From Globomyces pollinis-pini (Eukaryota; Chytridiomycota; Chytridiomycetes; Rhizophydiales; Globomycetaceae): 58,198 nt of DNA. Each line of letters begins with the position of its first letter. The stretch's first letter is position 1. The notes below the pieces were generated by a model that saw only the letters and a list, made by a program, of their open reading frames with translations, was not told the origin of the DNA and did no database searches. Made by a program: the position numbers and the translations under genes. This document shows positions 1 through 58,198 of this stretch, piece by piece. The DNA lies in assembly GCA_025399215.1 (NCBI GenBank), contig MU621186.1, forward strand, positions 1 through 58,198. The letters are read 5' to 3'.

Positions 1-1690
1 CTTGAATCGCCAGAGTGGATAGTTCTTTCTCGACAATTTGAAGTCAATGGATAATGACTTAGACGCGGTTGAATCATTGGTAGTTGGGGAGTTTTCATTT
101 AACATAGCTTGGTGCTGATAACGTAAAAGGATGGATGGATGGATTGATGCAAGTCGTAAGTTAAGTTTTTATTAGTATATATTTTTTTTTTTTTTTATGT
201 ATTGCCACAAGTGGCATCATCATTTAGAAACCCAACAATTACATTAGGAATGTAAACGAGATGATAGTTTTTCAATCACACCGAACTTCAACTTAAACTC
301 ACTTTTGCTATTTTCAGTGAGACGTAACAAATACTATAACATAACGAAACATCAGAAAACAGCATAACAAAACACTACTAAGTAGTGTCTCGCCATGTCT
401 TACATGTACTAAGACATAAAGAGTAATTGGAGAGTGTCAAAGTAGACAAGTAGAATATTACTGAAAAAATTCATTGAGGTTGCGTAAGAGAGAATTTCTG
501 TTTATTTTTTGGAACGTACACGGCTTTTCTGACCTATCGGTTTACAAGAAATTCAACGACTTCTTTATTGTATTGAATATTTCGAATGATGTTGCTACAG
601 CTCACGATTCTAACGATGTCCATGACTACGGCACACATTTGTACTGGCTTCCAAATATAGTGATATTGAGCTCCCTATTTGACGTGTTATCAGCAATTTG
701 TCGGCTGAAATAAGGTTGTCAGGTTGAGAAGTTGAAAGTTAAGTTTTATGTCGTTACACTCTGGAGTGGCAGTTTTGTAATCATTAGTTACTCCTGTACT
801 CAGCCAGAAAAATTTTCTGTTGGGATGACTTTCAAGCTTCCTATTAAAAAAGCAGTTTTCACTCCACACAAATAATAGATCGAATCCAGCACGGCAATCT
901 TTTAGTAGAGATAGCGATTCTGATATCATAATAAAAATAAAATATGTTATAACCACTTCAATCACCCTAAGGGTTACAATACGAAATTTCAATACAATTA
1001 GTTCAATGATTAGAATTACATTTTATTGCCGTCATGTCCAGCTCAAACTGAGACATGTCTCTACTGGACTTTTTTTTTTTAGCTCCTACTGGAAGTCCCC
1101 GCTTCTAAATGAAGATATTGATCTACGTAACATAATACAAAATTTGTCTTGTAGGACATCCATTTAGTTTCGAAATATTCAAGTTCGGAAGGTTTACTTG
1201 TTTCTATAATTTCAAGTACCGAGGGTTTACTTTGATAGGATATCCGAAATTCTAAGTAGTTTGCATTTAAATTTTTGAAAATTTTATAAAACAACCACAA
1301 TTGGTTGATCAATTCTTCTTTGAAAGTTTTCTTCTTGCATAAATTCGTTGGTTTATAAAAGTAAAACATTGATATTTTTCTACCCTTAGCGTTATTGAAG
1401 TGAGTTCATCAAAAAACACATTTATCGCAGGCTAATCGACGCCATATTCATCGCAGGTGGTAACAAAATGAAAACAATCTTAAATATTGATATTTGTTTT
1501 ATGCTTTTTATTTTAAAAAATTGAACTTTATTGAACTGGCTGTTATTTACAGAAAGACTCCTTCAACTATAAAACCATGGGTAGACAAATACAATAAGAA
1601 GGAGACTTTGAAAAGTAGGAAATAGACTAAAAGTGTTGAATAGAAATATACCAAAAATGTTTAATACAGAACAAAGATAATGGATTATTA
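1..1690. other. AT-rich non-coding stretch
   Basis: I see no convincing gene here. There is a poly-T tract near 181-196, short ATGG repeats near 130-145, and an imperfect direct repeat near 1157-1225 of about 30 bp. Open frames in this stretch are short, have no recognisable domain and no splice-consistent continuation. It adjoins transposon debris, so it is probably decayed repeat sequence. Confidence 0.5.
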
Positions 1691-1693
1691 ACT

Positions 1694-1825
1694 TTGAAGT
1701 ATCTTAATGAAGAATTTGCAACTAGATTCAACATTACCATCTCAGAGTCAAGTGTTTGGAATATATTAAATGAAGCAGGATTCATACACAAAGTCTTTGA
1801 AAGTAACCCATGCCAATCCAAACGG
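1694..1825 (+). pseudogene. Fragment of Tc1/mariner-like DDE transposase (HTH region)
   Basis: Read in one frame this stretch gives a 44-residue helix-turn-helix type segment (YLNEEF, ISESSVWNILNEAGF, then VFESN) of the kind that opens Tc1/mariner-related transposases before the DDE_3 domain. No start codon or catalytic domain remains; stops follow soon after, although a following 'DDIVRF'-like string continues the family pattern. It is a dead remnant. The family call rests on motif spacing only. Confidence 0.5.
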
Positions 1826-2626
1826 ATGATATAGTTAGATTCACCAATATTTGCTAATGTATAAGAGGTTTGGAACAATAAAAAAATAGCAGTTGATTTT
1901 TATTTTAGGGAGAAACCACAATAATCAACAATATATTAATTTAAATGTTAAACCTGGCTAGGTTTTTGCTGCTCTGATTTCTTTTCAAAAACTTGAAGAC
2001 CGTTCTGTTTTTGAATGTTCAAGCACAAAAATGAAAAAAAGCGCATTAAAATGTTGTAATGTAGTGGGTTTGCAGTATCGTGTATTCACTTACTATCAGT
2101 TTAAAGATGGTCTGGTTTTTTGCTTGCCATCAATGGCAACTACCGATTACTTACATGTTTTGTTCCACTAGAGAGAAACTCACCTTTGATTAAAATTTGA
2201 TATGAAGATGTTAGTTATCCCATTGGAATTAATTTCAGTACCATTCGGGAAACACAATGAATCAAAACCCATCAATTGGAATACAGTTGATAGAATGGGG
2301 TTTAAATTTAATGATAAGAGAAAATAATCTTCTCAGCCATGAATAACAAGTGTAATTACACTTGTAGACATTTTTGGCATAATCCAATAACCTAACGAAT
2401 AATATATTTTCCGTTTCCCGTTCTCAAAAGGAATGAATTGAAAAACTATAATAATAGTGAATGTCAATCTCAATTAAGTATAGGTCAGATTCAGGTCAAG
2501 AAATATGTCATCTTCTGTTTGGCTTTATGAAATAATGAGCCCGCATAAAAATCAACTTATTGTGGTTTTCAACAAGTTAAGTTTCCTTCATTATATTTTT
2601 CGGAAATTGAGAGATTTGGAACTAGG

Positions 2627-3368
2627 GGTGACACAACAGTATACATACTTGTGTATGTTGATGATATTTTAATTTCAACGCCCAATCGAAAGATTATGTC
2701 TCAAGTGAAAACAATGATCAATAACAAATTTTTTATTAAAGATAAGGGTCCATTAAGCTTTTTTCTTGACATGCACTAAACAAATCAGTTACTATTCACC
2801 AAAGAAATTGACAAACTCTTAACTCTGATGAAAACCGTAAGAAATTGAAACCGCACCCCATCGTTCTGAAGCCACCCCCAACAATGTTCGGATACATCAC
2901 ACACTCGAACCTTTTTGAAAAGCTAAGCGAACATGTGGAAGAGTAGCCAAATGCATTTGGGGGTGGCTTCAATTTTTTTGGTGTGCGGGTTCAGTGGTTT
3001 GTTTCCATGAAAAACTACTTATTTCAAAACCACGTAAAACACCAACTAGTGAAAATGAAAGGTTGACAAAAGATATGTGTCCTCAGACACCAGAAGAGAA
3101 GCAACTGATGATTTCAAAACTCTGGTATGCAGTTCTGCGCATTCTTCGTTATCAACAAGATACAAGAGATTTTGATATTAAATCATGATACATTTAAAAA
3201 TAACATAAAAAATTTAAAGCTCGAAAATCTCGGACTGAATATGTTATCTTTCTCTGCAATGGTCTAGTAATATGGTCCTCTAAGTTGCAGTCAAGTATTG
3301 CTCTTTCTTCCACTGATGCTGAATATATAGCTTTAGTTACTTGTGCTCAAACATCAACTATTAGCTTT
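2627..3368 (+). pseudogene. Ty1/copia retrotransposon pol remnant (RT and RNase H)
   Basis: Three collinear blocks survive. At 2627-2779 a frame reads GDTTVYILVYVDDILISTPN, carrying the YVDD reverse-transcriptase catalytic box, followed by a stop. At 2994-3188 a frame reads TPTSENERLTKDMCPQTPEE, matching the copia stretch between RT and RNase H (CPxTxEEKxxM). At 3222-3368 a frame reads VIWSSKLQSSIALSSTDAEY, the conserved copia RNase H motif. Frames are broken by stops and shifts, and a palindromic element sits between the first two blocks. No LTRs were recognised, so the copy is old and inactive. Confidence 0.85.
2847..2992. mobile_element. Palindromic MITE-like insertion inside the copia remnant
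   Basis: The ends form an inverted repeat. The left arm contains GAAACCGCACCCC and then GAAGCCACCCCCA; the right arm contains the complements TGGGGGTGGCTTC and then GGTGTGCGGGTTC. The core GAAGCCACCCCCA pairs perfectly and an inner CGAACAT/ATGTTCG pair extends the stem. The element is about 146 bp, non-coding, and interrupts the copia pol reading frame between RT and the pre-RNase H block. I could not identify a convincing target-site duplication. Confidence 0.6.
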
Positions 3369-3560
3369 GAAACATCTCACATCTACCAGCAAAGGTGTGT
3401 ATTGATGTTGTTGATATGATAGTGAGTCACCATTGGAAGACTTCCAAAAGGGGCTTTCTGCACTTTTTATGTCAGACATTAAGGTGTCCTAAATTTGAAA
3501 AAAAAAAATTTAAGACCCTACAAAACAAAAATTAGGAAAAATTGCCGTTAAAAAGAAATC

Positions 3561-4790
3561 ATGATTAATTGGAAATATTGGATATTACTCAAAAGATTAG
3601 AAAGTGAAGAGCATACAATCAAAGAAGAACATAAACGTTTAGCTATTCTTTACTTAGAAAGATACAGAATGTCAATTAGAACGAGAAATTATCTTACATG
3701 TCATAATTTAATTGATCCACAAGAAAGTCCATGGCATAATCTTTACAACACATCATTATCACCAAAGGAATGGCTGGATTTATTAATCTCGTTGGGTTTG
3801 ACAGGCCCACTTTTGATGTTCTACTCTCTAAATTTGAACTTAACTCAGATAAACTCACGAGGAAGACCAAACAAATGAAAGAAAACGTCAATGGTTTTAG
3901 GATTACTATTAACGTTTTATTGCGATACTGATAGTCAAAAAAACACCATGTATTCTCTTTGGTATACCTCCAGCAACTTTATCTAGACTCTTCTGAGAGA
4001 GATAGCAGCTAAGTTTGAGATTTACTGTCCAATTCATCTTTCGTGAAGTTTGAGATTTACGTTCGTCAATCATGACAAAAATATATTGTCTAAAATTCTC
4101 CGATATTTGTGAAAATCTGTGTCAGGTTTATGTCAAAATCATAAATCTGAGGAGACGTTTTCTGTGTCTTCGCAAATTTAGGAGGGGTCATAAGGGGGTC
4201 TTTAGTGACGCGTCTTAAAAAAGTGAAAAATTGACTTTTGGCAGTCTTCCATTGTTTTGTTTTTGTAAAATCAAATTAGCTGATGATTTCTATATCATCC
4301 AGTGTCAAATTAGAGCCTTAACCGCTGAAGTTTAGCCAAGAATCTTCGTCACTTGGAAATAGTTGATGGATTGATTTCCGGCTGATCAATTGCATGAATG
4401 AGTGAATCTGTATCCTAACAATCGTTTTCAATAGTTTGGCTACTCATTTTTCCTCATGTTTGTTATTGGTCTCTATTCAACTAGTTCTGCACAATGGTTT
4501 CACGTCTGTTTGGAACGAAACTTCAGACGTAGGGTTTTTAAGCGTGTTAGAGATGTATGGTCAAGTCAGAATCGTTTTAACTATAATATCCAAAAATTAT
4601 TACGATGGTGTAAGAAACTGCGAAAAAAGTATATGGAAAATTTTATTTATTTTGCACGTTTCAGTTTCTTATACCAGCCGAATTACGGTATCAAAAAAAT
4701 ATCACTTTAAAGATAAACAGTTTAAATTACAACCAATTGGGAAAAGTGATATTCAAAATGAATGTGGGAATTATTGACTATAATCATGTT
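3561..4790 (+). pseudogene. Broken DDE_4 (Harbinger/IS5-like) transposase
   Basis: Fragments in several frames together resemble a DDE_4 transposase. The N-terminal part (3561-3880) contains ERYRMSIRTRNYLT and SPWHNLYNTS, then FDRPTFDVLLSKFELNSDKL. Next comes LLLTFYCDTDSQKT and, after a frameshift, CILFGIPPATLSRLF. An IVDG string near 4360 would hold the first catalytic Asp. The C-terminal part (4436-4710) has LFVIGLYST-type sequence and KLLRWCKKLRKKY. The copy has several frameshifts and stops and a repeat (4141-4234) in the middle, so it is inactive. Confidence 0.65.
4141..4234 (+). repeat. Copy A of a ~94-bp dispersed repeat
   Basis: This block shares long identical runs (GAGACGTTTTCTGTGTCTTC, CAAATTTAGGAG, AAAAAGTGAAAAAT) in the same order with 5093-5186. 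Its 3' end continues to about 4256 and is inverted relative to about 3428-3500 (CATTGGAAGAC...CCAAAAG, later CCTAAATTTG), suggesting a terminal inverted repeat of a DNA transposon. It lies between the N- and C-terminal parts of the broken transposase, consistent with a nested insertion. Confidence 0.6.
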
Positions 4791-5092
4791 AGAAAGTGAA
4801 GAAAGTAGACTCAAAGAAAAACTTGGACATGTAAAGATAACTCAAAACCATTATCTTTTGTCGATCTTTATAAAATCTTCTTATGTTAATTTTTGCATTA
4901 AAAACAATTGTTCTTATGTTAATTTTTGATACAGATGAAAGTTTTTATAAACCTGTTTAGCTTTAGGTCTTGTTGTGAATATGATTCATCACTCTTTAAA
5001 TTATCTAATTTAAAATAGATAACAATTCTACTTTTTGCATGAAGTTTGGTGATTGATACTTGTCATTTATTCAATAAATTTGTGTTTAAAAC

Positions 5093-5186
5093 ATAAATTT
5101 GCGGAGACGTTTTCTGTGTCTTCTCAAATTTAGGAGTGTCATAAATTTTATTTGTGATGTGACAAAAAAGTGAAAAATGAAGTCTA
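5093..5186 (+). repeat. Copy B of the ~94-bp dispersed repeat
   Basis: Direct copy of the block at 4141-4234, sharing GAGACGTTTTCTGTGTCTTC and the downstream CAAATTTAGGAG and AAAAAAGTGAAAAAT runs. It may be the right end of the decayed DNA transposon whose transposase fragments lie upstream. The stretch between 4790 and here is AT-rich, with a short repeated CTTATGTTAATTTTTG at about 4878 and 4913, and no gene. An open frame at 5187-5417 follows but has no recognisable domain. Confidence 0.6.
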
Positions 5187-5507
5187 ATGGAAAGCTATAA
5201 TTCAGCTGCTTATCAGTTCTTGGTCAAAGAGTACCTTTTAACAGAAAAATTCCACAATAGAATATTTTGCACACTTGTAGGTTGGATGCAATTACTTCGC
5301 CCAGCTCAGCCGAAAAGCTGGTCCGAATTTTCTGGTTTGCTAGCTATAGGACTTACGCTTAACTATTTCAAACTTTTTTTGAGACATACTGCATATGTAT
5401 GGTGCACATATCAATAATTGAATGTCATTTATTTTAACAAATCCCTTATCATGTTTGTTGAAATATTCTTGTATAGTCTTGTTTACAAAAGTATTATATT
5501 TAACATT

Positions 5508-6941
5508 TTACTCTACAAAATTCCATGTCAAGCATTCAGTTGAAAGGCAATTGGGTTTGTATACACAGGTAGGGACTGCTTTAGCTGGTATTAGATAGTT
5601 TTTAATAACATAGTCAATGGAATGGTATTGAACTGTGTTGATATTGATATCTTGGACATGGGCCACTGGAGGGCCGTTCTTATCATAAACACCTGGTATT
5701 GTTAGTCAAGCACGTTTTACATTCTAACCCAACATGACAGTGGGATTCTAGAATATACGACATCCACTATGTATTAGTGCGATATTGTTACATAGCATGA
5801 GGAAGAAGGTCCATAACACTCTCCTAGGTATATTGGATCTCCATTGTTACCAAAATGATAAATTGGCAATGATGAGAGGAATGCATCTATGTCCGCACTG
5901 GGACCGGAAGGAAGTAACCCTAGACGATCTGCAAACATTAGGTCGCCTGGGGATTCATATGCGAATGCGGGAATGTTGTTGGTTAAAGCTACTAATGAAG
6001 CAAGTGCTCCACCTAATGAATGCCCTGTCATCCAAATGTTAATATGTTTGGGAAACCATTCTCGAACTGCAAGATATATGGTCTAACGTTAACATACTAA
6101 TTAAATTACTTGGGCCAAATTGTAATAACTTCCATCAAAGTTTGATTCTTTTCGAAGGCAAGATCTTGAGCAAGTATTGCCATCCACTGGACAATCACAA
6201 ATTTTATTCCAAGACCTAACATTTAGTATATAGTACTTACCATGACGCTTTTGCACAACAGCAAGAGAACATCATATTATCCTATCTAATTGAGTACTTT
6301 GAAGCTAGGATACATTTAATTTATCCTATCATATTCAGCTTAGAAACGTAGTACCAAAACAGCCGTTGGACCAGAACCGATGGGTGTAGCTAAAGAAGTC
6401 CCTTTTATCACAATCACCAAGGTTTCCTCTAAATCATCTTCAAATACATATCCTCTGATAGCACCAGAATCAAACCCAAATCGAGTAGTCTATATTTTAA
6501 ATCATTAAAATATAAAGGATATATTACGACATTCCATCCCGGTATAGGTACCCAGTGAGAATCGTTGGTGTCAAAATAAGCGTCGTACGTCATTTGTGCT
6601 AAAGCGAGTACCGTTTCCGGATCAGTATGATCTGGTAAATGATGGTCTTCAAAATCGAATTGATTTGGTTGGTTATTCTATAGGAAACAGTTACGATGAA
6701 GGAATATTACTTGAAAGTTCAATGGTCTCTGATGGAAAGATCGTTTACGAAATCTAACATTTCCACTCCAATTCTGACCATCGCCTTTAGCACTGTCCAT
6801 TGCATTCTTTGCAAAGTTTGGTTGATAAAACACCCCAATCTCATCATTAACCACTTGTGCTTTCAAATGATGGACTGCCTTGAATCTGCCGAATTCTCTT
6901 GATGCTACCAATTGCCATATTAAACAAAATAGAAAGTTCAT
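5508..6941 (-). CDS. ATG15: Atg15-like class 3 lipase
   Basis: Nine exons separated by introns of 25-38 bp give 398 aa. In Atg15-family proteins this is a vacuolar phospholipase that breaks down autophagic and multivesicular bodies. Visible family landmarks in order are DPETVLALAQMTYDAY, GAIRGYVFED, VIVIKGTS, DKLNDNMMFSCCCAKASW, CDCPVDGNTC, the nucleophile elbow MTGHSLGGALASL, IYHFGNNGDPIYLGEC, and a Cys-rich end. A 12-nt micro-exon at 6314-6325 supplies DKLN. The N-terminus (MNFLFCLIWQL) is hydrophobic, as expected for a signal or anchor. All GT-AG junctions keep frame. The exact start could differ, because an alternative intron near the N-terminus is possible. Confidence 0.88.
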
Positions 6942-7062
6942 AATTGATGGTAAGAATTATTCCACTAAATTTAATGATCTATGAGGCGGGTTACACAACC
7001 ACGAATAAGCTTTGACCTCAACAGGTGATATATGACTGTGAAGCAAACGGCTTTTATTACTA

Positions 7063-7975
7063 TTAAATTTTAATTCCTTTTAGAAACTTGGAGAGATCAG
7101 TAGCTTTCGGATACATTCGACGTGCTGACTGGCAATCGCGAAGACCAGCAGTTTGATTTTGAGTAGCAAAGTATTCAAAACACTTTGATTCAAGACTCTT
7201 TGGATCATTGATTTTAGTATCACTTTGAGTTAATTTTAACTCTGGAAATTGTTCTTTCATTTTTTGACCAATTTCTTTGAGTGATACATATTCACTACAA
7301 ATATCTACATCCTTGTCGATATAGATTTGAGTATGTTCAAAGAGAATTGACACCCAAGCACCAGTATCGGCAATGGAATAGAATGGTAGCTTGACGTCTT
7401 CATCTACAGGTAGGATAAGCTCAGCTGATTCTCCATCCTTTTTGACAATAAGTGACTCAATAGCACTTTCATACGTAATTGAAGGGTAAATAGAAGTTCT
7501 TGGAACTTCCGAGTCTTTCAAGTACTTATTGATTTCTGAAAGGGTTTCAAAGTGGTCAACAGAAGAATCTGAGTCCATTGTACTCCATATAAAATGCTCT
7601 AAACGTGTAAATTTAGCAGCATCAACACAATTTTTTCCTTGTTGGATAGCTTGTGGATCGGAAGGATCAATGCATGCCTAAACAAGCTTAGAAATGTTAC
7701 ATTTTTACGAAAGCACCAAAACAATGATTGAACCCCATCTTCATTGAGTCTAAATCGTTGGCATCAGTTTGAATAACTTCAACATGTCTTTTTTTAGCAA
7801 GCACTATAGAGCCGATTAATAGGAGAATAATACATTTGGCATTTGTGGAATCAATAGATCTAATAAGAGCACGAACATTAAACTTTCCGTTCTTCACCAA
7901 AAATCGAACAACAGAGTAGCCCTGAGGAGATGCAGCATCATACACTGCGATGGTTTGTTTCTTTGCCTTTGTCAT
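7063..7975 (-). CDS. NmrA/HSCARG-like NAD(P)-binding protein
   Basis: Three exons (7975-7834, 7803-7709, 7677-7063) with introns of 30 and 31 bp give 283 aa. The N-terminus has a Rossmann pattern typical of NmrA-like proteins (IAVYDAASPQGYSVVRFLV), followed by VRALIRSIDS, VEVIQTDANDLDSM, QQGKNCVDAAKFTRLEHFIW and the C-terminal SIADTGAWV stretch. Family members bind NADP(H) and act as redox sensors or transcriptional regulators rather than classical dehydrogenases. The usual GxxGxxG is altered here (AASPQG). The specific partner is unknown. Confidence 0.85.
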
Positions 7976-8353
7976 TAGATTTAATGATTTGGTTGTTTGT
8001 TCTATTTATAAAGAGTTCCCGATCCTGTCACACAATGCAATAACATGTCACACTTTTGAGATTTCAAAAATCATGACTTTCCTATCGAAAACAAGAGAAT
8101 AAGAATCTAATAAAAATGTATAGAAAGAAGTCCAATAATAATATTAATAAGATCATTCAACATGCAGCGTGGTATAAGCTCAGATGGTCGATGTAACTTC
8201 CCCGTTCATTCATCACATGGTTTACATTACCTTCTAGACTCTTCCAATAGTCCGATAAAAGTTGCTCAATTGTTTACATTAATAAGCTGTGAGTTTGGAC
8301 GATAATGCCATTGTTTGGAGTACGAGTTTTAAACTAAGATTTACAAATACATA
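7976..8353. promoter_or_regulatory. Divergent intergenic region, 378 bp
   Basis: Lies between the divergent start codons of the NmrA-like gene (minus) and the coiled-coil gene (plus). It must contain both promoters. It is AT-rich; I see no clear TATA box pair, RNA gene or repeat. Confidence 0.4.
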
Positions 8354-9001
8354 ATGCAAATTAACTGGAAAGAAAGGTATAATCGGTTACTAGGTGACTA
8401 TAACCAATTGGTTATAGAATATGATACAAACTCACAGATTATGGCTCGAAAATTACAGGTTTACGACGAGAAAGTCAAAAACATTAATCTCAATTTCAAT
8501 CGAATCTTACAAATTCACTCGACGCGGTATCAATCCATCATCAAAGATTTGACAGATCGATTAGAAATGAAATCTACAATCTACTCCCAGTGTATGAAGT
8601 GCAAACAAATAGATGCAACCAATATTACCAGGTTTGGATCTCATAATGACCCCTATGCTTCTCATTCTCATCAAATTTTAAAGCAGAATAGACCGAGAGT
8701 CGTGAAGATTGAGAAACCCAAAAGTACGAACGAAGGCAAACAATTCAATGATCAACCATCACCCCATTTTCAAAACCAACCTTACAATTTTCCTATAACA
8801 CAGCAAACGTCGATGAATGCGTCAGAAGAATTATCCAAAATTGCTAATCTTAAATCTATACTGAAAGATATCAATGAGTTACCTATGCTTCATGGAACCA
8901 AATCGATCATCGAATTTGATGAGTTTAAAAAAATGATTCAAGATCTGAAACTGAAATTTACAGATTTAGAGCTCGCTGAAATACAGCAAGCATTGAAATG
9001 A
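8354..9001 (+). CDS. Hypothetical coiled-coil protein
   Basis: Uninterrupted 215-codon frame. Residues about 5-75 are predicted coiled coil by eye (heptad-like, rich in N, K, L). Next come a CxxC pair (QCMKCKQ, about residue 79), a low-complexity basic middle, and an acidic-basic helical C-terminus (SIIEFDEFKKMIQDLKLKFT) that loosely resembles an EF-hand helix without a full loop. I do not recognise the family. It lies tail to tail with the ASH-domain gene, 133 bp apart. The lack of introns is unusual here but shared with some other genes in the window. Confidence 0.7.
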   Translation: MQINWKERYNRLLGDYNQLVIEYDTNSQIMARKLQVYDEKVKNINLNFNRILQIHSTRYQSIIKDLTDRLEMKSTIYSQCMKCKQIDATNITRFGSHNDPYASHSHQILKQNRPRVVKIEKPKSTNEGKQFNDQPSPHFQNQPYNFPITQQTSMNASEELSKIANLKSILKDINELPMLHGTKSIIEFDEFKKMIQDLKLKFTDLELAEIQQALK

Positions 9002-9133
9002 TCAATTTTAGCCGATATCAACATATACTTATTTGTATCCAACAGGAGGAAGTTCAAAGAGCTCATTTGTATATAATTAGATAAAATCTTTCAAATACGA
9101 CTGTAAATAAATTTAAATTGTCTATTATTCGAT

Positions 9134-12100
9134 TTATTCATGTACTTGCTCTAAAACTATTGGAATAACTTGTGCCATTCCATTCGCGTAGTTAATATAC
9201 AGTCCCCCAGTTGCAAGATTCTTGTTTAAACTTCCAACGGCAGATAGCTGAGTTGATTGTACATTAATATCTACATCTGAAGCCTCCAATGACCGTGAAG
9301 ATTCAATTCTAATGTTTTGAATGCTACTTTGATTTTCTCGGTCATCAGATACTCTTGAAAAATGTCGGCCACCACGAACTGCGCTCACTGCCCTATTGAT
9401 CTCAACTTTGAACGACTCATTTGCAGAGCTGTTTAAATTTTCATCACTCTGTACTTGAGTCAGATCTGTGTGATAAAATGGAGAATCCTCGTGAAGAACG
9501 ACGGTAATCATCATTTGCTGTTTCTGCTTTAATTCAAACACATCTAATGATCCTTGGCTCGTTGATTTGGTCATTTTCAGATGCTTTCTTGACGGAATCA
9601 CAACAAATGTATATTTCGGAAATGTGTCAAGAGTGAATTCACAGACTGCATCAGATTCATTAACCAAAAACACCACTGTTTTGATCGTTTCAAAAGATGT
9701 GCCAACCAATGAGTTGATGATTTTCTTGATTCGAATATTGTTTCCAACATCAAGCGCTAAACGTGGTTCAATGCACTTAGCAGTCAGTTTAAGCTTGGCA
9801 ACAGACGCCAAATCATTAATTTGAATAGTTTTCGATCCGAAGTCTTTGGTTATAACTGGCTCTTGCTTTGGTAAACTTCCTGCTTTTGCGACACGCTTTG
9901 GACCAAACCTAGTAGTACCATCTGGATCTTCATATATTACATCTGCTAACACTATCGCTTCAAAGTTTCCCAACATACAATTTCTAAAATTGCATTGTAG
10001 AGTAGCTGATTTAAACGCAGGGATAGTCATTGATCGGGGATATACATCTAGAATTCCCATCTCTTCATCATCAACTTCATTTTCTTTCTGGCATATGGCC
10101 ATCAAGTCAGAAATTTCATCATGCAATTTATTTTCAAGCTTCCCCACATAAACTACCCAGTTGAGTCGAATTTGTCTTGGTGAGTGATTTTCAATACATA
10201 TTTTTTTAGTTGGCATATCGGTTATTTGAACCCCTCCAACGCCAACGAAAGGATTTGAATTCATTCCTGAGATGGACTGTCTGTGATGCGTTGCTGATTT
10301 CAGCCTTAGTTTTACTCCGTCTGAAGGTCCCCACACAGGATTAATAACTCGACTTCCAAAATTGACCATATCTATCTTATAAGGACCATTAGTCGAATTT
10401 TTGTTATGAGCAACAAGCTGGGGGCCACTGAATTTTACTGGGATTCCAATTACTCCTAATCTGATAGGAAATTCCTGAAGTTTTTCTCCAACTTGGCAAA
10501 GAAGTGTATCTTCATAGATACCCACCAGATTATTATAGGATGTGACTTTGATTTCAACCTCTCCCCATGCTTCTATCGTCCCAGAAGTGGGTTTAGCATC
10601 AAATGCTGCACCTCTACCATCCGATAAAATCCTTTTCATACTTTCCAACACGTTTCTGAACTTTGTAATATTATCAATAAACTGCTGTCCAGCTTTTGAA
10701 CTAAACCCATACTTTGTAGTTTGAGTGGTAGATAGAAATTTGTCACCTTTATCCTTTTCATCTTGTCCTGTTATGTTAGTCTTTCGTTCTACCTGTAGGT
10801 TTATCCATGCTCGATTCACCAAAATTCAAATCGTCAATGTCTATTGTTGGCTTATAGTGTTGGATAGTAAGTTTAAAATTCGATGGTATTGCAGAATGGT
10901 TGCGGATTTTAATCGTTCGGGTGCGAACCACAAAAATTGGGCATGCCAGGCCAAAATCGAGTCGAAGATTTGCAGGCGTTTGTGCAAGACGCCTTTTACT
11001 TCCAATGACACATTTTTCATGCCATGCTTGTTGATTCTCCGGGACATGATATTGATAATGGTAGTCCGAAACCGTCACCGTAACATCAACATTAAGAATA
11101 CCCTCATTTTCAACCATTCCTTCAACTTCTCCCGTTAGATTGATGTTCAATTCGCCAACGTTGAATGCACGCATTTTCACTGTCACTTCTACAAATTCAT
11201 TTGGCTTTACTGAACCATTAGATGGATGAAATGATGCAACAAATTCATTTGTCTCAATATTTTTGAAATGGAAGTTTCCAGCTAAATTTCTAACATTGCG
11301 AATAATCAACTTCCAACTAAAATATACACCAGGGAATGAACAAAGAGAGTTTTTGTTATTCTCTACACAGAGTTTGGGTGTTTCCACCATTCCTACAATA
11401 TCGATCGCGGATATTAGAACTGCCTCCATGTCTCTTGCTCCTGTGTGCTTTGTTTGTTGTCCATCATCTTTCCACATCGAAAGTATATGAATCTGCAATG
11501 TCATTCTGGCCCTTTGGTACCAAATTGGAATAAACGTTATAGAGATTGAAATTGTTTCGCCAGGTCTGATTATACCTTCTGATGGTTTGACAATAACAAA
11601 TGCGCTCAATGATCTATTTTTATGGCAAATTGAAGATTTCCAGCTCATTACAACTTTTGAAGAATTAGTCATTGGTACAGAAACAGTCTTTTTACCACCA
11701 AGCCACACCAAACCAAAATCGATGTAGTCATCCACAAATGAGATCATTCCTAACTATAAACAAAGAAATATCATACCAGGAACGACTGCAACTGTTCCGT
11801 AGAATGGCACAAGTAGTGTGTCACCTTTCCCATTTTCTGTATAGCACCTTAATTGACCCCGAATTGCAGCTGGAAAGTTTCCAATAAACTCGACTTTGAA
11901 AGAACGGCATGAACCTTGCTCTATTTCTCCATCTGCATCTGATATATTCACCTTTAAAAACTTTTTAATGTTTCCATAAACTTCCCAGCGGTAAGCTACT
12001 TTAGATAGACTGTCATTCGTAAAATGAATCTTATGTGTAACCCTTTGTCCACTTTGCATACCAGGAGGAAGAAAAACAAAATATGTACTTAAATAAGTGG

Positions 12101-14203
12101 AAAATGGAGTTCCTTGACCATTTAGAGACATGTTGATGAGCGGTTTCGAGCTCGGCTGCTGTTTTTCGACTCCTGACTTTTGACCAAGACTAAACGATTT
12201 CAAGACTTGGATGCTCTTTTTGCCTTTGTTATGAAACGAAGACAAGGTTGCTATAGCTTTGTATGGCTTATTAAACTCTGGTGTAAAAATGAATTTAAAG
12301 AGTTTTTCAGATAGAGGTTCGAGCATTCCGATTTCTGGTAAAACTTTGAAACTGCTTTTTGCACTGAACATGTTAGAGCTTAGATTAATCTTTTCATCGC
12401 CCGTTTTTTCTTCACGAGTTTGAGTCCATCTGAATGGAATAACCAAATTGGTAGGGTTCTTCATGACAATTTCAACAATTTTCGATTTATCTAAATCTTA
12501 GATAGGTTTTTGATGTACCTATATTTGCATTCCCAAAATCTACCAATGGTAATTTTCCTGATTCTATTTCAAAGTTTGGTGAAACCAAATCCATTTTAGG
12601 TAATTGCACAGTAGCAACTATGTCTATTTCAATTGTCTCACAGTTATCACATGCCTAACATAAAATCAGGATTTTAGAGTTTACAATTCTTATCCTTTGG
12701 GAGTCTCTTCTTTGTGTCAACTCTGTTGCTAGATTTTCTTTAAGGACCCCAGGAGTGTATTGAATGACCATTTTAACTGAATCACCTGTATTTAGACTAA
12801 AATACGAAGGGAAAATATTAAACACACCAAATGTTAAACTTTTAGCAGTTGAATGATTTCCAGCACCAAGATTTTCAAATAATTCGAAAGGTGTGCCTTG
12901 ATCCAAAGCGGACATTAGCAAAAATCGTGCCTTTCCACCAGTATTCGTAATGGTATGAGTAAATGTTAGTCCAAATCCTGATTCACAATACCCACAGTCA
13001 AATACAGAAGGTAGATTAAGTTCAAAGTGTGGCAGCGCGGCAATGATTGGAATCGTCAAGTTAATGTGATCCGACTTGACAATCAAATTCTGGTTTTCAT
13101 TTGCATACGAGTTTGGTAGAAATGTAATAAGGTACACACATGACATTCCTGGTGCAAGTAGTCCTTCTCCTTCTAATGGTGTGCTGATTATCTCATATTT
13201 GAAATACGGAGAGTAGTCTTCTGGAGGATCAAAGGTTAGTCGAATTCTCTCTAACTATTAGTTGGATTTTGAATTTACGTAAAAATGAACTAACATTTTT
13301 AATTGTTAGTTTCTTTGTAAACGTCTTGTAAGGAACATAAAAGTCAAATACGACACGGTCGGGAATGGCAACCAATGCAGGACCTTTGTTCACTTTTTTA
13401 CCACGAGCTTTTTTGCTAAGATTAATATTTGGCATCAATTTTTCATGATCATCTTTAACAGATTTGATTCGCTTTTTTGTCAAGGCATTTTCAGGTGTCA
13501 TATCCATTTCCAATATTCCTGGAACGTCTATTGCTGTTAATACTGGGTTTTTCCTGGACGTAAATCCTTTCAATTTGGGAATCATTAATGCTTGAGGTCT
13601 AACTAGCGTGTTCGAAAAAGTATGATTTCCTATTGTATGGCTTTCATGTGTTTTGATGTGGACTAAATTTTGATCAATAAACTGGTTATCCTGCTCTGAA
13701 TTGTCCCTAGAATCTTCGATAGACTGAATCGGATGATTGTTGGCTTGAAATAATCGATTTTGTATCCTATTTATTTGCTTCATTTTGCCCAAGAATTTGT
13801 CTTGTACATTGGTTGTAAACTCCGCAGGATACACATTTGGATACTCTCTTGGGTTTTTTTTCGATGCGATGTATATTTTTGGATTTTTGGTTTGAAGTCT
13901 GGAATTCGAATCAAACTCATCGTCAATTGAGTTACTTCGTTCTTCAGATAAAGAAAACAAGGATTTTTTCAGAGTATTTCCCATTATCGATTCAATTGAA
14001 TGGTCCGAGACTTCAATAAATTGTAAGTTTGACTTTTGTAATAAACTGGATATGTTCAGTTTTGTAGAGTTGGAGTTTAAGTTGGAGTTCAAAAACCCTT
14101 TTGATACCATTGACTCCCTTCTTCTTGGAATTGGAGGTAGACTGCCTTTGGAATCCATGCCACTCAGGTTTTCTAGTTTCGGTGTTATCAATTCAGGGGG
14201 CAT
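9134..14203 (-). CDS. ASH/MSP-domain ciliary protein, hydin/DLEC1-like, copy A
   Basis: Six exons with introns at 13251-13278, 12655-12684, 12491-12518, 11750-11776 and 10768-10792 (25-30 bp) give 1643 aa. The protein is a chain of beta-rich ASH/MSP-type domains with repeated patterns such as IDFGLVWLGGKKT, ITNTGGKARF, FNIFPSYFSLNTGDS and GVIGIPVKFSGP. Such proteins (hydin, DLEC1, several CFAPs) belong to the axoneme central apparatus, so a motile flagellum is likely. The N-terminal about 250 residues are charged and disordered. An upstream in-frame stop supports the start at 14203. A paralogue lies directly upstream in tandem. The exact orthologue (DLEC1, HYDIN or another CFAP) is not settled. 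Confidence 0.85.
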
Positions 14204-14289
14204 GTGTAAAAATAGACTTCAAAGACGCGCTTTATATTCGTAAATAGTTAAAAAGAGTGTTTGATTTGTAAATACAAAGCAATAGTATA

Positions 14290-17200
14290 TTAATCAAATG
14301 ATTCTTCTAACAAAATGGGTACGGTTTGAGTCATGCCATTGGAAAAATTGATGTATAAACCTCCTGTTGTTAGTAGTGAGCAGTAGTTAGAATTATTAGC
14401 TTCTGTCTGAGAATTTGCGTTTTCTGGGCTTAATGGGGTAGGAGTTCTAATGGGTTCAACAATAGAATCAGGACTTTCTAAATTGGTAAAATCAGAGAAA
14501 ACGTCGATAATAGATTCAATTTGACCACTATCTGTTGTAGTAAGGGGTATTATATCCTCCAAAAGATCGTCATAGTCCTTGCTTACACACACTGTAATCA
14601 TCAATTGCTTTTTAGGCTTCAGTTCAAACATATTGATCCCTTTCACAACTTTTTGAACAGCACTTGTAGATGGTATGACCTCAAACCCAGTGCGAGGAAA
14701 CGCATCTAGGGTAAAATAACATACAGCATCAGTTTCATTAGATAAAAAGGTAACTTTCTTCAGAACCTCGTTGGACCCATATACATACTTTTTGATTTTA
14801 ATATTTTCATCTTCTTCCAATGTCAAATGTGGTTCTATGCATTTTGCTTGTAAATTTAGTTTTAATAGCGAGTTTAAAAATCTTGAATCCCCCATATCAG
14901 AGCCAAAATTGGCCATATTGATTGGCTCTTGGGATGGGATTTTACCTCGTATTGTATTTCGTCTTGGCGCATATCTGAAAGACCCATCTTCCTCTTTGTA
15001 CGCAATGTCCGCTAATGCAATAGCATCAAAATAACCTATTTTGGAATTCAAAAAACTACATTCCAAGTTTGCTGACTTGAAAGCAGGAATTGTCATTGTT
15101 GAAGGAGAAACTTGGATAATTGGATCTGAATGAAAGAGTAGATTGTTTTGTGGTTTACATATGTTCATAATTCCAGCTTCGTCAGATTCAAAGTCGAAGT
15201 TCAAGTTTACATCGGACTTGTGATTCATGAATATGACCCAATCTAATTGAACTTCTCTGGGGGAATGGTTTTCTACTGTTATAATTTTCTTAAAATGACT
15301 TTTAGCAGACTTTATATCCGTCAATGAGTTTCCACGCTTATCATTTCCTGCTTGGTGGTGATTCAATAGTTCCGGGTTGATTATTTTTGTCCCGAAATTC
15401 ACGCTGTTAATCTTTAACTTTGTGCTACTATCTTTTCCATTTTTTGAGTATGGTTTCAAATGCGGACCACTAAATTTAATGGGTATTCCTATAACACCCA
15501 TTTTGATTGGTAAATACTTTATAACGGAACCCAGTTGACAAATCAGCCTATCGTTATATAAGCCGACCAAGTTGTTATATGATTTCATTGTAATTTCAAC
15601 TTCGCCCCAAGGCTCAATTGATCCGGTAGATGGTGTTATATGGAATGCAGCCCCTCTTCCATCCGAAAGAATTTTCTTCATGGAATCAAGAAATGCACGA
15701 AAATTGTATAGATTATCAATAAATGCCTGGCCCACCTTTGAGCTGAATCCAAATTTTGATCTGGGATTATGCGAAAGCATCTGGTTTGTCTTCATTCCTC
15801 CTTTGTCTACGCATTAATATTCAAGTTAGTTTTACCATCAGGTTTAATCAGTTTTGGTTCAAAGTTCAAATCAAAATCATCCACAACAGAGGTCGGTTTG
15901 TACTTTTCTATATCAATGGAAAATGACTCCCGTCTAGCAGACAGGTTACATATCCTTATAGTTCGTTTTCTTGCAACAAAAATTGGGCATTCTAAGCCAA
16001 AATCTACTCTTTGATATGCTAGTGTTTGAGGAAGAGGAAGTTTTATAGGTATATCCAGCTTATTGCTGAGTGCAATTTCATTATCGACCACTCTTATTCG
16101 AAATAAACTGTCAACGGCATCAATTTTAATTTGAAGTTGAATCAATCCATCATTTTCTACCATATTCTCTACTATACCATTGACTATTACGTTGTATGAA
16201 TCTGCTTTGTGGATGCAAACCGTGACTGTCAGCTCAAGAACGTCGCGCGATCCAACCACACCAGAGTCTGGAGATACTAATACACTATAGTACTCATTTT
16301 CAATACATTCAAAACAAAAATTGGCTGGAAGATCTCGATCATTTTGCAGAATTGGCTTCCAAACAAATGGTACATTAACAAAGCTTGTCACATAATTTGC
16401 AATTGGCTCCAATAAGTATGGTGTTTGAGAGCATCCAACAATACCTATAGTGGTGACAAGAGTGTATTCATTTGCATTTGCAGGCTTGCCTTCTATACAT
16501 AGCGTTGCTACCGTTTTTTGATACCATAAAGGAATATATGTGAATTTTACAACTTTGGTTTCTTGGGATTCTAATGTTCCCTGGTCTGGTTCTATCTGAA
16601 TGATGCATTGTTCATTGGAATTCAAGAAGTACAGAGAAGCATTCCAGTACATTTCTACTTTTGAACTATTAAATAATGGAATTTGGAGTGTTTTCTTTTC
16701 ACCCAAACATATCATACCAAAATCAATGAAATCTACATCAAATGACAAACATTTCGGCATCAAAGATACCCTTCCAACAACTGGTAGCATTAAAGTTGGT
16801 CCTTTCTGATGACCTGTAGTGCAAATTAAATTTCCAGTTGCTAAACCAGGTGATACTCCCAGAAATGAAAACTCCAAAGTTGTATAGCTATTACTCTTCA
16901 CCACTCCTGAAATACGCTCTGAAGTAACGCTCAGTTTTCTGGATCCGATATCACTAAAATCCCACTGAAACGATATTTTTGAAACTGATTTGTTCAAAAA
17001 CTTCAATTTTCGAACCAATTTTTGTCCAACATGAAAATCAATTGGTAAAAATACAAAATAATCCCCTAAAGATGCGGAGAAAGGAATACCAGATCCTCTG
17101 GCATGGAACCTGAATATAGCTTCTCCTTCGGTTATTGAAGCTTTTCGTCTTGGTTTTTCAGAATGCGAAAACTTCAACTGCTTTCTTGTCGAAAACAGTT

Positions 17201-19025
17201 TCATTTGAAGAAATGCTTCATAAAACTTTTCCTTTCTAGGAGTGAATTTCAACGAAAATAGTTTAATAGATTGTGGAGAAAAATTCCCAAAGTTTGGAGA
17301 AATATCGTAAGTAGTATCTCCATCAAACTTCGATGTGTGTTCAGTTTCGATGTTAAAGCTTTTGGATGATTTCCATTTGAATGGAATTCTCAAATTCGTT
17401 GGATTGTAAATCTTCACTTCAAAAACTTTCTCTACATCAATATTTACTTTTTGAAAATCAATCAAATATACGTCTTCACGATTATTTTGATCAGAATGAT
17501 CCGCTTCAAAGATATTTAAATCAGTTTCAACGTCTTTAATGGCAAGAACAGTAACTCTTGGTATTTCAATTGTAACTTTGACATAAAATTCCAATGTTTC
17601 GCAGTTATCACATGCAATCCTTATTCTTTCAATCTCTTTTGCTTTGTTCGGAATGTCTTCACCATTTGCGTCCGGCTTGTACAAAATCTTTAAGGTAATG
17701 GACTCTCCCGTCTTTAACGAAAAAAATGAGGGATAGATATTGAAAGGACCGTAAGCAACAAAGACAGGCCTAGGATGATTATCGATTCCAATATTTTCAA
17801 ATAACTGAAAAGGTGATTGTAGCTCATCTTGAGTCATCAACATAAAACGAGCATCACCTCCAGAATTTTCCACTTCAAAATCATATTCCAGCGAATCACC
17901 TAATGGGCAATATCCACAGCTACTTGTTTAACCTACTATAAAGTTTACTCTAGGACAGATGGAATATTCAATTGAAAATGGTGAAGAGACGCTGTTATAG
18001 GAATCGTCATCGCGTCTCCTAATTCATTACTCACTATTAATTCTAAGAATGAAATTAACAATATTTATATACCAGAGTTAATATCTGCATAAGAGTTAGG
18101 TGCAAAAGTCACTTGGTATACACTAAACAATCCTGGAGCAACCATTCCATCGTTATCTGTAGGAGTTTTTGATAATCGAATGCTAAAGATTGAAGCGTTA
18201 TTATTCTGATAATTGTTGAAAGTAAGAGAAAATCTATGGGACTTTGAACCAATATTACGAATAATCAAAGACTTTTCATACTTTTGATAAGGTTCATATG
18301 AATCAAAAATCAATTCATTCGGTTCGGCTAGAAATGGATTTCGAAATTCAAACCGATTTTCGAACTGCATAGTACGAACTTTACAATGATTCATTCGATC
18401 ATAAATCTTTAGATCTTCTTGATTGAGTACTGATATGATGTTTTTTGGTTTTGATGGTTGTTGAGGTGTCACATCTCCCTCTATTTCCAATAATCCAGGT
18501 GAATCAACAGTTGTATATAGTGACTTCCGTTTTGGCACAAAAGGTTTACGTCTAGGTATCAAATTTTCTTTTACAGGATATTTTGGGAGAGGAGGAAGGT
18601 TACTGGAACCAAGAATTGATGGTTTCGATCCATCACCACCTTTTGAGCGATCCATTGGTGATAGAACCACCAATCTATTTGCTTGACTAAACTGTGGAAT
18701 CTGTTTTTCGTCTATTAAAAGCTCATCTATAGTCTGTCCATGTGCATCATTCCAATCATCAATCAGATCTTTGAAAGTTGATTTTAATTTTGGTACCATA
18801 GAGAGCTGCTGTGATAAATCATTCTCTTTAGAGCATATCCGACCATTTAGTTTCTTAAATTCATTACATAGAATAAATTACCATCGCGATTTGCTGGACC
18901 AGACTTCGCCCAGGTCTCGTAGGAGTTAAAATTGTTGAATGCTGTTTTGTAAGCCCAGAGTTACTTCTACTGACTGGAGGATATATATTGCTTCTTGTGC
19001 TAACGTATTCTTTCTTGCTATGCAT
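14290..19025 (-). CDS. ASH/MSP-domain ciliary protein, hydin/DLEC1-like, copy B
   Basis: Five exons with introns at 18854-18881, 18043-18072, 17920-17948 and 15807-15835 give 1539 aa. It aligns along most of its length with copy A, for example RGAAFHITPSTGSIEPWGEV against RGAAFDAKPTSGTIEAWGEV, and NPTNLRIPFKW against NPTNLVIPFRW; both end in TGGLYIN.. followed by a PI.LE tail. The start at 19025 uses an upstream exon (MHSKKEYVSTRSN) that splices in frame to the long exon; without it translation could begin at 18799. The stop lies 86 bp before the copy A start codon. Only the last intron is at the same position as in copy A. Role as for copy A: axonemal, inferred. Confidence 0.85.
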
Positions 19026-19488
19026 TTGTGGGAAGAGTTCTTTCTATTGATGTGATGTCGTAATTGACCTTTGTCTTTGAACAATGAATCGAACGTATTC
19101 CATAGGATAACTAAGTCTATTCAATTGAAGAGTAATCAGCAGCATATTGCACATAATTTATTGGACAAGATCTTCAATTCTGTTCATAATTGTCGTGATC
19201 GTCATTCCCTACTCAACAATTTTCGATCCTTCCTATAAACTCAATTCAGTTTCTACTCAGTATTGAACGATTATTAAGAATTCCCAATCTAAATTCTTCT
19301 CAACTTTTTACTTGTCCTTGCCTAATAACAAATACAACTTTCCTTTTCCTGATGATACTTCAATGATGGACGTATTTCACACAACTCTCACCATTATTAA
19401 ACTTGCATGAATCAATTGATGTCAAGCACTGACCTGCATAAAACGGACACAGACTGTTTACCCAAACAAATCCAAAAAAAAGGAGGAA
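19026..19488. promoter_or_regulatory. Divergent intergenic region, 463 bp
   Basis: Separates the ASH copy B start (minus) from the membrane-protein start (plus). AT-rich; contains an AAAAAAAGGAGG run just before the plus-strand ATG. No gene, RNA or repeat recognised. Confidence 0.4.
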
Positions 19489-20452
19489 ATGACGAAACTA
19501 CCTGTAAACCAATCACCTATCCTCGATTTGGATGAGATTGAAGATTGTCGTAGTTCAAGTAACTCTGATTGGGATTTAATTGAAAACGAAACTCTTTATG
19601 ATTACAAAATTGGAAACGAGTTTAATCTGCGAACGTTGGATATATCCAATAAGAAAATTGAGCTCAATCTTGACCCTAATTTGAATCCGAATACAGACTT
19701 GATCCGTGGTGAAAGAAATCCCAAAAATGATTGTTTAGATCTAGTCGTTACCTCATCAATTTGGGAATATTTCGTCAAATTCCAATACAAACCTGTCATT
19801 TATTTGACTGTTTGTGTGCTATTGTTATTTATGTTAACATACAATATAGCCTCATTGTACAAAACCTTGGACAAATCGGTACCAAAGTATCACATTAGCC
19901 ATGATGATTGGTTAATTCTTGAACGAATCAAATCGTTTAATCAATGGAAACAAGATGTTTATCAAAATATCGACTCCCATTCCAAACCATTAATCAATTT
20001 CGTCCAATCTATTCATCAAACAGCTAAGTCAAAATGGAACGAATTATTTGTTGAAGGGGTTTGTACCAATTCTACATTTATTCAACGTATGTTTTTGATT
20101 CCGAAATGCGGTGTTAAACATGTACTTGGTTTCTGTTTTTTTACCTTTGTAGTTGATTACTAGAACAATAATCTCAAATTGGTTATCCTTCAAGGAGCTT
20201 GTCACTGTCAATCTTCGATCCGCTACCCCATCCCAAACATTGAAAGATATGTTCTACAATGGATTGCAAGACTTTGGTCAATTGGCAAATTATCCTGTAA
20301 GAGTTCTGAAAGTATCATGGTTTGGAGATGAGTCTACTAAAGGTCTTTATCACTACTTGAATGATGTTCTAATTAAGATGAGTAGTTGGTTAACTAATAG
20401 CCAGGAATCAATGTTGATTCGTTTCAAGCAATTCAAAGATTCCATTGTATGA
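19489..20452 (+). CDS. Hypothetical single-pass membrane protein
   Basis: Two exons joined by a 31-bp intron (GTACTT...TTGTAG, ending at 20152) give 310 aa. The first ~95 residues are acidic and Ser/Asn-rich. One clear membrane segment follows (YLTVCVLLLFMLTYNIASLY, about residues 104-123), then an amphipathic helical region with two similar 'F..F......' blocks. No family recognised. The topology suggests a cytosolic N-terminus and a lumenal or intermembrane helical C-terminus, but this is inference. Confidence 0.75.
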
Positions 20453-20560
20453 TTTATCTGTTCCTTTTTCTTCGTATAAAAATTTGCATTTTAAACTGTT
20501 TTAAAGAAATGTTTGATTATGAAATATTTTAAGATCAAATTGCTTAAATTTTGGTTTATT

Positions 20561-22296
20561 TTAATCCTTGCACAATACTTTGACAAAATTGGATAAATCA
20601 ACATTCTTTGCTTCAATAGCAATACAGAAAGGATCTTTCTATAGAAAAAGTTAAGCATAATCATAATAATTACTAAGAGTTCAGTCGGTGTAGGTCGCTG
20701 TGACTGATCTTTAATCAAACTAAAGTATGAGATTGAGTTTAATATACCTTCTGGCAATGAACGATTCGAATTCAGAGGAATACTGTCCTTTCGGAAGGGT
20801 TGGTACAGGTTCATGAACGATATATTCAAGTAATTCAAAAACCGATAATGGTTTACCATCAGGTGGAAATGGGAATTTACCTATCACCAATTCAACTAGT
20901 GTCATGCCTAATGTTATTTTACAAAATTGAATACCAAGACTCCACACATCGGATTGTACGGAATACTTTTCCCCTTGAATACGTTCAGGCTTTGATGTTA
21001 ATCATCATAAAAAACTTACAGACATATATCCACTTGTTCCCACAAAGGTATTTGCAACAGAATTGATTAGTTCACCACTGACACCAAAGTCTCCTAGCTT
21101 CACTTCCCCCTGGGAATTTAGCAGGATATTACTTGGTTTGATATCTAATCGTTAGTAAGCTTTTTCTTTTTGGCAGGATGTGATTGAGGTTATGGGTACA
21201 AAAATGTTTGGTTGAAAAGAGGTATTATTTAGGGGTTTGTATTCTACTTCATGATTGAATAAAACTGGAAATAGCCACTTAAAGAAACATGCATATAGTA
21301 TGAATACGTTAAAGACACAATGTTAAAAAGTATACGATTCAAAGAGAAGACATGAAAGTCAAGGAGAGTTGTAGTGTCTGTCAAGGAAAAGAATAAATCC
21401 AATAATCCAATAATTTATGAAATAATTGAATTCGTCATCCAAAACATTAAACTCGTGAAATCAACCATTTACAACAGTAAGATATAAGATCCCATTGCAA
21501 ACATTTAAAGAACAGAAAAAAAGGCTAAAACCTTACCTCTATGAATCAAGCGATGCTTTTCGTATAGATAAGACAGTCCAGACAACGTCGCATGTGCAAT
21601 CTTTCCTGCCACATCTTCAGATACATTCCCAGTTTTCTTATAAACCTGATCCAAAGATCCACAATTCATAAACTCCATACATATACTGATATCACCTTCC
21701 GCTAAAAAAGCTCCATAGAATGATACAATATTTGGTGAATCGCATTGATTTAGGATTTGTAATTCTCTTAATATTTGTTTCCGTACAGAGTTTTTGGCTT
21801 CTACATGGATAATCTTTTCGTTAGTTTTTTTTGGGGAATTACCTAGAGGTTAGATTGATTATGACGAACCTGATGGTTAGTCCAACTGTGAAAGTAGAGA
21901 TTACCTGAATATTAATTTCAAATTCAATGGTACCTAGAAATGAATTAATTATATGTTAAAGCACACCTTTCTAGCCATAATATTTCCAGTTGGTTTATGT
22001 ATAACTTTAGAAACAGTCCCACCAGCACCCGACCCTAATTCAAACAGAGTTTCGATATCCTCTGGTTTTAAATCAAGAGAGCAACTCTTTGGAATGCTCA
22101 TTTCTGCTAGTTGAGGGGCCAAAACTGAAGAAGGAGATTCTATATTTTGACCTGGAGCAACAGCGGACCCTGGCTTTAGATTGAGTTTTAATTTATTCTT
22201 TTTTGGCTTGTCAGTCATTGATTGGGAAAGGAAAAGAGAGAATCGCGCGTTGAAAAGAGAAGCCGAAATTGATTGCCTTGTTTCAACGAAAGCCAT
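20561..22296 (-). CDS. MAP kinase kinase (STE7/MKK family)
   Basis: Seven exons give 356 aa; starting at the internal Met of MTDKPKKNK would give about 330. Kinase landmarks in order: [12 protein letters not shown] (Gly loop), MARK (VAIK Lys), [12 protein letters not shown] (hinge), [12 protein letters not shown] (catalytic loop), GDFGVSGEL (DFG), the activation segment [18 protein letters not shown] with phosphorylatable Ser/Thr, [10 protein letters not shown] and [18 protein letters not shown], the last typical of MAP2Ks. It phosphorylates a MAPK in a stress or mating cascade. Introns: 21814-21966 is a tandem array of five GT-AG units; 21145-21536 (392 bp) is the longest in the window; 20908-20934 (27 bp) has no stop and would be missed by simple ORF calling. 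The C-terminal exon ends in [13 protein letters not shown]. Confidence 0.93.
21814..21966 (-). other. Tandem mini-intron array, five GT-AG units (MAP2K)
   Basis: Reading the minus strand, units lie end to end at 21966-21934 (33), 21933-21905 (29), 21904-21870 (35), 21869-21843 (27) and 21842-21814 (29). Each begins GT and ends AG, and there is no base between units. Units 3-5 contain CTAAC-like branch sites. The flanking exons join ARK to IIHVEAKN exactly as MAP2Ks require, so all 153 bp must be removed. Confidence 0.85.
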
Positions 22297-22492
22297 ACAA
22301 AGAATTCATTAAAGAGGCAAGGGGATACTTTCATCTCAATAGTCAAGGGTATATTTAAAAGGTAAGTATTCGTACTTTATAATTCAAGTATTTCATCAGA
22401 GTATGAATCCATCTTGAACATTGATATTAATGATCCTGGACTAATACTGTTTTCATATGATATTCTGGTTTTTAAAGTTGTCCAGTTTTCAA

Positions 22493-23397
22493 ATGACAAA
22501 ACCATTAGAAAATGAACAAACTGAACTGGTCCTCAATTACTTGTCAGCACAAAATAGACCCTACAACGTCACTGATATCTTGAATAATCTCAAGGGTAAA
22601 GTATCTAAAGCAAATATACAAAAAATATTAAATGAAGCGGTTGAATCTAGTAAATTATTAATACTCTCACTAAAGATAAAATTGTCGTAAAAACCTATGG
22701 AAAACAAATGATCTACTGTCCTATTCAGAATGCAACGGATATATCTCCTGATAGTTTGAATGAATTATCAATGAAAACGAATGAATCTGCTAAAGTAATG
22801 GAAGATTTAAAAGAAAAGGTATTCATTCATATTGGTAACGTTTATGTAGGTTACTAGAATCTATTAGTTTATTCGATAGGTTAATGACTATATATATTGA
22901 TGTTTAGGTAAATGAAGTGTAATGTTAAATATCTAGGTATTTGGGGATTTGTTCATTTACGTTTAGGTTAATGGAAACCTAAAGCGTATTTATCATATTA
23001 TAAATTAACATCACCAATAGTATTACAAAAGTTAAAGAACTCAAAGACTACAGAAGATATGAAAGCAGAACTATCAAATTTGAACGCGGAAGTAATTCGT
23101 ATCAATTAACTCATACAGAACACAAATTTAAAGGAAAAGCTGGAAATGTTACAGAACGGTACACCACTCATCACCACGGAGGAAAAACAAAGGATTGAAA
23201 GTGATTTTGAAGAAATGCGACAACATTGGAAGAATAGGAAGAGAATGTTTAATGAGATGTGGAATACTATTACCGAACATGCAGAGAATCCCAAGAAATT
23301 GAAGGTAATTGATGGCAGGGTTGATTGGTAGGAGAAAGTCGGATTCGAGACAGATGAGGATGTTAAAGTGGATTTCAAGTTGGTGTTTAGCCTTTAG
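22493..23397 (+). CDS. HOP2: Homologous-pairing protein 2 (HOP2/PSMC3IP)
   Basis: Five exons give 203 aa (human protein is about 217). HOP2 works with MND1 to help DMC1/RAD51 in meiotic strand invasion. The N-terminal winged helix reads VLNYLSAQNRPYNVTDILNN, followed by KIVVKTYGKQMIYCP, then a coiled coil, NSKTTEDMKAELSNLNAENT, TPLITTEEKQRIES, WKNRKRMFNEMW, and the conserved end EKVGFETDEDV. Introns: 26 bp after 'EAVES', an array of six GT-AG units at 22819-23031, then two of 27 bp. Splicing across the array gives LKEK|LKNS, a slightly shortened coiled coil; a micro-exon hidden in unit 6 cannot be excluded. Its presence implies a sexual cycle. Confidence 0.85.
22819..23031 (+). other. Tandem mini-intron array, six GT-AG units (HOP2)
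   Basis: Units abut at 22819-22849 (31), 22850-22879 (30), 22880-22907 (28), 22908-22936 (29), 22937-22966 (30) and 22967-23031 (65). Every boundary reads AG followed by GT. The only frame-preserving join is from AAAAG at 22818 to TTAAAG at 23032. The last unit is longer and contains an alternative acceptor at 23020. Confidence 0.8.
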
Positions 23398-23718
23398 TCA
23401 TTTCTCTCGTGTTTGATTATGGGTTTAATATAGTTGTACTTTGCATTTTAGTCTCGTGATTAGATGAGACTCTCATCTAATTGGAATCTGTTCAATGAGT
23501 TTGATGTTGGATTGGTATCTTGTACTTAAGTGTACAATGAAATAACTTTAATATTTTCGAACGCACTTTAATAGTACCAAGAAATGGGTTGGTCATTTGC
23601 TTTAGTAACGTGATTACGGATTCAGACTTTATGGACACGAACTAGATAAAGTAAAATGTACAAATGAAAGTGAAAGTATGAGGTTGTATTTGAGACTAAG
23701 TAAATAGTACACACTAAA

Positions 23719-24323
23719 TTAATAGTAAGCGGGAGTATTAGCCCATTGACCGCCGTTTGAAGAACCAGAGCTATTAGAGTTCAAACTAGCTCTTTTTGGA
23801 TTGAAGCCCATACTTTTCCGTTTAGGATTGAAGGACATTCGTTTGTTGTTGTCTAAATAATTATGATGTTTTTCGGTTGGGGCATCTCTACGTTGACCCC
23901 ATTGACCAGGTCTATCAGGTCTAGCCCAACTCTTCTTTGATTTCAAAGCGACGGGAAAGAATAAATTGTTTAGTTTGTTTTGAGCGTTGAAAACATCCTG
24001 TTGAGTATCTCCTGCAATTTGAATAGCGTTTTCTATTGTGAGAATGATTATAGAGTACTAGTATGAATGTAAGAGATATCAGTACAGGTGTCTAAAGCAA
24101 TTTGTCTAAAATTTAGAGAGTCAAGAACAATACTGAATTTGAGTAGCATCGGAACCATAAGAAAGTCTTTGATTATCGAAATCCAAAGGGCAGTAAATAA
24201 GTCCGATTATATCTACCATCAATGGAATACTAACGAACCTTGTTGAATGCAATTGTCCATATGAGGTTTGTCAATGTAAAGAATAACTTCGTTTCTTTTA
24301 CCGTTTAAAGTACGCCAACACAT
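23719..24323 (-). CDS. Hypothetical protein with basic Asn/Ser/Gly-rich tail
   Basis: Four exons with introns of 26, 28 and 26 bp give 174 aa. The first half looks globular (MCWRTLNGKRNEVILYIDKP, then DIIGLIYCPLDFDNQRLSYG, and IQIAGDTQQDVFNAQNKLNN). The second half is basic and low-complexity with repeated FNPKR (MSFNPKRKSMGFNPKRASL), Arg-Pro-Gly-Gln, and ends NGGQWANTPAYY. This resembles an RNA-binding tail, but no family is recognised. Total spliced length is a multiple of three, supporting the exon model. It lies tail to tail with HOP2. Confidence 0.65.
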
Positions 24324-24495
24324 GATTCATTTATCGAAACATGGCTTCACTTTTTTAAGTAACTGAAGACTTGGATAGTTTTATGAATAGAATGAATATT
24401 GAACTAATAAATCCTTAATAATTAGTCTGAGTTTTTTGTCAAGTATCTCATTCCAATGCATTGGTATTTTTTACCAAATTCAAACAGAATTGGAA

Positions 24496-27312
24496 ATGAA
24501 ACAGAAATCTTCTGCTGATTCAGATGACCCTTATTCTTCCCTGTCTCGAACTATCTCATCAGATAGACTCTCGTTATTCGGTCACTCTCCTATATCATCT
24601 CATCTCAACTCGCTATCCTCTGATCATGTCAAATTAAACACTGGAGGATCTTTAACTGCTCTCTGTTTATCTCCTAACTTGGACCGTATTGTTGTTGCTG
24701 GAAGGGATATCCTAAGTATCTTATTATCACATTCATCTATAGAAATATTCTCTACGGGTCCAAATCCACAGGAATTATTGAACTTACGTGCTGGTGTAAA
24801 GATATCTAAAGTATCTAGTACTAATGATGTCAAATGGGGTGGTCATCAATCTCAAAACTTAATTGTTTCTGCTACTTCTACTGTAATCCATTTATGTTGA
24901 TTTATCTCAGGGTGCTATTGTCATCTATGATATTGAGAAGTCTACTTACGAAAAGCAAGGTATCTCATCTCCAACATTGACCATAAGGTTGATATTTAAA
25001 ACTCATTGTTGGTAGATAGAGTCCTTTCCGATCATAAACGAGCAGTCAATCGTATATCAATTCACCCTGCTGAACAGTCTTTACTACTTACAGCATCACA
25101 AGATGGAACAATGCGAATTTGGGTAACAGCTACACCTAGACTTACACCTATCAGGATTTAAGATCAAAAGGACGTGCTAAATTTGTTTTGGATGGAAAGG
25201 CAGAGAGTGTTCGGGATTGCCAATTTAATCCTGCTTTAAATTGGTCTTTGGCTGCAGTGTTTGATAATGGTTGTTTACAGACTTGGGATATTCGTTCTCC
25301 TAAACAATTCGAACGCAAATGGTCGGCCCATAATGGTTTGGCATTGACTGTCGATTGGGATCATCATGGTAAATTGATTGCTACAGGTATTCATCTTTTC
25401 ATTTCTGATATACAGGTTTGTCAAAACACTTACAATTGAATTAAGGTATTATTGCTTCTATAACCAATGAATTAGGGGGCCGTGATAAAGTCATCAAAAT
25501 ATGGAACTATGAATCAGAATCGAAACGATCCATTCACAATATACAAAGCATTGCACCCGTATCAAGGGTAAAATGGAGACCAGGTATTTAATCACCACCT
25601 GACCAAACAAGGATATGACACACAAATCGCAACCTCATCACTTACTATGGATAATCGTGTGATGGTTTGGGATTTCACACACCCATACCTTGCTCAATAC
25701 TGTTTTGAAGAGCATGATGATGTCGCTACTGGTACCTCATATGTTCTAAACCCACAGGCTTACAATGGCAAGATTCAAATTCAATTTGGACATGTTCGAA
25801 GGATCAAAACTTTGGACTATTCAATCTGTCACAAGCATATCGACCTTTAGAATTAATCAATTACCATGCTATTGGGACAAACAATTTCGGAACGATTGTG
25901 TTTGCAAATGTAGAAACTAAGGAACAACCACCTATTGATACCCTATCGACATCACATTCACATTCTTCCAATTTGAACTTGGATGCAGAACTCGTGGAAC
26001 CAATGCCAAGTGTCGTGACTGGTCCACAATTTTTGGGTCAAATCCAAACACTATCATTTGATTACAATAGATTTGCAGTGTTGGCTGAATTATACTCGTT
26101 CGATTGTAGTTCCATTTATGATACTTGTGAGAATAATTATAAGGTATGTAAAAATGTTATTGATAAAGATAGGTGGCTATGGAATTGGATTTATCTGATA
26201 TTGCGCATGTTTGGAAAATGATTCAATTGACTTACGGACAAGATCCACTATCGCCCATCAACCTGAATAAATCACACCTGGAATATCAAGGTAATTCTCG
26301 GCTCTTTTATATCTAGAAACACTTGTGGAAGGTGCGGCACAGAAAACGTACCATTTCCTCAAAGGCGATGAACAAATCCCAAATATTGAGGATACAGGTC
26401 CCCATTTGTTGATGGATCCTGTCCCCGGGCCATCTACTGAGTTCTACATACCCGAAAGCTCATCCGAAGATAGCGATTCCGAATTTTTTGTCCCCACGAA
26501 CTACAAAAAACCCGAGACGGATCTTGAAACGATGAATGATCCGATGCATAGAGTATTATCGGTATCCCAAACCACACCCACTGATTTATCAATCAACACA
26601 GCATTTAAAAAACTAAGCACCACTTTTGAAGATAAATCAGTTGATATGTCACAATCTGTGAAATCAGTATTTGAAGACCAATACTTTAAAAAAGACATTC
26701 CACCAAAGCAATTTATCGAAGCACCAACGGATGTCAAAGTATCACCATGGACAGCAACGAACCTTGCAAACGAACTGCTTGAGCATTTCAGCGACCAGGT
26801 AAACGAGTCTTTCTGCTAACCTTAGGTCGATGTCCAAATGAATGTCTACATTATCATGACTCTACGCAACGTTGTCTCATTCGCAGATACGTTAGTTGAA
26901 TACTATACACGAGAGTATATAGATTTGTTGCAGAGATTTCAACTATGGCAAGCGGCCACCAAGATCATCAACCATTCTTCTATTGCGTCTATCCGAAGTT
27001 TGAATGAGGTGAGGGAATTTCGGTTGATTGTAGGAATCCACAACGATACATACGAGTTGTTTTCAGTGCGGAACTGCGGTGCCTGTTACATTGCGTACGT
27101 CATTCCGGTGTGAGAAATGTGATGCATGTGTGAGCTGGTGTGTGGTGTGTCATAAAGTGGTTAAGGGTGTCTATGTTTGGTGTCAGTTTTGTTCACATGG
27201 TGGGCATATGGAGTGTTTGGATGGTTTGTTTATATCTTGGATTTATTTTTTAGGGTGGTTTTGTGGTGAGACTATGTGTCCTACCGGTTGTGGACATGAA
27301 TGTACATTTTAG
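24496..27312 (+). CDS. WDR24: WDR24-like GATOR2/SEA complex subunit
   Basis: Twelve exons give 806 aa. GATOR2 (yeast SEACAT) relieves inhibition of TORC1 by GATOR1 at the vacuole or lysosome. An N-terminal WD40 propeller (about residues 50-420) shows DHKRAVNRISIHP, ASQDGTMRIWDLRSKG, LQTWDIRSP, ATGGRDKVIKIWNYE and RVMVWDFTHPYLAQ. A helical region follows (EYYTREYIDLLQRFQLW), and a C-terminal zinc ribbon/RING with CFQCGTA, CEKCDACVSWC, WCQFCSHGGHMECL and CPTGCGHEC. The ATG at 24496 is the first in frame. Introns are 25-32 bp except for a two-unit array (24960-25015) and a three-unit array (25387-25475). The intron-free sum is exactly 807 codons. Confidence 0.92.
24960..25015 (+). other. Tandem mini-intron array, two 28-bp units (WDR24)
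   Basis: Units 24960-24987 and 24988-25015 are both 28 bp, GT...AG, with no base between. Retaining the second unit brings in an in-frame stop (TGA). Removing both joins KQ to DRVLSDHKRAVN, the expected WD40 sequence. Confidence 0.85.
25387..25475 (+). other. Tandem mini-intron array, three units (WDR24)
   Basis: Units 25387-25415 (29), 25416-25445 (30) and 25446-25475 (30) abut with AG|GT junctions. Only removal of all three gives IATGGRDKVIKIW, a canonical WD40 blade; the middle and last units contain stops. Confidence 0.87.
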
Positions 27313-27460
27313 TGTTATATATTGGATTTTTTATCTGTGATTTAACTTGGTTTTCACGTTGCTTTCTTCTTTGAGATATCGCGTCGTACATTTCTTGTTC
27401 TTCTTTGGTCTTTGAATCATATAATTTTGGTGGTTCTTTAGTTTCATCACCATCTGTCAT
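27281..27460 (-). CDS. Possible small protein, antisense to the WDR24 3' end
   Basis: A 59-codon frame starting MTDGDETKEPPKLYDSKTKE and continuing with EEQEMYDAISQRRKQREN, a hydrophilic helix typical of a small coiled-coil protein. Its last ~10 codons overlap the WDR24 coding end on the opposite strand, and a splice earlier in the frame is possible. No family recognised. The composition looks like real protein, but nothing else supports it. Confidence 0.35.
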   Translation of the reverse strand: MTDGDETKEPPKLYDSKTKEEQEMYDAISQRRKQRENQVKSQIKNPIYNTKMYIHVHNR

Positions 27461-27560
27461 AATTCTAACTACTGTGGCTTGAGGCTTGTGGCTTGTGGCT
27501 GCGAACCTGTCTGGTTATATGAATGTTGAAACCTTTCCAGTTATCAAAAAAAAAATTTAA

Positions 27561-28627
27561 ATGTTTTCTGCCATACTAACATGCTTAATATTACCATTAC
27601 TTGCCCAAGAAACAACCGAAAATTCTACTGTTGCTGGGTCTGCCAAAGAAGTTCAATGTGATGCTGGATCATTGGAAAACTATGATATGCCTGGTCATAT
27701 TGCAGCCGTCTTTATTGTATTATTGGTTTCGGCTGTTGGTACTATTGGCTCACTCTTTCTCTCCAGATTCAAATCAAATTTTATTCTATTTACCATTATA
27801 CCGTTGGTGAAAATGTTTGGTATTGGTGTTGTAGCTGGTAAGTTTTTCCCTCTTACTTATGATTAGCAACTGTTTGGATTCATTTATTACCAGATGCATT
27901 TGAAATATTCTCAAATCCTTGTTTGAAGGGTGAATGGACCAAATATGGAACTGCTTATGTTGGTTTATTTGCTTTGACTGCTTCGTTTCTCGTTCAACTT
28001 ATTGAATTTTTTTCTGCTAGTGTTCATGGTCATGGTCATTTAACAGCAGCTCCTGGAGATTCGTATGAATCTATTCACACCGATCAGGCTTTGGCCACTG
28101 ATGCTGTTGTATCAGAAACATGCAAGGATATCGAATCACTAGATGAAAAGCAAAAGAAACTTGAAACTTATGTGTTAGAAGCCGGGATTATTTTCCATTC
28201 ATTTATCATTGGAATGGCTCTTGGTGTTAGTACTGAAGACTTTTTGGTGTTACTGATCGCCGTCAGTATTCATCAAGCATTTGAAGGTATGGCATTGGGG
28301 GTACTTCTTGGAGAAATCAAGACTCAATTTTTGAACAAGTTCTACCTTGCATTGTTATTCCCATTAACAACTCCTATTGGAATGGTAGTTGGTATCTTGG
28401 CCAAAGATTCTCTCAATTCAAACTCACAATTCTCCATTCTATTCGAAGGTATCATGATATCTTTATCTGCTGGTATTCTCATGTATAATGTATACGCTGA
28501 ATTGATTGTACGTGAAATCAATCATAACAAAAACTTTTTGAAATGCTCAAGGAAATTTCAATTGGTTTCATTTTTCTTTATGTACGTTGGAGCAGCAGGT
28601 ATGGCAGTACTCGCTATTTGGGCATAA
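27561..28627 (+). CDS. ZIP-family zinc/iron transporter
   Basis: Two exons joined over a 29-bp intron give 345 aa. ZIP proteins import Zn2+ or Fe2+ into the cytosol. A signal-like N-terminus (MFSAILTCLILPLLAQ) is followed by three membrane helices, a His-rich cytosolic loop (SVHGHGHL), and the helix IV/V metal-binding motifs HSFIIGMALGV and HQAFEGMALGVLLGE, then three more helices. The WIHLLPDAFE motif of the ZIP/ZRT group is restored by the splice. The spliced length is a multiple of three. Confidence 0.93.
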
Positions 28628-28908
28628 TAAATGATATTTTAATGGATATCAGTCGTATAAAATTTCACATTTAAACTATTTGATTACATTATTATACAGA
28701 GATTCGTTAGTGATGATATTAGCTTTGACGTGACTTATTATGATAAGTTCACAGCCAGATCAACTCGTCTCCTCACAATCAACATTCTTAGCATCTAACA
28801 ACCATTCTAATACAATTCTAGTTCATTTTCAAGTTCATTTTCGTGCCATGTAATCTGATTTGAATGAATTGGTTGAAGGTCAAGATTGAAATTTTTTCAA
28901 ATTTATTC

Positions 28909-29769
28909 ATGCCACTCCAGGTATCGGAATCTGATGAATCTGAAGATGGATTTGAAGTTGAAGATATCCTACAGTTTAGAAAGACTAAAGTATACCATCA
29001 AAGGTTTATCATTATAGGTACTGGAAGAGATAGTAACCAGATAGGTAACTGTTTTGATTTTGATAATAACTAGGTATTGATTATTCAAGTTGATTATACA
29101 GGGACGAGAGCAATATTTGATCAAATGGAAAGGGTATTCACACGACGAGAATACTTGGGAAGATGCTGGTATTTAAAATTAACTTTTGATATCTATAGAG
29201 AATATCCATGTATTTTAACTGAATTAAACAATTGTTTTTAGGCTCAAGAAATAATGGATCGATTTTGGAAGTTGGAAGCAGAGAGGAATAAAGTAGCATC
29301 AACAAAAGAAAAACGTAAATCAAAATCAAGTACGGAATCAAGATCCAAAGTAAGTTCAAACAAATCTAATAACCTTCGAAATTAATAGAAACCCAAACCA
29401 GATCCAACGACTACCACACCAACTAAAAACGCTGTCACCGAAACAATACCAGAACTAGAAAAATATGTTAATGGTAATGAATGTCAAAATAATCAATTCT
29501 CAGATGAAATTTATCTAGATGAAAGTCATTTACCTAAACATATTCTTACCGAACAAAGTTGGGATAAATTCGTGGCAGAGGTTGCAACGATTGAATCTGG
29601 AATACAAAATGATTTTATCGTTTATGTGAATTGGAAAGATGGGTTAAAAACTCATCATAGTTCGTTAGTGGCAAATAAGAAATTACCACAAAAGGTTTGC
29701 TTAGATGCAGGTTTAATTTTTTTGTAGTTGATCAAATTCTATGAAAAGCATTTACGGTTTTCTGAATAG
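28909..29769 (+). CDS. HP1-like chromodomain/chromoshadow protein
   Basis: Six exons give 204 aa. The chromodomain (EVEDILQFRKTK|GREQYLIKWKGYS, then ENTWEDAENIHAQEIMDRFW) binds methylated H3K9; a charged hinge follows (KEKRKSKSS), then a chromoshadow domain (SWDKFVAEVATIESG, HHSSLVANKKLPQKLIKFYE) for dimerisation. Features: a four-unit intron array at 28990-29101 and an 11-nt micro-exon at 29199-29209 (ENIH). The last intron (33 bp) rejoins PQK to LIKFYEKHLRF. The start is uncertain: ATG at 28909 (MPLQVSES) is read here, but ATG at 28864 with a 42-bp intron (28879-28920) also keeps frame. Role: heterochromatin silencing. Confidence 0.9.
28990..29101 (+). other. Tandem mini-intron array, four units (HP1)
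   Basis: Units 28990-29017 (28), 29018-29044 (27), 29045-29073 (29) and 29074-29101 (28) run end to end, each GT...AG. The chromodomain is continuous only if all 112 bp are removed (FRKTK joined to GREQYLIKW). Units are not obvious sequence copies of one another. Confidence 0.88.
29199..29209 (+). other. 11-nt micro-exon in the HP1-like gene
   Basis: Flanked by introns 29169-29198 (30 bp) and 29210-29241 (32 bp). Its 11 bases complete the chromodomain helix ENTWEDA-ENIH-AQEIMDRFW, matching the family's ENTWEPAENL pattern. Skipping it would shift the frame. Confidence 0.85.
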
Positions 29770-29908
29770 TAATTGGCCTTGCTATTGCTATGTCAGATAC
29801 TTATAATAAATCCAACGTGAACAAAACGATTAATTGTTGATTGCCTAATGAGTGGAATCAGTCAATGAAAGTCTGAATCAAAATATACTGAATCAATTTT
29901 ATTACCCT

Positions 29909-30966
29909 TTAATACTTTCTGACCATTTTTTTCCGAATATTGGGACCACTGGATATAGTGGATGGATTGGAAGATGACAATGGTTGATTACCTACTAAAG
30001 CGCTCGTAAGTGTCTCGTCTGAGGGCTTGAGCAGATCTTGAATAGCTCGTACAACTTGATCTACATCAAATGGAATGGACACTTGGCCAGATGATGTCTC
30101 TGGCACTGTTAGTTGTGGAGTCTTAAATACGGGAAACGTTTCCATCTCAAGCAAATCATCATCCGTATCATTCTCCAAATCTTCTATTGTTCTTTCTAAT
30201 GGTTCTACCATTTCCAACATTTCTTTTTGTATTGTATCCTGATTTAATACTTTTATCATTGCTGGACAATAATAACACATCCAATTGAAAGTGAATGATG
30301 GGATGCCTGTACATGTATATGCCAACTGCCATCCTTTGATACCTAAACCATCAATTCAATCAACATGACGTACCTAAAGAAATATGATGAGATTTCATGA
30401 TGATTACCTAGATTTGCTACCAATAACCGAAAATAACAAGTGAAACTATGAGTGATAAAGTACCAATGAGAATCCGTACTTGAGTATAACCAAATCTCAG
30501 GTTTAAAAGTACCTTTGATGATACATAAACAAATCCTACCAAATTCATACTCTTCAAGGAAATAAACAACACCAAATTTAGGAAGACAATTGGCACTAAA
30601 TTTCCCATCATGTTTAATAATATCAGAGAATCGATTGAATTTGATAGATCCAATTTCAATCAATTGTTGATTATACGGATCATGTTTAGTGAATTGATTA
30701 AACCATTTCAAATCAAATCCATTGTATTGTTTAAGGAAATCAATCAAGTCTATTGGTAACGAAAATAGATTTCCTCTTTGAAATAATTGGATTTCTTTTG
30801 ATGTTGTAGGAGTATTTTTTTGAAATTCAACTTGTTTGACTCCTTTCAGAGTTTTGATGTATCTAATGAACCCTCCCAGTAGATTATCCGAGTTGATTCT
30901 TCTCATTTTGGATACTTTGTTGATGATTTTTGAAATCAAACTACTTAACGCGTTTCCAATACGCAT
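29909..30966 (-). CDS. TPGS2: TPGS2-like tubulin polyglutamylase complex subunit
   Basis: Two exons joined across a two-unit intron array (30343-30407) give 330 aa, or about 310 if the Met of MRRINSDN is used. TPGS2 is a subunit of the neuronal/ciliary tubulin polyglutamylase complex and has a SMI1/KNR4-like fold. Landmarks: PIDLIDFLKQYNGFDLKW, IEIGSIKFNRFSDI, VVYFLEEYEFGRICL, PEIWLYSSTDSHWYFITHSF, TCYFRLLVANLG|IKGWQLAYTCTGI. The C-terminal ~100 residues are acidic and Ser-rich. Its presence agrees with a flagellated life stage. It starts about 130 bp from the divergent methyltransferase gene. Confidence 0.83.
30343..30407 (-). other. Tandem mini-intron array, two units (TPGS2)
   Basis: On the minus strand, units 30407-30374 (34 bp) and 30373-30343 (31 bp) abut with AG|GT. 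Removing both joins VANL-G to IKGWQLAYT, matching the family pattern 'THLGLPQWQYA'. Confidence 0.82.
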
Positions 30967-31094
30967 CAATCAAATCTGTACAGATAGTCAAGTCCATTAA
31001 TTTGCCTCATCAAAGAATCCCCACTAACGAAATATTTCATTCTATTTTTTATCTTTTAAAGAACAGATATTATATTGAATTGTTTTTCTTTTTT

Positions 31095-32078
31095 ATGAAC
31101 GAATGGGATGGCTTTGCCAAAACGTACTCTTCAACACTTGGATTAGCTACAAAACCGTTTAGTATAGATATACTCAAGTCAATCACAATCAATAAAAACG
31201 ATACAATACTCGATGTCGCATGTGGTTCTGGTACAATTCAAACTGCACTAGTGGATTTTGTAAATTTATGTAAATATTAAAGTTAGATTAATGATGGATT
31301 AATCTCAAAACAAGTTAAAATGATTGCTATTGATAACTCTGGACAAATGATTCAAGAAGTAGAGGAATTAAGATCAAAATACCCGGTTCTGGATCCAATA
31401 ATGACCACTCAATGCATAGATGGAGAATTACTAAAAGAAATTGCAGATGAATCAATAGATATCGTCACTAGCTCTTTAGGAGTGATACTGTTTAAAAATA
31501 GAAACAAAGGCTTTCGAAATATATTCAGGGTATTGAAACCATCAGGACAATTTGTGTTTAGTAAATGGGAATCCACTCCAAAAGATATTGGGATGGGAAT
31601 TATTGATTTGACATATTTCATATTTGATTTGTTTCCTGGTCAAGAAGAAGCTGCCATGAAACGTAGACAATTGCTAAATAATGATGGTAAACCAGTTGAT
31701 GAAATTAGAATGAAGAAATCTTTGAAAACAATTGGTAAGTAGTGACATTTTCTCAATCGAGACACATATGAATACTTTCCATTGAAGAAGCATCACTATG
31801 ATTACTATTATGTGCAATGATTGATTTGTTTAGGGTTTTCAGAAGCCAGTTGGTTCCACTCTTATCATACAATGTTTTTCAAATCTTTCGAAGATCTTTG
31901 GCAATTCATCATGGAATTCTCACCGAAAGTGAGTTTACCACTGAACTTGTTAGATACAGATAAATTGGCTGATATAAAGAGCAAAGTGATGCATTATTTC
32001 AAGTCCTACAACTCATTTTCTAATGCTGATTCTATTGTTTTACATAATCATCAAGTTATATATAATGCTATTAAATAA
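31095..32078 (+). CDS. Class I SAM-dependent methyltransferase
   Basis: Three exons (introns of 27 and 99 bp) give 285 aa. Motif I is ILDVACGSG, followed by VKMIAIDNSGQMI (motif post-I), IVTSSLGVILF (motif II) and FRVLKPSGQFVFSKW (motif III), the layout of UbiE/COQ5-like enzymes. The C-terminal part (GFSEASWFHSYHTMFF) may form the substrate lid. The substrate is unknown. The second intron (31735-31833) is longer than usual and is not a clean array. It is divergently paired with the TPGS2-like gene. Confidence 0.85.
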
Positions 32079-32513
32079 ACTGCACATTATTCACATTCAC
32101 GATATGATACATTAATGTCCTCATTTTGCATCTTTGGTTCAGCCCTCCACTTGTTGTGGTTGCTTTGTGCCTATATAAGGGCTAGGATTGATGTGCATTT
32201 GGTAACCAATTCATTTACAAAAACCAACTAATAAGGAGTAAAATGCTGATGTGGAGTCGGAAATGATTTTGGCAAGGGTCATTGGACTTGGCTATGCCAA
32301 ATATTGAATCAATGTCAATGTCATTCATCGATACTCAGATATGATCGAGAAAGTAAAACCAATGATCTAGAAGTAGAATCCCTATTCGATTAGATCACCA
32401 TGACTGAATCTCAATGGAATTTGTATGAAATTGAAATTCCTTTCGTTTGTTTCAAACACAAATTCTTTTTGTGACTTTGTCCAACGTTGTAACCAGAAAG
32501 GTTCTCATTTGAT
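32079..32513. other. Intergenic region, 435 bp
   Basis: Between the methyltransferase stop and the glycosyltransferase open frame. TATATAAG at about 32172 could be a promoter element. No gene or repeat recognised. Confidence 0.4.
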
Positions 32514-34362
32514 ATGTTGATAGGACTCCAACTGCTTTTATTCAACATAAAACTACCACATATACAAATCCAAACTCTACACCAATATCCTAGAAGAAGA
32601 CTCGATCAAAATCTTTACTCTTATCGATCAACTTCTGATATGAATTTGTTAGTTCGGAGTTGGAGTGGCGTATTTCGGATCACCTTTTCGTCCCAATTTC
32701 AGTCTCACTTTTCACAAAGAATGAATCAACAGGATGAACTGGAACTAGTCAAAGATAAAGAAAAGGATACTGTGGTGTTATTGTTGACCCCTGATTCGCC
32801 TAATATATCTACTACTACCTTGGACTTTGACGATACTTCAATTATTCTACCGTGTTGCCCTTCCGACGAAGAAAAACTCTTATATTTGAAAGCAAACACT
32901 ACTCCTTTGATATCTTATTTACTTTTTTCATTTGTGACAATGTATGATACTTTGAAATCTGATCTGTAGGATGTGTGGAATGTGGTTGTTTACAATATCT
33001 TATCCTGCCTTTTTTGTGTTTGCTTTCCTGAACCTCTACTTTATGTTTTATCTAGTTTTATCTTACACTACTGGAATTATGGGTCCCGATTATGATTATA
33101 ACAATCATGTGGATTTAGTGGAAGCCGGATTGACCAATTTCCCGAGCGTAGACATTTACTTACCTGTTTGCGGTGAGCCTCTGGAAGTGCTGAACAATAC
33201 TTGGATGTATGTCATGAACCTAGATTATCCAAACTTGAAGATCTGGGTATTGGATGATTCTGCAAATCAGTCTGTTAAACAATTAGCACTCAACTTTAAA
33301 TTCAATTATATTGTTCGAGCTAATAGACCTGAATTAAAAAAATCGGGGAATTTACGTAATGCCTTTTTGCGAACCAAAGGGGACTTTTATATCATTTTCG
33401 ATGCTGATTTTTGTCCTCGGCCAGAAATGGTCCGAGAAATGATGGTTCATATGGTCAAATACCCTAATGTTGCAATTTTGCAAACTCCTCAATTTTTTAG
33501 AATTAGACCCAATCAAACTTGGATAGAGCAATCTGCCGGGTTAGTACAAGAATTGTTTTATAGAGTCATACAATCAAAAAGAGATCGATACGGAGCTTCT
33601 ATTTGTGTGGGAACTTCTGCCATGTATAGAAGAAAAGCACTGGAACCTTTTGGAGGCTCTGCTGCTATTGAACATTCAGAGGATGTGCATACCGGGGTTC
33701 AGTGTTTGCAAGACGGGTGGGATATCAAATATTTGCCTTTGAACTATTCCATGGGTATTTGCCCAGATGATTTAGCCTCCTTCTTTAATCAACAGTATAG
33801 ATGGGCTAGTGGATCACTGACACTACTCTCTAACAAGGAATTTTGGAAATCATCATTAACTACCACACAAAAAGTATGTTATTTATCAGGCATGTTGTAC
33901 TACATTGCCTCATCATTGGATCCCTTCATTTCTACTTTGCCATCACTAGTATTGGTGATATTCAGACCAGACATGATAAAGTGGTACAATAGTGTATTTA
34001 TTATCCCATCACTATTTGTCACTACAGTTGCGTATTATTTTTGGACTTGCCACGACTACACACCTTCGATTCTCAAGATTCAAATGGTACAATCTTATTC
34101 ACACATCTTTGCTATCAAGGATAAGATTTTTAGTACTTCTGCTAACTGGATACCGACTGGTGGACAATCGAAAGTCAAGAACCGTCGTTTCGAACAATCA
34201 AAGGTTCTTTGTTTTGTAGTCAATTGGGTCACTTATTTTGTATTATGTATGTTGATCATTTGGAGATGCTTTGAATATTCTTTTTGGGAGTTTATTCCGA
34301 CGATCTTGATTGGAAGCATTCAATTGTATGCAACTTGTGAATTTATATTTTACGATATTTAA
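32514..34362 (+). CDS. Cellulose-synthase-like family 2 glycosyltransferase
   Basis: Two exons joined by a 28-bp intron give up to 606 aa; the start may be the later ATG at 32721 (MNQQDELEL), giving about 537. The D,D,D,QxxRW signature of processive GT2 enzymes is complete: DDS in WVLDDSANQ, DAD in FDADFCPRPE, SED in IEHSEDVHTG, and QQYRWASG. FFRI and TSAMYRRKAL also match BcsA-type synthases. There are two membrane helices before and at least four after the catalytic domain. It should make a beta-1,4- or mixed glucan from UDP-glucose at the plasma membrane; the product is inference. There is no PilZ domain. Confidence 0.88.
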
Positions 34363-34500
34363 TTTGGTGCTTTTTTTAATAAACTACGCACCTATTTTAA
34401 TTCTGTTCAGTTTAATCATTATTCATTTGTCCTTAAGCTAAAAATTAAAGTAATTTCACCATATAATTGTGTCATATGGTAAAGCTACTAGAGGACATTA

Positions 34501-35034
34501 ATGATGTTTATATTGACTACCTGTATCATTTGCATGCTTGGTGTTGGTCAGTTGAATTGGAGCGTACACGTGGCGACACCACATCAATACCAATGGATTA
34601 CAATATGAAGATAAACTGATCAATAGTCAACAAAATACAACATTGTATGTCGCGAGTGACCAAATAATTCAAGAATAAATGCAACGTCAACACCAATGGC
34701 CCAGTTAGATCACACAAAACAAAAACCACAATCCATTCGGTAACCGACTGTCTGTCACTGGAATCCATAGACAACTGATCCAGTATCTAATTACTCCACC
34801 TTCAAAGATCGAAGTAATGAAGTAACCAAAAGAGACTGTTTCAAGCCTCACGTGAAACACAACAACACCTGCAAGCACAGATATGCAAGAAAGAACGAGG
34901 GAAGTAAGTAGAAATGTAAACATCAGAGTAACATATCAACATATGTGACGGCAGATCAAAACGCGATCTCTATATTGTACTATTTCAGGCTGTTAGATCT
35001 TACCAGAGGCCCCTTACACTATCCGCATGATTGA
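34501..35034 (+). CDS. Possible small secreted protein with several tiny introns
   Basis: A signal-like start (MMFILTTCIICML) can be joined through six GT-AG introns of 21-31 bp to a 127-aa product (INTNGLQYEDKLINSQQNTT, then STPMAQLDHTKQKPQSI and LIQYLITPP) ending LHYPHD. The model is frame-consistent but was built to be so; some introns are shorter than the window's normal range and no family is recognised. Treat it as tentative. The opposite-strand open frame at 34705-34923 is the alternative. Confidence 0.3.
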
Positions 35035-35079
35035 CTCAAAAAACTGTTGGGTTTCAAGTTTCCTAATTATAGAATTTGA

Positions 35080-36499
35080 ATGTCAGAAAAAGCGTACCAG
35101 TCATTCTTACTGCTGGCTGCAACTGCTGGACTTGGAGGGTCTCTTTGGATTCTTTCCACTAAAACACCAAAAAACGCATTCTTTGGCCTAATTACCATTC
35201 TGGCTATAAATGATTTGCTATTCTCTAGTATATTTCCTATTTAGTTAATTTTAGTTGGTGTATTAGTTGGTTCGATCTTTTCAAATGATGGTGTCGCTGA
35301 GAATTACACCCTGTTCTTTATATTACTACAGACATTCACTACTCAAGCATTTTCTCATTTATCTTTCGCTATTTCATTTATTGGATTTTATATCGTCGTT
35401 TGGAATGGAAGTAGTGAGGCCATACGTTGGAAGCTGTCAGCCATGTTGTGTTATGTACCTAGTATAATCTTTGTTTGCCTACTATTTGCCTTTCAAGGAA
35501 GTTCAATAACGTATTTTAAACGTCGTTTTAACCCCTAGTTTTGAATCTTTATTTACGGATGACGATTTTGAATTCGGACTCACACTGCGGATATTAGATA
35601 AAGTATTAGAGTCAATTCCATTAGGATTGATGTTTATTTCTTATTCTTGGACATGGTACGAATTGAATTTAAGTCGTCAGTCGAGAATGCAGAATCACAC
35701 AATGACATCTTTTAGACGATTGGAAGCTTCCAGATTTTTAGCAAGTTCCATTATGATGAGATTTATATCCTACTTTACTCTCATTAATACTGTGATTTGG
35801 ACTCCTTTTTTGTTGCAGAATTTTCTAGTTTTCATCTTTATGTCTTGTATCGGATTGGAATACCCAAATCAAACATTGTGGTTTCAGTTATTAAGTAGCA
35901 CCACATCACTCTTTATCGCATCCAAAGGTCTTTTCCACGCCTTGGGATTATATTATGGATTAAAACATGAAAGGAAATCAAAACAACGATTCCGTAGATC
36001 TGGTCTGGGAATTCAAAACGATAAGGATCTACAAGATACAATTCCAGATTCTTCTCGAGTTAACTGGAATGTTCAGAATAGGCTGAAACATGTAGTTTGG
36101 AAAAACGGAAGTAGATTAGATAAAGTACCATCAGGTGAAACTGTTATTGCCAAAAGTGAACATTTGAATCAAAATGCAAATAACTGTACGTTGGCAATTG
36201 ATCAAAATTATGCGAATCATGAATATACCAAAAATGAAAACTTGCACTACATTGATCTCAAGTCAGATTCTATAAACTGCCCATCACCAGTTGTCATGAA
36301 GTTTGAAAAGCATTCTGGACCTACTCTTTTACGAGATTTAGATACAGTTTTGGATGCCCGAAACCTTCATTTAATTATCAAAGAATCCGACGTTGATGGA
36401 CTGGAGAGACAAAAAACAGACAGTCCCGCACCAAGTACTGGTCGGACAGCCGTTAATGATGATATTGTTCTTGATATGGATCGTATTGATGTCTTGTAA
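35080..36499 (+). CDS. Seven-transmembrane receptor-like protein with long cytosolic tail
   Basis: Three exons (introns of 27 and 28 bp) give 454 aa. Seven hydrophobic helices can be counted in the first ~290 residues, including SFLLLAATAGLGGSLWIL, AFFGLITILAINDLLF, SFAISFIGFYIVVW and KLSAMLCYVPSIIFVCLL, and near the end SLFIASKGLFHALGLYYG. A basic stretch (KHERKSKQRFRR) starts a ~160-residue hydrophilic tail. This is the layout of fungal G-protein-coupled receptors (Git3/cAMP-receptor-like class), but no diagnostic motif fixes the ligand or class. Confidence 0.75.
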
Positions 36500-36619
36500 T
36501 TATAGGTAGTGGGATACCAGCATATTTAATCTTAATAAACTATATTAGAGTAATTATTCTGTTTGATAATTGGGTACCTTTACGAACAGGACTGCAATTG
36601 AGCACAGATTGTTTCTTTA

Positions 36620-37198
36620 TTAATCGATTGTTACATTCATAGTTTGGATCCAAGCATCCATGTCCTCTTTCCCATCCAACAACTTCTCCAGATCTTCTTT
36701 CCACCATTCCCTAGCTGCAGCCAAATGCATCTTATGCAAATCTCGCATCTCTTGGTTTGCAGGTACATCATCAACAGTTCTTTTTGGTTCGTCCCCTTCC
36801 AGGTTCTTGCATGCTGTTAACCACATCTCAGCACGCTCATACAGTTTACTATGTTGATACTTACAAGCAGGTTTCCTATTTGTGTACAAATCATCCAATA
36901 TTCTGCATCTTTCAACAATGTATGATTTGGAATATATTTTAGATTGAGATTCTGCACGTTGTTGAATCAGTTGAACGTAATGAGAATAATTGATTTCTTT
37001 TGGTTCTTCGATTGGTTGATCCATGGCAAGTTTGGTACATGTTTTCAAACTTTGTTTACGAATACGATAACCACGATAGATTGCTTGGATTTTTGTTGCT
37101 GCTGCTTGTTTTTGTACAAGTTGAAATGAATCTATTTTGGAAGCGTTGATATGCTTCAATTGGTTAGCTTTTGATATCAATAACTCTTGTTTCGTCAT
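36620..37198 (-). CDS. IQ-motif protein
   Basis: Intronless, 192 aa. One clear calmodulin-binding IQ motif, AAATKIQAIYRGYRIRKQ (about residues 32-49), sits in a highly helical, charged protein. The C-terminus REWWKEDLEKLLDGKEDMD is acidic. Short single-IQ proteins like this occur in cilia, which would suit the neighbourhood, but the family is not identified. Convergent with the 7TM gene. Confidence 0.7.
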   Translation of the reverse strand: MTKQELLISKANQLKHINASKIDSFQLVQKQAAATKIQAIYRGYRIRKQSLKTCTKLAMDQPIEEPKEINYSHYVQLIQQRAESQSKIYSKSYIVERCRILDDLYTNRKPACKYQHSKLYERAEMWLTACKNLEGDEPKRTVDDVPANQEMRDLHKMHLAAAREWWKEDLEKLLDGKEDMDAWIQTMNVTID

Positions 37199-37460
37199 TA
37201 AAATTTCTTAACTATTACAACGCGTTCTACTGTCAGCTTAGTTGATAGTTCATAATTAAGCAGAACGATTATTGATAACTGCATTTTAGGTGCAGTATCT
37301 GCAGAGTTGATGACCATATGAGGAATGAGATTTGGTTATGAACTTTGCATGATGGATCACTTGCACACACAGTACATTCTTTATGCATCTTTCTATTGCT
37401 TGACTGGCAAGGTCTTTTGTGTATGGTTTGTTCAATTCATTTTTTTCCTTCTTGTATTCT

Positions 37461-39485
37461 ATGCAGCTTCCCCTTGCCTGTCTGTTACTATTGACAGGAG
37501 TATGGGCCTCATTCATGAATGATAATGTTAAAGTGACCACGACTTTAGCTACTTCAATCACCCGTCAAGTTATTGATGTTTCGGCTTCAGCTACCTCTCC
37601 AACTTCTGATTATTTCGTAGTAATCCCTTCTAAGTTGGCTACAAAGCTATCTTTTATTGGGGTTAAACAGGATTCTGCTTCCTTGACTCCTAGTCAGCCT
37701 GTCACTAAAGGGTATAGTCAATTTTTGATCTCACGCGATAGATTCCTTACCACTTTTAAAGTCCCATTATCTGATCGAGTTCCAAAGGGTGGGAAGGTAG
37801 AATTAGCTATTACCTTGGTATGGGCAGATTTAGTATCTCCATATCCAAAAGTCATTTCACAGACTGATTCCAATCAAAAGTATCTCTATACTGGAAATCT
37901 ATATTTCTTTTCTCCATATTCAACCACGTCACAAGCAACTGTTGTTAAATTGCCCAATTCAAAAGAACCTGTGAGTTATTCTGAAGATTTTGACAATGTA
38001 AAACGAACCAGTAATCAAATCACATATGGCCCGTATTCGAATATCCCAGAACTTACTGAAAAAGTTTTCAAGATTCATTATTTTAATAATGATGCTGCGT
38101 TGGTAGTCAAGAAATTCGAAAAAACCGTTCGATTGTCTGCTTGGTCTCCAGAATTATTAGTTCAAGAAGATTTCGAAGTTCATCACAAAGGAGCTGCGTA
38201 AGTTTATTCAAACGTTTATTATTTTAATAGTTTAAAAGGTCATTTTTCAAGAGTTGATTACAAACTTAATCAATACCAACACCATATGACCAACGTTGTG
38301 AAAAGTTTCAAAGCTATTTTGCCATCTAGAGCTTATGATGTTTATTATAAAGATGCCATTGGAAATATTTCAACATCTCATTTTAGAAAAGAACGAACTC
38401 AGTCTGTTCTGGAACTACAACCCAGGTATCTTTTGTGTTGGATAACTGTTAGGTATCCTATTTATGGTGGCTGGAGATTTTCTTGGTTTCACGGATACAC
38501 TGTAACCGACAGCTTGGCACTGAAAGAGATTGATGATCCAGATGCAAAGCCTGTTGACTTGCCTATTGATATATCCAAAATGTTCCCAATTGATCTTTCT
38601 TCCACCACTTATGAGTTGAAGTTGAGAATGACGCCATCTATTAAGGGGTTGCCATTACAAACTTCCGTTCTTAAAGTCATTCTTCCGGAAGGTGCAACGT
38701 AACGTTTCTTTTTATTTGATATCCAGTAATATTCGAGTGGAAAGTCCATTTTTTATTGATACAGAAAAACGTTCAACAACATTTACATATTTTGATACTA
38801 CTGGAAGACCAACTGTGGTTTTAGAGAAGTCGAACGTGGTTGATGATTTCAGTGATCCAATAAAGGTTTTTGACAGATTTTCTGATATTAGATTATCTAC
38901 TCAAGACCAAATTACGTTAGTTATCAAAAACCTGCTGCAATTGTAACAGTTACAGTATCAGTGTTACTTGGTTTATGGCTATTATCACTCTTAGATCTTA
39001 CAATCATCAAAGTACTATTTAAAGATACTAATGATTAGGATAAAAAAACTGTGGAGAAAGAATTAGTGACGAAATTGAAACTAAAAATTTCAGGATTGGT
39101 AGCTAAAGAGAAAGCAGCCAAAACAGCATTAAATATGTCCTTAAATAGTTACAAGTTGATCAAAAAATTGGAACGATTAAAGGAATCAGAAACATCCAAT
39201 TTTTCAATCATGACTTCCTGTCAATCAGTTATAGCCAACGTTGCCAAACAAACACCATTCCACCCAACATTCCAGGCAAAGGTATCACTTCTTGCCAACC
39301 ATTTCACTGACAAAATCAATTTAATCAAAAAGAAGCATTCACTCGTTCAAACCTTTGTGGAATCCAAGAGTGATGATGAAGATAAAAGTGATGAGTTTAC
39401 TGAGCAAATTGAAATTGTTGAATCAAAGCTAAGGGCTACTCAAACGCTCATTGATGCTTGTTTGGTTGATATCGAAGCATTGTAA
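37461..39485 (+). CDS. OST1: Ribophorin I / OST1 oligosaccharyltransferase subunit
   Basis: Six exons (introns of 26-33 bp) give 627 aa. OST1 is an accessory subunit of the ER oligosaccharyltransferase that N-glycosylates nascent proteins. The start at 37461 gives a good signal peptide (MQLPLACLLLLTGVWA). Ribophorin landmarks: YGPYSNIPELT, LVQEDFEVHHKGA, LKGHFSRVDY, ELQPRYPIYGGWR and the transmembrane helix AAIVTVTVSVLLGLWLLSLL near residue 460. After the helix comes a ~140-residue coiled cytosolic domain, as in the longer animal ribophorin I and unlike short yeast Ost1. The second intron (38426-38452) is 27 bp without stops, so an unspliced reading is possible. Confidence 0.92.
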
Positions 39486-39744
39486 TGTTGATCTGAATAA
39501 ATATCTATGATGTCTATGAAGTTGTTTTTCTTTAATATTGCTGTACTCTCTCTAATTAGCAATTATGTGCGGTAAATCGTATTCTTTAATTCAGGACAGT
39601 AAGATCATGTATAAATTCGGTTTATCGTATTCTTTGATTGACCGGAGGATTCCAAGATTAGTATGCATCTCAACAATACGAATTAGTATATATATATAGA
39701 ATGGATACTTTCTACGAACCATACATCCAATTACACCAAAAAGT

Positions 39745-40068
39745 ATGGCTTACAACAAAGAATGTACCACATGGTACGTTATTGCAATGATGTACTTGGG
39801 TATGTGCAATGGTTTTCATCTCTCGAACTCAAACTTGTTTCAAATCCAGGACTTCAAATGCCCATCACTTACAATTAGTACGATCATTTTAGTGGTGCAA
39901 TCAGGTTCCCTTTTTCATTATTCGTTGTTTTTTTGTTCAGGCAAAACAACGAAAATAGCGGACTGAATGGGGAAATAATTGAATTGGATATTAAACGCGA
40001 AAGCTGCACTTATGTAAGTAAGTTCATTGATCAAAACACAATTTATGGTGGATGTGCGATGGGATGAG
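39745..40068 (+). CDS. Possible small secreted Cys-containing protein, structure unresolved
   Basis: A signal-like start (MAYNKECTTWYVIAMMYLGM) is followed, in another frame, by YDHFSGAIRQ and NNENSGLNGEIIELDIKRES plus CTYVSKFIDQ...GGCAMG, which look like one spliced coding unit. A 36-bp GT-AG intron near 39905-39940 links the latter two. I could not connect the first exon without a very short (15 bp) or long (104 bp) intron. The gene is plausible, but the model is incomplete. Confidence 0.3.
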
Positions 40069-40350
40069 CAATTAGAGAGATAAAATACTCGTTTGTACAT
40101 TTTCCCCAAATATATCTTATCACATTCTCGTTAACGCTGGTCGATATATGGATCACGATTTGTTATATCTTGGATTTATAAATTGATTTAAACCAGCAAT
40201 GAAACTAGGTATAGTATATGTTGTGTACATCGGTTGATACTATACAATTACCCGATATTGGATATCATTTAACCGACCAATGGCAAGTATTCAAAACCAA
40301 TGCCGAATATTGAAAAATACAAAGTGTTAATGCGTTGAATTGAGTTTATT

Positions 40351-40827
40351 CTAATTGATTTTTAATTTACGATGAAGCCATTGTAGCTGTTCTTGCTTAG
40401 TTAGTTTTTGCCATTTATAAGATACCAATCTATAGACTTTCTTTTCACATCCATGTAATTTTATCAAAATGGGCTTCCAGAATCTCTTAAAATTGTTATG
40501 GGCAACAAAATAATTTTTGGTTTCGGAGACACGTTTTCTTTCTTTTGAAGGTGCATTGGCAAGACTCATATCAGTACTTGCTGGTGAAGATGTATTGTTA
40601 TATAGATGAAATGGATCTTGATATGGTACAGCAGTAACATAAGCGGATAACGGATAATCATAACAATTTTCAGGGTAAAAGAAATGGTTCATCTGTTCAA
40701 AACTGACTGGTGGAGCACTGTAGCAATTCGTCGGATCATTGAACGTATGTCCAAAGATTGAGGTGTAATTTATAAAGTCTTCACAAATGGTTTCGACTGG
40801 GCAATTTTTAGTATCGACAAATAGCAT
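40351..40827 (-). CDS. Divergent HMG-box-like protein
   Basis: Intronless, 158 aa. The N-terminal ~100 residues are rich in Tyr, Pro, Phe and Asn (activation-domain-like). The C-terminal SETKNYFVAHNNFKRFWKPI and LVSYKWQKLTKQEQLQW follow the spacing of a fungal MATA-type HMG box (N..F...., W..L...E...W) but lack the usual RPPNAF opening. It is transcribed away from the clearer HMG-box gene at 41531, with a small basic gene in between. DNA binding is inferred. Confidence 0.55.
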   Translation of the reverse strand: MLFVDTKNCPVETICEDFINYTSIFGHTFNDPTNCYSAPPVSFEQMNHFFYPENCYDYPLSAYVTAVPYQDPFHLYNNTSSPASTDMSLANAPSKERKRVSETKNYFVAHNNFKRFWKPILIKLHGCEKKVYRLVSYKWQKLTKQEQLQWLHRKLKIN

Positions 40828-41123
40828 TTCGGTGATCCGGATGATTCGTTGATGTCGCTTAAATTGTTTTAGCGAATTCCTTGTTTTCAGTTTTACATGA
40901 GATAATCAAAAAAACACTTAAATTAAGTAAAAGGAAACAAGTTGATAATGATAATCGCGAGGAGATGGGCATTAGAATTAAAAACTTATTTATTGTAATT
41001 CAATATATTAAAGAATTATGAGATTAGTGTTATACGTTTTGCAACCCTTCATTTCATCCAAGGTTACTTGATGTCCTCCTAATGTGACTATTTGCCCAGT
41101 CATCGGTATCTTGTTTAAATTCG

Positions 41124-41413
41124 ATGGTTAATATTGGTAAATCATCTGAAGCACCATATCTTAACATGAAAATGGCCCAATTTAGTGACCAATCCCAAAA
41201 AAGTCTTTCGGTTAATGTTCTCTAGGTGGCCATTTAACAAGTGTGGCTTATGAGAATAACAACAAAACTGTAACTTCAAGTGATGATGATGATGATAATA
41301 TAAGATTTTTGGAAAAAAGAGTAACATTTGATATGGGAGTTGGAAAAGGTGCAAACCAACTAGGAAAAAAAAGAGCTCCATATAAACGAAAGAAACAAAG
41401 CTATTCGAAATAA
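41124..41413 (+). CDS. Small basic hypothetical protein
   Basis: Two exons around a 44-bp intron (41211-41254) give 81 aa: MVNIGKSSEAPYLNMKMAQF, then an acidic stretch (SSDDDDDNIRFLEKRV) and a very basic end (GKKRAPYKRKKQSYSK). The intron itself contains an internal AG|GT (15 + 29 bp). No family recognised; the basic tail suggests a nuclear or nucleic-acid-binding protein. It sits between the two HMG-box genes. Confidence 0.5.
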
Positions 41414-41530
41414 AAAAAGTAATATAATTTCACGTTACTTTGCGGATGATGAGTTGAATAAAAACAGCAATACGAATAATAAAATTAAAAAATTTTGTTG
41501 GACCTAATCACTTTGTTTGAAGTGTGGAAC

Positions 41531-41935
41531 ATGGACGGAACAGATTCATCAATTGACCTAGATCTCTGCAGGGTTGAAACCAATCACGATGCATTTTACC
41601 CAATCCCAGCGATAAACAACCATAAATGCTATAGAAGTGAAAATCCTAGACCGCCAAATTCATTCATCTTATTTCGCAGAGATGTAGCACCAAGAATGAA
41701 AGACAGATATCCATCCTTATCTAATATTCAAATATCCAAAAGATTAGGTAATTTGTGGAGAATTGCTCCTTTACACGTCAAAGAAGTGTATACCATGAGG
41801 TATCAAAAGGCAAAGGAAGTATTTGAACAAAATAATCCTGGTTATAAACTACAACGACGGTCTACCCATGATATCAAAAGAAGGAAAACCAAGAACCAAT
41901 TCCCTGAAGAACTGCTAGCAGCTTGTCTTTTATAA
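41531..41935 (+). CDS. HMG-box transcription factor, MATA-like
   Basis: Intronless, 134 aa. A canonical fungal HMG box of the mating-type class: RPPNSFILFRRDVAPRMKDR, then LSNIQISKRLGNLWR and EVYTMRYQKAKEVFEQNNPG, followed by a basic tail (RRKTKNQF). Such small HMG proteins include the sex-determinant SexM/SexP and MAT factors as well as other developmental regulators. The first ATG in frame is 41531; the open frame extends upstream without a start. A MAT role is inference from type and from the paired divergent HMG gene. Confidence 0.88.
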   Translation: MDGTDSSIDLDLCRVETNHDAFYPIPAINNHKCYRSENPRPPNSFILFRRDVAPRMKDRYPSLSNIQISKRLGNLWRIAPLHVKEVYTMRYQKAKEVFEQNNPGYKLQRRSTHDIKRRKTKNQFPEELLAACLL

Positions 41936-42041
41936 TAAATAGCGAGTCTTTAAGTCTTTCTGTACTGAAACACGTTTGAGTGTTTGTTTTGTTTAAAAGT
42001 GGCGTAAGTATTTAAATAGTTCAACAACTTAACAAACTAAA

Positions 42042-43345
42042 ATGGTAGAATCAAACTCTGAAGAATCCCTTGAAATTCACGATAATTTAGAAAATGGAGT
42101 TAAAGAACCAACACTTCAAGAGTCTATCAACGCGATAATTCAAACCAATTACTATTTTAATGCAATTATTGTGATATTCTTTCCTCTTGGGATGCTTGCG
42201 CATCTATTTCATTGGTCGGATGGATTAACGTTTATGTTGAACTTTATTGCTATCGTTGGATTAGCGAAAATGTTAGATTTATGTACGGATGAGTTATCAA
42301 AGCGATTAGGGCAAACTATTGGAGCACTTGTAAATGCATCTTTTGGAAATGCTGTGGAATTAGTGAGGAATTTTAAATTACTAAACTTATTAGATTGTTG
42401 GAATATTGGCATTAAAGGAAGGGCTAGTAGTGGTGGTACAATCTTCAATTCTTGGAAGTCAATTATCAAACATGCTATTCGTATTGGGATTGTACTCAAA
42501 TCACTTTAACAAAATAGTTGTTTCTTCTTAGGTGGACTAAAATTCAAAACGCAAAAGTTCAATTTGGAAGCTGCAAATGTGAATTGCAGTATCTTGATGC
42601 TGGGAATGATAGGATTTTTATTACCAGCTGCGTTTTCCATTCAAGAAACGGACAAAGAAAGACTATTGGTGCATGAGTTAAGCTTTAGTAGAGGAACTTC
42701 TGTTTGTCTATTGATCATTTATATTGGTTTTATGGTCTTTCAATTACATACACATAAAGCGATGGTATGCAGAACCCGATTAACCTTGTAGTTCTGCAGC
42801 TCTGATGATACTGAAGAAGAGGAACACGTTAGACATCTATCATTTCCAGTCATTATTGTCTCTTTTGTAATAACCACTGTTCTGATTGCATTGTCTGCCG
42901 AATCATTAGTTGGAAGTATAGAAGGCTTGTCCAAATCTTGGGGTCTTTCAGAAGCGTTTATTGGTCTAATTTTGATTCCTATAGTGGGTAACGCAGCAGG
43001 TAATGTCTAGCTAATTAAATGATTTCAGAGCATGTATCTGCTATTAGTGCTGCAATGAGGAACAAAATGGACTTGGCGATTGGAGTAGCATTAGGTAGTA
43101 CATTGCAAGTCTCAATATTTGTAACTCCTTTATTGGTAATTATTGCATGGATCATGAATGTACCATTAACGCTATCTTTTCCAGTATTTGATGTTGCAGT
43201 AAGCTACAATGTTTAACATTAGGTTGTGTTTGTTACAACTATAGTGGTTGTTCATTTATGTAATGATGGTCAAAGCAATTGGTTGGAAGGATTTATGCTG
43301 TTAATGTCCTATGTTGTGGTTGCGTTCGCGTATCTCGTTCTATAG
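42042..43345 (+). CDS. Ca2+/H+ antiporter (CAX/VCX1 family)
   Basis: Six exons with introns of 24-31 bp give 388 aa. CAX proteins load Ca2+ into the vacuole using the proton gradient. The two alpha-repeat motifs are present: [20 protein letters not shown] and [20 protein letters not shown], with [20 protein letters not shown] restored by splicing. Eleven or so membrane helices are expected; an acidic loop ([10 protein letters not shown]) lies between halves. The spliced length is exactly 389 codons. Confidence 0.94.
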
Positions 43346-43453
43346 AATAATGACTCTTTAATACAGTTAGTTACTAAAAATGAGCTTAAATTGCAATGAG
43401 TAATTCTTTGTCAGAAATCATCCAATTGAGTTAATTTTTTTTTATAGAAATTA

Positions 43454-44937
43454 ATGAACAAGAAACAAAAAGTTGAAATTGACGTTGGATTCAATGAAAA
43501 GCTACGCTCTGATGAAATAACTGAACCATTCTCTTCTGCATTTACCACTGCAACTTCTTATTCAAGTCCAGATGCACAAGTGTTTGCCAATCCATTCAGA
43601 GGAGGAGTATTATATAACATGTAAGAATTACTTCAATGATGATATTCAAGGTTTTCCTCTAAATTCATCAACTCACTAGAAACTCAAGTTCTTGAAGAAG
43701 AGTTCTACCACAAATCCAACGATTTATACGAATTTTACCAATCTGAAGATTTGAAAATATCAAAGAAACCTGCATTAGTTGCCCTAAGAGAAACAATATA
43801 CAGTCCACAATTTGTGCAATGGATGTCGAAACTGACTGGGTTTACTTTATCATCCACAATTGATCTATCAGCTCATAGATATCCACAATTCGGCCATTTG
43901 CTATGTCATGATGATGATATTGGATCAGAGAACGATGGCAGAAGGATTGCTTTCATTATTTATTTAGTTGATCCTAAATGGTCTGAAGTAGATGGTGGAT
44001 GCCTTCAGTTATATGACAGGTAACCTTCATATCATTTATAGCTAAAGTGATTCAAATGGAAATCCGACTGAGATTGTGAAATCTATCGTTCCAAAACGAA
44101 ATTCTTTTACGTTCTTTCAAGTTACATCCGAATCACATCATCAAGTGCAAACAGTCTTTGCTGCAAAAGACCGTGTATCTATATCTGGGTATTTTTAATT
44201 TAGTTTAATCACACAGCTGGTTTCATGGTCCTAAACCTGAAGTCCCAAATCCATTGAAATTAAAACCTGATTTAAGCAACCCTCTTCTTCTGAAATGGGT
44301 CAACTCTGCTTACCTCAATGAAAAAAATCTGTCGTTCATTAGCTCTAAATTCGAGAAGGAATCATTTGTACAATTACAAAAATTCTTGAAACCTGAAATG
44401 TACACGAAACTGTATGAAAGTATGAAAGCAAATACTTTTTCGAATATTACTGGCACTGCAAATGCATATAGATACCATACACTTAGTGGGATAACGAAGG
44501 CAGATGATAAAACATACGAATTCATACATAGTTTTAGGACATTTCTAGAATCAACTGTGTTCCATTATCTGTTATCGTCAATCACTGGTTTAAAGTTAAA
44601 GACCACTCCAGTTACTTCAACAGTGAGGTCATTCTCTCCGTTAGATTACACACTCATGAACGATAACTTTATCGAACAATCAGGGATAGATGTAATCTTT
44701 GCATTTCCAGTAGACTTGAATGGCAAGAATAATGAATGTGAATGGGAGGACGCTTGGGGTGGACTTACCCAATATGTCGCTGATACGCAGACATTACTCT
44801 CAGTCAGTCCAATACACAATACATTACAGTTGGTGGATCGAGATACTGAAACGCTTCGTTTCGTCAAACTCTTGAATCCATCTGCGGTTTGTGCTCGACG
44901 TGAATTTAGTTTAGTATACATAGAAGACGAAGAATAA
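43454..44937 (+). CDS. TPA1: Prolyl hydroxylase OGFOD1/Tpa1
   Basis: Four exons (introns 30, 28, 28 bp) give 465 aa. This 2-oxoglutarate/Fe(II) dioxygenase hydroxylates a proline of ribosomal protein uS12 and affects translation termination. Landmarks: YHKSNDLYEFYQSEDLK, the Fe-binding HDD in GHLLCHDDDIG, AFIIYLVD, PKRNSFTFFQVTSESHHQV, the second catalytic-domain copy typical of the family, and GGLTQYVAD. Only the first GT-AG unit (43621-43650) is an intron; the abutting GT...AG at 43651-43679 must be coding, since removing it breaks the frame. Confidence 0.92.
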
Positions 44938-45531
44938 AACCAAATGCTAAATAAATATCTGATTTGTGCAGGACGACAGCGATCCGTAATTTGATCACTT
45001 GGAAGATGCGAAATGTTTTTCCATCTGTCTTCCACATGCTGGATTGGGTACTGCAGGTGGCTTTCAACCAAATTTTTTCTGTTGAAGTACTGAATTGAAT
45101 TCATAAGCAAAGGAAACGTACCATCTAAGAAGCGTAGAACTGTAAAAGTTCACTTGCAATTAAGAGTCTCAATGGCCCGCATTCATTCGGTGTAAATCTT
45201 CAAGCACCAAAAAATTGTTACAATTTATGGATTGAAACAACACAAAATTGTTTACCAACTGTACATTATAGCTATTGTTCTCTAGATGTGGGTTTTGGTT
45301 AATTTAAAGACCTTGGAGCGTAAAAAAGAATCAACCAATTTGAAAATACGTTCCTATCAACTAAAGGAGTTCCAATTTGCTTAAGTGTTCCCTTGAACAA
45401 CCTTACGCTGCTTTGTGTTACAATGTGGTTAACCACACTATGTCTTTGTCCATGCAAGAACCTGTTTCATATAAATGGTATAAATATGGCCAGTCATACA
45501 ATTTTGGTCCCCAACTATTAGAAAAACTAGA
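44938..45531. other. Intergenic region, 594 bp
   Basis: Between Tpa1 and the fungalysin gene. Apart from the TATA box at 45479 I see no gene or repeat; an opposite-strand open frame overlapping Tpa1 shows no domain. Confidence 0.4.
45479..45485 (+). promoter_or_regulatory. TATA box of the fungalysin gene
   Basis: TATAAAT lies 47 bp upstream of the ATG at 45532, close enough for a short 5' leader. It is the clearest TATA-like element beside a start codon in this window. Confidence 0.5.
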
Positions 45532-47417
45532 ATGCTGGTTCACTTGAGTTTGTTGTTACTGGGCACACTTGCTGCTCCCTTGACTGGTGCACAGCACGAG
45601 TTGGAATATGTTAAACGTGATAATGTTCCTTTGCCTCTATTCCATCCTCCTGCCATTACAAAGACGTTTCCTTTGGAGTCAATCGACAAGAGGGACGAAA
45701 CGCCAGAAACCACTCCACCCATTGCAGAAATATTAGAATTGGCCAAACAATCTTTGGCAAAAGAATACAATTTAGATGTGTCGGATATTTTAATTAAAGA
45801 ATACTCAACTGATAAAGCTGGAGTGACTCACATTTATGGAGTACGTACCATTGAAGGCATTCCTGTGGAAAACAATACCTTCAACGTTCATGTTATGAAG
45901 GGAAAGGTGATTTCAATGACCTCAAGTTTTGCTGGAACTTTGAAACGAAATGTTCAAGTCAGTCCACCAAAGGAAGTGATTTCTCTTGCTGAAGCAGTAA
46001 CTATTGCAGAAAAACAGTACAACACTCCACGAGACTCATTCCCTCATAAAATGGTTTATATTCAACTACCATCTGGTAAATTCGCTTACTGTTATCAATT
46101 CCAATTGAAAGATTTGGAATCAAAAAAACCAAGATGGTATCAAGTCACTATTGACTCTGCTATTGGGCAGGTAGTTCAGGCTGTCAACTACGTACGATTT
46201 GCAACATTCAAAGTCATTCCTTTACCAGTGAACGATCAAACGTCTGGTAAATTTAAGACCGTGGTGAATCCAGAATATCTTCCTGCATCACCATTTGGAT
46301 GGAATAAGGATGCAAATGGTAGCTACACTGAGACTCGGGGAAACAATGTGGATGCACAAATCAAAGGATCTAGTTTCCTACGTGTTGATGGAGGAAAGAA
46401 CCTTACTTTCAAGTCTGACTTCAATGCATCAGCATTTGCTTCGTCTGCTGAATCCCAAAAGACAGCCATTATCAATTCATTTTACAGTACGTTCTATTTG
46501 ATACTAAAATGTAGTTGCCAACTTACTTCATGATATCTTTTATGAATATGGGTTTATTGAAGCCGCCGGTAACTTTCAAAATAAGAATTTCAAAAAGAAT
46601 GGTGTAGAAGGAGATGCTGTTACTGTATTAAACAATCAAGGGATCAATTCCGCTTTCTTTTCCACTCCACCAGATGGTCAAGCTGGAGTATTGAAGCTTA
46701 GTGTTTGGCAAAGTACTCTCCCATTCCGACATACCGCACTTGACAATACTATTACAGTTCATGAATACTTTCATGGTGTTTCTTCTCGTACCACTGGTGG
46801 TAGTCGACAAGCGAACTGTTTAGATCAACCTGAAGGACTTGCTCTTGGTGAAGGTTGGAGTGATGCAGCAGCAATGTTTTTGACTAGAAAAGCAAAAGAT
46901 AATCGCAATACTCCATTCATCATTGGAAAGTACGCGAAACCAATCTTGGAGTTTGGTCTTCGTAGTGTACCCTATACTACAAACATGACAGAAAACAGCT
47001 TGAAATGTAAGCAAACCATTAATGCTAACTCTATTAGTCAATGATTTGGTAGAAAGAATTCCAGATGATCAAAGCCATTTAGCCGGTGAAGTTTGGGCAA
47101 CTGTGTTGAACGAATTATATTGGAAATTAGTTGATAACTATGGATATTCATCGAAATGGCACGAATCAGACAGTTTGTCTGGAAATATAGTTGCATTGCG
47201 ATTAATAATGAAAGGATTGGCTCTCCAACCTTGCAATCCAACATTTTTACAAGCCAGAGATGCAATCATTAAGGCAGATGAATTCTATTATTTAGGATTT
47301 TTCAAATGTGATATCTGGAGTGCCTTTGCCAAACGTGGATTTGGAATTGATGCTAAGGCTACAAATTACACAAATGGACATGCTGTCCCCAAGAGCTGTA
47401 AATTATGGAATTTCTAA
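45532..47417 (+). CDS. M36 fungalysin metallopeptidase, secreted
   Basis: Three exons (introns 28 and 31 bp) give 608 aa. Signal peptide MLVHLSLLLLGTLAAPLTGA, then a FTP propeptide domain (ILIKEYSTDKAGVTHIYGVR), then the M36 catalytic domain: HDIFYEYGFIEAAGNFQ, HEYFHGVSSRTTGG (HExxH zinc site) and GLALGEGWSDAA with the third zinc ligand Glu. It degrades extracellular protein such as keratin, elastin or prey and host protein. It is full length for the family, and all catalytic residues are present. Confidence 0.95.
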
Positions 47418-47620
47418 CTTTGTCAATGTTGTTCTATAAAATAAAAGAAATCAAAATGTACGAAATAAATAAGGGTTAACGTTAAATTTTAGAGTTTTAA
47501 TCAAGTTTCCTTACTCAATGCGACTCAAAGCGGAAGTAGAAACGAAAGCTTTTGAACTATAATCAATCGATTAGAGTCATTTGCAGCATTGCAAACAGTT
47601 TTTCAATCACTGGTTATTTA

Positions 47621-48469
47621 TTAATTTTTTAGTCGATCAGTAGATCTTTCCCGTTTTGAACTATTAGTGACACTTTTAATGACATTATTTGGATCAAACG
47701 CGCTATTTAACCCAGTACTTTTAGTAGTACCATTACCACTGAGAGGGGTCATTTGAATTCCAGATTGGCTACTGGTCTTTGTCAAATATTTCATGATTAA
47801 GCTATTTACAGTAAAGAAAGATAAGATATCCATTGTCCACCACCAATATACCAGACCAGTTCCAAGAGTTGAGATTTGTAATCCACAAATAGAAGAGGTC
47901 CCTAAACCTACTGTTGTAATTACAGGCATATACACTTCCCAGTTTGAAGTTTGAATGTTTTTGTTTGTTAAATGCATCATGAGTGATTTACAAAGATAAA
48001 CATGAGAAACAAAATTGGTCAAGGATAACAATAGATTTCCAGCATTGTAAGTTGATTGATAAAAATGTTCGGATACTGGGTAGTTGAAGGCCATCATGAT
48101 ACCCACAATACAACATGATGAATACACAAGCAGCAATATAGGTACATACACAAACAACGCCGTACGTAACTTCTTGTTTGTAATAAAAGCCGCAAGACGA
48201 ATAATGTAACAATATTCCAAAAAGATAGTAGTGAGGAGGTCATTTACATTTTGAACAATCACAATAAGACGGTAGGCAATGATATCTTTTGGAGTGACCT
48301 GGTACATATAATTGTAAGTGGTAGCGAGACAATACATGAAAGCAGTCAAAGCAGCACCAAGTGATAGCCATGGAATTATTTTACCCCTTGATAATTTTCT
48401 GAAATCACATTGTGATAGTCCAATACCACAGTTGAGAATAGCCAAAGGAAGGAGAAAATCAGTCGACAT
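47621..48469 (-). CDS. Seven-transmembrane protein
   Basis: Intronless, 282 aa. Seven hydrophobic helices with short loops, starting FLLPLAILNCGIGLSQCDF and including WLSLGAALTAFMYCLATTYN, LFVYVPILLLVYSSCCIVGI, NLLLSLTNFVSHVYLCKSLM and GLVYWWWTMDILSFFTVNSL, then a ~50-residue Ser/Thr-rich hydrophilic tail. It could be a sensory receptor. No retinal-binding Lys or other diagnostic motif is evident. It is not clearly related to the 7TM gene at 35080. Confidence 0.75.
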   Translation of the reverse strand: MSTDFLLPLAILNCGIGLSQCDFRKLSRGKIIPWLSLGAALTAFMYCLATTYNYMYQVTPKDIIAYRLIVIVQNVNDLLTTIFLEYCYIIRLAAFITNKKLRTALFVYVPILLLVYSSCCIVGIMMAFNYPVSEHFYQSTYNAGNLLLSLTNFVSHVYLCKSLMMHLTNKNIQTSNWEVYMPVITTVGLGTSSICGLQISTLGTGLVYWWWTMDILSFFTVNSLIMKYLTKTSSQSGIQMTPLSGNGTTKSTGLNSAFDPNNVIKSVTNSSKRERSTDRLKN

Positions 48470-48829
48470 ATTTGAAAGACGTTTTCAAACTAAAAGACTT
48501 TTCACGTTTGTCGAATCACTTCATTTCTATCGCGTTTTTAAATTGAAGTCTTTGACGCCCTTTCGCCACATGGCTTACTTTGTGTAATGACCGTGCCTTC
48601 GACTAAAATTGGCAAAAAATTTTTTATTAAAAACTTTGATGGGAATAAGCAAACTTATTTCACCAAATGTTAAATAGAATTGTGTGTGTGAAGGGCGTTG
48701 ATAGTGGATTTGTTAAAACAATGGTAGAATTTGGGTTGACGTCATTTGGAGGCAACATCTGTGTGTCACCCCTATCTAAACTAGAATGACGCGAAAACTG
48801 AACATTGAATGGATCGATTGGGAATAAAC
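48470..48829. other. Intergenic stretch without a recognised gene
   Basis: Between the 7TM gene and the decayed LRR-like remnant. No convincing open frame, repeat or RNA gene seen. Confidence 0.4.
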
Positions 48830-48990
48830 TTGAAGGACAACTGCTGTATCCAATTGTTTGATTTTGTATTCTTCAGTAATCACATTAGGGAATTCATGGT
48901 GGAGTTGCCACTGATTTGATCAATTAGTTTAGGCTATCAATATTGACAAAAGCAATTGTATTATATTATAAAATGATGTGATACTAATTT
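48830..48990 (-). pseudogene. Decayed paralogue fragment of the neighbouring LRR-like gene
   Basis: A minus-strand frame here reads NQWQLHHEFPNVITEEYKIK, aligning with NQLQLYQEIPKVMILATEDY of the intact gene at 49308-50561. Nucleotide similarity around TGTTTGATTTTGT and ATTGATTTGAT extends on both sides. Stops and lost frame elsewhere mark it as a remnant. Confidence 0.55.
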
Positions 48991-49307
48991 CCCACTGTCT
49001 ACACTAAATTTTGTTTATGTAGATGTGAAAGCCATCAAAGATTCAGGCGGAAAACTATTGTGTACAACTTATTGACTTAGGATTATTAGTCGAGAGCTTG
49101 ATTCGTAGTGATTCTTCACTTGTTAGATTCCATCGTAAGCAGGTCTATTAAAATTCCCAAATGTCCCAAACCACACTTCATTCTTTGGTACTTAATCAAA
49201 ACTGGCTTATGAAGAACAATCGTTAAAAGCTATATATGATGTTTACTAAAAACGATGTGGACTTGAATATTAAACAAAATGGTTTGGTACTCAACTTGAA
49301 AGAGAAT

Positions 49308-50561
49308 CTATTTATTTGATTTAAGCCAACGATAACAACATTTGATTAGTTCATTGCCATCAAATGGAAGTGTTGCGAAATTTTTGATTGACCCAATGGA
49401 AGATCGGTTCAAAAGCACAGCTTTCAATTGTGGTTTGTCAATCGAAAAAGCGTATAAAAGCAAGGATTTCATATGTAAAACCAAATCTGCTGGGAATATG
49501 CTAAAGAGCAGCAATAGTTTCCTATGATAGAATAGATCTATTGCAGACATTGTTTGGATTTTGTAATCTTCAGTCGCTAAAATCATCACCTTTGGTATTT
49601 CTTGGTAAAGTTGTAATTGATTTGATACCATCAAAGCTAGTTTTGGATTTACTTGAATCAATTTTGAAATTACTGAAGAAAATAGTTTTTTGATCCTATT
49701 TTGAAATTGAAGGCATTGTGGATTATTATTATCTTGAAAAGTATGAAAGTAAATTTCAGATAAAGTTGAATTGTAGAGTAAACCTTCTTTGATAATAAAA
49801 TTTAATCGATTTTCAAACAAATCAATATCTTCAATTACTCCGATTTGAATTGTTAAACAGTTTAAGATTTTGTTGAACTTTAGAATATCTTTGATGGTTT
49901 CACTGACTGTTGGTGATACTGTATCTAAAATCATTTCAAGTTCTTGAAGTTTGGGATGATAAACAAGTGAATGTTTAATAGATTCTAAATCATACATGTT
50001 TGGTGAACCAATGAATAGTCGAACCAAAGATGAAGTGTTATGAATCAATAGTTTAGATATCATTGCAAATGAACCATTTTTGAACTCTTGTGAATTGATG
50101 GATAGTCTTTTTGAATTCATATTACAACGTAATGCTTCAAATAGAGATGCGATGATGTGACTCTCCAAGTGACTACCATATAACATTAATTCTTGAACAG
50201 AATCAAACATCTGTAATTTTGATAGTAGAATGTTTGCTTCTTTTATTCCCAATCTTTCGACTGAGATTTGTAATATGGGAATAGATACAGGTATGTTGAT
50301 AGACCCATTCGTGATACGATCCAATCGAATAAATTTTAGTTTAGGAAATTCAGTAAAGTGTTCAAAGAGTAACTCTAACCCATCTGAAGATATAATATGA
50401 GTTAATTCTGTTAATGCTTCTTTAGTTTTATCAGTGATGGCCAACAATTTATCTCTAATGATTTGTAAAGAAGCTGAATTTCGATTTTCCATTGCACATT
50501 GATCATAGTGTAATTTCAGATGCATCCAATTGGTAAATTCAGGTATATCATTCAGGTACAT
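49308..50561 (-). CDS. Hypothetical leucine-rich-repeat-like protein
   Basis: Intronless, 417 aa. The sequence is helical and leucine-rich with irregular repeats resembling F-box-associated LRRs (LKFIRLDRITNGSINIPVSI, ELMLYGSHLESHIIASLFEA, LVRLFIGSPNMYDLESIKHS, LQELEMILDTVSPTVSETIK). The C-terminal ~80 residues are a separate helical block. No F-box is seen. A paralogous remnant lies 320 bp downstream, so the family probably multiplies locally. Function unknown. Confidence 0.65.
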   Translation of the reverse strand: MYLNDIPEFTNWMHLKLHYDQCAMENRNSASLQIIRDKLLAITDKTKEALTELTHIISSDGLELLFEHFTEFPKLKFIRLDRITNGSINIPVSIPILQISVERLGIKEANILLSKLQMFDSVQELMLYGSHLESHIIASLFEALRCNMNSKRLSINSQEFKNGSFAMISKLLIHNTSSLVRLFIGSPNMYDLESIKHSLVYHPKLQELEMILDTVSPTVSETIKDILKFNKILNCLTIQIGVIEDIDLFENRLNFIIKEGLLYNSTLSEIYFHTFQDNNNPQCLQFQNRIKKLFSSVISKLIQVNPKLALMVSNQLQLYQEIPKVMILATEDYKIQTMSAIDLFYHRKLLLLFSIFPADLVLHMKSLLLYAFSIDKPQLKAVLLNRSSIGSIKNFATLPFDGNELIKCCYRWLKSNK

Positions 50562-50716
50562 TTTTTTAAAATCGATATGAAAGAATTACGTGATCCAAAG
50601 GTAAATACAATGATTCCATTGTTCATTCCTAACTACCATCCTTTGATCTTTGATATCCCAAAAAAAACCATGAATTTCATTGAATCAAATCTAAAAAAAT
50701 ATTTCTACCTCAAAAC

Positions 50717-53236
50717 ATGAAAAGAACTTCAAAAAATCAGATTATTAAAGGCCATTCCGATGATGAGGATGAGGATACTGTCCCAAAAGTATGATCCTTT
50801 TGAATAATACTAGGAATTTCAAAGAGCGTCAACTGATGTTCTTGCTCGAAGACAGATTGCTATGCCGAAAAGAAGAAATATTGGAATGGGAACTAATTCT
50901 ACCTTAAAACCAACTTCAATTATTGAATCAAAACCTTCTGTAAGTTCTACAAGTCAATTATTGTCCGATGTGATTGATAAAGAAAATATGATGTTAGATT
51001 ATGCGAAACGAGTGGTGGGTTTGAACAAAGGGTTCATCTCCGTGTTAAACAATGCAATGTCAGTAGATGAGTCGGTAGATTTATCAGTGTTATGCCATGA
51101 CTACCTTAAATTTCGCAAATTGGAAAATGAAAAGGCCAACACTGTAGACAATAATATTATTAAAGCACCTAAAAAAACAGAAACTAATTTAGACAGTGAT
51201 CTGTTTACAGCAAGCAAAAAGGTTGATATCAATCATATCAAGTTAGAACCTGTTATTGCACAAAAACATGTTGAACCAGTTATAAAGTTTGCAGCACCTC
51301 CAAAACCAATCGTTAATGACACCCCAAAGCCATTCACAGGTTTTAGCTTTGGCAAAACTGCAAATGCAAATGTTCCCGCTCCTGTTCTACCAGTAAAAGC
51401 TTCCCCAGTAGTGAATGAAAATAATAAACCGGCAGAAACCATTAAACCGGTCGGCACAGATACTCCACAAATAACAAGGTAATGTTAACCAATGTTCTGA
51501 TTTATTGCTAGTCTTGCTAAATCTCCAGTCAAATCTACCGCAACCCCACCTCCATCCAAGAGAAAAGTTGATGATGAAAATGAAAAACCAACGGCTTCTA
51601 TTCCATTCGGTACCGGTAACTCTGCTTTCACCTTCGGATCAAGTTTGAGCACACCAGTTGCACCAGCTCCTAATCCATTAGGATTTTCATTTGGGGGAAC
51701 TTCAATCCCATTTTCAGCTGTTAAAGATACAAGTAAAAAGGATGATACTGGATTGGGTAAATTTGAAGTTAAGCCAATGGAATCAAAAGATACATCAACG
51801 TCTAAACCTACTAGCTTTTCTTTCGGTAGCAAACCAGATATGAAGGACTCTAAGTTGGAAGAAACAAAGGAAACCAAACCATTTAGTTTCGGTGCTTCTT
51901 TAGATAAAGATTCTGGCCCAACTTTTGGAAAACCACCAACATTTTCTTTTGGAGCAAAACCGAATGAATCTACAAGTACAACTGAAACAAAAGGATTTTC
52001 TTTTGGGGCAAAAGCTAGTGAATCTGCAAGTAACACTGAAACAAAAGCATTTTCTTTTGGAGCAAAAGCTAGTGAATCTGCAAGTACCACTGAAACAAAA
52101 GGATTTTCTTTTGGAGCAAAAACTAGTGAATCTGCAAGTACCACTGAAACAAAAGGATTTTCTTTCGGTGCTTCACTGAACAAAGGAGAAAGTCAAGCAA
52201 CAGATAAAAACTCTACAGAAAAACCCACCGCTGCAACTGGTTCTGGATCATTTAGTTTTGGTTCATTCACTAACAAAAACACTGAAACGGTTGTGAAGGA
52301 TTCCTCGGATGACAAGAAGGAGTCGGCTCCAAAGCCATTCTCATTTGGGAATGATCCTTCCAAAAAACCTTCAACAGGTTTTGATTTTAGTAGCAAACCA
52401 GCTGGTAGTGAATCGAAACCTTCGATGTTTAGTTTCAGTAATACACAAGCTCCAGCTTCAAATAGTACTACTAGTTTTGGCGTTTCCTCAACGAATTCTG
52501 AATCAAAACCATTCACTTTTGGAAGTATTCCAGTTGCTACCAATTCATTTTCCACTTCTTCTACCCAAGGGTCAGCTTCTACTGGTAACGAAGTCACTTC
52601 CTGATAATTTTTTTAGGAGGAACATCTGGGTTTTCATTTCAAACAGCAGCAACCGCTACAGATTCCAAAAATCCCACATCAACCTTCAACTTTTCTAACC
52701 TTGGAACTCCTAAACCATTATCTTCAACATTTCAATTTTCCTTAGGCACACAACCGCCAGTGAATACTGAAGCAACGGCAAATGCCGAGACAACTGGTGG
52801 AGAAGAGGGAGACGCTATGGAAGCTCTACCGCAAGTAGGAGATGCTCTAATGAAAGGTGAAGGAGAAGAAAATGAGGTATTTTAGCTTTCAAAGTACTTA
52901 CCATGATAGGATACCTTGAATAGTATCAAGGTGAAAATATTTACGGAAGGGGAAGCAGTAGGTAAATGGGATTCCATAGGGGTTGGTTTATTAAAACTCA
53001 ATCAAGCCAAAGATAAGAAAAGTTCAAGATTACTATGTAGAGCCGATCAATCTGGTAGAGTATTAATCAATGCTAGTGTTTATTCCAAAATGCCGATTGT
53101 TAAAAGTAATGAAAAGAATTTCACTATTATTTTACAAGTGGAAGGGGAAATGAAGAAATTTTTGATACGTAGTGGTAAAGATAGTGATTTAGTAGGATTT
53201 TTTGATAACGTTACCAAAGTTCGTGATCAATTATAG
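50717..53236 (+). CDS. NUP2: NUP50/NUP2-like nucleoporin
   Basis: Five exons (introns 25, 33, 32, 33 bp) give 798 aa. The N-terminus carries the NUP50/Nup2 importin-alpha-binding block (FQRASTDVLARRQI, then MPKRRN). The middle is FG-repeat rich (FSFG, FTFG, TFGK); the C-terminus is a RanBP1 domain (VKIFTEGEAVGKW, RLLCRADQSGRVLINASVYS). It sits at the nuclear basket and helps release import cargo by binding Ran-GTP. A perfect-phase 54-bp tandem repeat lies in the FG region. The sequence upstream of the ATG (50562-50716) is the shared promoter with the LRR-like gene. Confidence 0.92.
51942..52157 (+). repeat. 54-bp tandem repeat, four copies, in NUP50/NUP2
   Basis: Four 18-residue units of the form FSFGAKxxESxSxTETKx, nearly identical between copies 2, 3 and 4. 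The repeat adds FG motifs in register and is the likely site of length polymorphism. Confidence 0.9.
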
Positions 53237-53347
53237 TATTGAAATATATGTATCCTTATATGGATCTATCAAAATATTTTTTCTTGTCATGATCAAATGA
53301 AAATGATTAGACAAATAATTGTTTTATATTAGACAAGAGTGAGTATA

Positions 53348-54267
53348 TTACGATTCATATACAAAATTGAATCTGGATAAGAGCATTGGTAACGTGGCTA
53401 ATTGAGAACCATATCTAGCTTCATTTTCATGTAATTCGAATAGTGGTACTGCCAATAATTTCATATTTTTTGGAATTGATAATAATCCTAATCATCAATC
53501 ATTTTTTTCTTTTCACGTACTTTCTTTTGGTAGATGAAGTAAATAGATTTTTCTTATTTCTTTAGGTCTCTATAAATGTCAAATACTTTCTTTTTTTTTA
53601 TACCTTGATATGAGCAGGTGTATAAGGATACTAAAAACATATCAATAAAATAAATAAAATCATATCATCAATTTAAAGAAATTAAATCAAAAAAACAAAT
53701 CATTGGAATAGATTCATACCATAGTAGTTTCAAAATTAGGTCTCCACCAAACACTTTTATGAATTTATAAATAAAATTACCCTAATAATTCACCAACTTG
53801 AATATCTTGATTCACATCTTTAGTTTCATTTTTCAACAAGATTGGATCTAACTGTTGAGTTAAAATAGATTGTAATCCTTGAATTTCATCTTGACCAGGT
53901 TTTAACGTATTTCCAGGTCTAAAAAAGTCAATCCATCCATTCATCCATTAATGAAATAATTGATATCCATGATAAAAAATGAAATTTGATTACAATTTAT
54001 AAAAGTTTTCAGCTAATTTAAATAACATGACATGAGGATGAGAATGATCATGTACAATCAAAACACCTTCGACTGTAATTCTCATTCCTTGACTTTCATA
54101 TTCTTCTAATAATCTTTGCATTTTAATTCCTGTATTTTGATCTTGTTCTACTTGAGCATCTTTTACACCAAATAGATAATTCTTTAATGGATATCTATAC
54201 GGTCATTAATTAGGATGGTATACAATTTCAAAGTTGGTTGTTGTGATAAGTGATGATTTAAAGTCAT
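53348..54267 (-). CDS. NUDT21: Cleavage factor Im 25-kDa subunit (NUDT21/CPSF5)
   Basis: Seven exons with introns of 29, 75, 27, 89, 34 and 33 bp give 210 aa (human 227). The protein binds UGUA in pre-mRNA and guides poly(A) site choice. Landmarks: LYPLKNYLFGVKD, GMRITVEGVLIVHDHSHPHV, FYKLPGNTLKPGQDEIQGLQ (Nudix-like, catalytically inactive in the family), WWRPNFETTMYPYTPAHIK, RPKEIRKIYLLHLP, and the end SRFNFVY. The first ATG is 21 bp from the start of the divergent ZNF277 gene. The total is exactly 211 codons, which supports the six splices. Confidence 0.93.
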
Positions 54268-54288
54268 TTGAAAAAGTTTTTTTCAAAG
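54268..54288. promoter_or_regulatory. 21-bp gap between divergent start codons
   Basis: Start codons of NUDT21 (minus, ATG at 54267-54265) and ZNF277 (plus, ATG at 54289) face away with only 21 bp between. Either their leaders overlap inside the other gene, or one uses a later start. Confidence 0.6.
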
Positions 54289-55730
54289 ATGGATATCAAT
54301 GTATTGGATACAGAACCAGATACAGTACCAACTACGGTATTAAAACCAAATATTAAAGTATTGGATACCAATGGAGAATTTTGGTCAGGTCAAATTTGGA
54401 TTTGTCCAATATGTTTAACGTATTCAACAAAATTAATGAATCAAACTTTGAATCATTTACTACAATCTCATCAAATTAAAATATTAAATATCAATTCAAT
54501 CATACCATTTTTAGATACTTATTTAAATTCATGTTTGAATGATTTGAAATTAGAAAATTCAAATCAAATGATTGAATTAGGTTCATCAAATGATAAACAA
54601 GATTTAGATACAAGATATAATTTACAAAAACAAAAATTAATTGAAATATTAGCAATACAAGAAAATGAAAGAAATTCAAATCATCAAATTCATTGTCTAT
54701 TTTGTAGATTTATTACCGATAATCAGTAAATCATTCGGATATTAATGTATAGTACAAATTTATTTAAACATTTATTTGATGAACATGGATTATTAATTGG
54801 ATTATTGGATAATTTGGTTTTTGTAGATGAATTCTTGATGATTTTAAAACAAAAGTTACAACAGTATATCGATATCAATGGTATTCACTTTTTTTTTTGA
54901 TAGATTACTGTGTCTTTATTGTGAAAAAACGTTTACTTCAAATGCAGTGTTACGTAAACATGTAATCTTTTCAAATTCATTGATTGATAGATGAGAAAAA
55001 AGAAACATTTTCAAGGTATTTATGATTCTAACAATTTCATGTATTAGTGAATCCAAAAAATTCAGATTATGATAAATTTTACTTGGTCAATTATTATCAA
55101 GATGTTACCGTTACCACCAATACAATAGACCCCAATGATGAAGATACAGGTGATGCGTAAGTTGAATCATTCCATTAAACCAACTAGACAATGGGAAGAT
55201 TGGCAAGATCTAGTTGAATCAAGAACAATGTGTCTCTTTGATGATACTTTACATGAAACTCCAGAACTTTGTAATGAACATATGAAAAGTATTCATCATT
55301 TTGATTTATTTGAATTGAAACTTGATGATCAATGTAAGTATATCGTTCAACTCATTTTAATAGTATTGGATTTTTATCAAAGAATTAGACTGTAATATTG
55401 AAAAACTTATTGAACTTAGGTAATTCATATTTTCAAAAATAATTGATGATTAGGTATTGTTTATCATTTAACGTTGTTTAGGTATGTCATGAAATCTCAA
55501 ACTGAATTATCAATAGGATAAATTATATTCGATCAAAATACTCAAAATGTATTTGTTTTCAATGTGATCAAAGTTTTCAACATCAAGATTTACTTGTTGA
55601 ACATTTAAATACTCATCAACAATTATGTCCATCAAAGAATCATTCACTTTGGCATGATCCATCTTTTTTATTTCCATTTTTTGAAAATGATCCATTATTG
55701 ATGCTTGATATGGATGATGATGAAATGTAA
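54289..55730 (+). CDS. ZNF277: ZNF277-like C2H2 zinc-finger protein
   Basis: Eight exons give 375 aa. C2H2 fingers: CPICLTYSTKLMNQTLNHLL (SH..H), LLCLYCEKTFTSNAVLRKHM, CLFDDTLHETPELCNEHM, and CICFQCDQSFQHQDLLVEHL. The family-typical blocks NPKNSDYDKFYLVNYY and WEDWQDLVESRTM are present, and the acidic end (MLDMDDDEM) matches. ZNF277 binds uS5 (RPS2) in animals and plants. Introns are 27-40 bp except the last, a four-unit array (55392-55516). Translation starts 21 bp from the NUDT21 ATG on the other strand. Confidence 0.88.
55392..55516 (+). other. Tandem mini-intron array, four units (ZNF277)
   Basis: Units 55392-55419 (28), 55420-55453 (34), 55454-55481 (28) and 55482-55516 (35) abut, each GT...AG. 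Removing all four joins LLDFYQRIRL to INYIRSKYSKCICF, matching the family pattern (LINFIR). Confidence 0.85.
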
Positions 55731-56023
55731 CAGATCGTGGTTTATTTGTGGGTTGACTCATTGCAATATAGAATAAAGAATGGCATTCTCATGTACTGTA
55801 TAGATCGTTTTTTTAGATACGTTTGACAACAAGTTGGTTTCTTGAGCACATCAATCTTGGTCAACGATAGACTTCAAATATCCTCATATGTTGCATTGTA
55901 ATAGGTGATATTGTAAAATTTCAAATAGTAAGTATTGAAATCGAGATATTTCAATCAATAAGCTCATAGTATTGATGGTTACGAAGCAAACAAGTAGGTT
56001 TTATAATTGGTCATCAAATTGTA
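55731..56023. other. Intergenic region, 293 bp
   Basis: Convergent space between ZNF277 and NDUFA1; nothing recognised. Confidence 0.4.
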
Positions 56024-56407
56024 TTAGTAAGCAAACCAAGAACCAGCAGATTCCAATTCCAAAGCACTATTACGACTAAATTGTTCAGGAGCTCTCGCAT
56101 TAGCCTAAAAAGAAAACAAATCAATAACATATTTAAAATACAGCTTGTTTGTTTACATTTCCAGTCAATCGACTATCACGTTCCATCATTCTACGATCCC
56201 ATTTATCTACACCATATCGTTTAGGCTAATGATTATGAATTTTAAAATCATAGAAAACCTATTCATCAATGGTTAGTGATATACCTTTCCATCATGTTCG
56301 TATTTATGCCAGAGTTTGACACCTTCTACACCAGCAATCCAGGCCCCTCCGATGAAAGCCATGGAAACTACTGATTCCATTGGGAATACAAATTTTGTTC
56401 TTGACAT
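56024..56407 (-). CDS. NDUFA1: Complex I subunit NDUFA1-like (NI9M)
   Basis: Three exons give 90 aa. The N-terminal helix (MSRTKFVFPMESVVSMAFIG) anchors in the inner mitochondrial membrane; WHKYEHDGK, PKRYGVDKWDRRMMERDSRL and TGN match the fungal 9.5-kDa subunit (NGGKxxRYDxDxWDRxMMERDRRLTG). Its presence shows that this organism keeps respiratory complex I, unlike some related intracellular parasites. The first intron (56226-56284) is a two-unit array; the second is 52 bp. Confidence 0.85.
56226..56284 (-). other. Tandem mini-intron array, two units (NDUFA1)
   Basis: Minus-strand units 56284-56259 (26) and 56258-56226 (33) abut with AG|GT; the first has a CTAAC branch-like site. Removing both joins HDGK to PKRYGVDKWDR. 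Confidence 0.85.
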
Positions 56408-56699
56408 TCTTTTTTTTTGAATTAAAGAAATTTCATTTTTGAATTTTTTGATTTTTTAACGAGGATACGAGAGAATGTAAGAATCATTGGATAGTATGAA
56501 AGGATGAGTGAATGGAATTTTATGTAATTCATTCAATGATTCTCTTTGATTGGACATTAGAATTCACTAGTAATTTTCATTAGTATTTTATTATATTCAA
56601 TAGAAATCATCTATTACATTCACTACATATTGTCTTTATCAAGTATTTCATTAGTGTTGATCTCATTCATTTGGAAATTAAATTTTTTTTTTCTTTAAA

Positions 56700-56882
56700 A
56701 TGGATGAAGAATTAAGAGAACGATTAGTTAAAGTCATGGATTTCTCTCGAAGAGTTTTACATGTTGGATGGATTCCTTTGGTTTTATATATGGGTAATAG
56801 AGAAGAAAGGTAATTCTTAGGTTTTACTCAAAGTGCTACTACTCCAAGTATTTTAAGAATCATTTCACCTTTTGCTGGTTAA
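56700..56882 (+). CDS. TOM7: TOM7 mitochondrial import receptor subunit
   Basis: Two exons joined over a 27-bp intron give 51 aa, the family's usual size. Landmarks: VMDFSRRVLHVGWIPLVLYM then GFTQSATTPSILRIISPFAG, matching the Tom7 core (FxIRWGFIPLVIYLGF and the following Pro-rich end). Tom7 tunes assembly of the TOM complex in the outer membrane. Too short for standard ORF calling. Confidence 0.88.
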
Positions 56883-56960
56883 TATATGGTTTCTGCTAGT
56901 TAATATATGGATTTATCTATTCAATAAACAAAATCAATGCATTTGAAACTATCAAAGTTA

Positions 56961-57046
56961 TACATAACAAGTACTACAACTACATAACAAGTACTACAAC
57001 TACTTTTACATAACAAGTACTACAACTACTTTTACATAACAAATAC
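56961..57046 (+). repeat. Short tandem repeat (TACATAACAAGTACTACAAC)n
   Basis: Two exact 20-bp copies (56961-56980, 56981-57000), then two more spaced by TACTTT, the last with a mismatch. It lies in the ~185 bp between TOM7 and the ankyrin gene. Confidence 0.9.
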
Positions 57047-57067
57047 TTTAAAAAGTAACATACAAAA

Positions 57068-58134
57068 TCAATTTATTGATTCAAACAATTTTTGAATTTT
57101 TAAAAAGTTTCTTGATTTGACTTGATCAAAGCAATTCATACCATTATGACAAATGTTTGGATTAGCATTGTATTTCAATAACAATTCACATATTTGATAA
57201 TTACCATTGATACAACTTATCATCAATGGTGTTAATCCTGATAAAGTTTGAGAATTCATTGTACTTTTATCAGTCTTTAATAATAATTCCACAATTTGAT
57301 AATTGTTTTGTTGTATAGCTACATGTAATGGAGTTAAACCAAATGAATCTGTTTGATTTAATGAAATTTGTTTGGATATCAATAATTTACAAATTTCATA
57401 ATTTCCAATTTGAATAGCAAAATGAATTAATGTCCAACCATTTCTAATAGTATCTTGAATATCGCTACCACTTTCTAATAACAATTTTGTTATTTGATAA
57501 TTATTCTTTTCTATTGCCATAAATATTGGACTTTCACCTAAGATAAGTTTACCGTACTTTTACCAGTCATTAATTTTAAATTTATATTAGCACCTAATGA
57601 TAATAATAATTTTACCATATTAAAATTATTATTTTTAATAGCAGATATTAAACTAGTTTGACCAGTTTTTGATTGAATATTAATATTAGCATTATAATTT
57701 AATAATAAATGAGACATTTTTAAATGATTATTTTCTATAGCAATTTGTAATGGAGTGATACCTAATAAATCAATTTCATTAATTTTAATTTTTAATTGAT
57801 TTAAAGATAATTTAGATGAAATGTAATTGAATTGATTTAAATGATTTAATTTAGCAATTTTATGAAAACAATTTTGATTTAAATGATCAGTTGTATTAAT
57901 GAAATCTAATAAATTGTATTTGAATAATAATAATAAAGATATTAAATTATTATTTTTACATACTATTAAAATATTAGAATTTTCTTTTATAGCAGCTTTT
58001 TTATAATAACTATTAAAATGATTTAATAATTGATGAAATCGAGTACAAGTCCATGATAAATTTAATAAGGATTTAGGATCTGAATTCGTTAAAAATGATA
58101 TGATTTGTAATAGTAATTCATTAGGTAATTTCAT
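57068..58134 (-). CDS. F-box and ankyrin-repeat protein
   Basis: Two exons joined over a 26-bp intron give about 346 aa from the ATG at 58134 (an upstream in-frame extension without ATG exists). An N-terminal F-box-like segment (MKLPNELLLQIISFLTNSDP) is followed by at least six ankyrin repeats, e.g. GITPLQIAIENNHLKMSHLL, GWTLIHFAIQIGNYEICKLL, GLTPLHVAIQQNNYQIVELL and GLTPLMISCINGNYQICELL. It is probably a substrate adaptor for an SCF-type ubiquitin ligase. The N-terminal half is unusually AT-rich and Asn-rich. An additional 5' exon beyond the window edge cannot be excluded. Confidence 0.85.
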
Positions 58135-58198
58135 TATTAGGGAAATTGGAATGGGTTCCAATAACTTACCCCACTCTAAGCCACCTCACCTGATTTAA

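Follow-up and report, generated by a model that had tools for sequence, protein, structure and literature searches.

The window analysed here, a stretch of 58,198 nt from the chytrid Globomyces pollinis-pini, carries eight tandem mini-intron arrays in seven genes, all within positions 21814-56284. Each array is a run of GT...AG introns of 26-35 nt laid end to end, with zero bases separating an AG from the following GT. In order along the window the arrays hold 5, 5, 2, 3, 4, 2, 4 and 2 units (27 in total) and measure 153, 148, 56, 89, 112, 65, 125 and 59 nt; seven of these eight lengths are not divisible by three. Two further introns, which cannot be divided in this way, are listed as contrasts.

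21145..21536, minus strand: unsegmented 392-nt intron of the MEK gene (contrast), not tileable by GT..AG units of 22-38 nt
21814..21966, minus strand: five-unit array, MEK gene (33, 29, 35, 27 and 29 nt, in gene order)
22819..22966, plus strand: five-unit array, Hop2/PSMC3IP gene (31, 30, 28, 29 and 30 nt)
24960..25015, plus strand: two-unit array, WDR24 gene (28 and 28 nt)
25387..25475, plus strand: three-unit array, WDR24 gene (29, 30 and 30 nt)
28990..29101, plus strand: four-unit array within the chromodomain of a chromodomain/chromoshadow protein gene (28, 27, 29 and 28 nt)
30343..30407, minus strand: two-unit array, SMI1/KNR4-family gene (34 and 31 nt; hand-set boundaries plus a pattern hit)
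31735..31833, plus strand: untileable 99-nt intron (contrast), predicted by the gene finder alone, in a gene that we take to be methyltransferase-like
55392..55516, plus strand: four-unit array, C2H2 zinc-finger gene, presumably ZNF277-like (28, 34, 28 and 35 nt)
56226..56284, minus strand: two-unit array, NDUFA1/MWFE gene (26 and 33 nt)

Arrays and the proteins they interrupt

Genes were modelled with a home-made finder, trained on these data, which fuses some neighbouring genes and is unreliable for long introns. It recovered six of the eight arrays whole; the third unit of the three-unit WDR24 array, which it took for exon, and the SMI1/KNR4 array, which it missed, were placed by hand. It also called a false array at 28599-28945, with a 322-nt "unit". 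Finder calls, tiling and hand-set boundaries together bear out the eight sites in seven genes proposed by the initial annotation, as well as the abutment of each AG with the next GT. The 28 units claimed there are one too many: the extra one is likely the 18-nt stretch 3' of the fifth Hop2 unit, rejected here as a sixth unit because it belongs to a 19-nt exon and the deposited protein (P0241) equals the model. In the window the finder called 97 single introns and 8 arrays (one of them false, a further one missed); in a 200-kb comparison stretch, C1, the figures were 540 and 8 (one array doubtful). By this ratio the window is the richer in arrays.

Removal of the arrays was said to restore conserved proteins, and junction-spanning alignments uphold this for MEK, WDR24 (twice), the chromodomain protein, and NDUFA1. 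The MEK array sits between ...NIMARK and IIHVEAK...; its removal gives a gapless match with human MEK1 over the junction, where the model equals the deposited protein P0001. The two-unit WDR24 array yields a gapless alignment to WDR24 across YEKQ/DRVLSDHK (the slash marks the junction), with which deposited protein P0121 concurs. Cutting out the three-unit array by hand leaves a protein that shows IATGGRDKVIKIW, like WDR24, and equals P0121; the alignment has a one-residue gap a few residues upstream of the junction. For the chromodomain protein, the spliced product matches profile positions 1-52 of 53, and the alignment with HP1 crosses the junction with a one-residue gap immediately after it. 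NDUFA1 aligns without gaps to a complex I NIMM subunit over HDGK/PKRYG and matches the MWFE family over positions 1-55 of 55.

The Hop2 model without its array is identical to P0241 over 213 of 213 residues. (One Hop2 query retained a 35-nt intron; the model compared with P0241 had that intron removed.) The spliced zinc-finger protein matches C2H2 families at residues 136-224 and 297-319. The SMI1/KNR4 family match stops before the array junction, where the protein evidence is an open frame only. Altogether, deposited G. pollinis-pini proteins match array removal in MEK, Hop2, and WDR24. Two of the queries were edited by hand: WDR24, from which the third unit was cut out, and SMI1/KNR4, which was hand-spliced. 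Portions of predicted proteins served for the chromodomain protein and for three loci outside the window: PHYHD1, MCM8, and DCN1, the last without a predicted segment next to a 317-nt intron judged to be wrong.

Genome-wide occurrence

The spacing of the word TAGGT provides a measure independent of any gene model. In 18.5 Mb, three successive TAGGT words separated by two gaps of the same class occur 7 times for gaps of 6-18 nt, 206 times for 20-32 nt, 5 times for 34-46 nt, and 47 times for 48-60 nt, the last corresponding to double spacing; the reversed word, as control, gives 112, 100, 105 and 91 matches in the same classes. Abutting units at intron-length spacing thus lie about 30-fold above chance, not at the chance level. 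This excess, with the AG/GT abutment, supports the initial proposal of a recurrent architecture whose junctions resemble zero-length-exon ratchet points.

For individual arrays, each interior was dinucleotide-shuffled 20,000 times, and perfect tilings by GT..AG units of 22-38 nt were counted. None arose for the MEK, Hop2, or zinc-finger arrays (0 of 20,000 each), 8 arose for the three-unit WDR24 array, and 19 for the chromodomain array. Two-unit arrays tiled in 786, 404 and 377 shuffles (3.9, 2.0 and 1.9%), the SMI1/KNR4 array, entered one base off in this test, having a chance tiling of about 2%; any single two-unit array is weak evidence on its own. The reading that the arrays reflect chance alone, AG/GT being common and a long intron easily cut up into GT..AG stretches by someone looking for them, is scarcely credible: single two-unit arrays could be accidents, given tilings in about 2-4% of shuffles, but the spectrum (206 against 5-7) and the three arrays that were never reproduced reject a chance origin for the phenomenon.

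Gene models give a largely concordant picture. Perfect tiling is seen in 7 of the 13 introns predicted at 42-70 nt, against 0.53 expected. Longer predicted introns weigh against the reading preferred below, with only 3 of 13 tiling at 71-105 nt and 2 of 20 at 106-200 nt, in a run that missed several real arrays and included gene mergers. With the finder's exon-length term removed and its exonic profile positions switched off, zero-length exons number 17 in the window and 13 in C1, exons of length 1 number 0 and 2, and lengths 2-4 are absent from both. Over all loci, inter-intron exons of length 0 number 75, and those of 1-8 nt number 2, 0, 1, 0, 3, 0, 0 and 3; the 75 is biased by loci L029-L034, which were selected for their arrays.

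The longest array found has 10 units over 285 nt (PHYHD1, contig C12). Once the arrays are removed, the PHYHD1 and DCN1 (7 units) proteins align through their junctions, as does MCM8 (7 units), whose junction lies about 12 residues inside the aligned part; all three loci were picked because of their arrays.

Array units resemble single introns. They average 29.5 nt (sd 2.4, n=47), slightly more than the 28.5 nt (sd 3.0, n=589) of single introns (KS p=0.026), which show a sharp peak at 28 nt. In 164 distinct units, drawn from 100 listed of the 206 TAGGT matches, a TRAY branch-like motif is present in 108, against 54 after shuffling, and A occupies position +3 in 121, a somewhat lower share than in predicted introns (670 of 789).

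That the stretches are coding, or are alternatively retained exons mistaken for introns, is highly improbable. The deposited Hop2 model of Globomyces sp. JEL0801, a comparison made with proteins only, does translate parts of array units 2 and 5. However, surplus residues likewise occur in the JEL0801 model of WDR24 at the window's single 27-nt intron, so an artefact of a minimum intron length is likely. Moreover, retention would shift the frame in seven of the eight window arrays, and arrays are absent from the three deposited G. pollinis-pini proteins; frame and deposited proteins together led us to reject this reading.

Similarity between units

Similarity was scored in the window, positions 1-200000 of C1, six loci of 2-3 kb, and the units of the listed TAGGT matches; the all-intron comparison shares the selection bias of L029-L034. 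The initial impression that units are not obvious copies of each other holds for the 31 within-array pairs of the window and the 24 of C1, the top score being 5 in each set: none of these 55 pairs scores at least 6, and their mean of -2.49 compares with -2.48 for other introns. It fails at two other loci, where units are alike: all 13 strong within-array pairs come from the array-selected loci L029 and L030. Among the 100 adjacent unit pairs in the matches listed, 14 exceed the 99th percentile of the null and 9 the 99.9th; of the 14, contigs C12 and C68 contribute 7 and six other contigs the remaining 7.

Near-identical neighbouring units in some arrays outside the window indicate that part of the arrays were made by local tandem duplication. 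Duplication is demonstrated for a minority only, since none of the 55 window and C1 pairs are alike. The 100 listed adjacent pairs are likewise mostly dissimilar, which would suit a different origin, in which introner-like elements or reverse-spliced introns enter AG/GT junctions and build arrays of unrelated introns. An AG^GT target would automatically yield abutting introns, and in C1 two single introns that lie far apart score 16 with each other. Against this, strong similarity is mostly confined to a single array: scores of at least 14 occur in 6 of 198 within-array pairs, all in two array-selected loci, but in only one (the C1 pair) of 129,376 pairs combining different introns from one source, and a search for near-identical introns at unrelated loci found 0 of 181,779 different-contig pairs at that level. 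A second copy of the two arrays searched with their flanks in the genome was absent, so a length difference between copies could not be read. Similar units being neighbours or members of the same array points to tandem duplication; we regard insertion, offered as one explanation by the initial annotation, as unlikely, and dispersed introners are disfavoured by the sequence comparisons.

Four of 14 arrays, compared with 18 of 589 single introns, lie between an exon ending in AG and one starting with GT; WDR24b, counted among the four, reflects a unit that the finder missed. AGGT microhomology at array ends is at most suggestive.

Proposed routes of array removal and growth

The reading that we consider probable is that arrays are composed of independently functional mini-introns, some grown by tandem duplication, which are excised unit by unit through pairing of the nearest splice sites. 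At least some arrays would begin as one intron of about 28 nt, which undergoes whole-unit tandem duplication followed by divergence that spares the splice signals. The spliceosome would pair the closest donor and acceptor (intron definition); once a unit is excised, the upstream sequence would meet the next GT, and the remainder would be a valid array, dwindling to nothing. GT opens and AG closes every unit, so the mRNA would be the same regardless of the order of removal, or if several units left in one step. Excision of one unit at a time, whatever the order, is presumably the likeliest route and would fit the stepwise removal suggested by the initial annotation; inner junctions would be under selection, and duplication may also be the source of dissimilar units.

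The main competitor is splicing in one step, from first GT to last AG, the inner junctions being unused relics. Removal of the outermost pair would yield an identical mRNA, and the MEK gene, with its five-unit array, also contains the unsegmented 392-nt intron. Removing that intron restores HRDIKPSN, in agreement with P0001; a strict limit to short introns or short lariats, proposed earlier for this spliceosome, finds no support and is rejected, since the intron cannot be tiled. Together with other predicted unsegmented introns, it makes one-step removal of arrays possible. However, inner junctions are intact even where units share no similarity; few exons between introns measure 1-8 nt; and the sharp 28-nt peak of single introns suggests a preference for local pairing. 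This argument is weakened by ascertainment, as is any estimate of junction selection, because arrays were located through intact junctions. On balance, one-step splicing seems rather unlikely.

To a broader, tentative reading we give somewhat less than even weight: introns here may form a tandem repeat that extends itself and is neutral for splicing, kept in register by selection at every junction, with lengths stepping by about 29 nt and recursive splicing wholly by intron definition, no exon-definition step being involved. Such arrays could grow at little cost, because any subset of units, in any order, would give the same mRNA.

Descriptions of tandem mini-intron arrays were absent among the literature matches listed; what comes nearest is zero-nucleotide recursive splicing, together with stwintrons. 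At Drosophila ratchet points, as described in PMC8605326, AG and GT are juxtaposed, and cutting out the piece upstream leaves the exon with a restored donor at its end; such points occur mainly within long introns and need a cryptic exon at the ratchet point. Globomyces arrays likewise have AG/GT inside the removed stretch. Unlike ratchet points, however, they are short (56-153 nt in the window, 285 nt for 10 units), with junctions mostly 25-37 nt apart and up to 10 consecutive units, a spacing that would leave little room for a cryptic recursive exon.

Fungal stwintrons (PMC7138796, PMC12403724) contain at least two U2 introns, which leave in successive reactions or, alternatively, in one step, and so resemble the arrays as complex intervening sequences of multiple introns. 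There, one intron sits inside a splicing element of another (its donor, branch point or acceptor), whereas the 2-10 Globomyces units abut at AG/GT with donors and acceptors whole and none interrupted. Intron creation as presented in PMC4974935 draws splice sites from tandem duplication of an exonic or boundary segment; in Globomyces, wherever duplication is evident, whole existing introns are instead copied in place, leaving the coding sequence unchanged. Introner-like elements share multiplication of introns inside a genome (PMC4457414); they are similar copies at many loci, in contrast to the strong similarity seen here, which is mostly within arrays.

If the preferred reading holds, zero-length-exon recursive splicing operates at a very small scale and over many successive junctions, with seemingly no room for an exon-definition step at array spacing. 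The order and unit of splicing become testable. A mode of intron growth would become visible, since one genome contains both arrays whose units are nearly identical and arrays whose units look unrelated. The arrays are also a trap for annotation: one deposited model, JEL0801 Hop2, already translates array pieces.

Abutting introns in the window and genome-wide

The tandem mini-intron arrays of Globomyces pollinis-pini, a chytrid of the order Rhizophydiales, are a correct and general observation. All eight arrays that the initial annotation described in the window stand, their removal giving alignable proteins or an open frame; their units total 27, not 28. With the array removed, alignment to a known protein passes the junction gapless in MEK, NDUFA1, and the first WDR24 array, and with a one-residue gap nearby in the second WDR24 array and the chromodomain protein. 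For SMI1/KNR4 and the zinc-finger gene the basis is the open frame together with family matches at other positions of these proteins. The array stretches are absent from deposited G. pollinis-pini protein models of MEK, Hop2, and WDR24, and the spliced MEK shows 100% identity to its deposited counterpart over 88% of its length. Three loci outside the window, picked because they carry arrays, also align without gaps across the junction: PHYHD1 with 10 units, DCN1 with 7, and MCM8 with 7, where the junction falls about 12 residues inside the aligned stretch.

The genome (18.5 Mb, 459 contigs), of which the window is contig C97, was scanned for three TAGGT words separated by two gaps of the same range. 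Such triplets number 7 at gaps of 6-18, 206 at 20-32, 5 at 34-46, and 47 at 48-60; the reversed word, itself commoner than TAGGT, gives a flat control (112, 100, 105, and 91). This genome-wide count had been named beforehand as a possible refutation, and with 206 matches against 7 and 5 the refutation failed. The rise at 48-60 marks the next rung of this ladder; many of the matches there fall inside arrays of the 20-32 set, and a few (for example on contigs C66 and C278) lack the look of arrays. Replacing the first word by CAGGT yields 57 matches versus 30 for the reversed form. Among the 206 TAGGT matches, the 100 listed mark 65 separate places, and a few may be chance.

A home-made spliced gene finder was built from the window, 200 kb of comparison contig C1, and six array loci; it has no exon-length term and permits two introns with nothing between them. 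Over all data, including those six loci picked because they bear arrays, it predicts 75 exons of length zero, and 2, 0, 1, 0, 3, 0, 0, and 3 of lengths one to eight. When exonic positions of the splice profiles are ignored, exons of length zero and one number 17 and 0 in the window, and 13 and 2 in C1. Against the eight window arrays, the finder recovers six whole and one in part, misses one, and adds one false array. It calls eight arrays in C1 versus 540 single introns, one of the eight with a doubtful 170-nt unit; another run finds two further tilings there. Seven arrays per 200 kb, extrapolated from this one contig only, would correspond to about 650 in the genome.

Character and origin of the units

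Among single introns of at most 45 nt the mean length is 28.5 nt (sd 3.0, n=589); of the 653 gaps predicted in the window and C1, 585 measure 22-40 nt. Throughout the window and C1:1-200000, intron length is uniformly about 28 nt, mostly 23-37. Such introns are very short for a fungus, and this pattern may by itself merit report.

Taken singly, array units resemble the usual introns of this species. Among 164 distinct units from the matches listed, taken without the splice profile, length peaks at 28-29 nt; the branch-like motif TRAY occurs in 108, versus 54 after shuffling; and A occupies +3 in 121, proportionally fewer than among predicted introns (670/789).

The statement that units are not obvious copies of each other holds for the window and C1, where none of 55 within-array pairs scores at least 6 and the mean equals background; it fails at two array loci, L029 (contig C12) and L030 (C68). 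These supply all 13 of the 198 within-array pairs scoring at least 12, against 8 of 181,779 different-contig pairs; the best within-array score in the six other sources, window and C1 included, is 5. Different introns from the same source reach 12 in 15 of 129,376 pairs; one such pair, formed by distant single introns of C1, scores 16. Among adjacent pairs in the matches listed, 14 of 100 exceed the 99th percentile of different-contig pairs (four on C12, three on C68, two on C60, and one each on C47, C31, C59, C2, and C38). Nine exceed the 99.9th, five of them from C12 and C68.

By sequence comparison, then, whole-unit tandem duplication is clear in a few arrays; it is not visible in most, whose origin it may or may not be. 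The 10-unit array L029:1885-2169 contains two identical neighboring units. Its units 1 and 8 also resemble each other, whereas units 2-6 make up a family of their own, a pattern suggestive of block duplication. A search for second genomic copies of two arrays with their flanks found one copy of each. Further long arrays, with units near-identical by eye, occur among the gap 48-60 matches at C349:15689-15861, C194:3383-3560, and C225:6566-6724.

Removal of the arrays and known systems

Excision of any unit, or run of units, would leave either a valid array or a finished mRNA, so units could be removed in any order with the same outcome. Junctions remain intact though most units are dissimilar, which suggests that inner junctions are used in splicing; this is no clean test, because the arrays were located via their intact junctions. 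Predicted introns of 42-70 nt divide without remainder into GT..AG units of 22-38 nt in 7 of 13 cases (0.53 expected). The proportions are 3 of 13 at 71-105 nt (0.01 expected) and 2 of 20 at 106-200 nt (0.00 expected), bins that contain gene mergers; all three counts come from a finder run lacking several real arrays. Two longer introns are unsegmented:

21145-21536, minus strand: 392-nt MEK intron; removal restores HRDIKPSN and matches the deposited MEK protein P0001
from 31735: 99-nt intron, finder prediction

The MEK intron speaks against the proposal that the spliceosome handles only short lariats. It shares its gene with a 5-unit array, in a genome of 28-nt introns.

Titles and abstract openings of the open-access intron literature, among the matches listed, contain no description of abutting mini-intron arrays; topics covered were tandem or abutting introns, zero-length exons, recursive splicing, stwintrons, introners, and chytrid and aphelid introns. 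Among the systems covered, ratchet-point recursive splicing (PMC8605326) and stwintrons (PMC7138796, PMC8469720, PMC12403724) come nearest. The arrays would function like recursive splicing, but lack its location in long introns; they also fall outside the definition of a stwintron. According to PMC7138796, abutting donors in Lipomyces starkeyi allow one or two reactions, and in L. suomiensis the sites picked first define, per its authors, the smallest internal intron. The latter choice fits splicing of nearest pairs in the Globomyces arrays.

Related gene models and other window features

Alignment of the window's proteins with their counterparts in Globomyces sp. JEL0801 gives 99% identity for WDR24 and 98% for Hop2; BLASTP, which counts the differing stretches, gives 92% and 93%. 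The JEL0801 Hop2 model includes NLLVYSIGIWGFVHLRL, which corresponds to the last part of unit 2 followed by unit 5 of the window array, read with stretches of 39, 57, and 54 nt omitted. Pieces of the array thus seem to be retained in JEL0801, and the model was probably produced under a minimum intron length. The deposited JEL0801 models P0122 and P0242 carry extra residues at positions where the window has array units or a 27-nt intron, and mini-introns were apparently overlooked in them.

Elsewhere in the window, broken reading frames at 2620-3360 (plus strand) resemble, by eye and by a motif, copia-type retroelement remains. Two long genes at 8782-18884 (minus) are presumably HYDIN-like, which would fit a flagellated fungus. 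The gene at 41489-41932 (plus) presumably encodes an HMG-box protein of the mating-type-like kind, and that at 45532-47417 (plus) a secreted metalloprotease, which we assume to be of the M36 (fungalysin) family.
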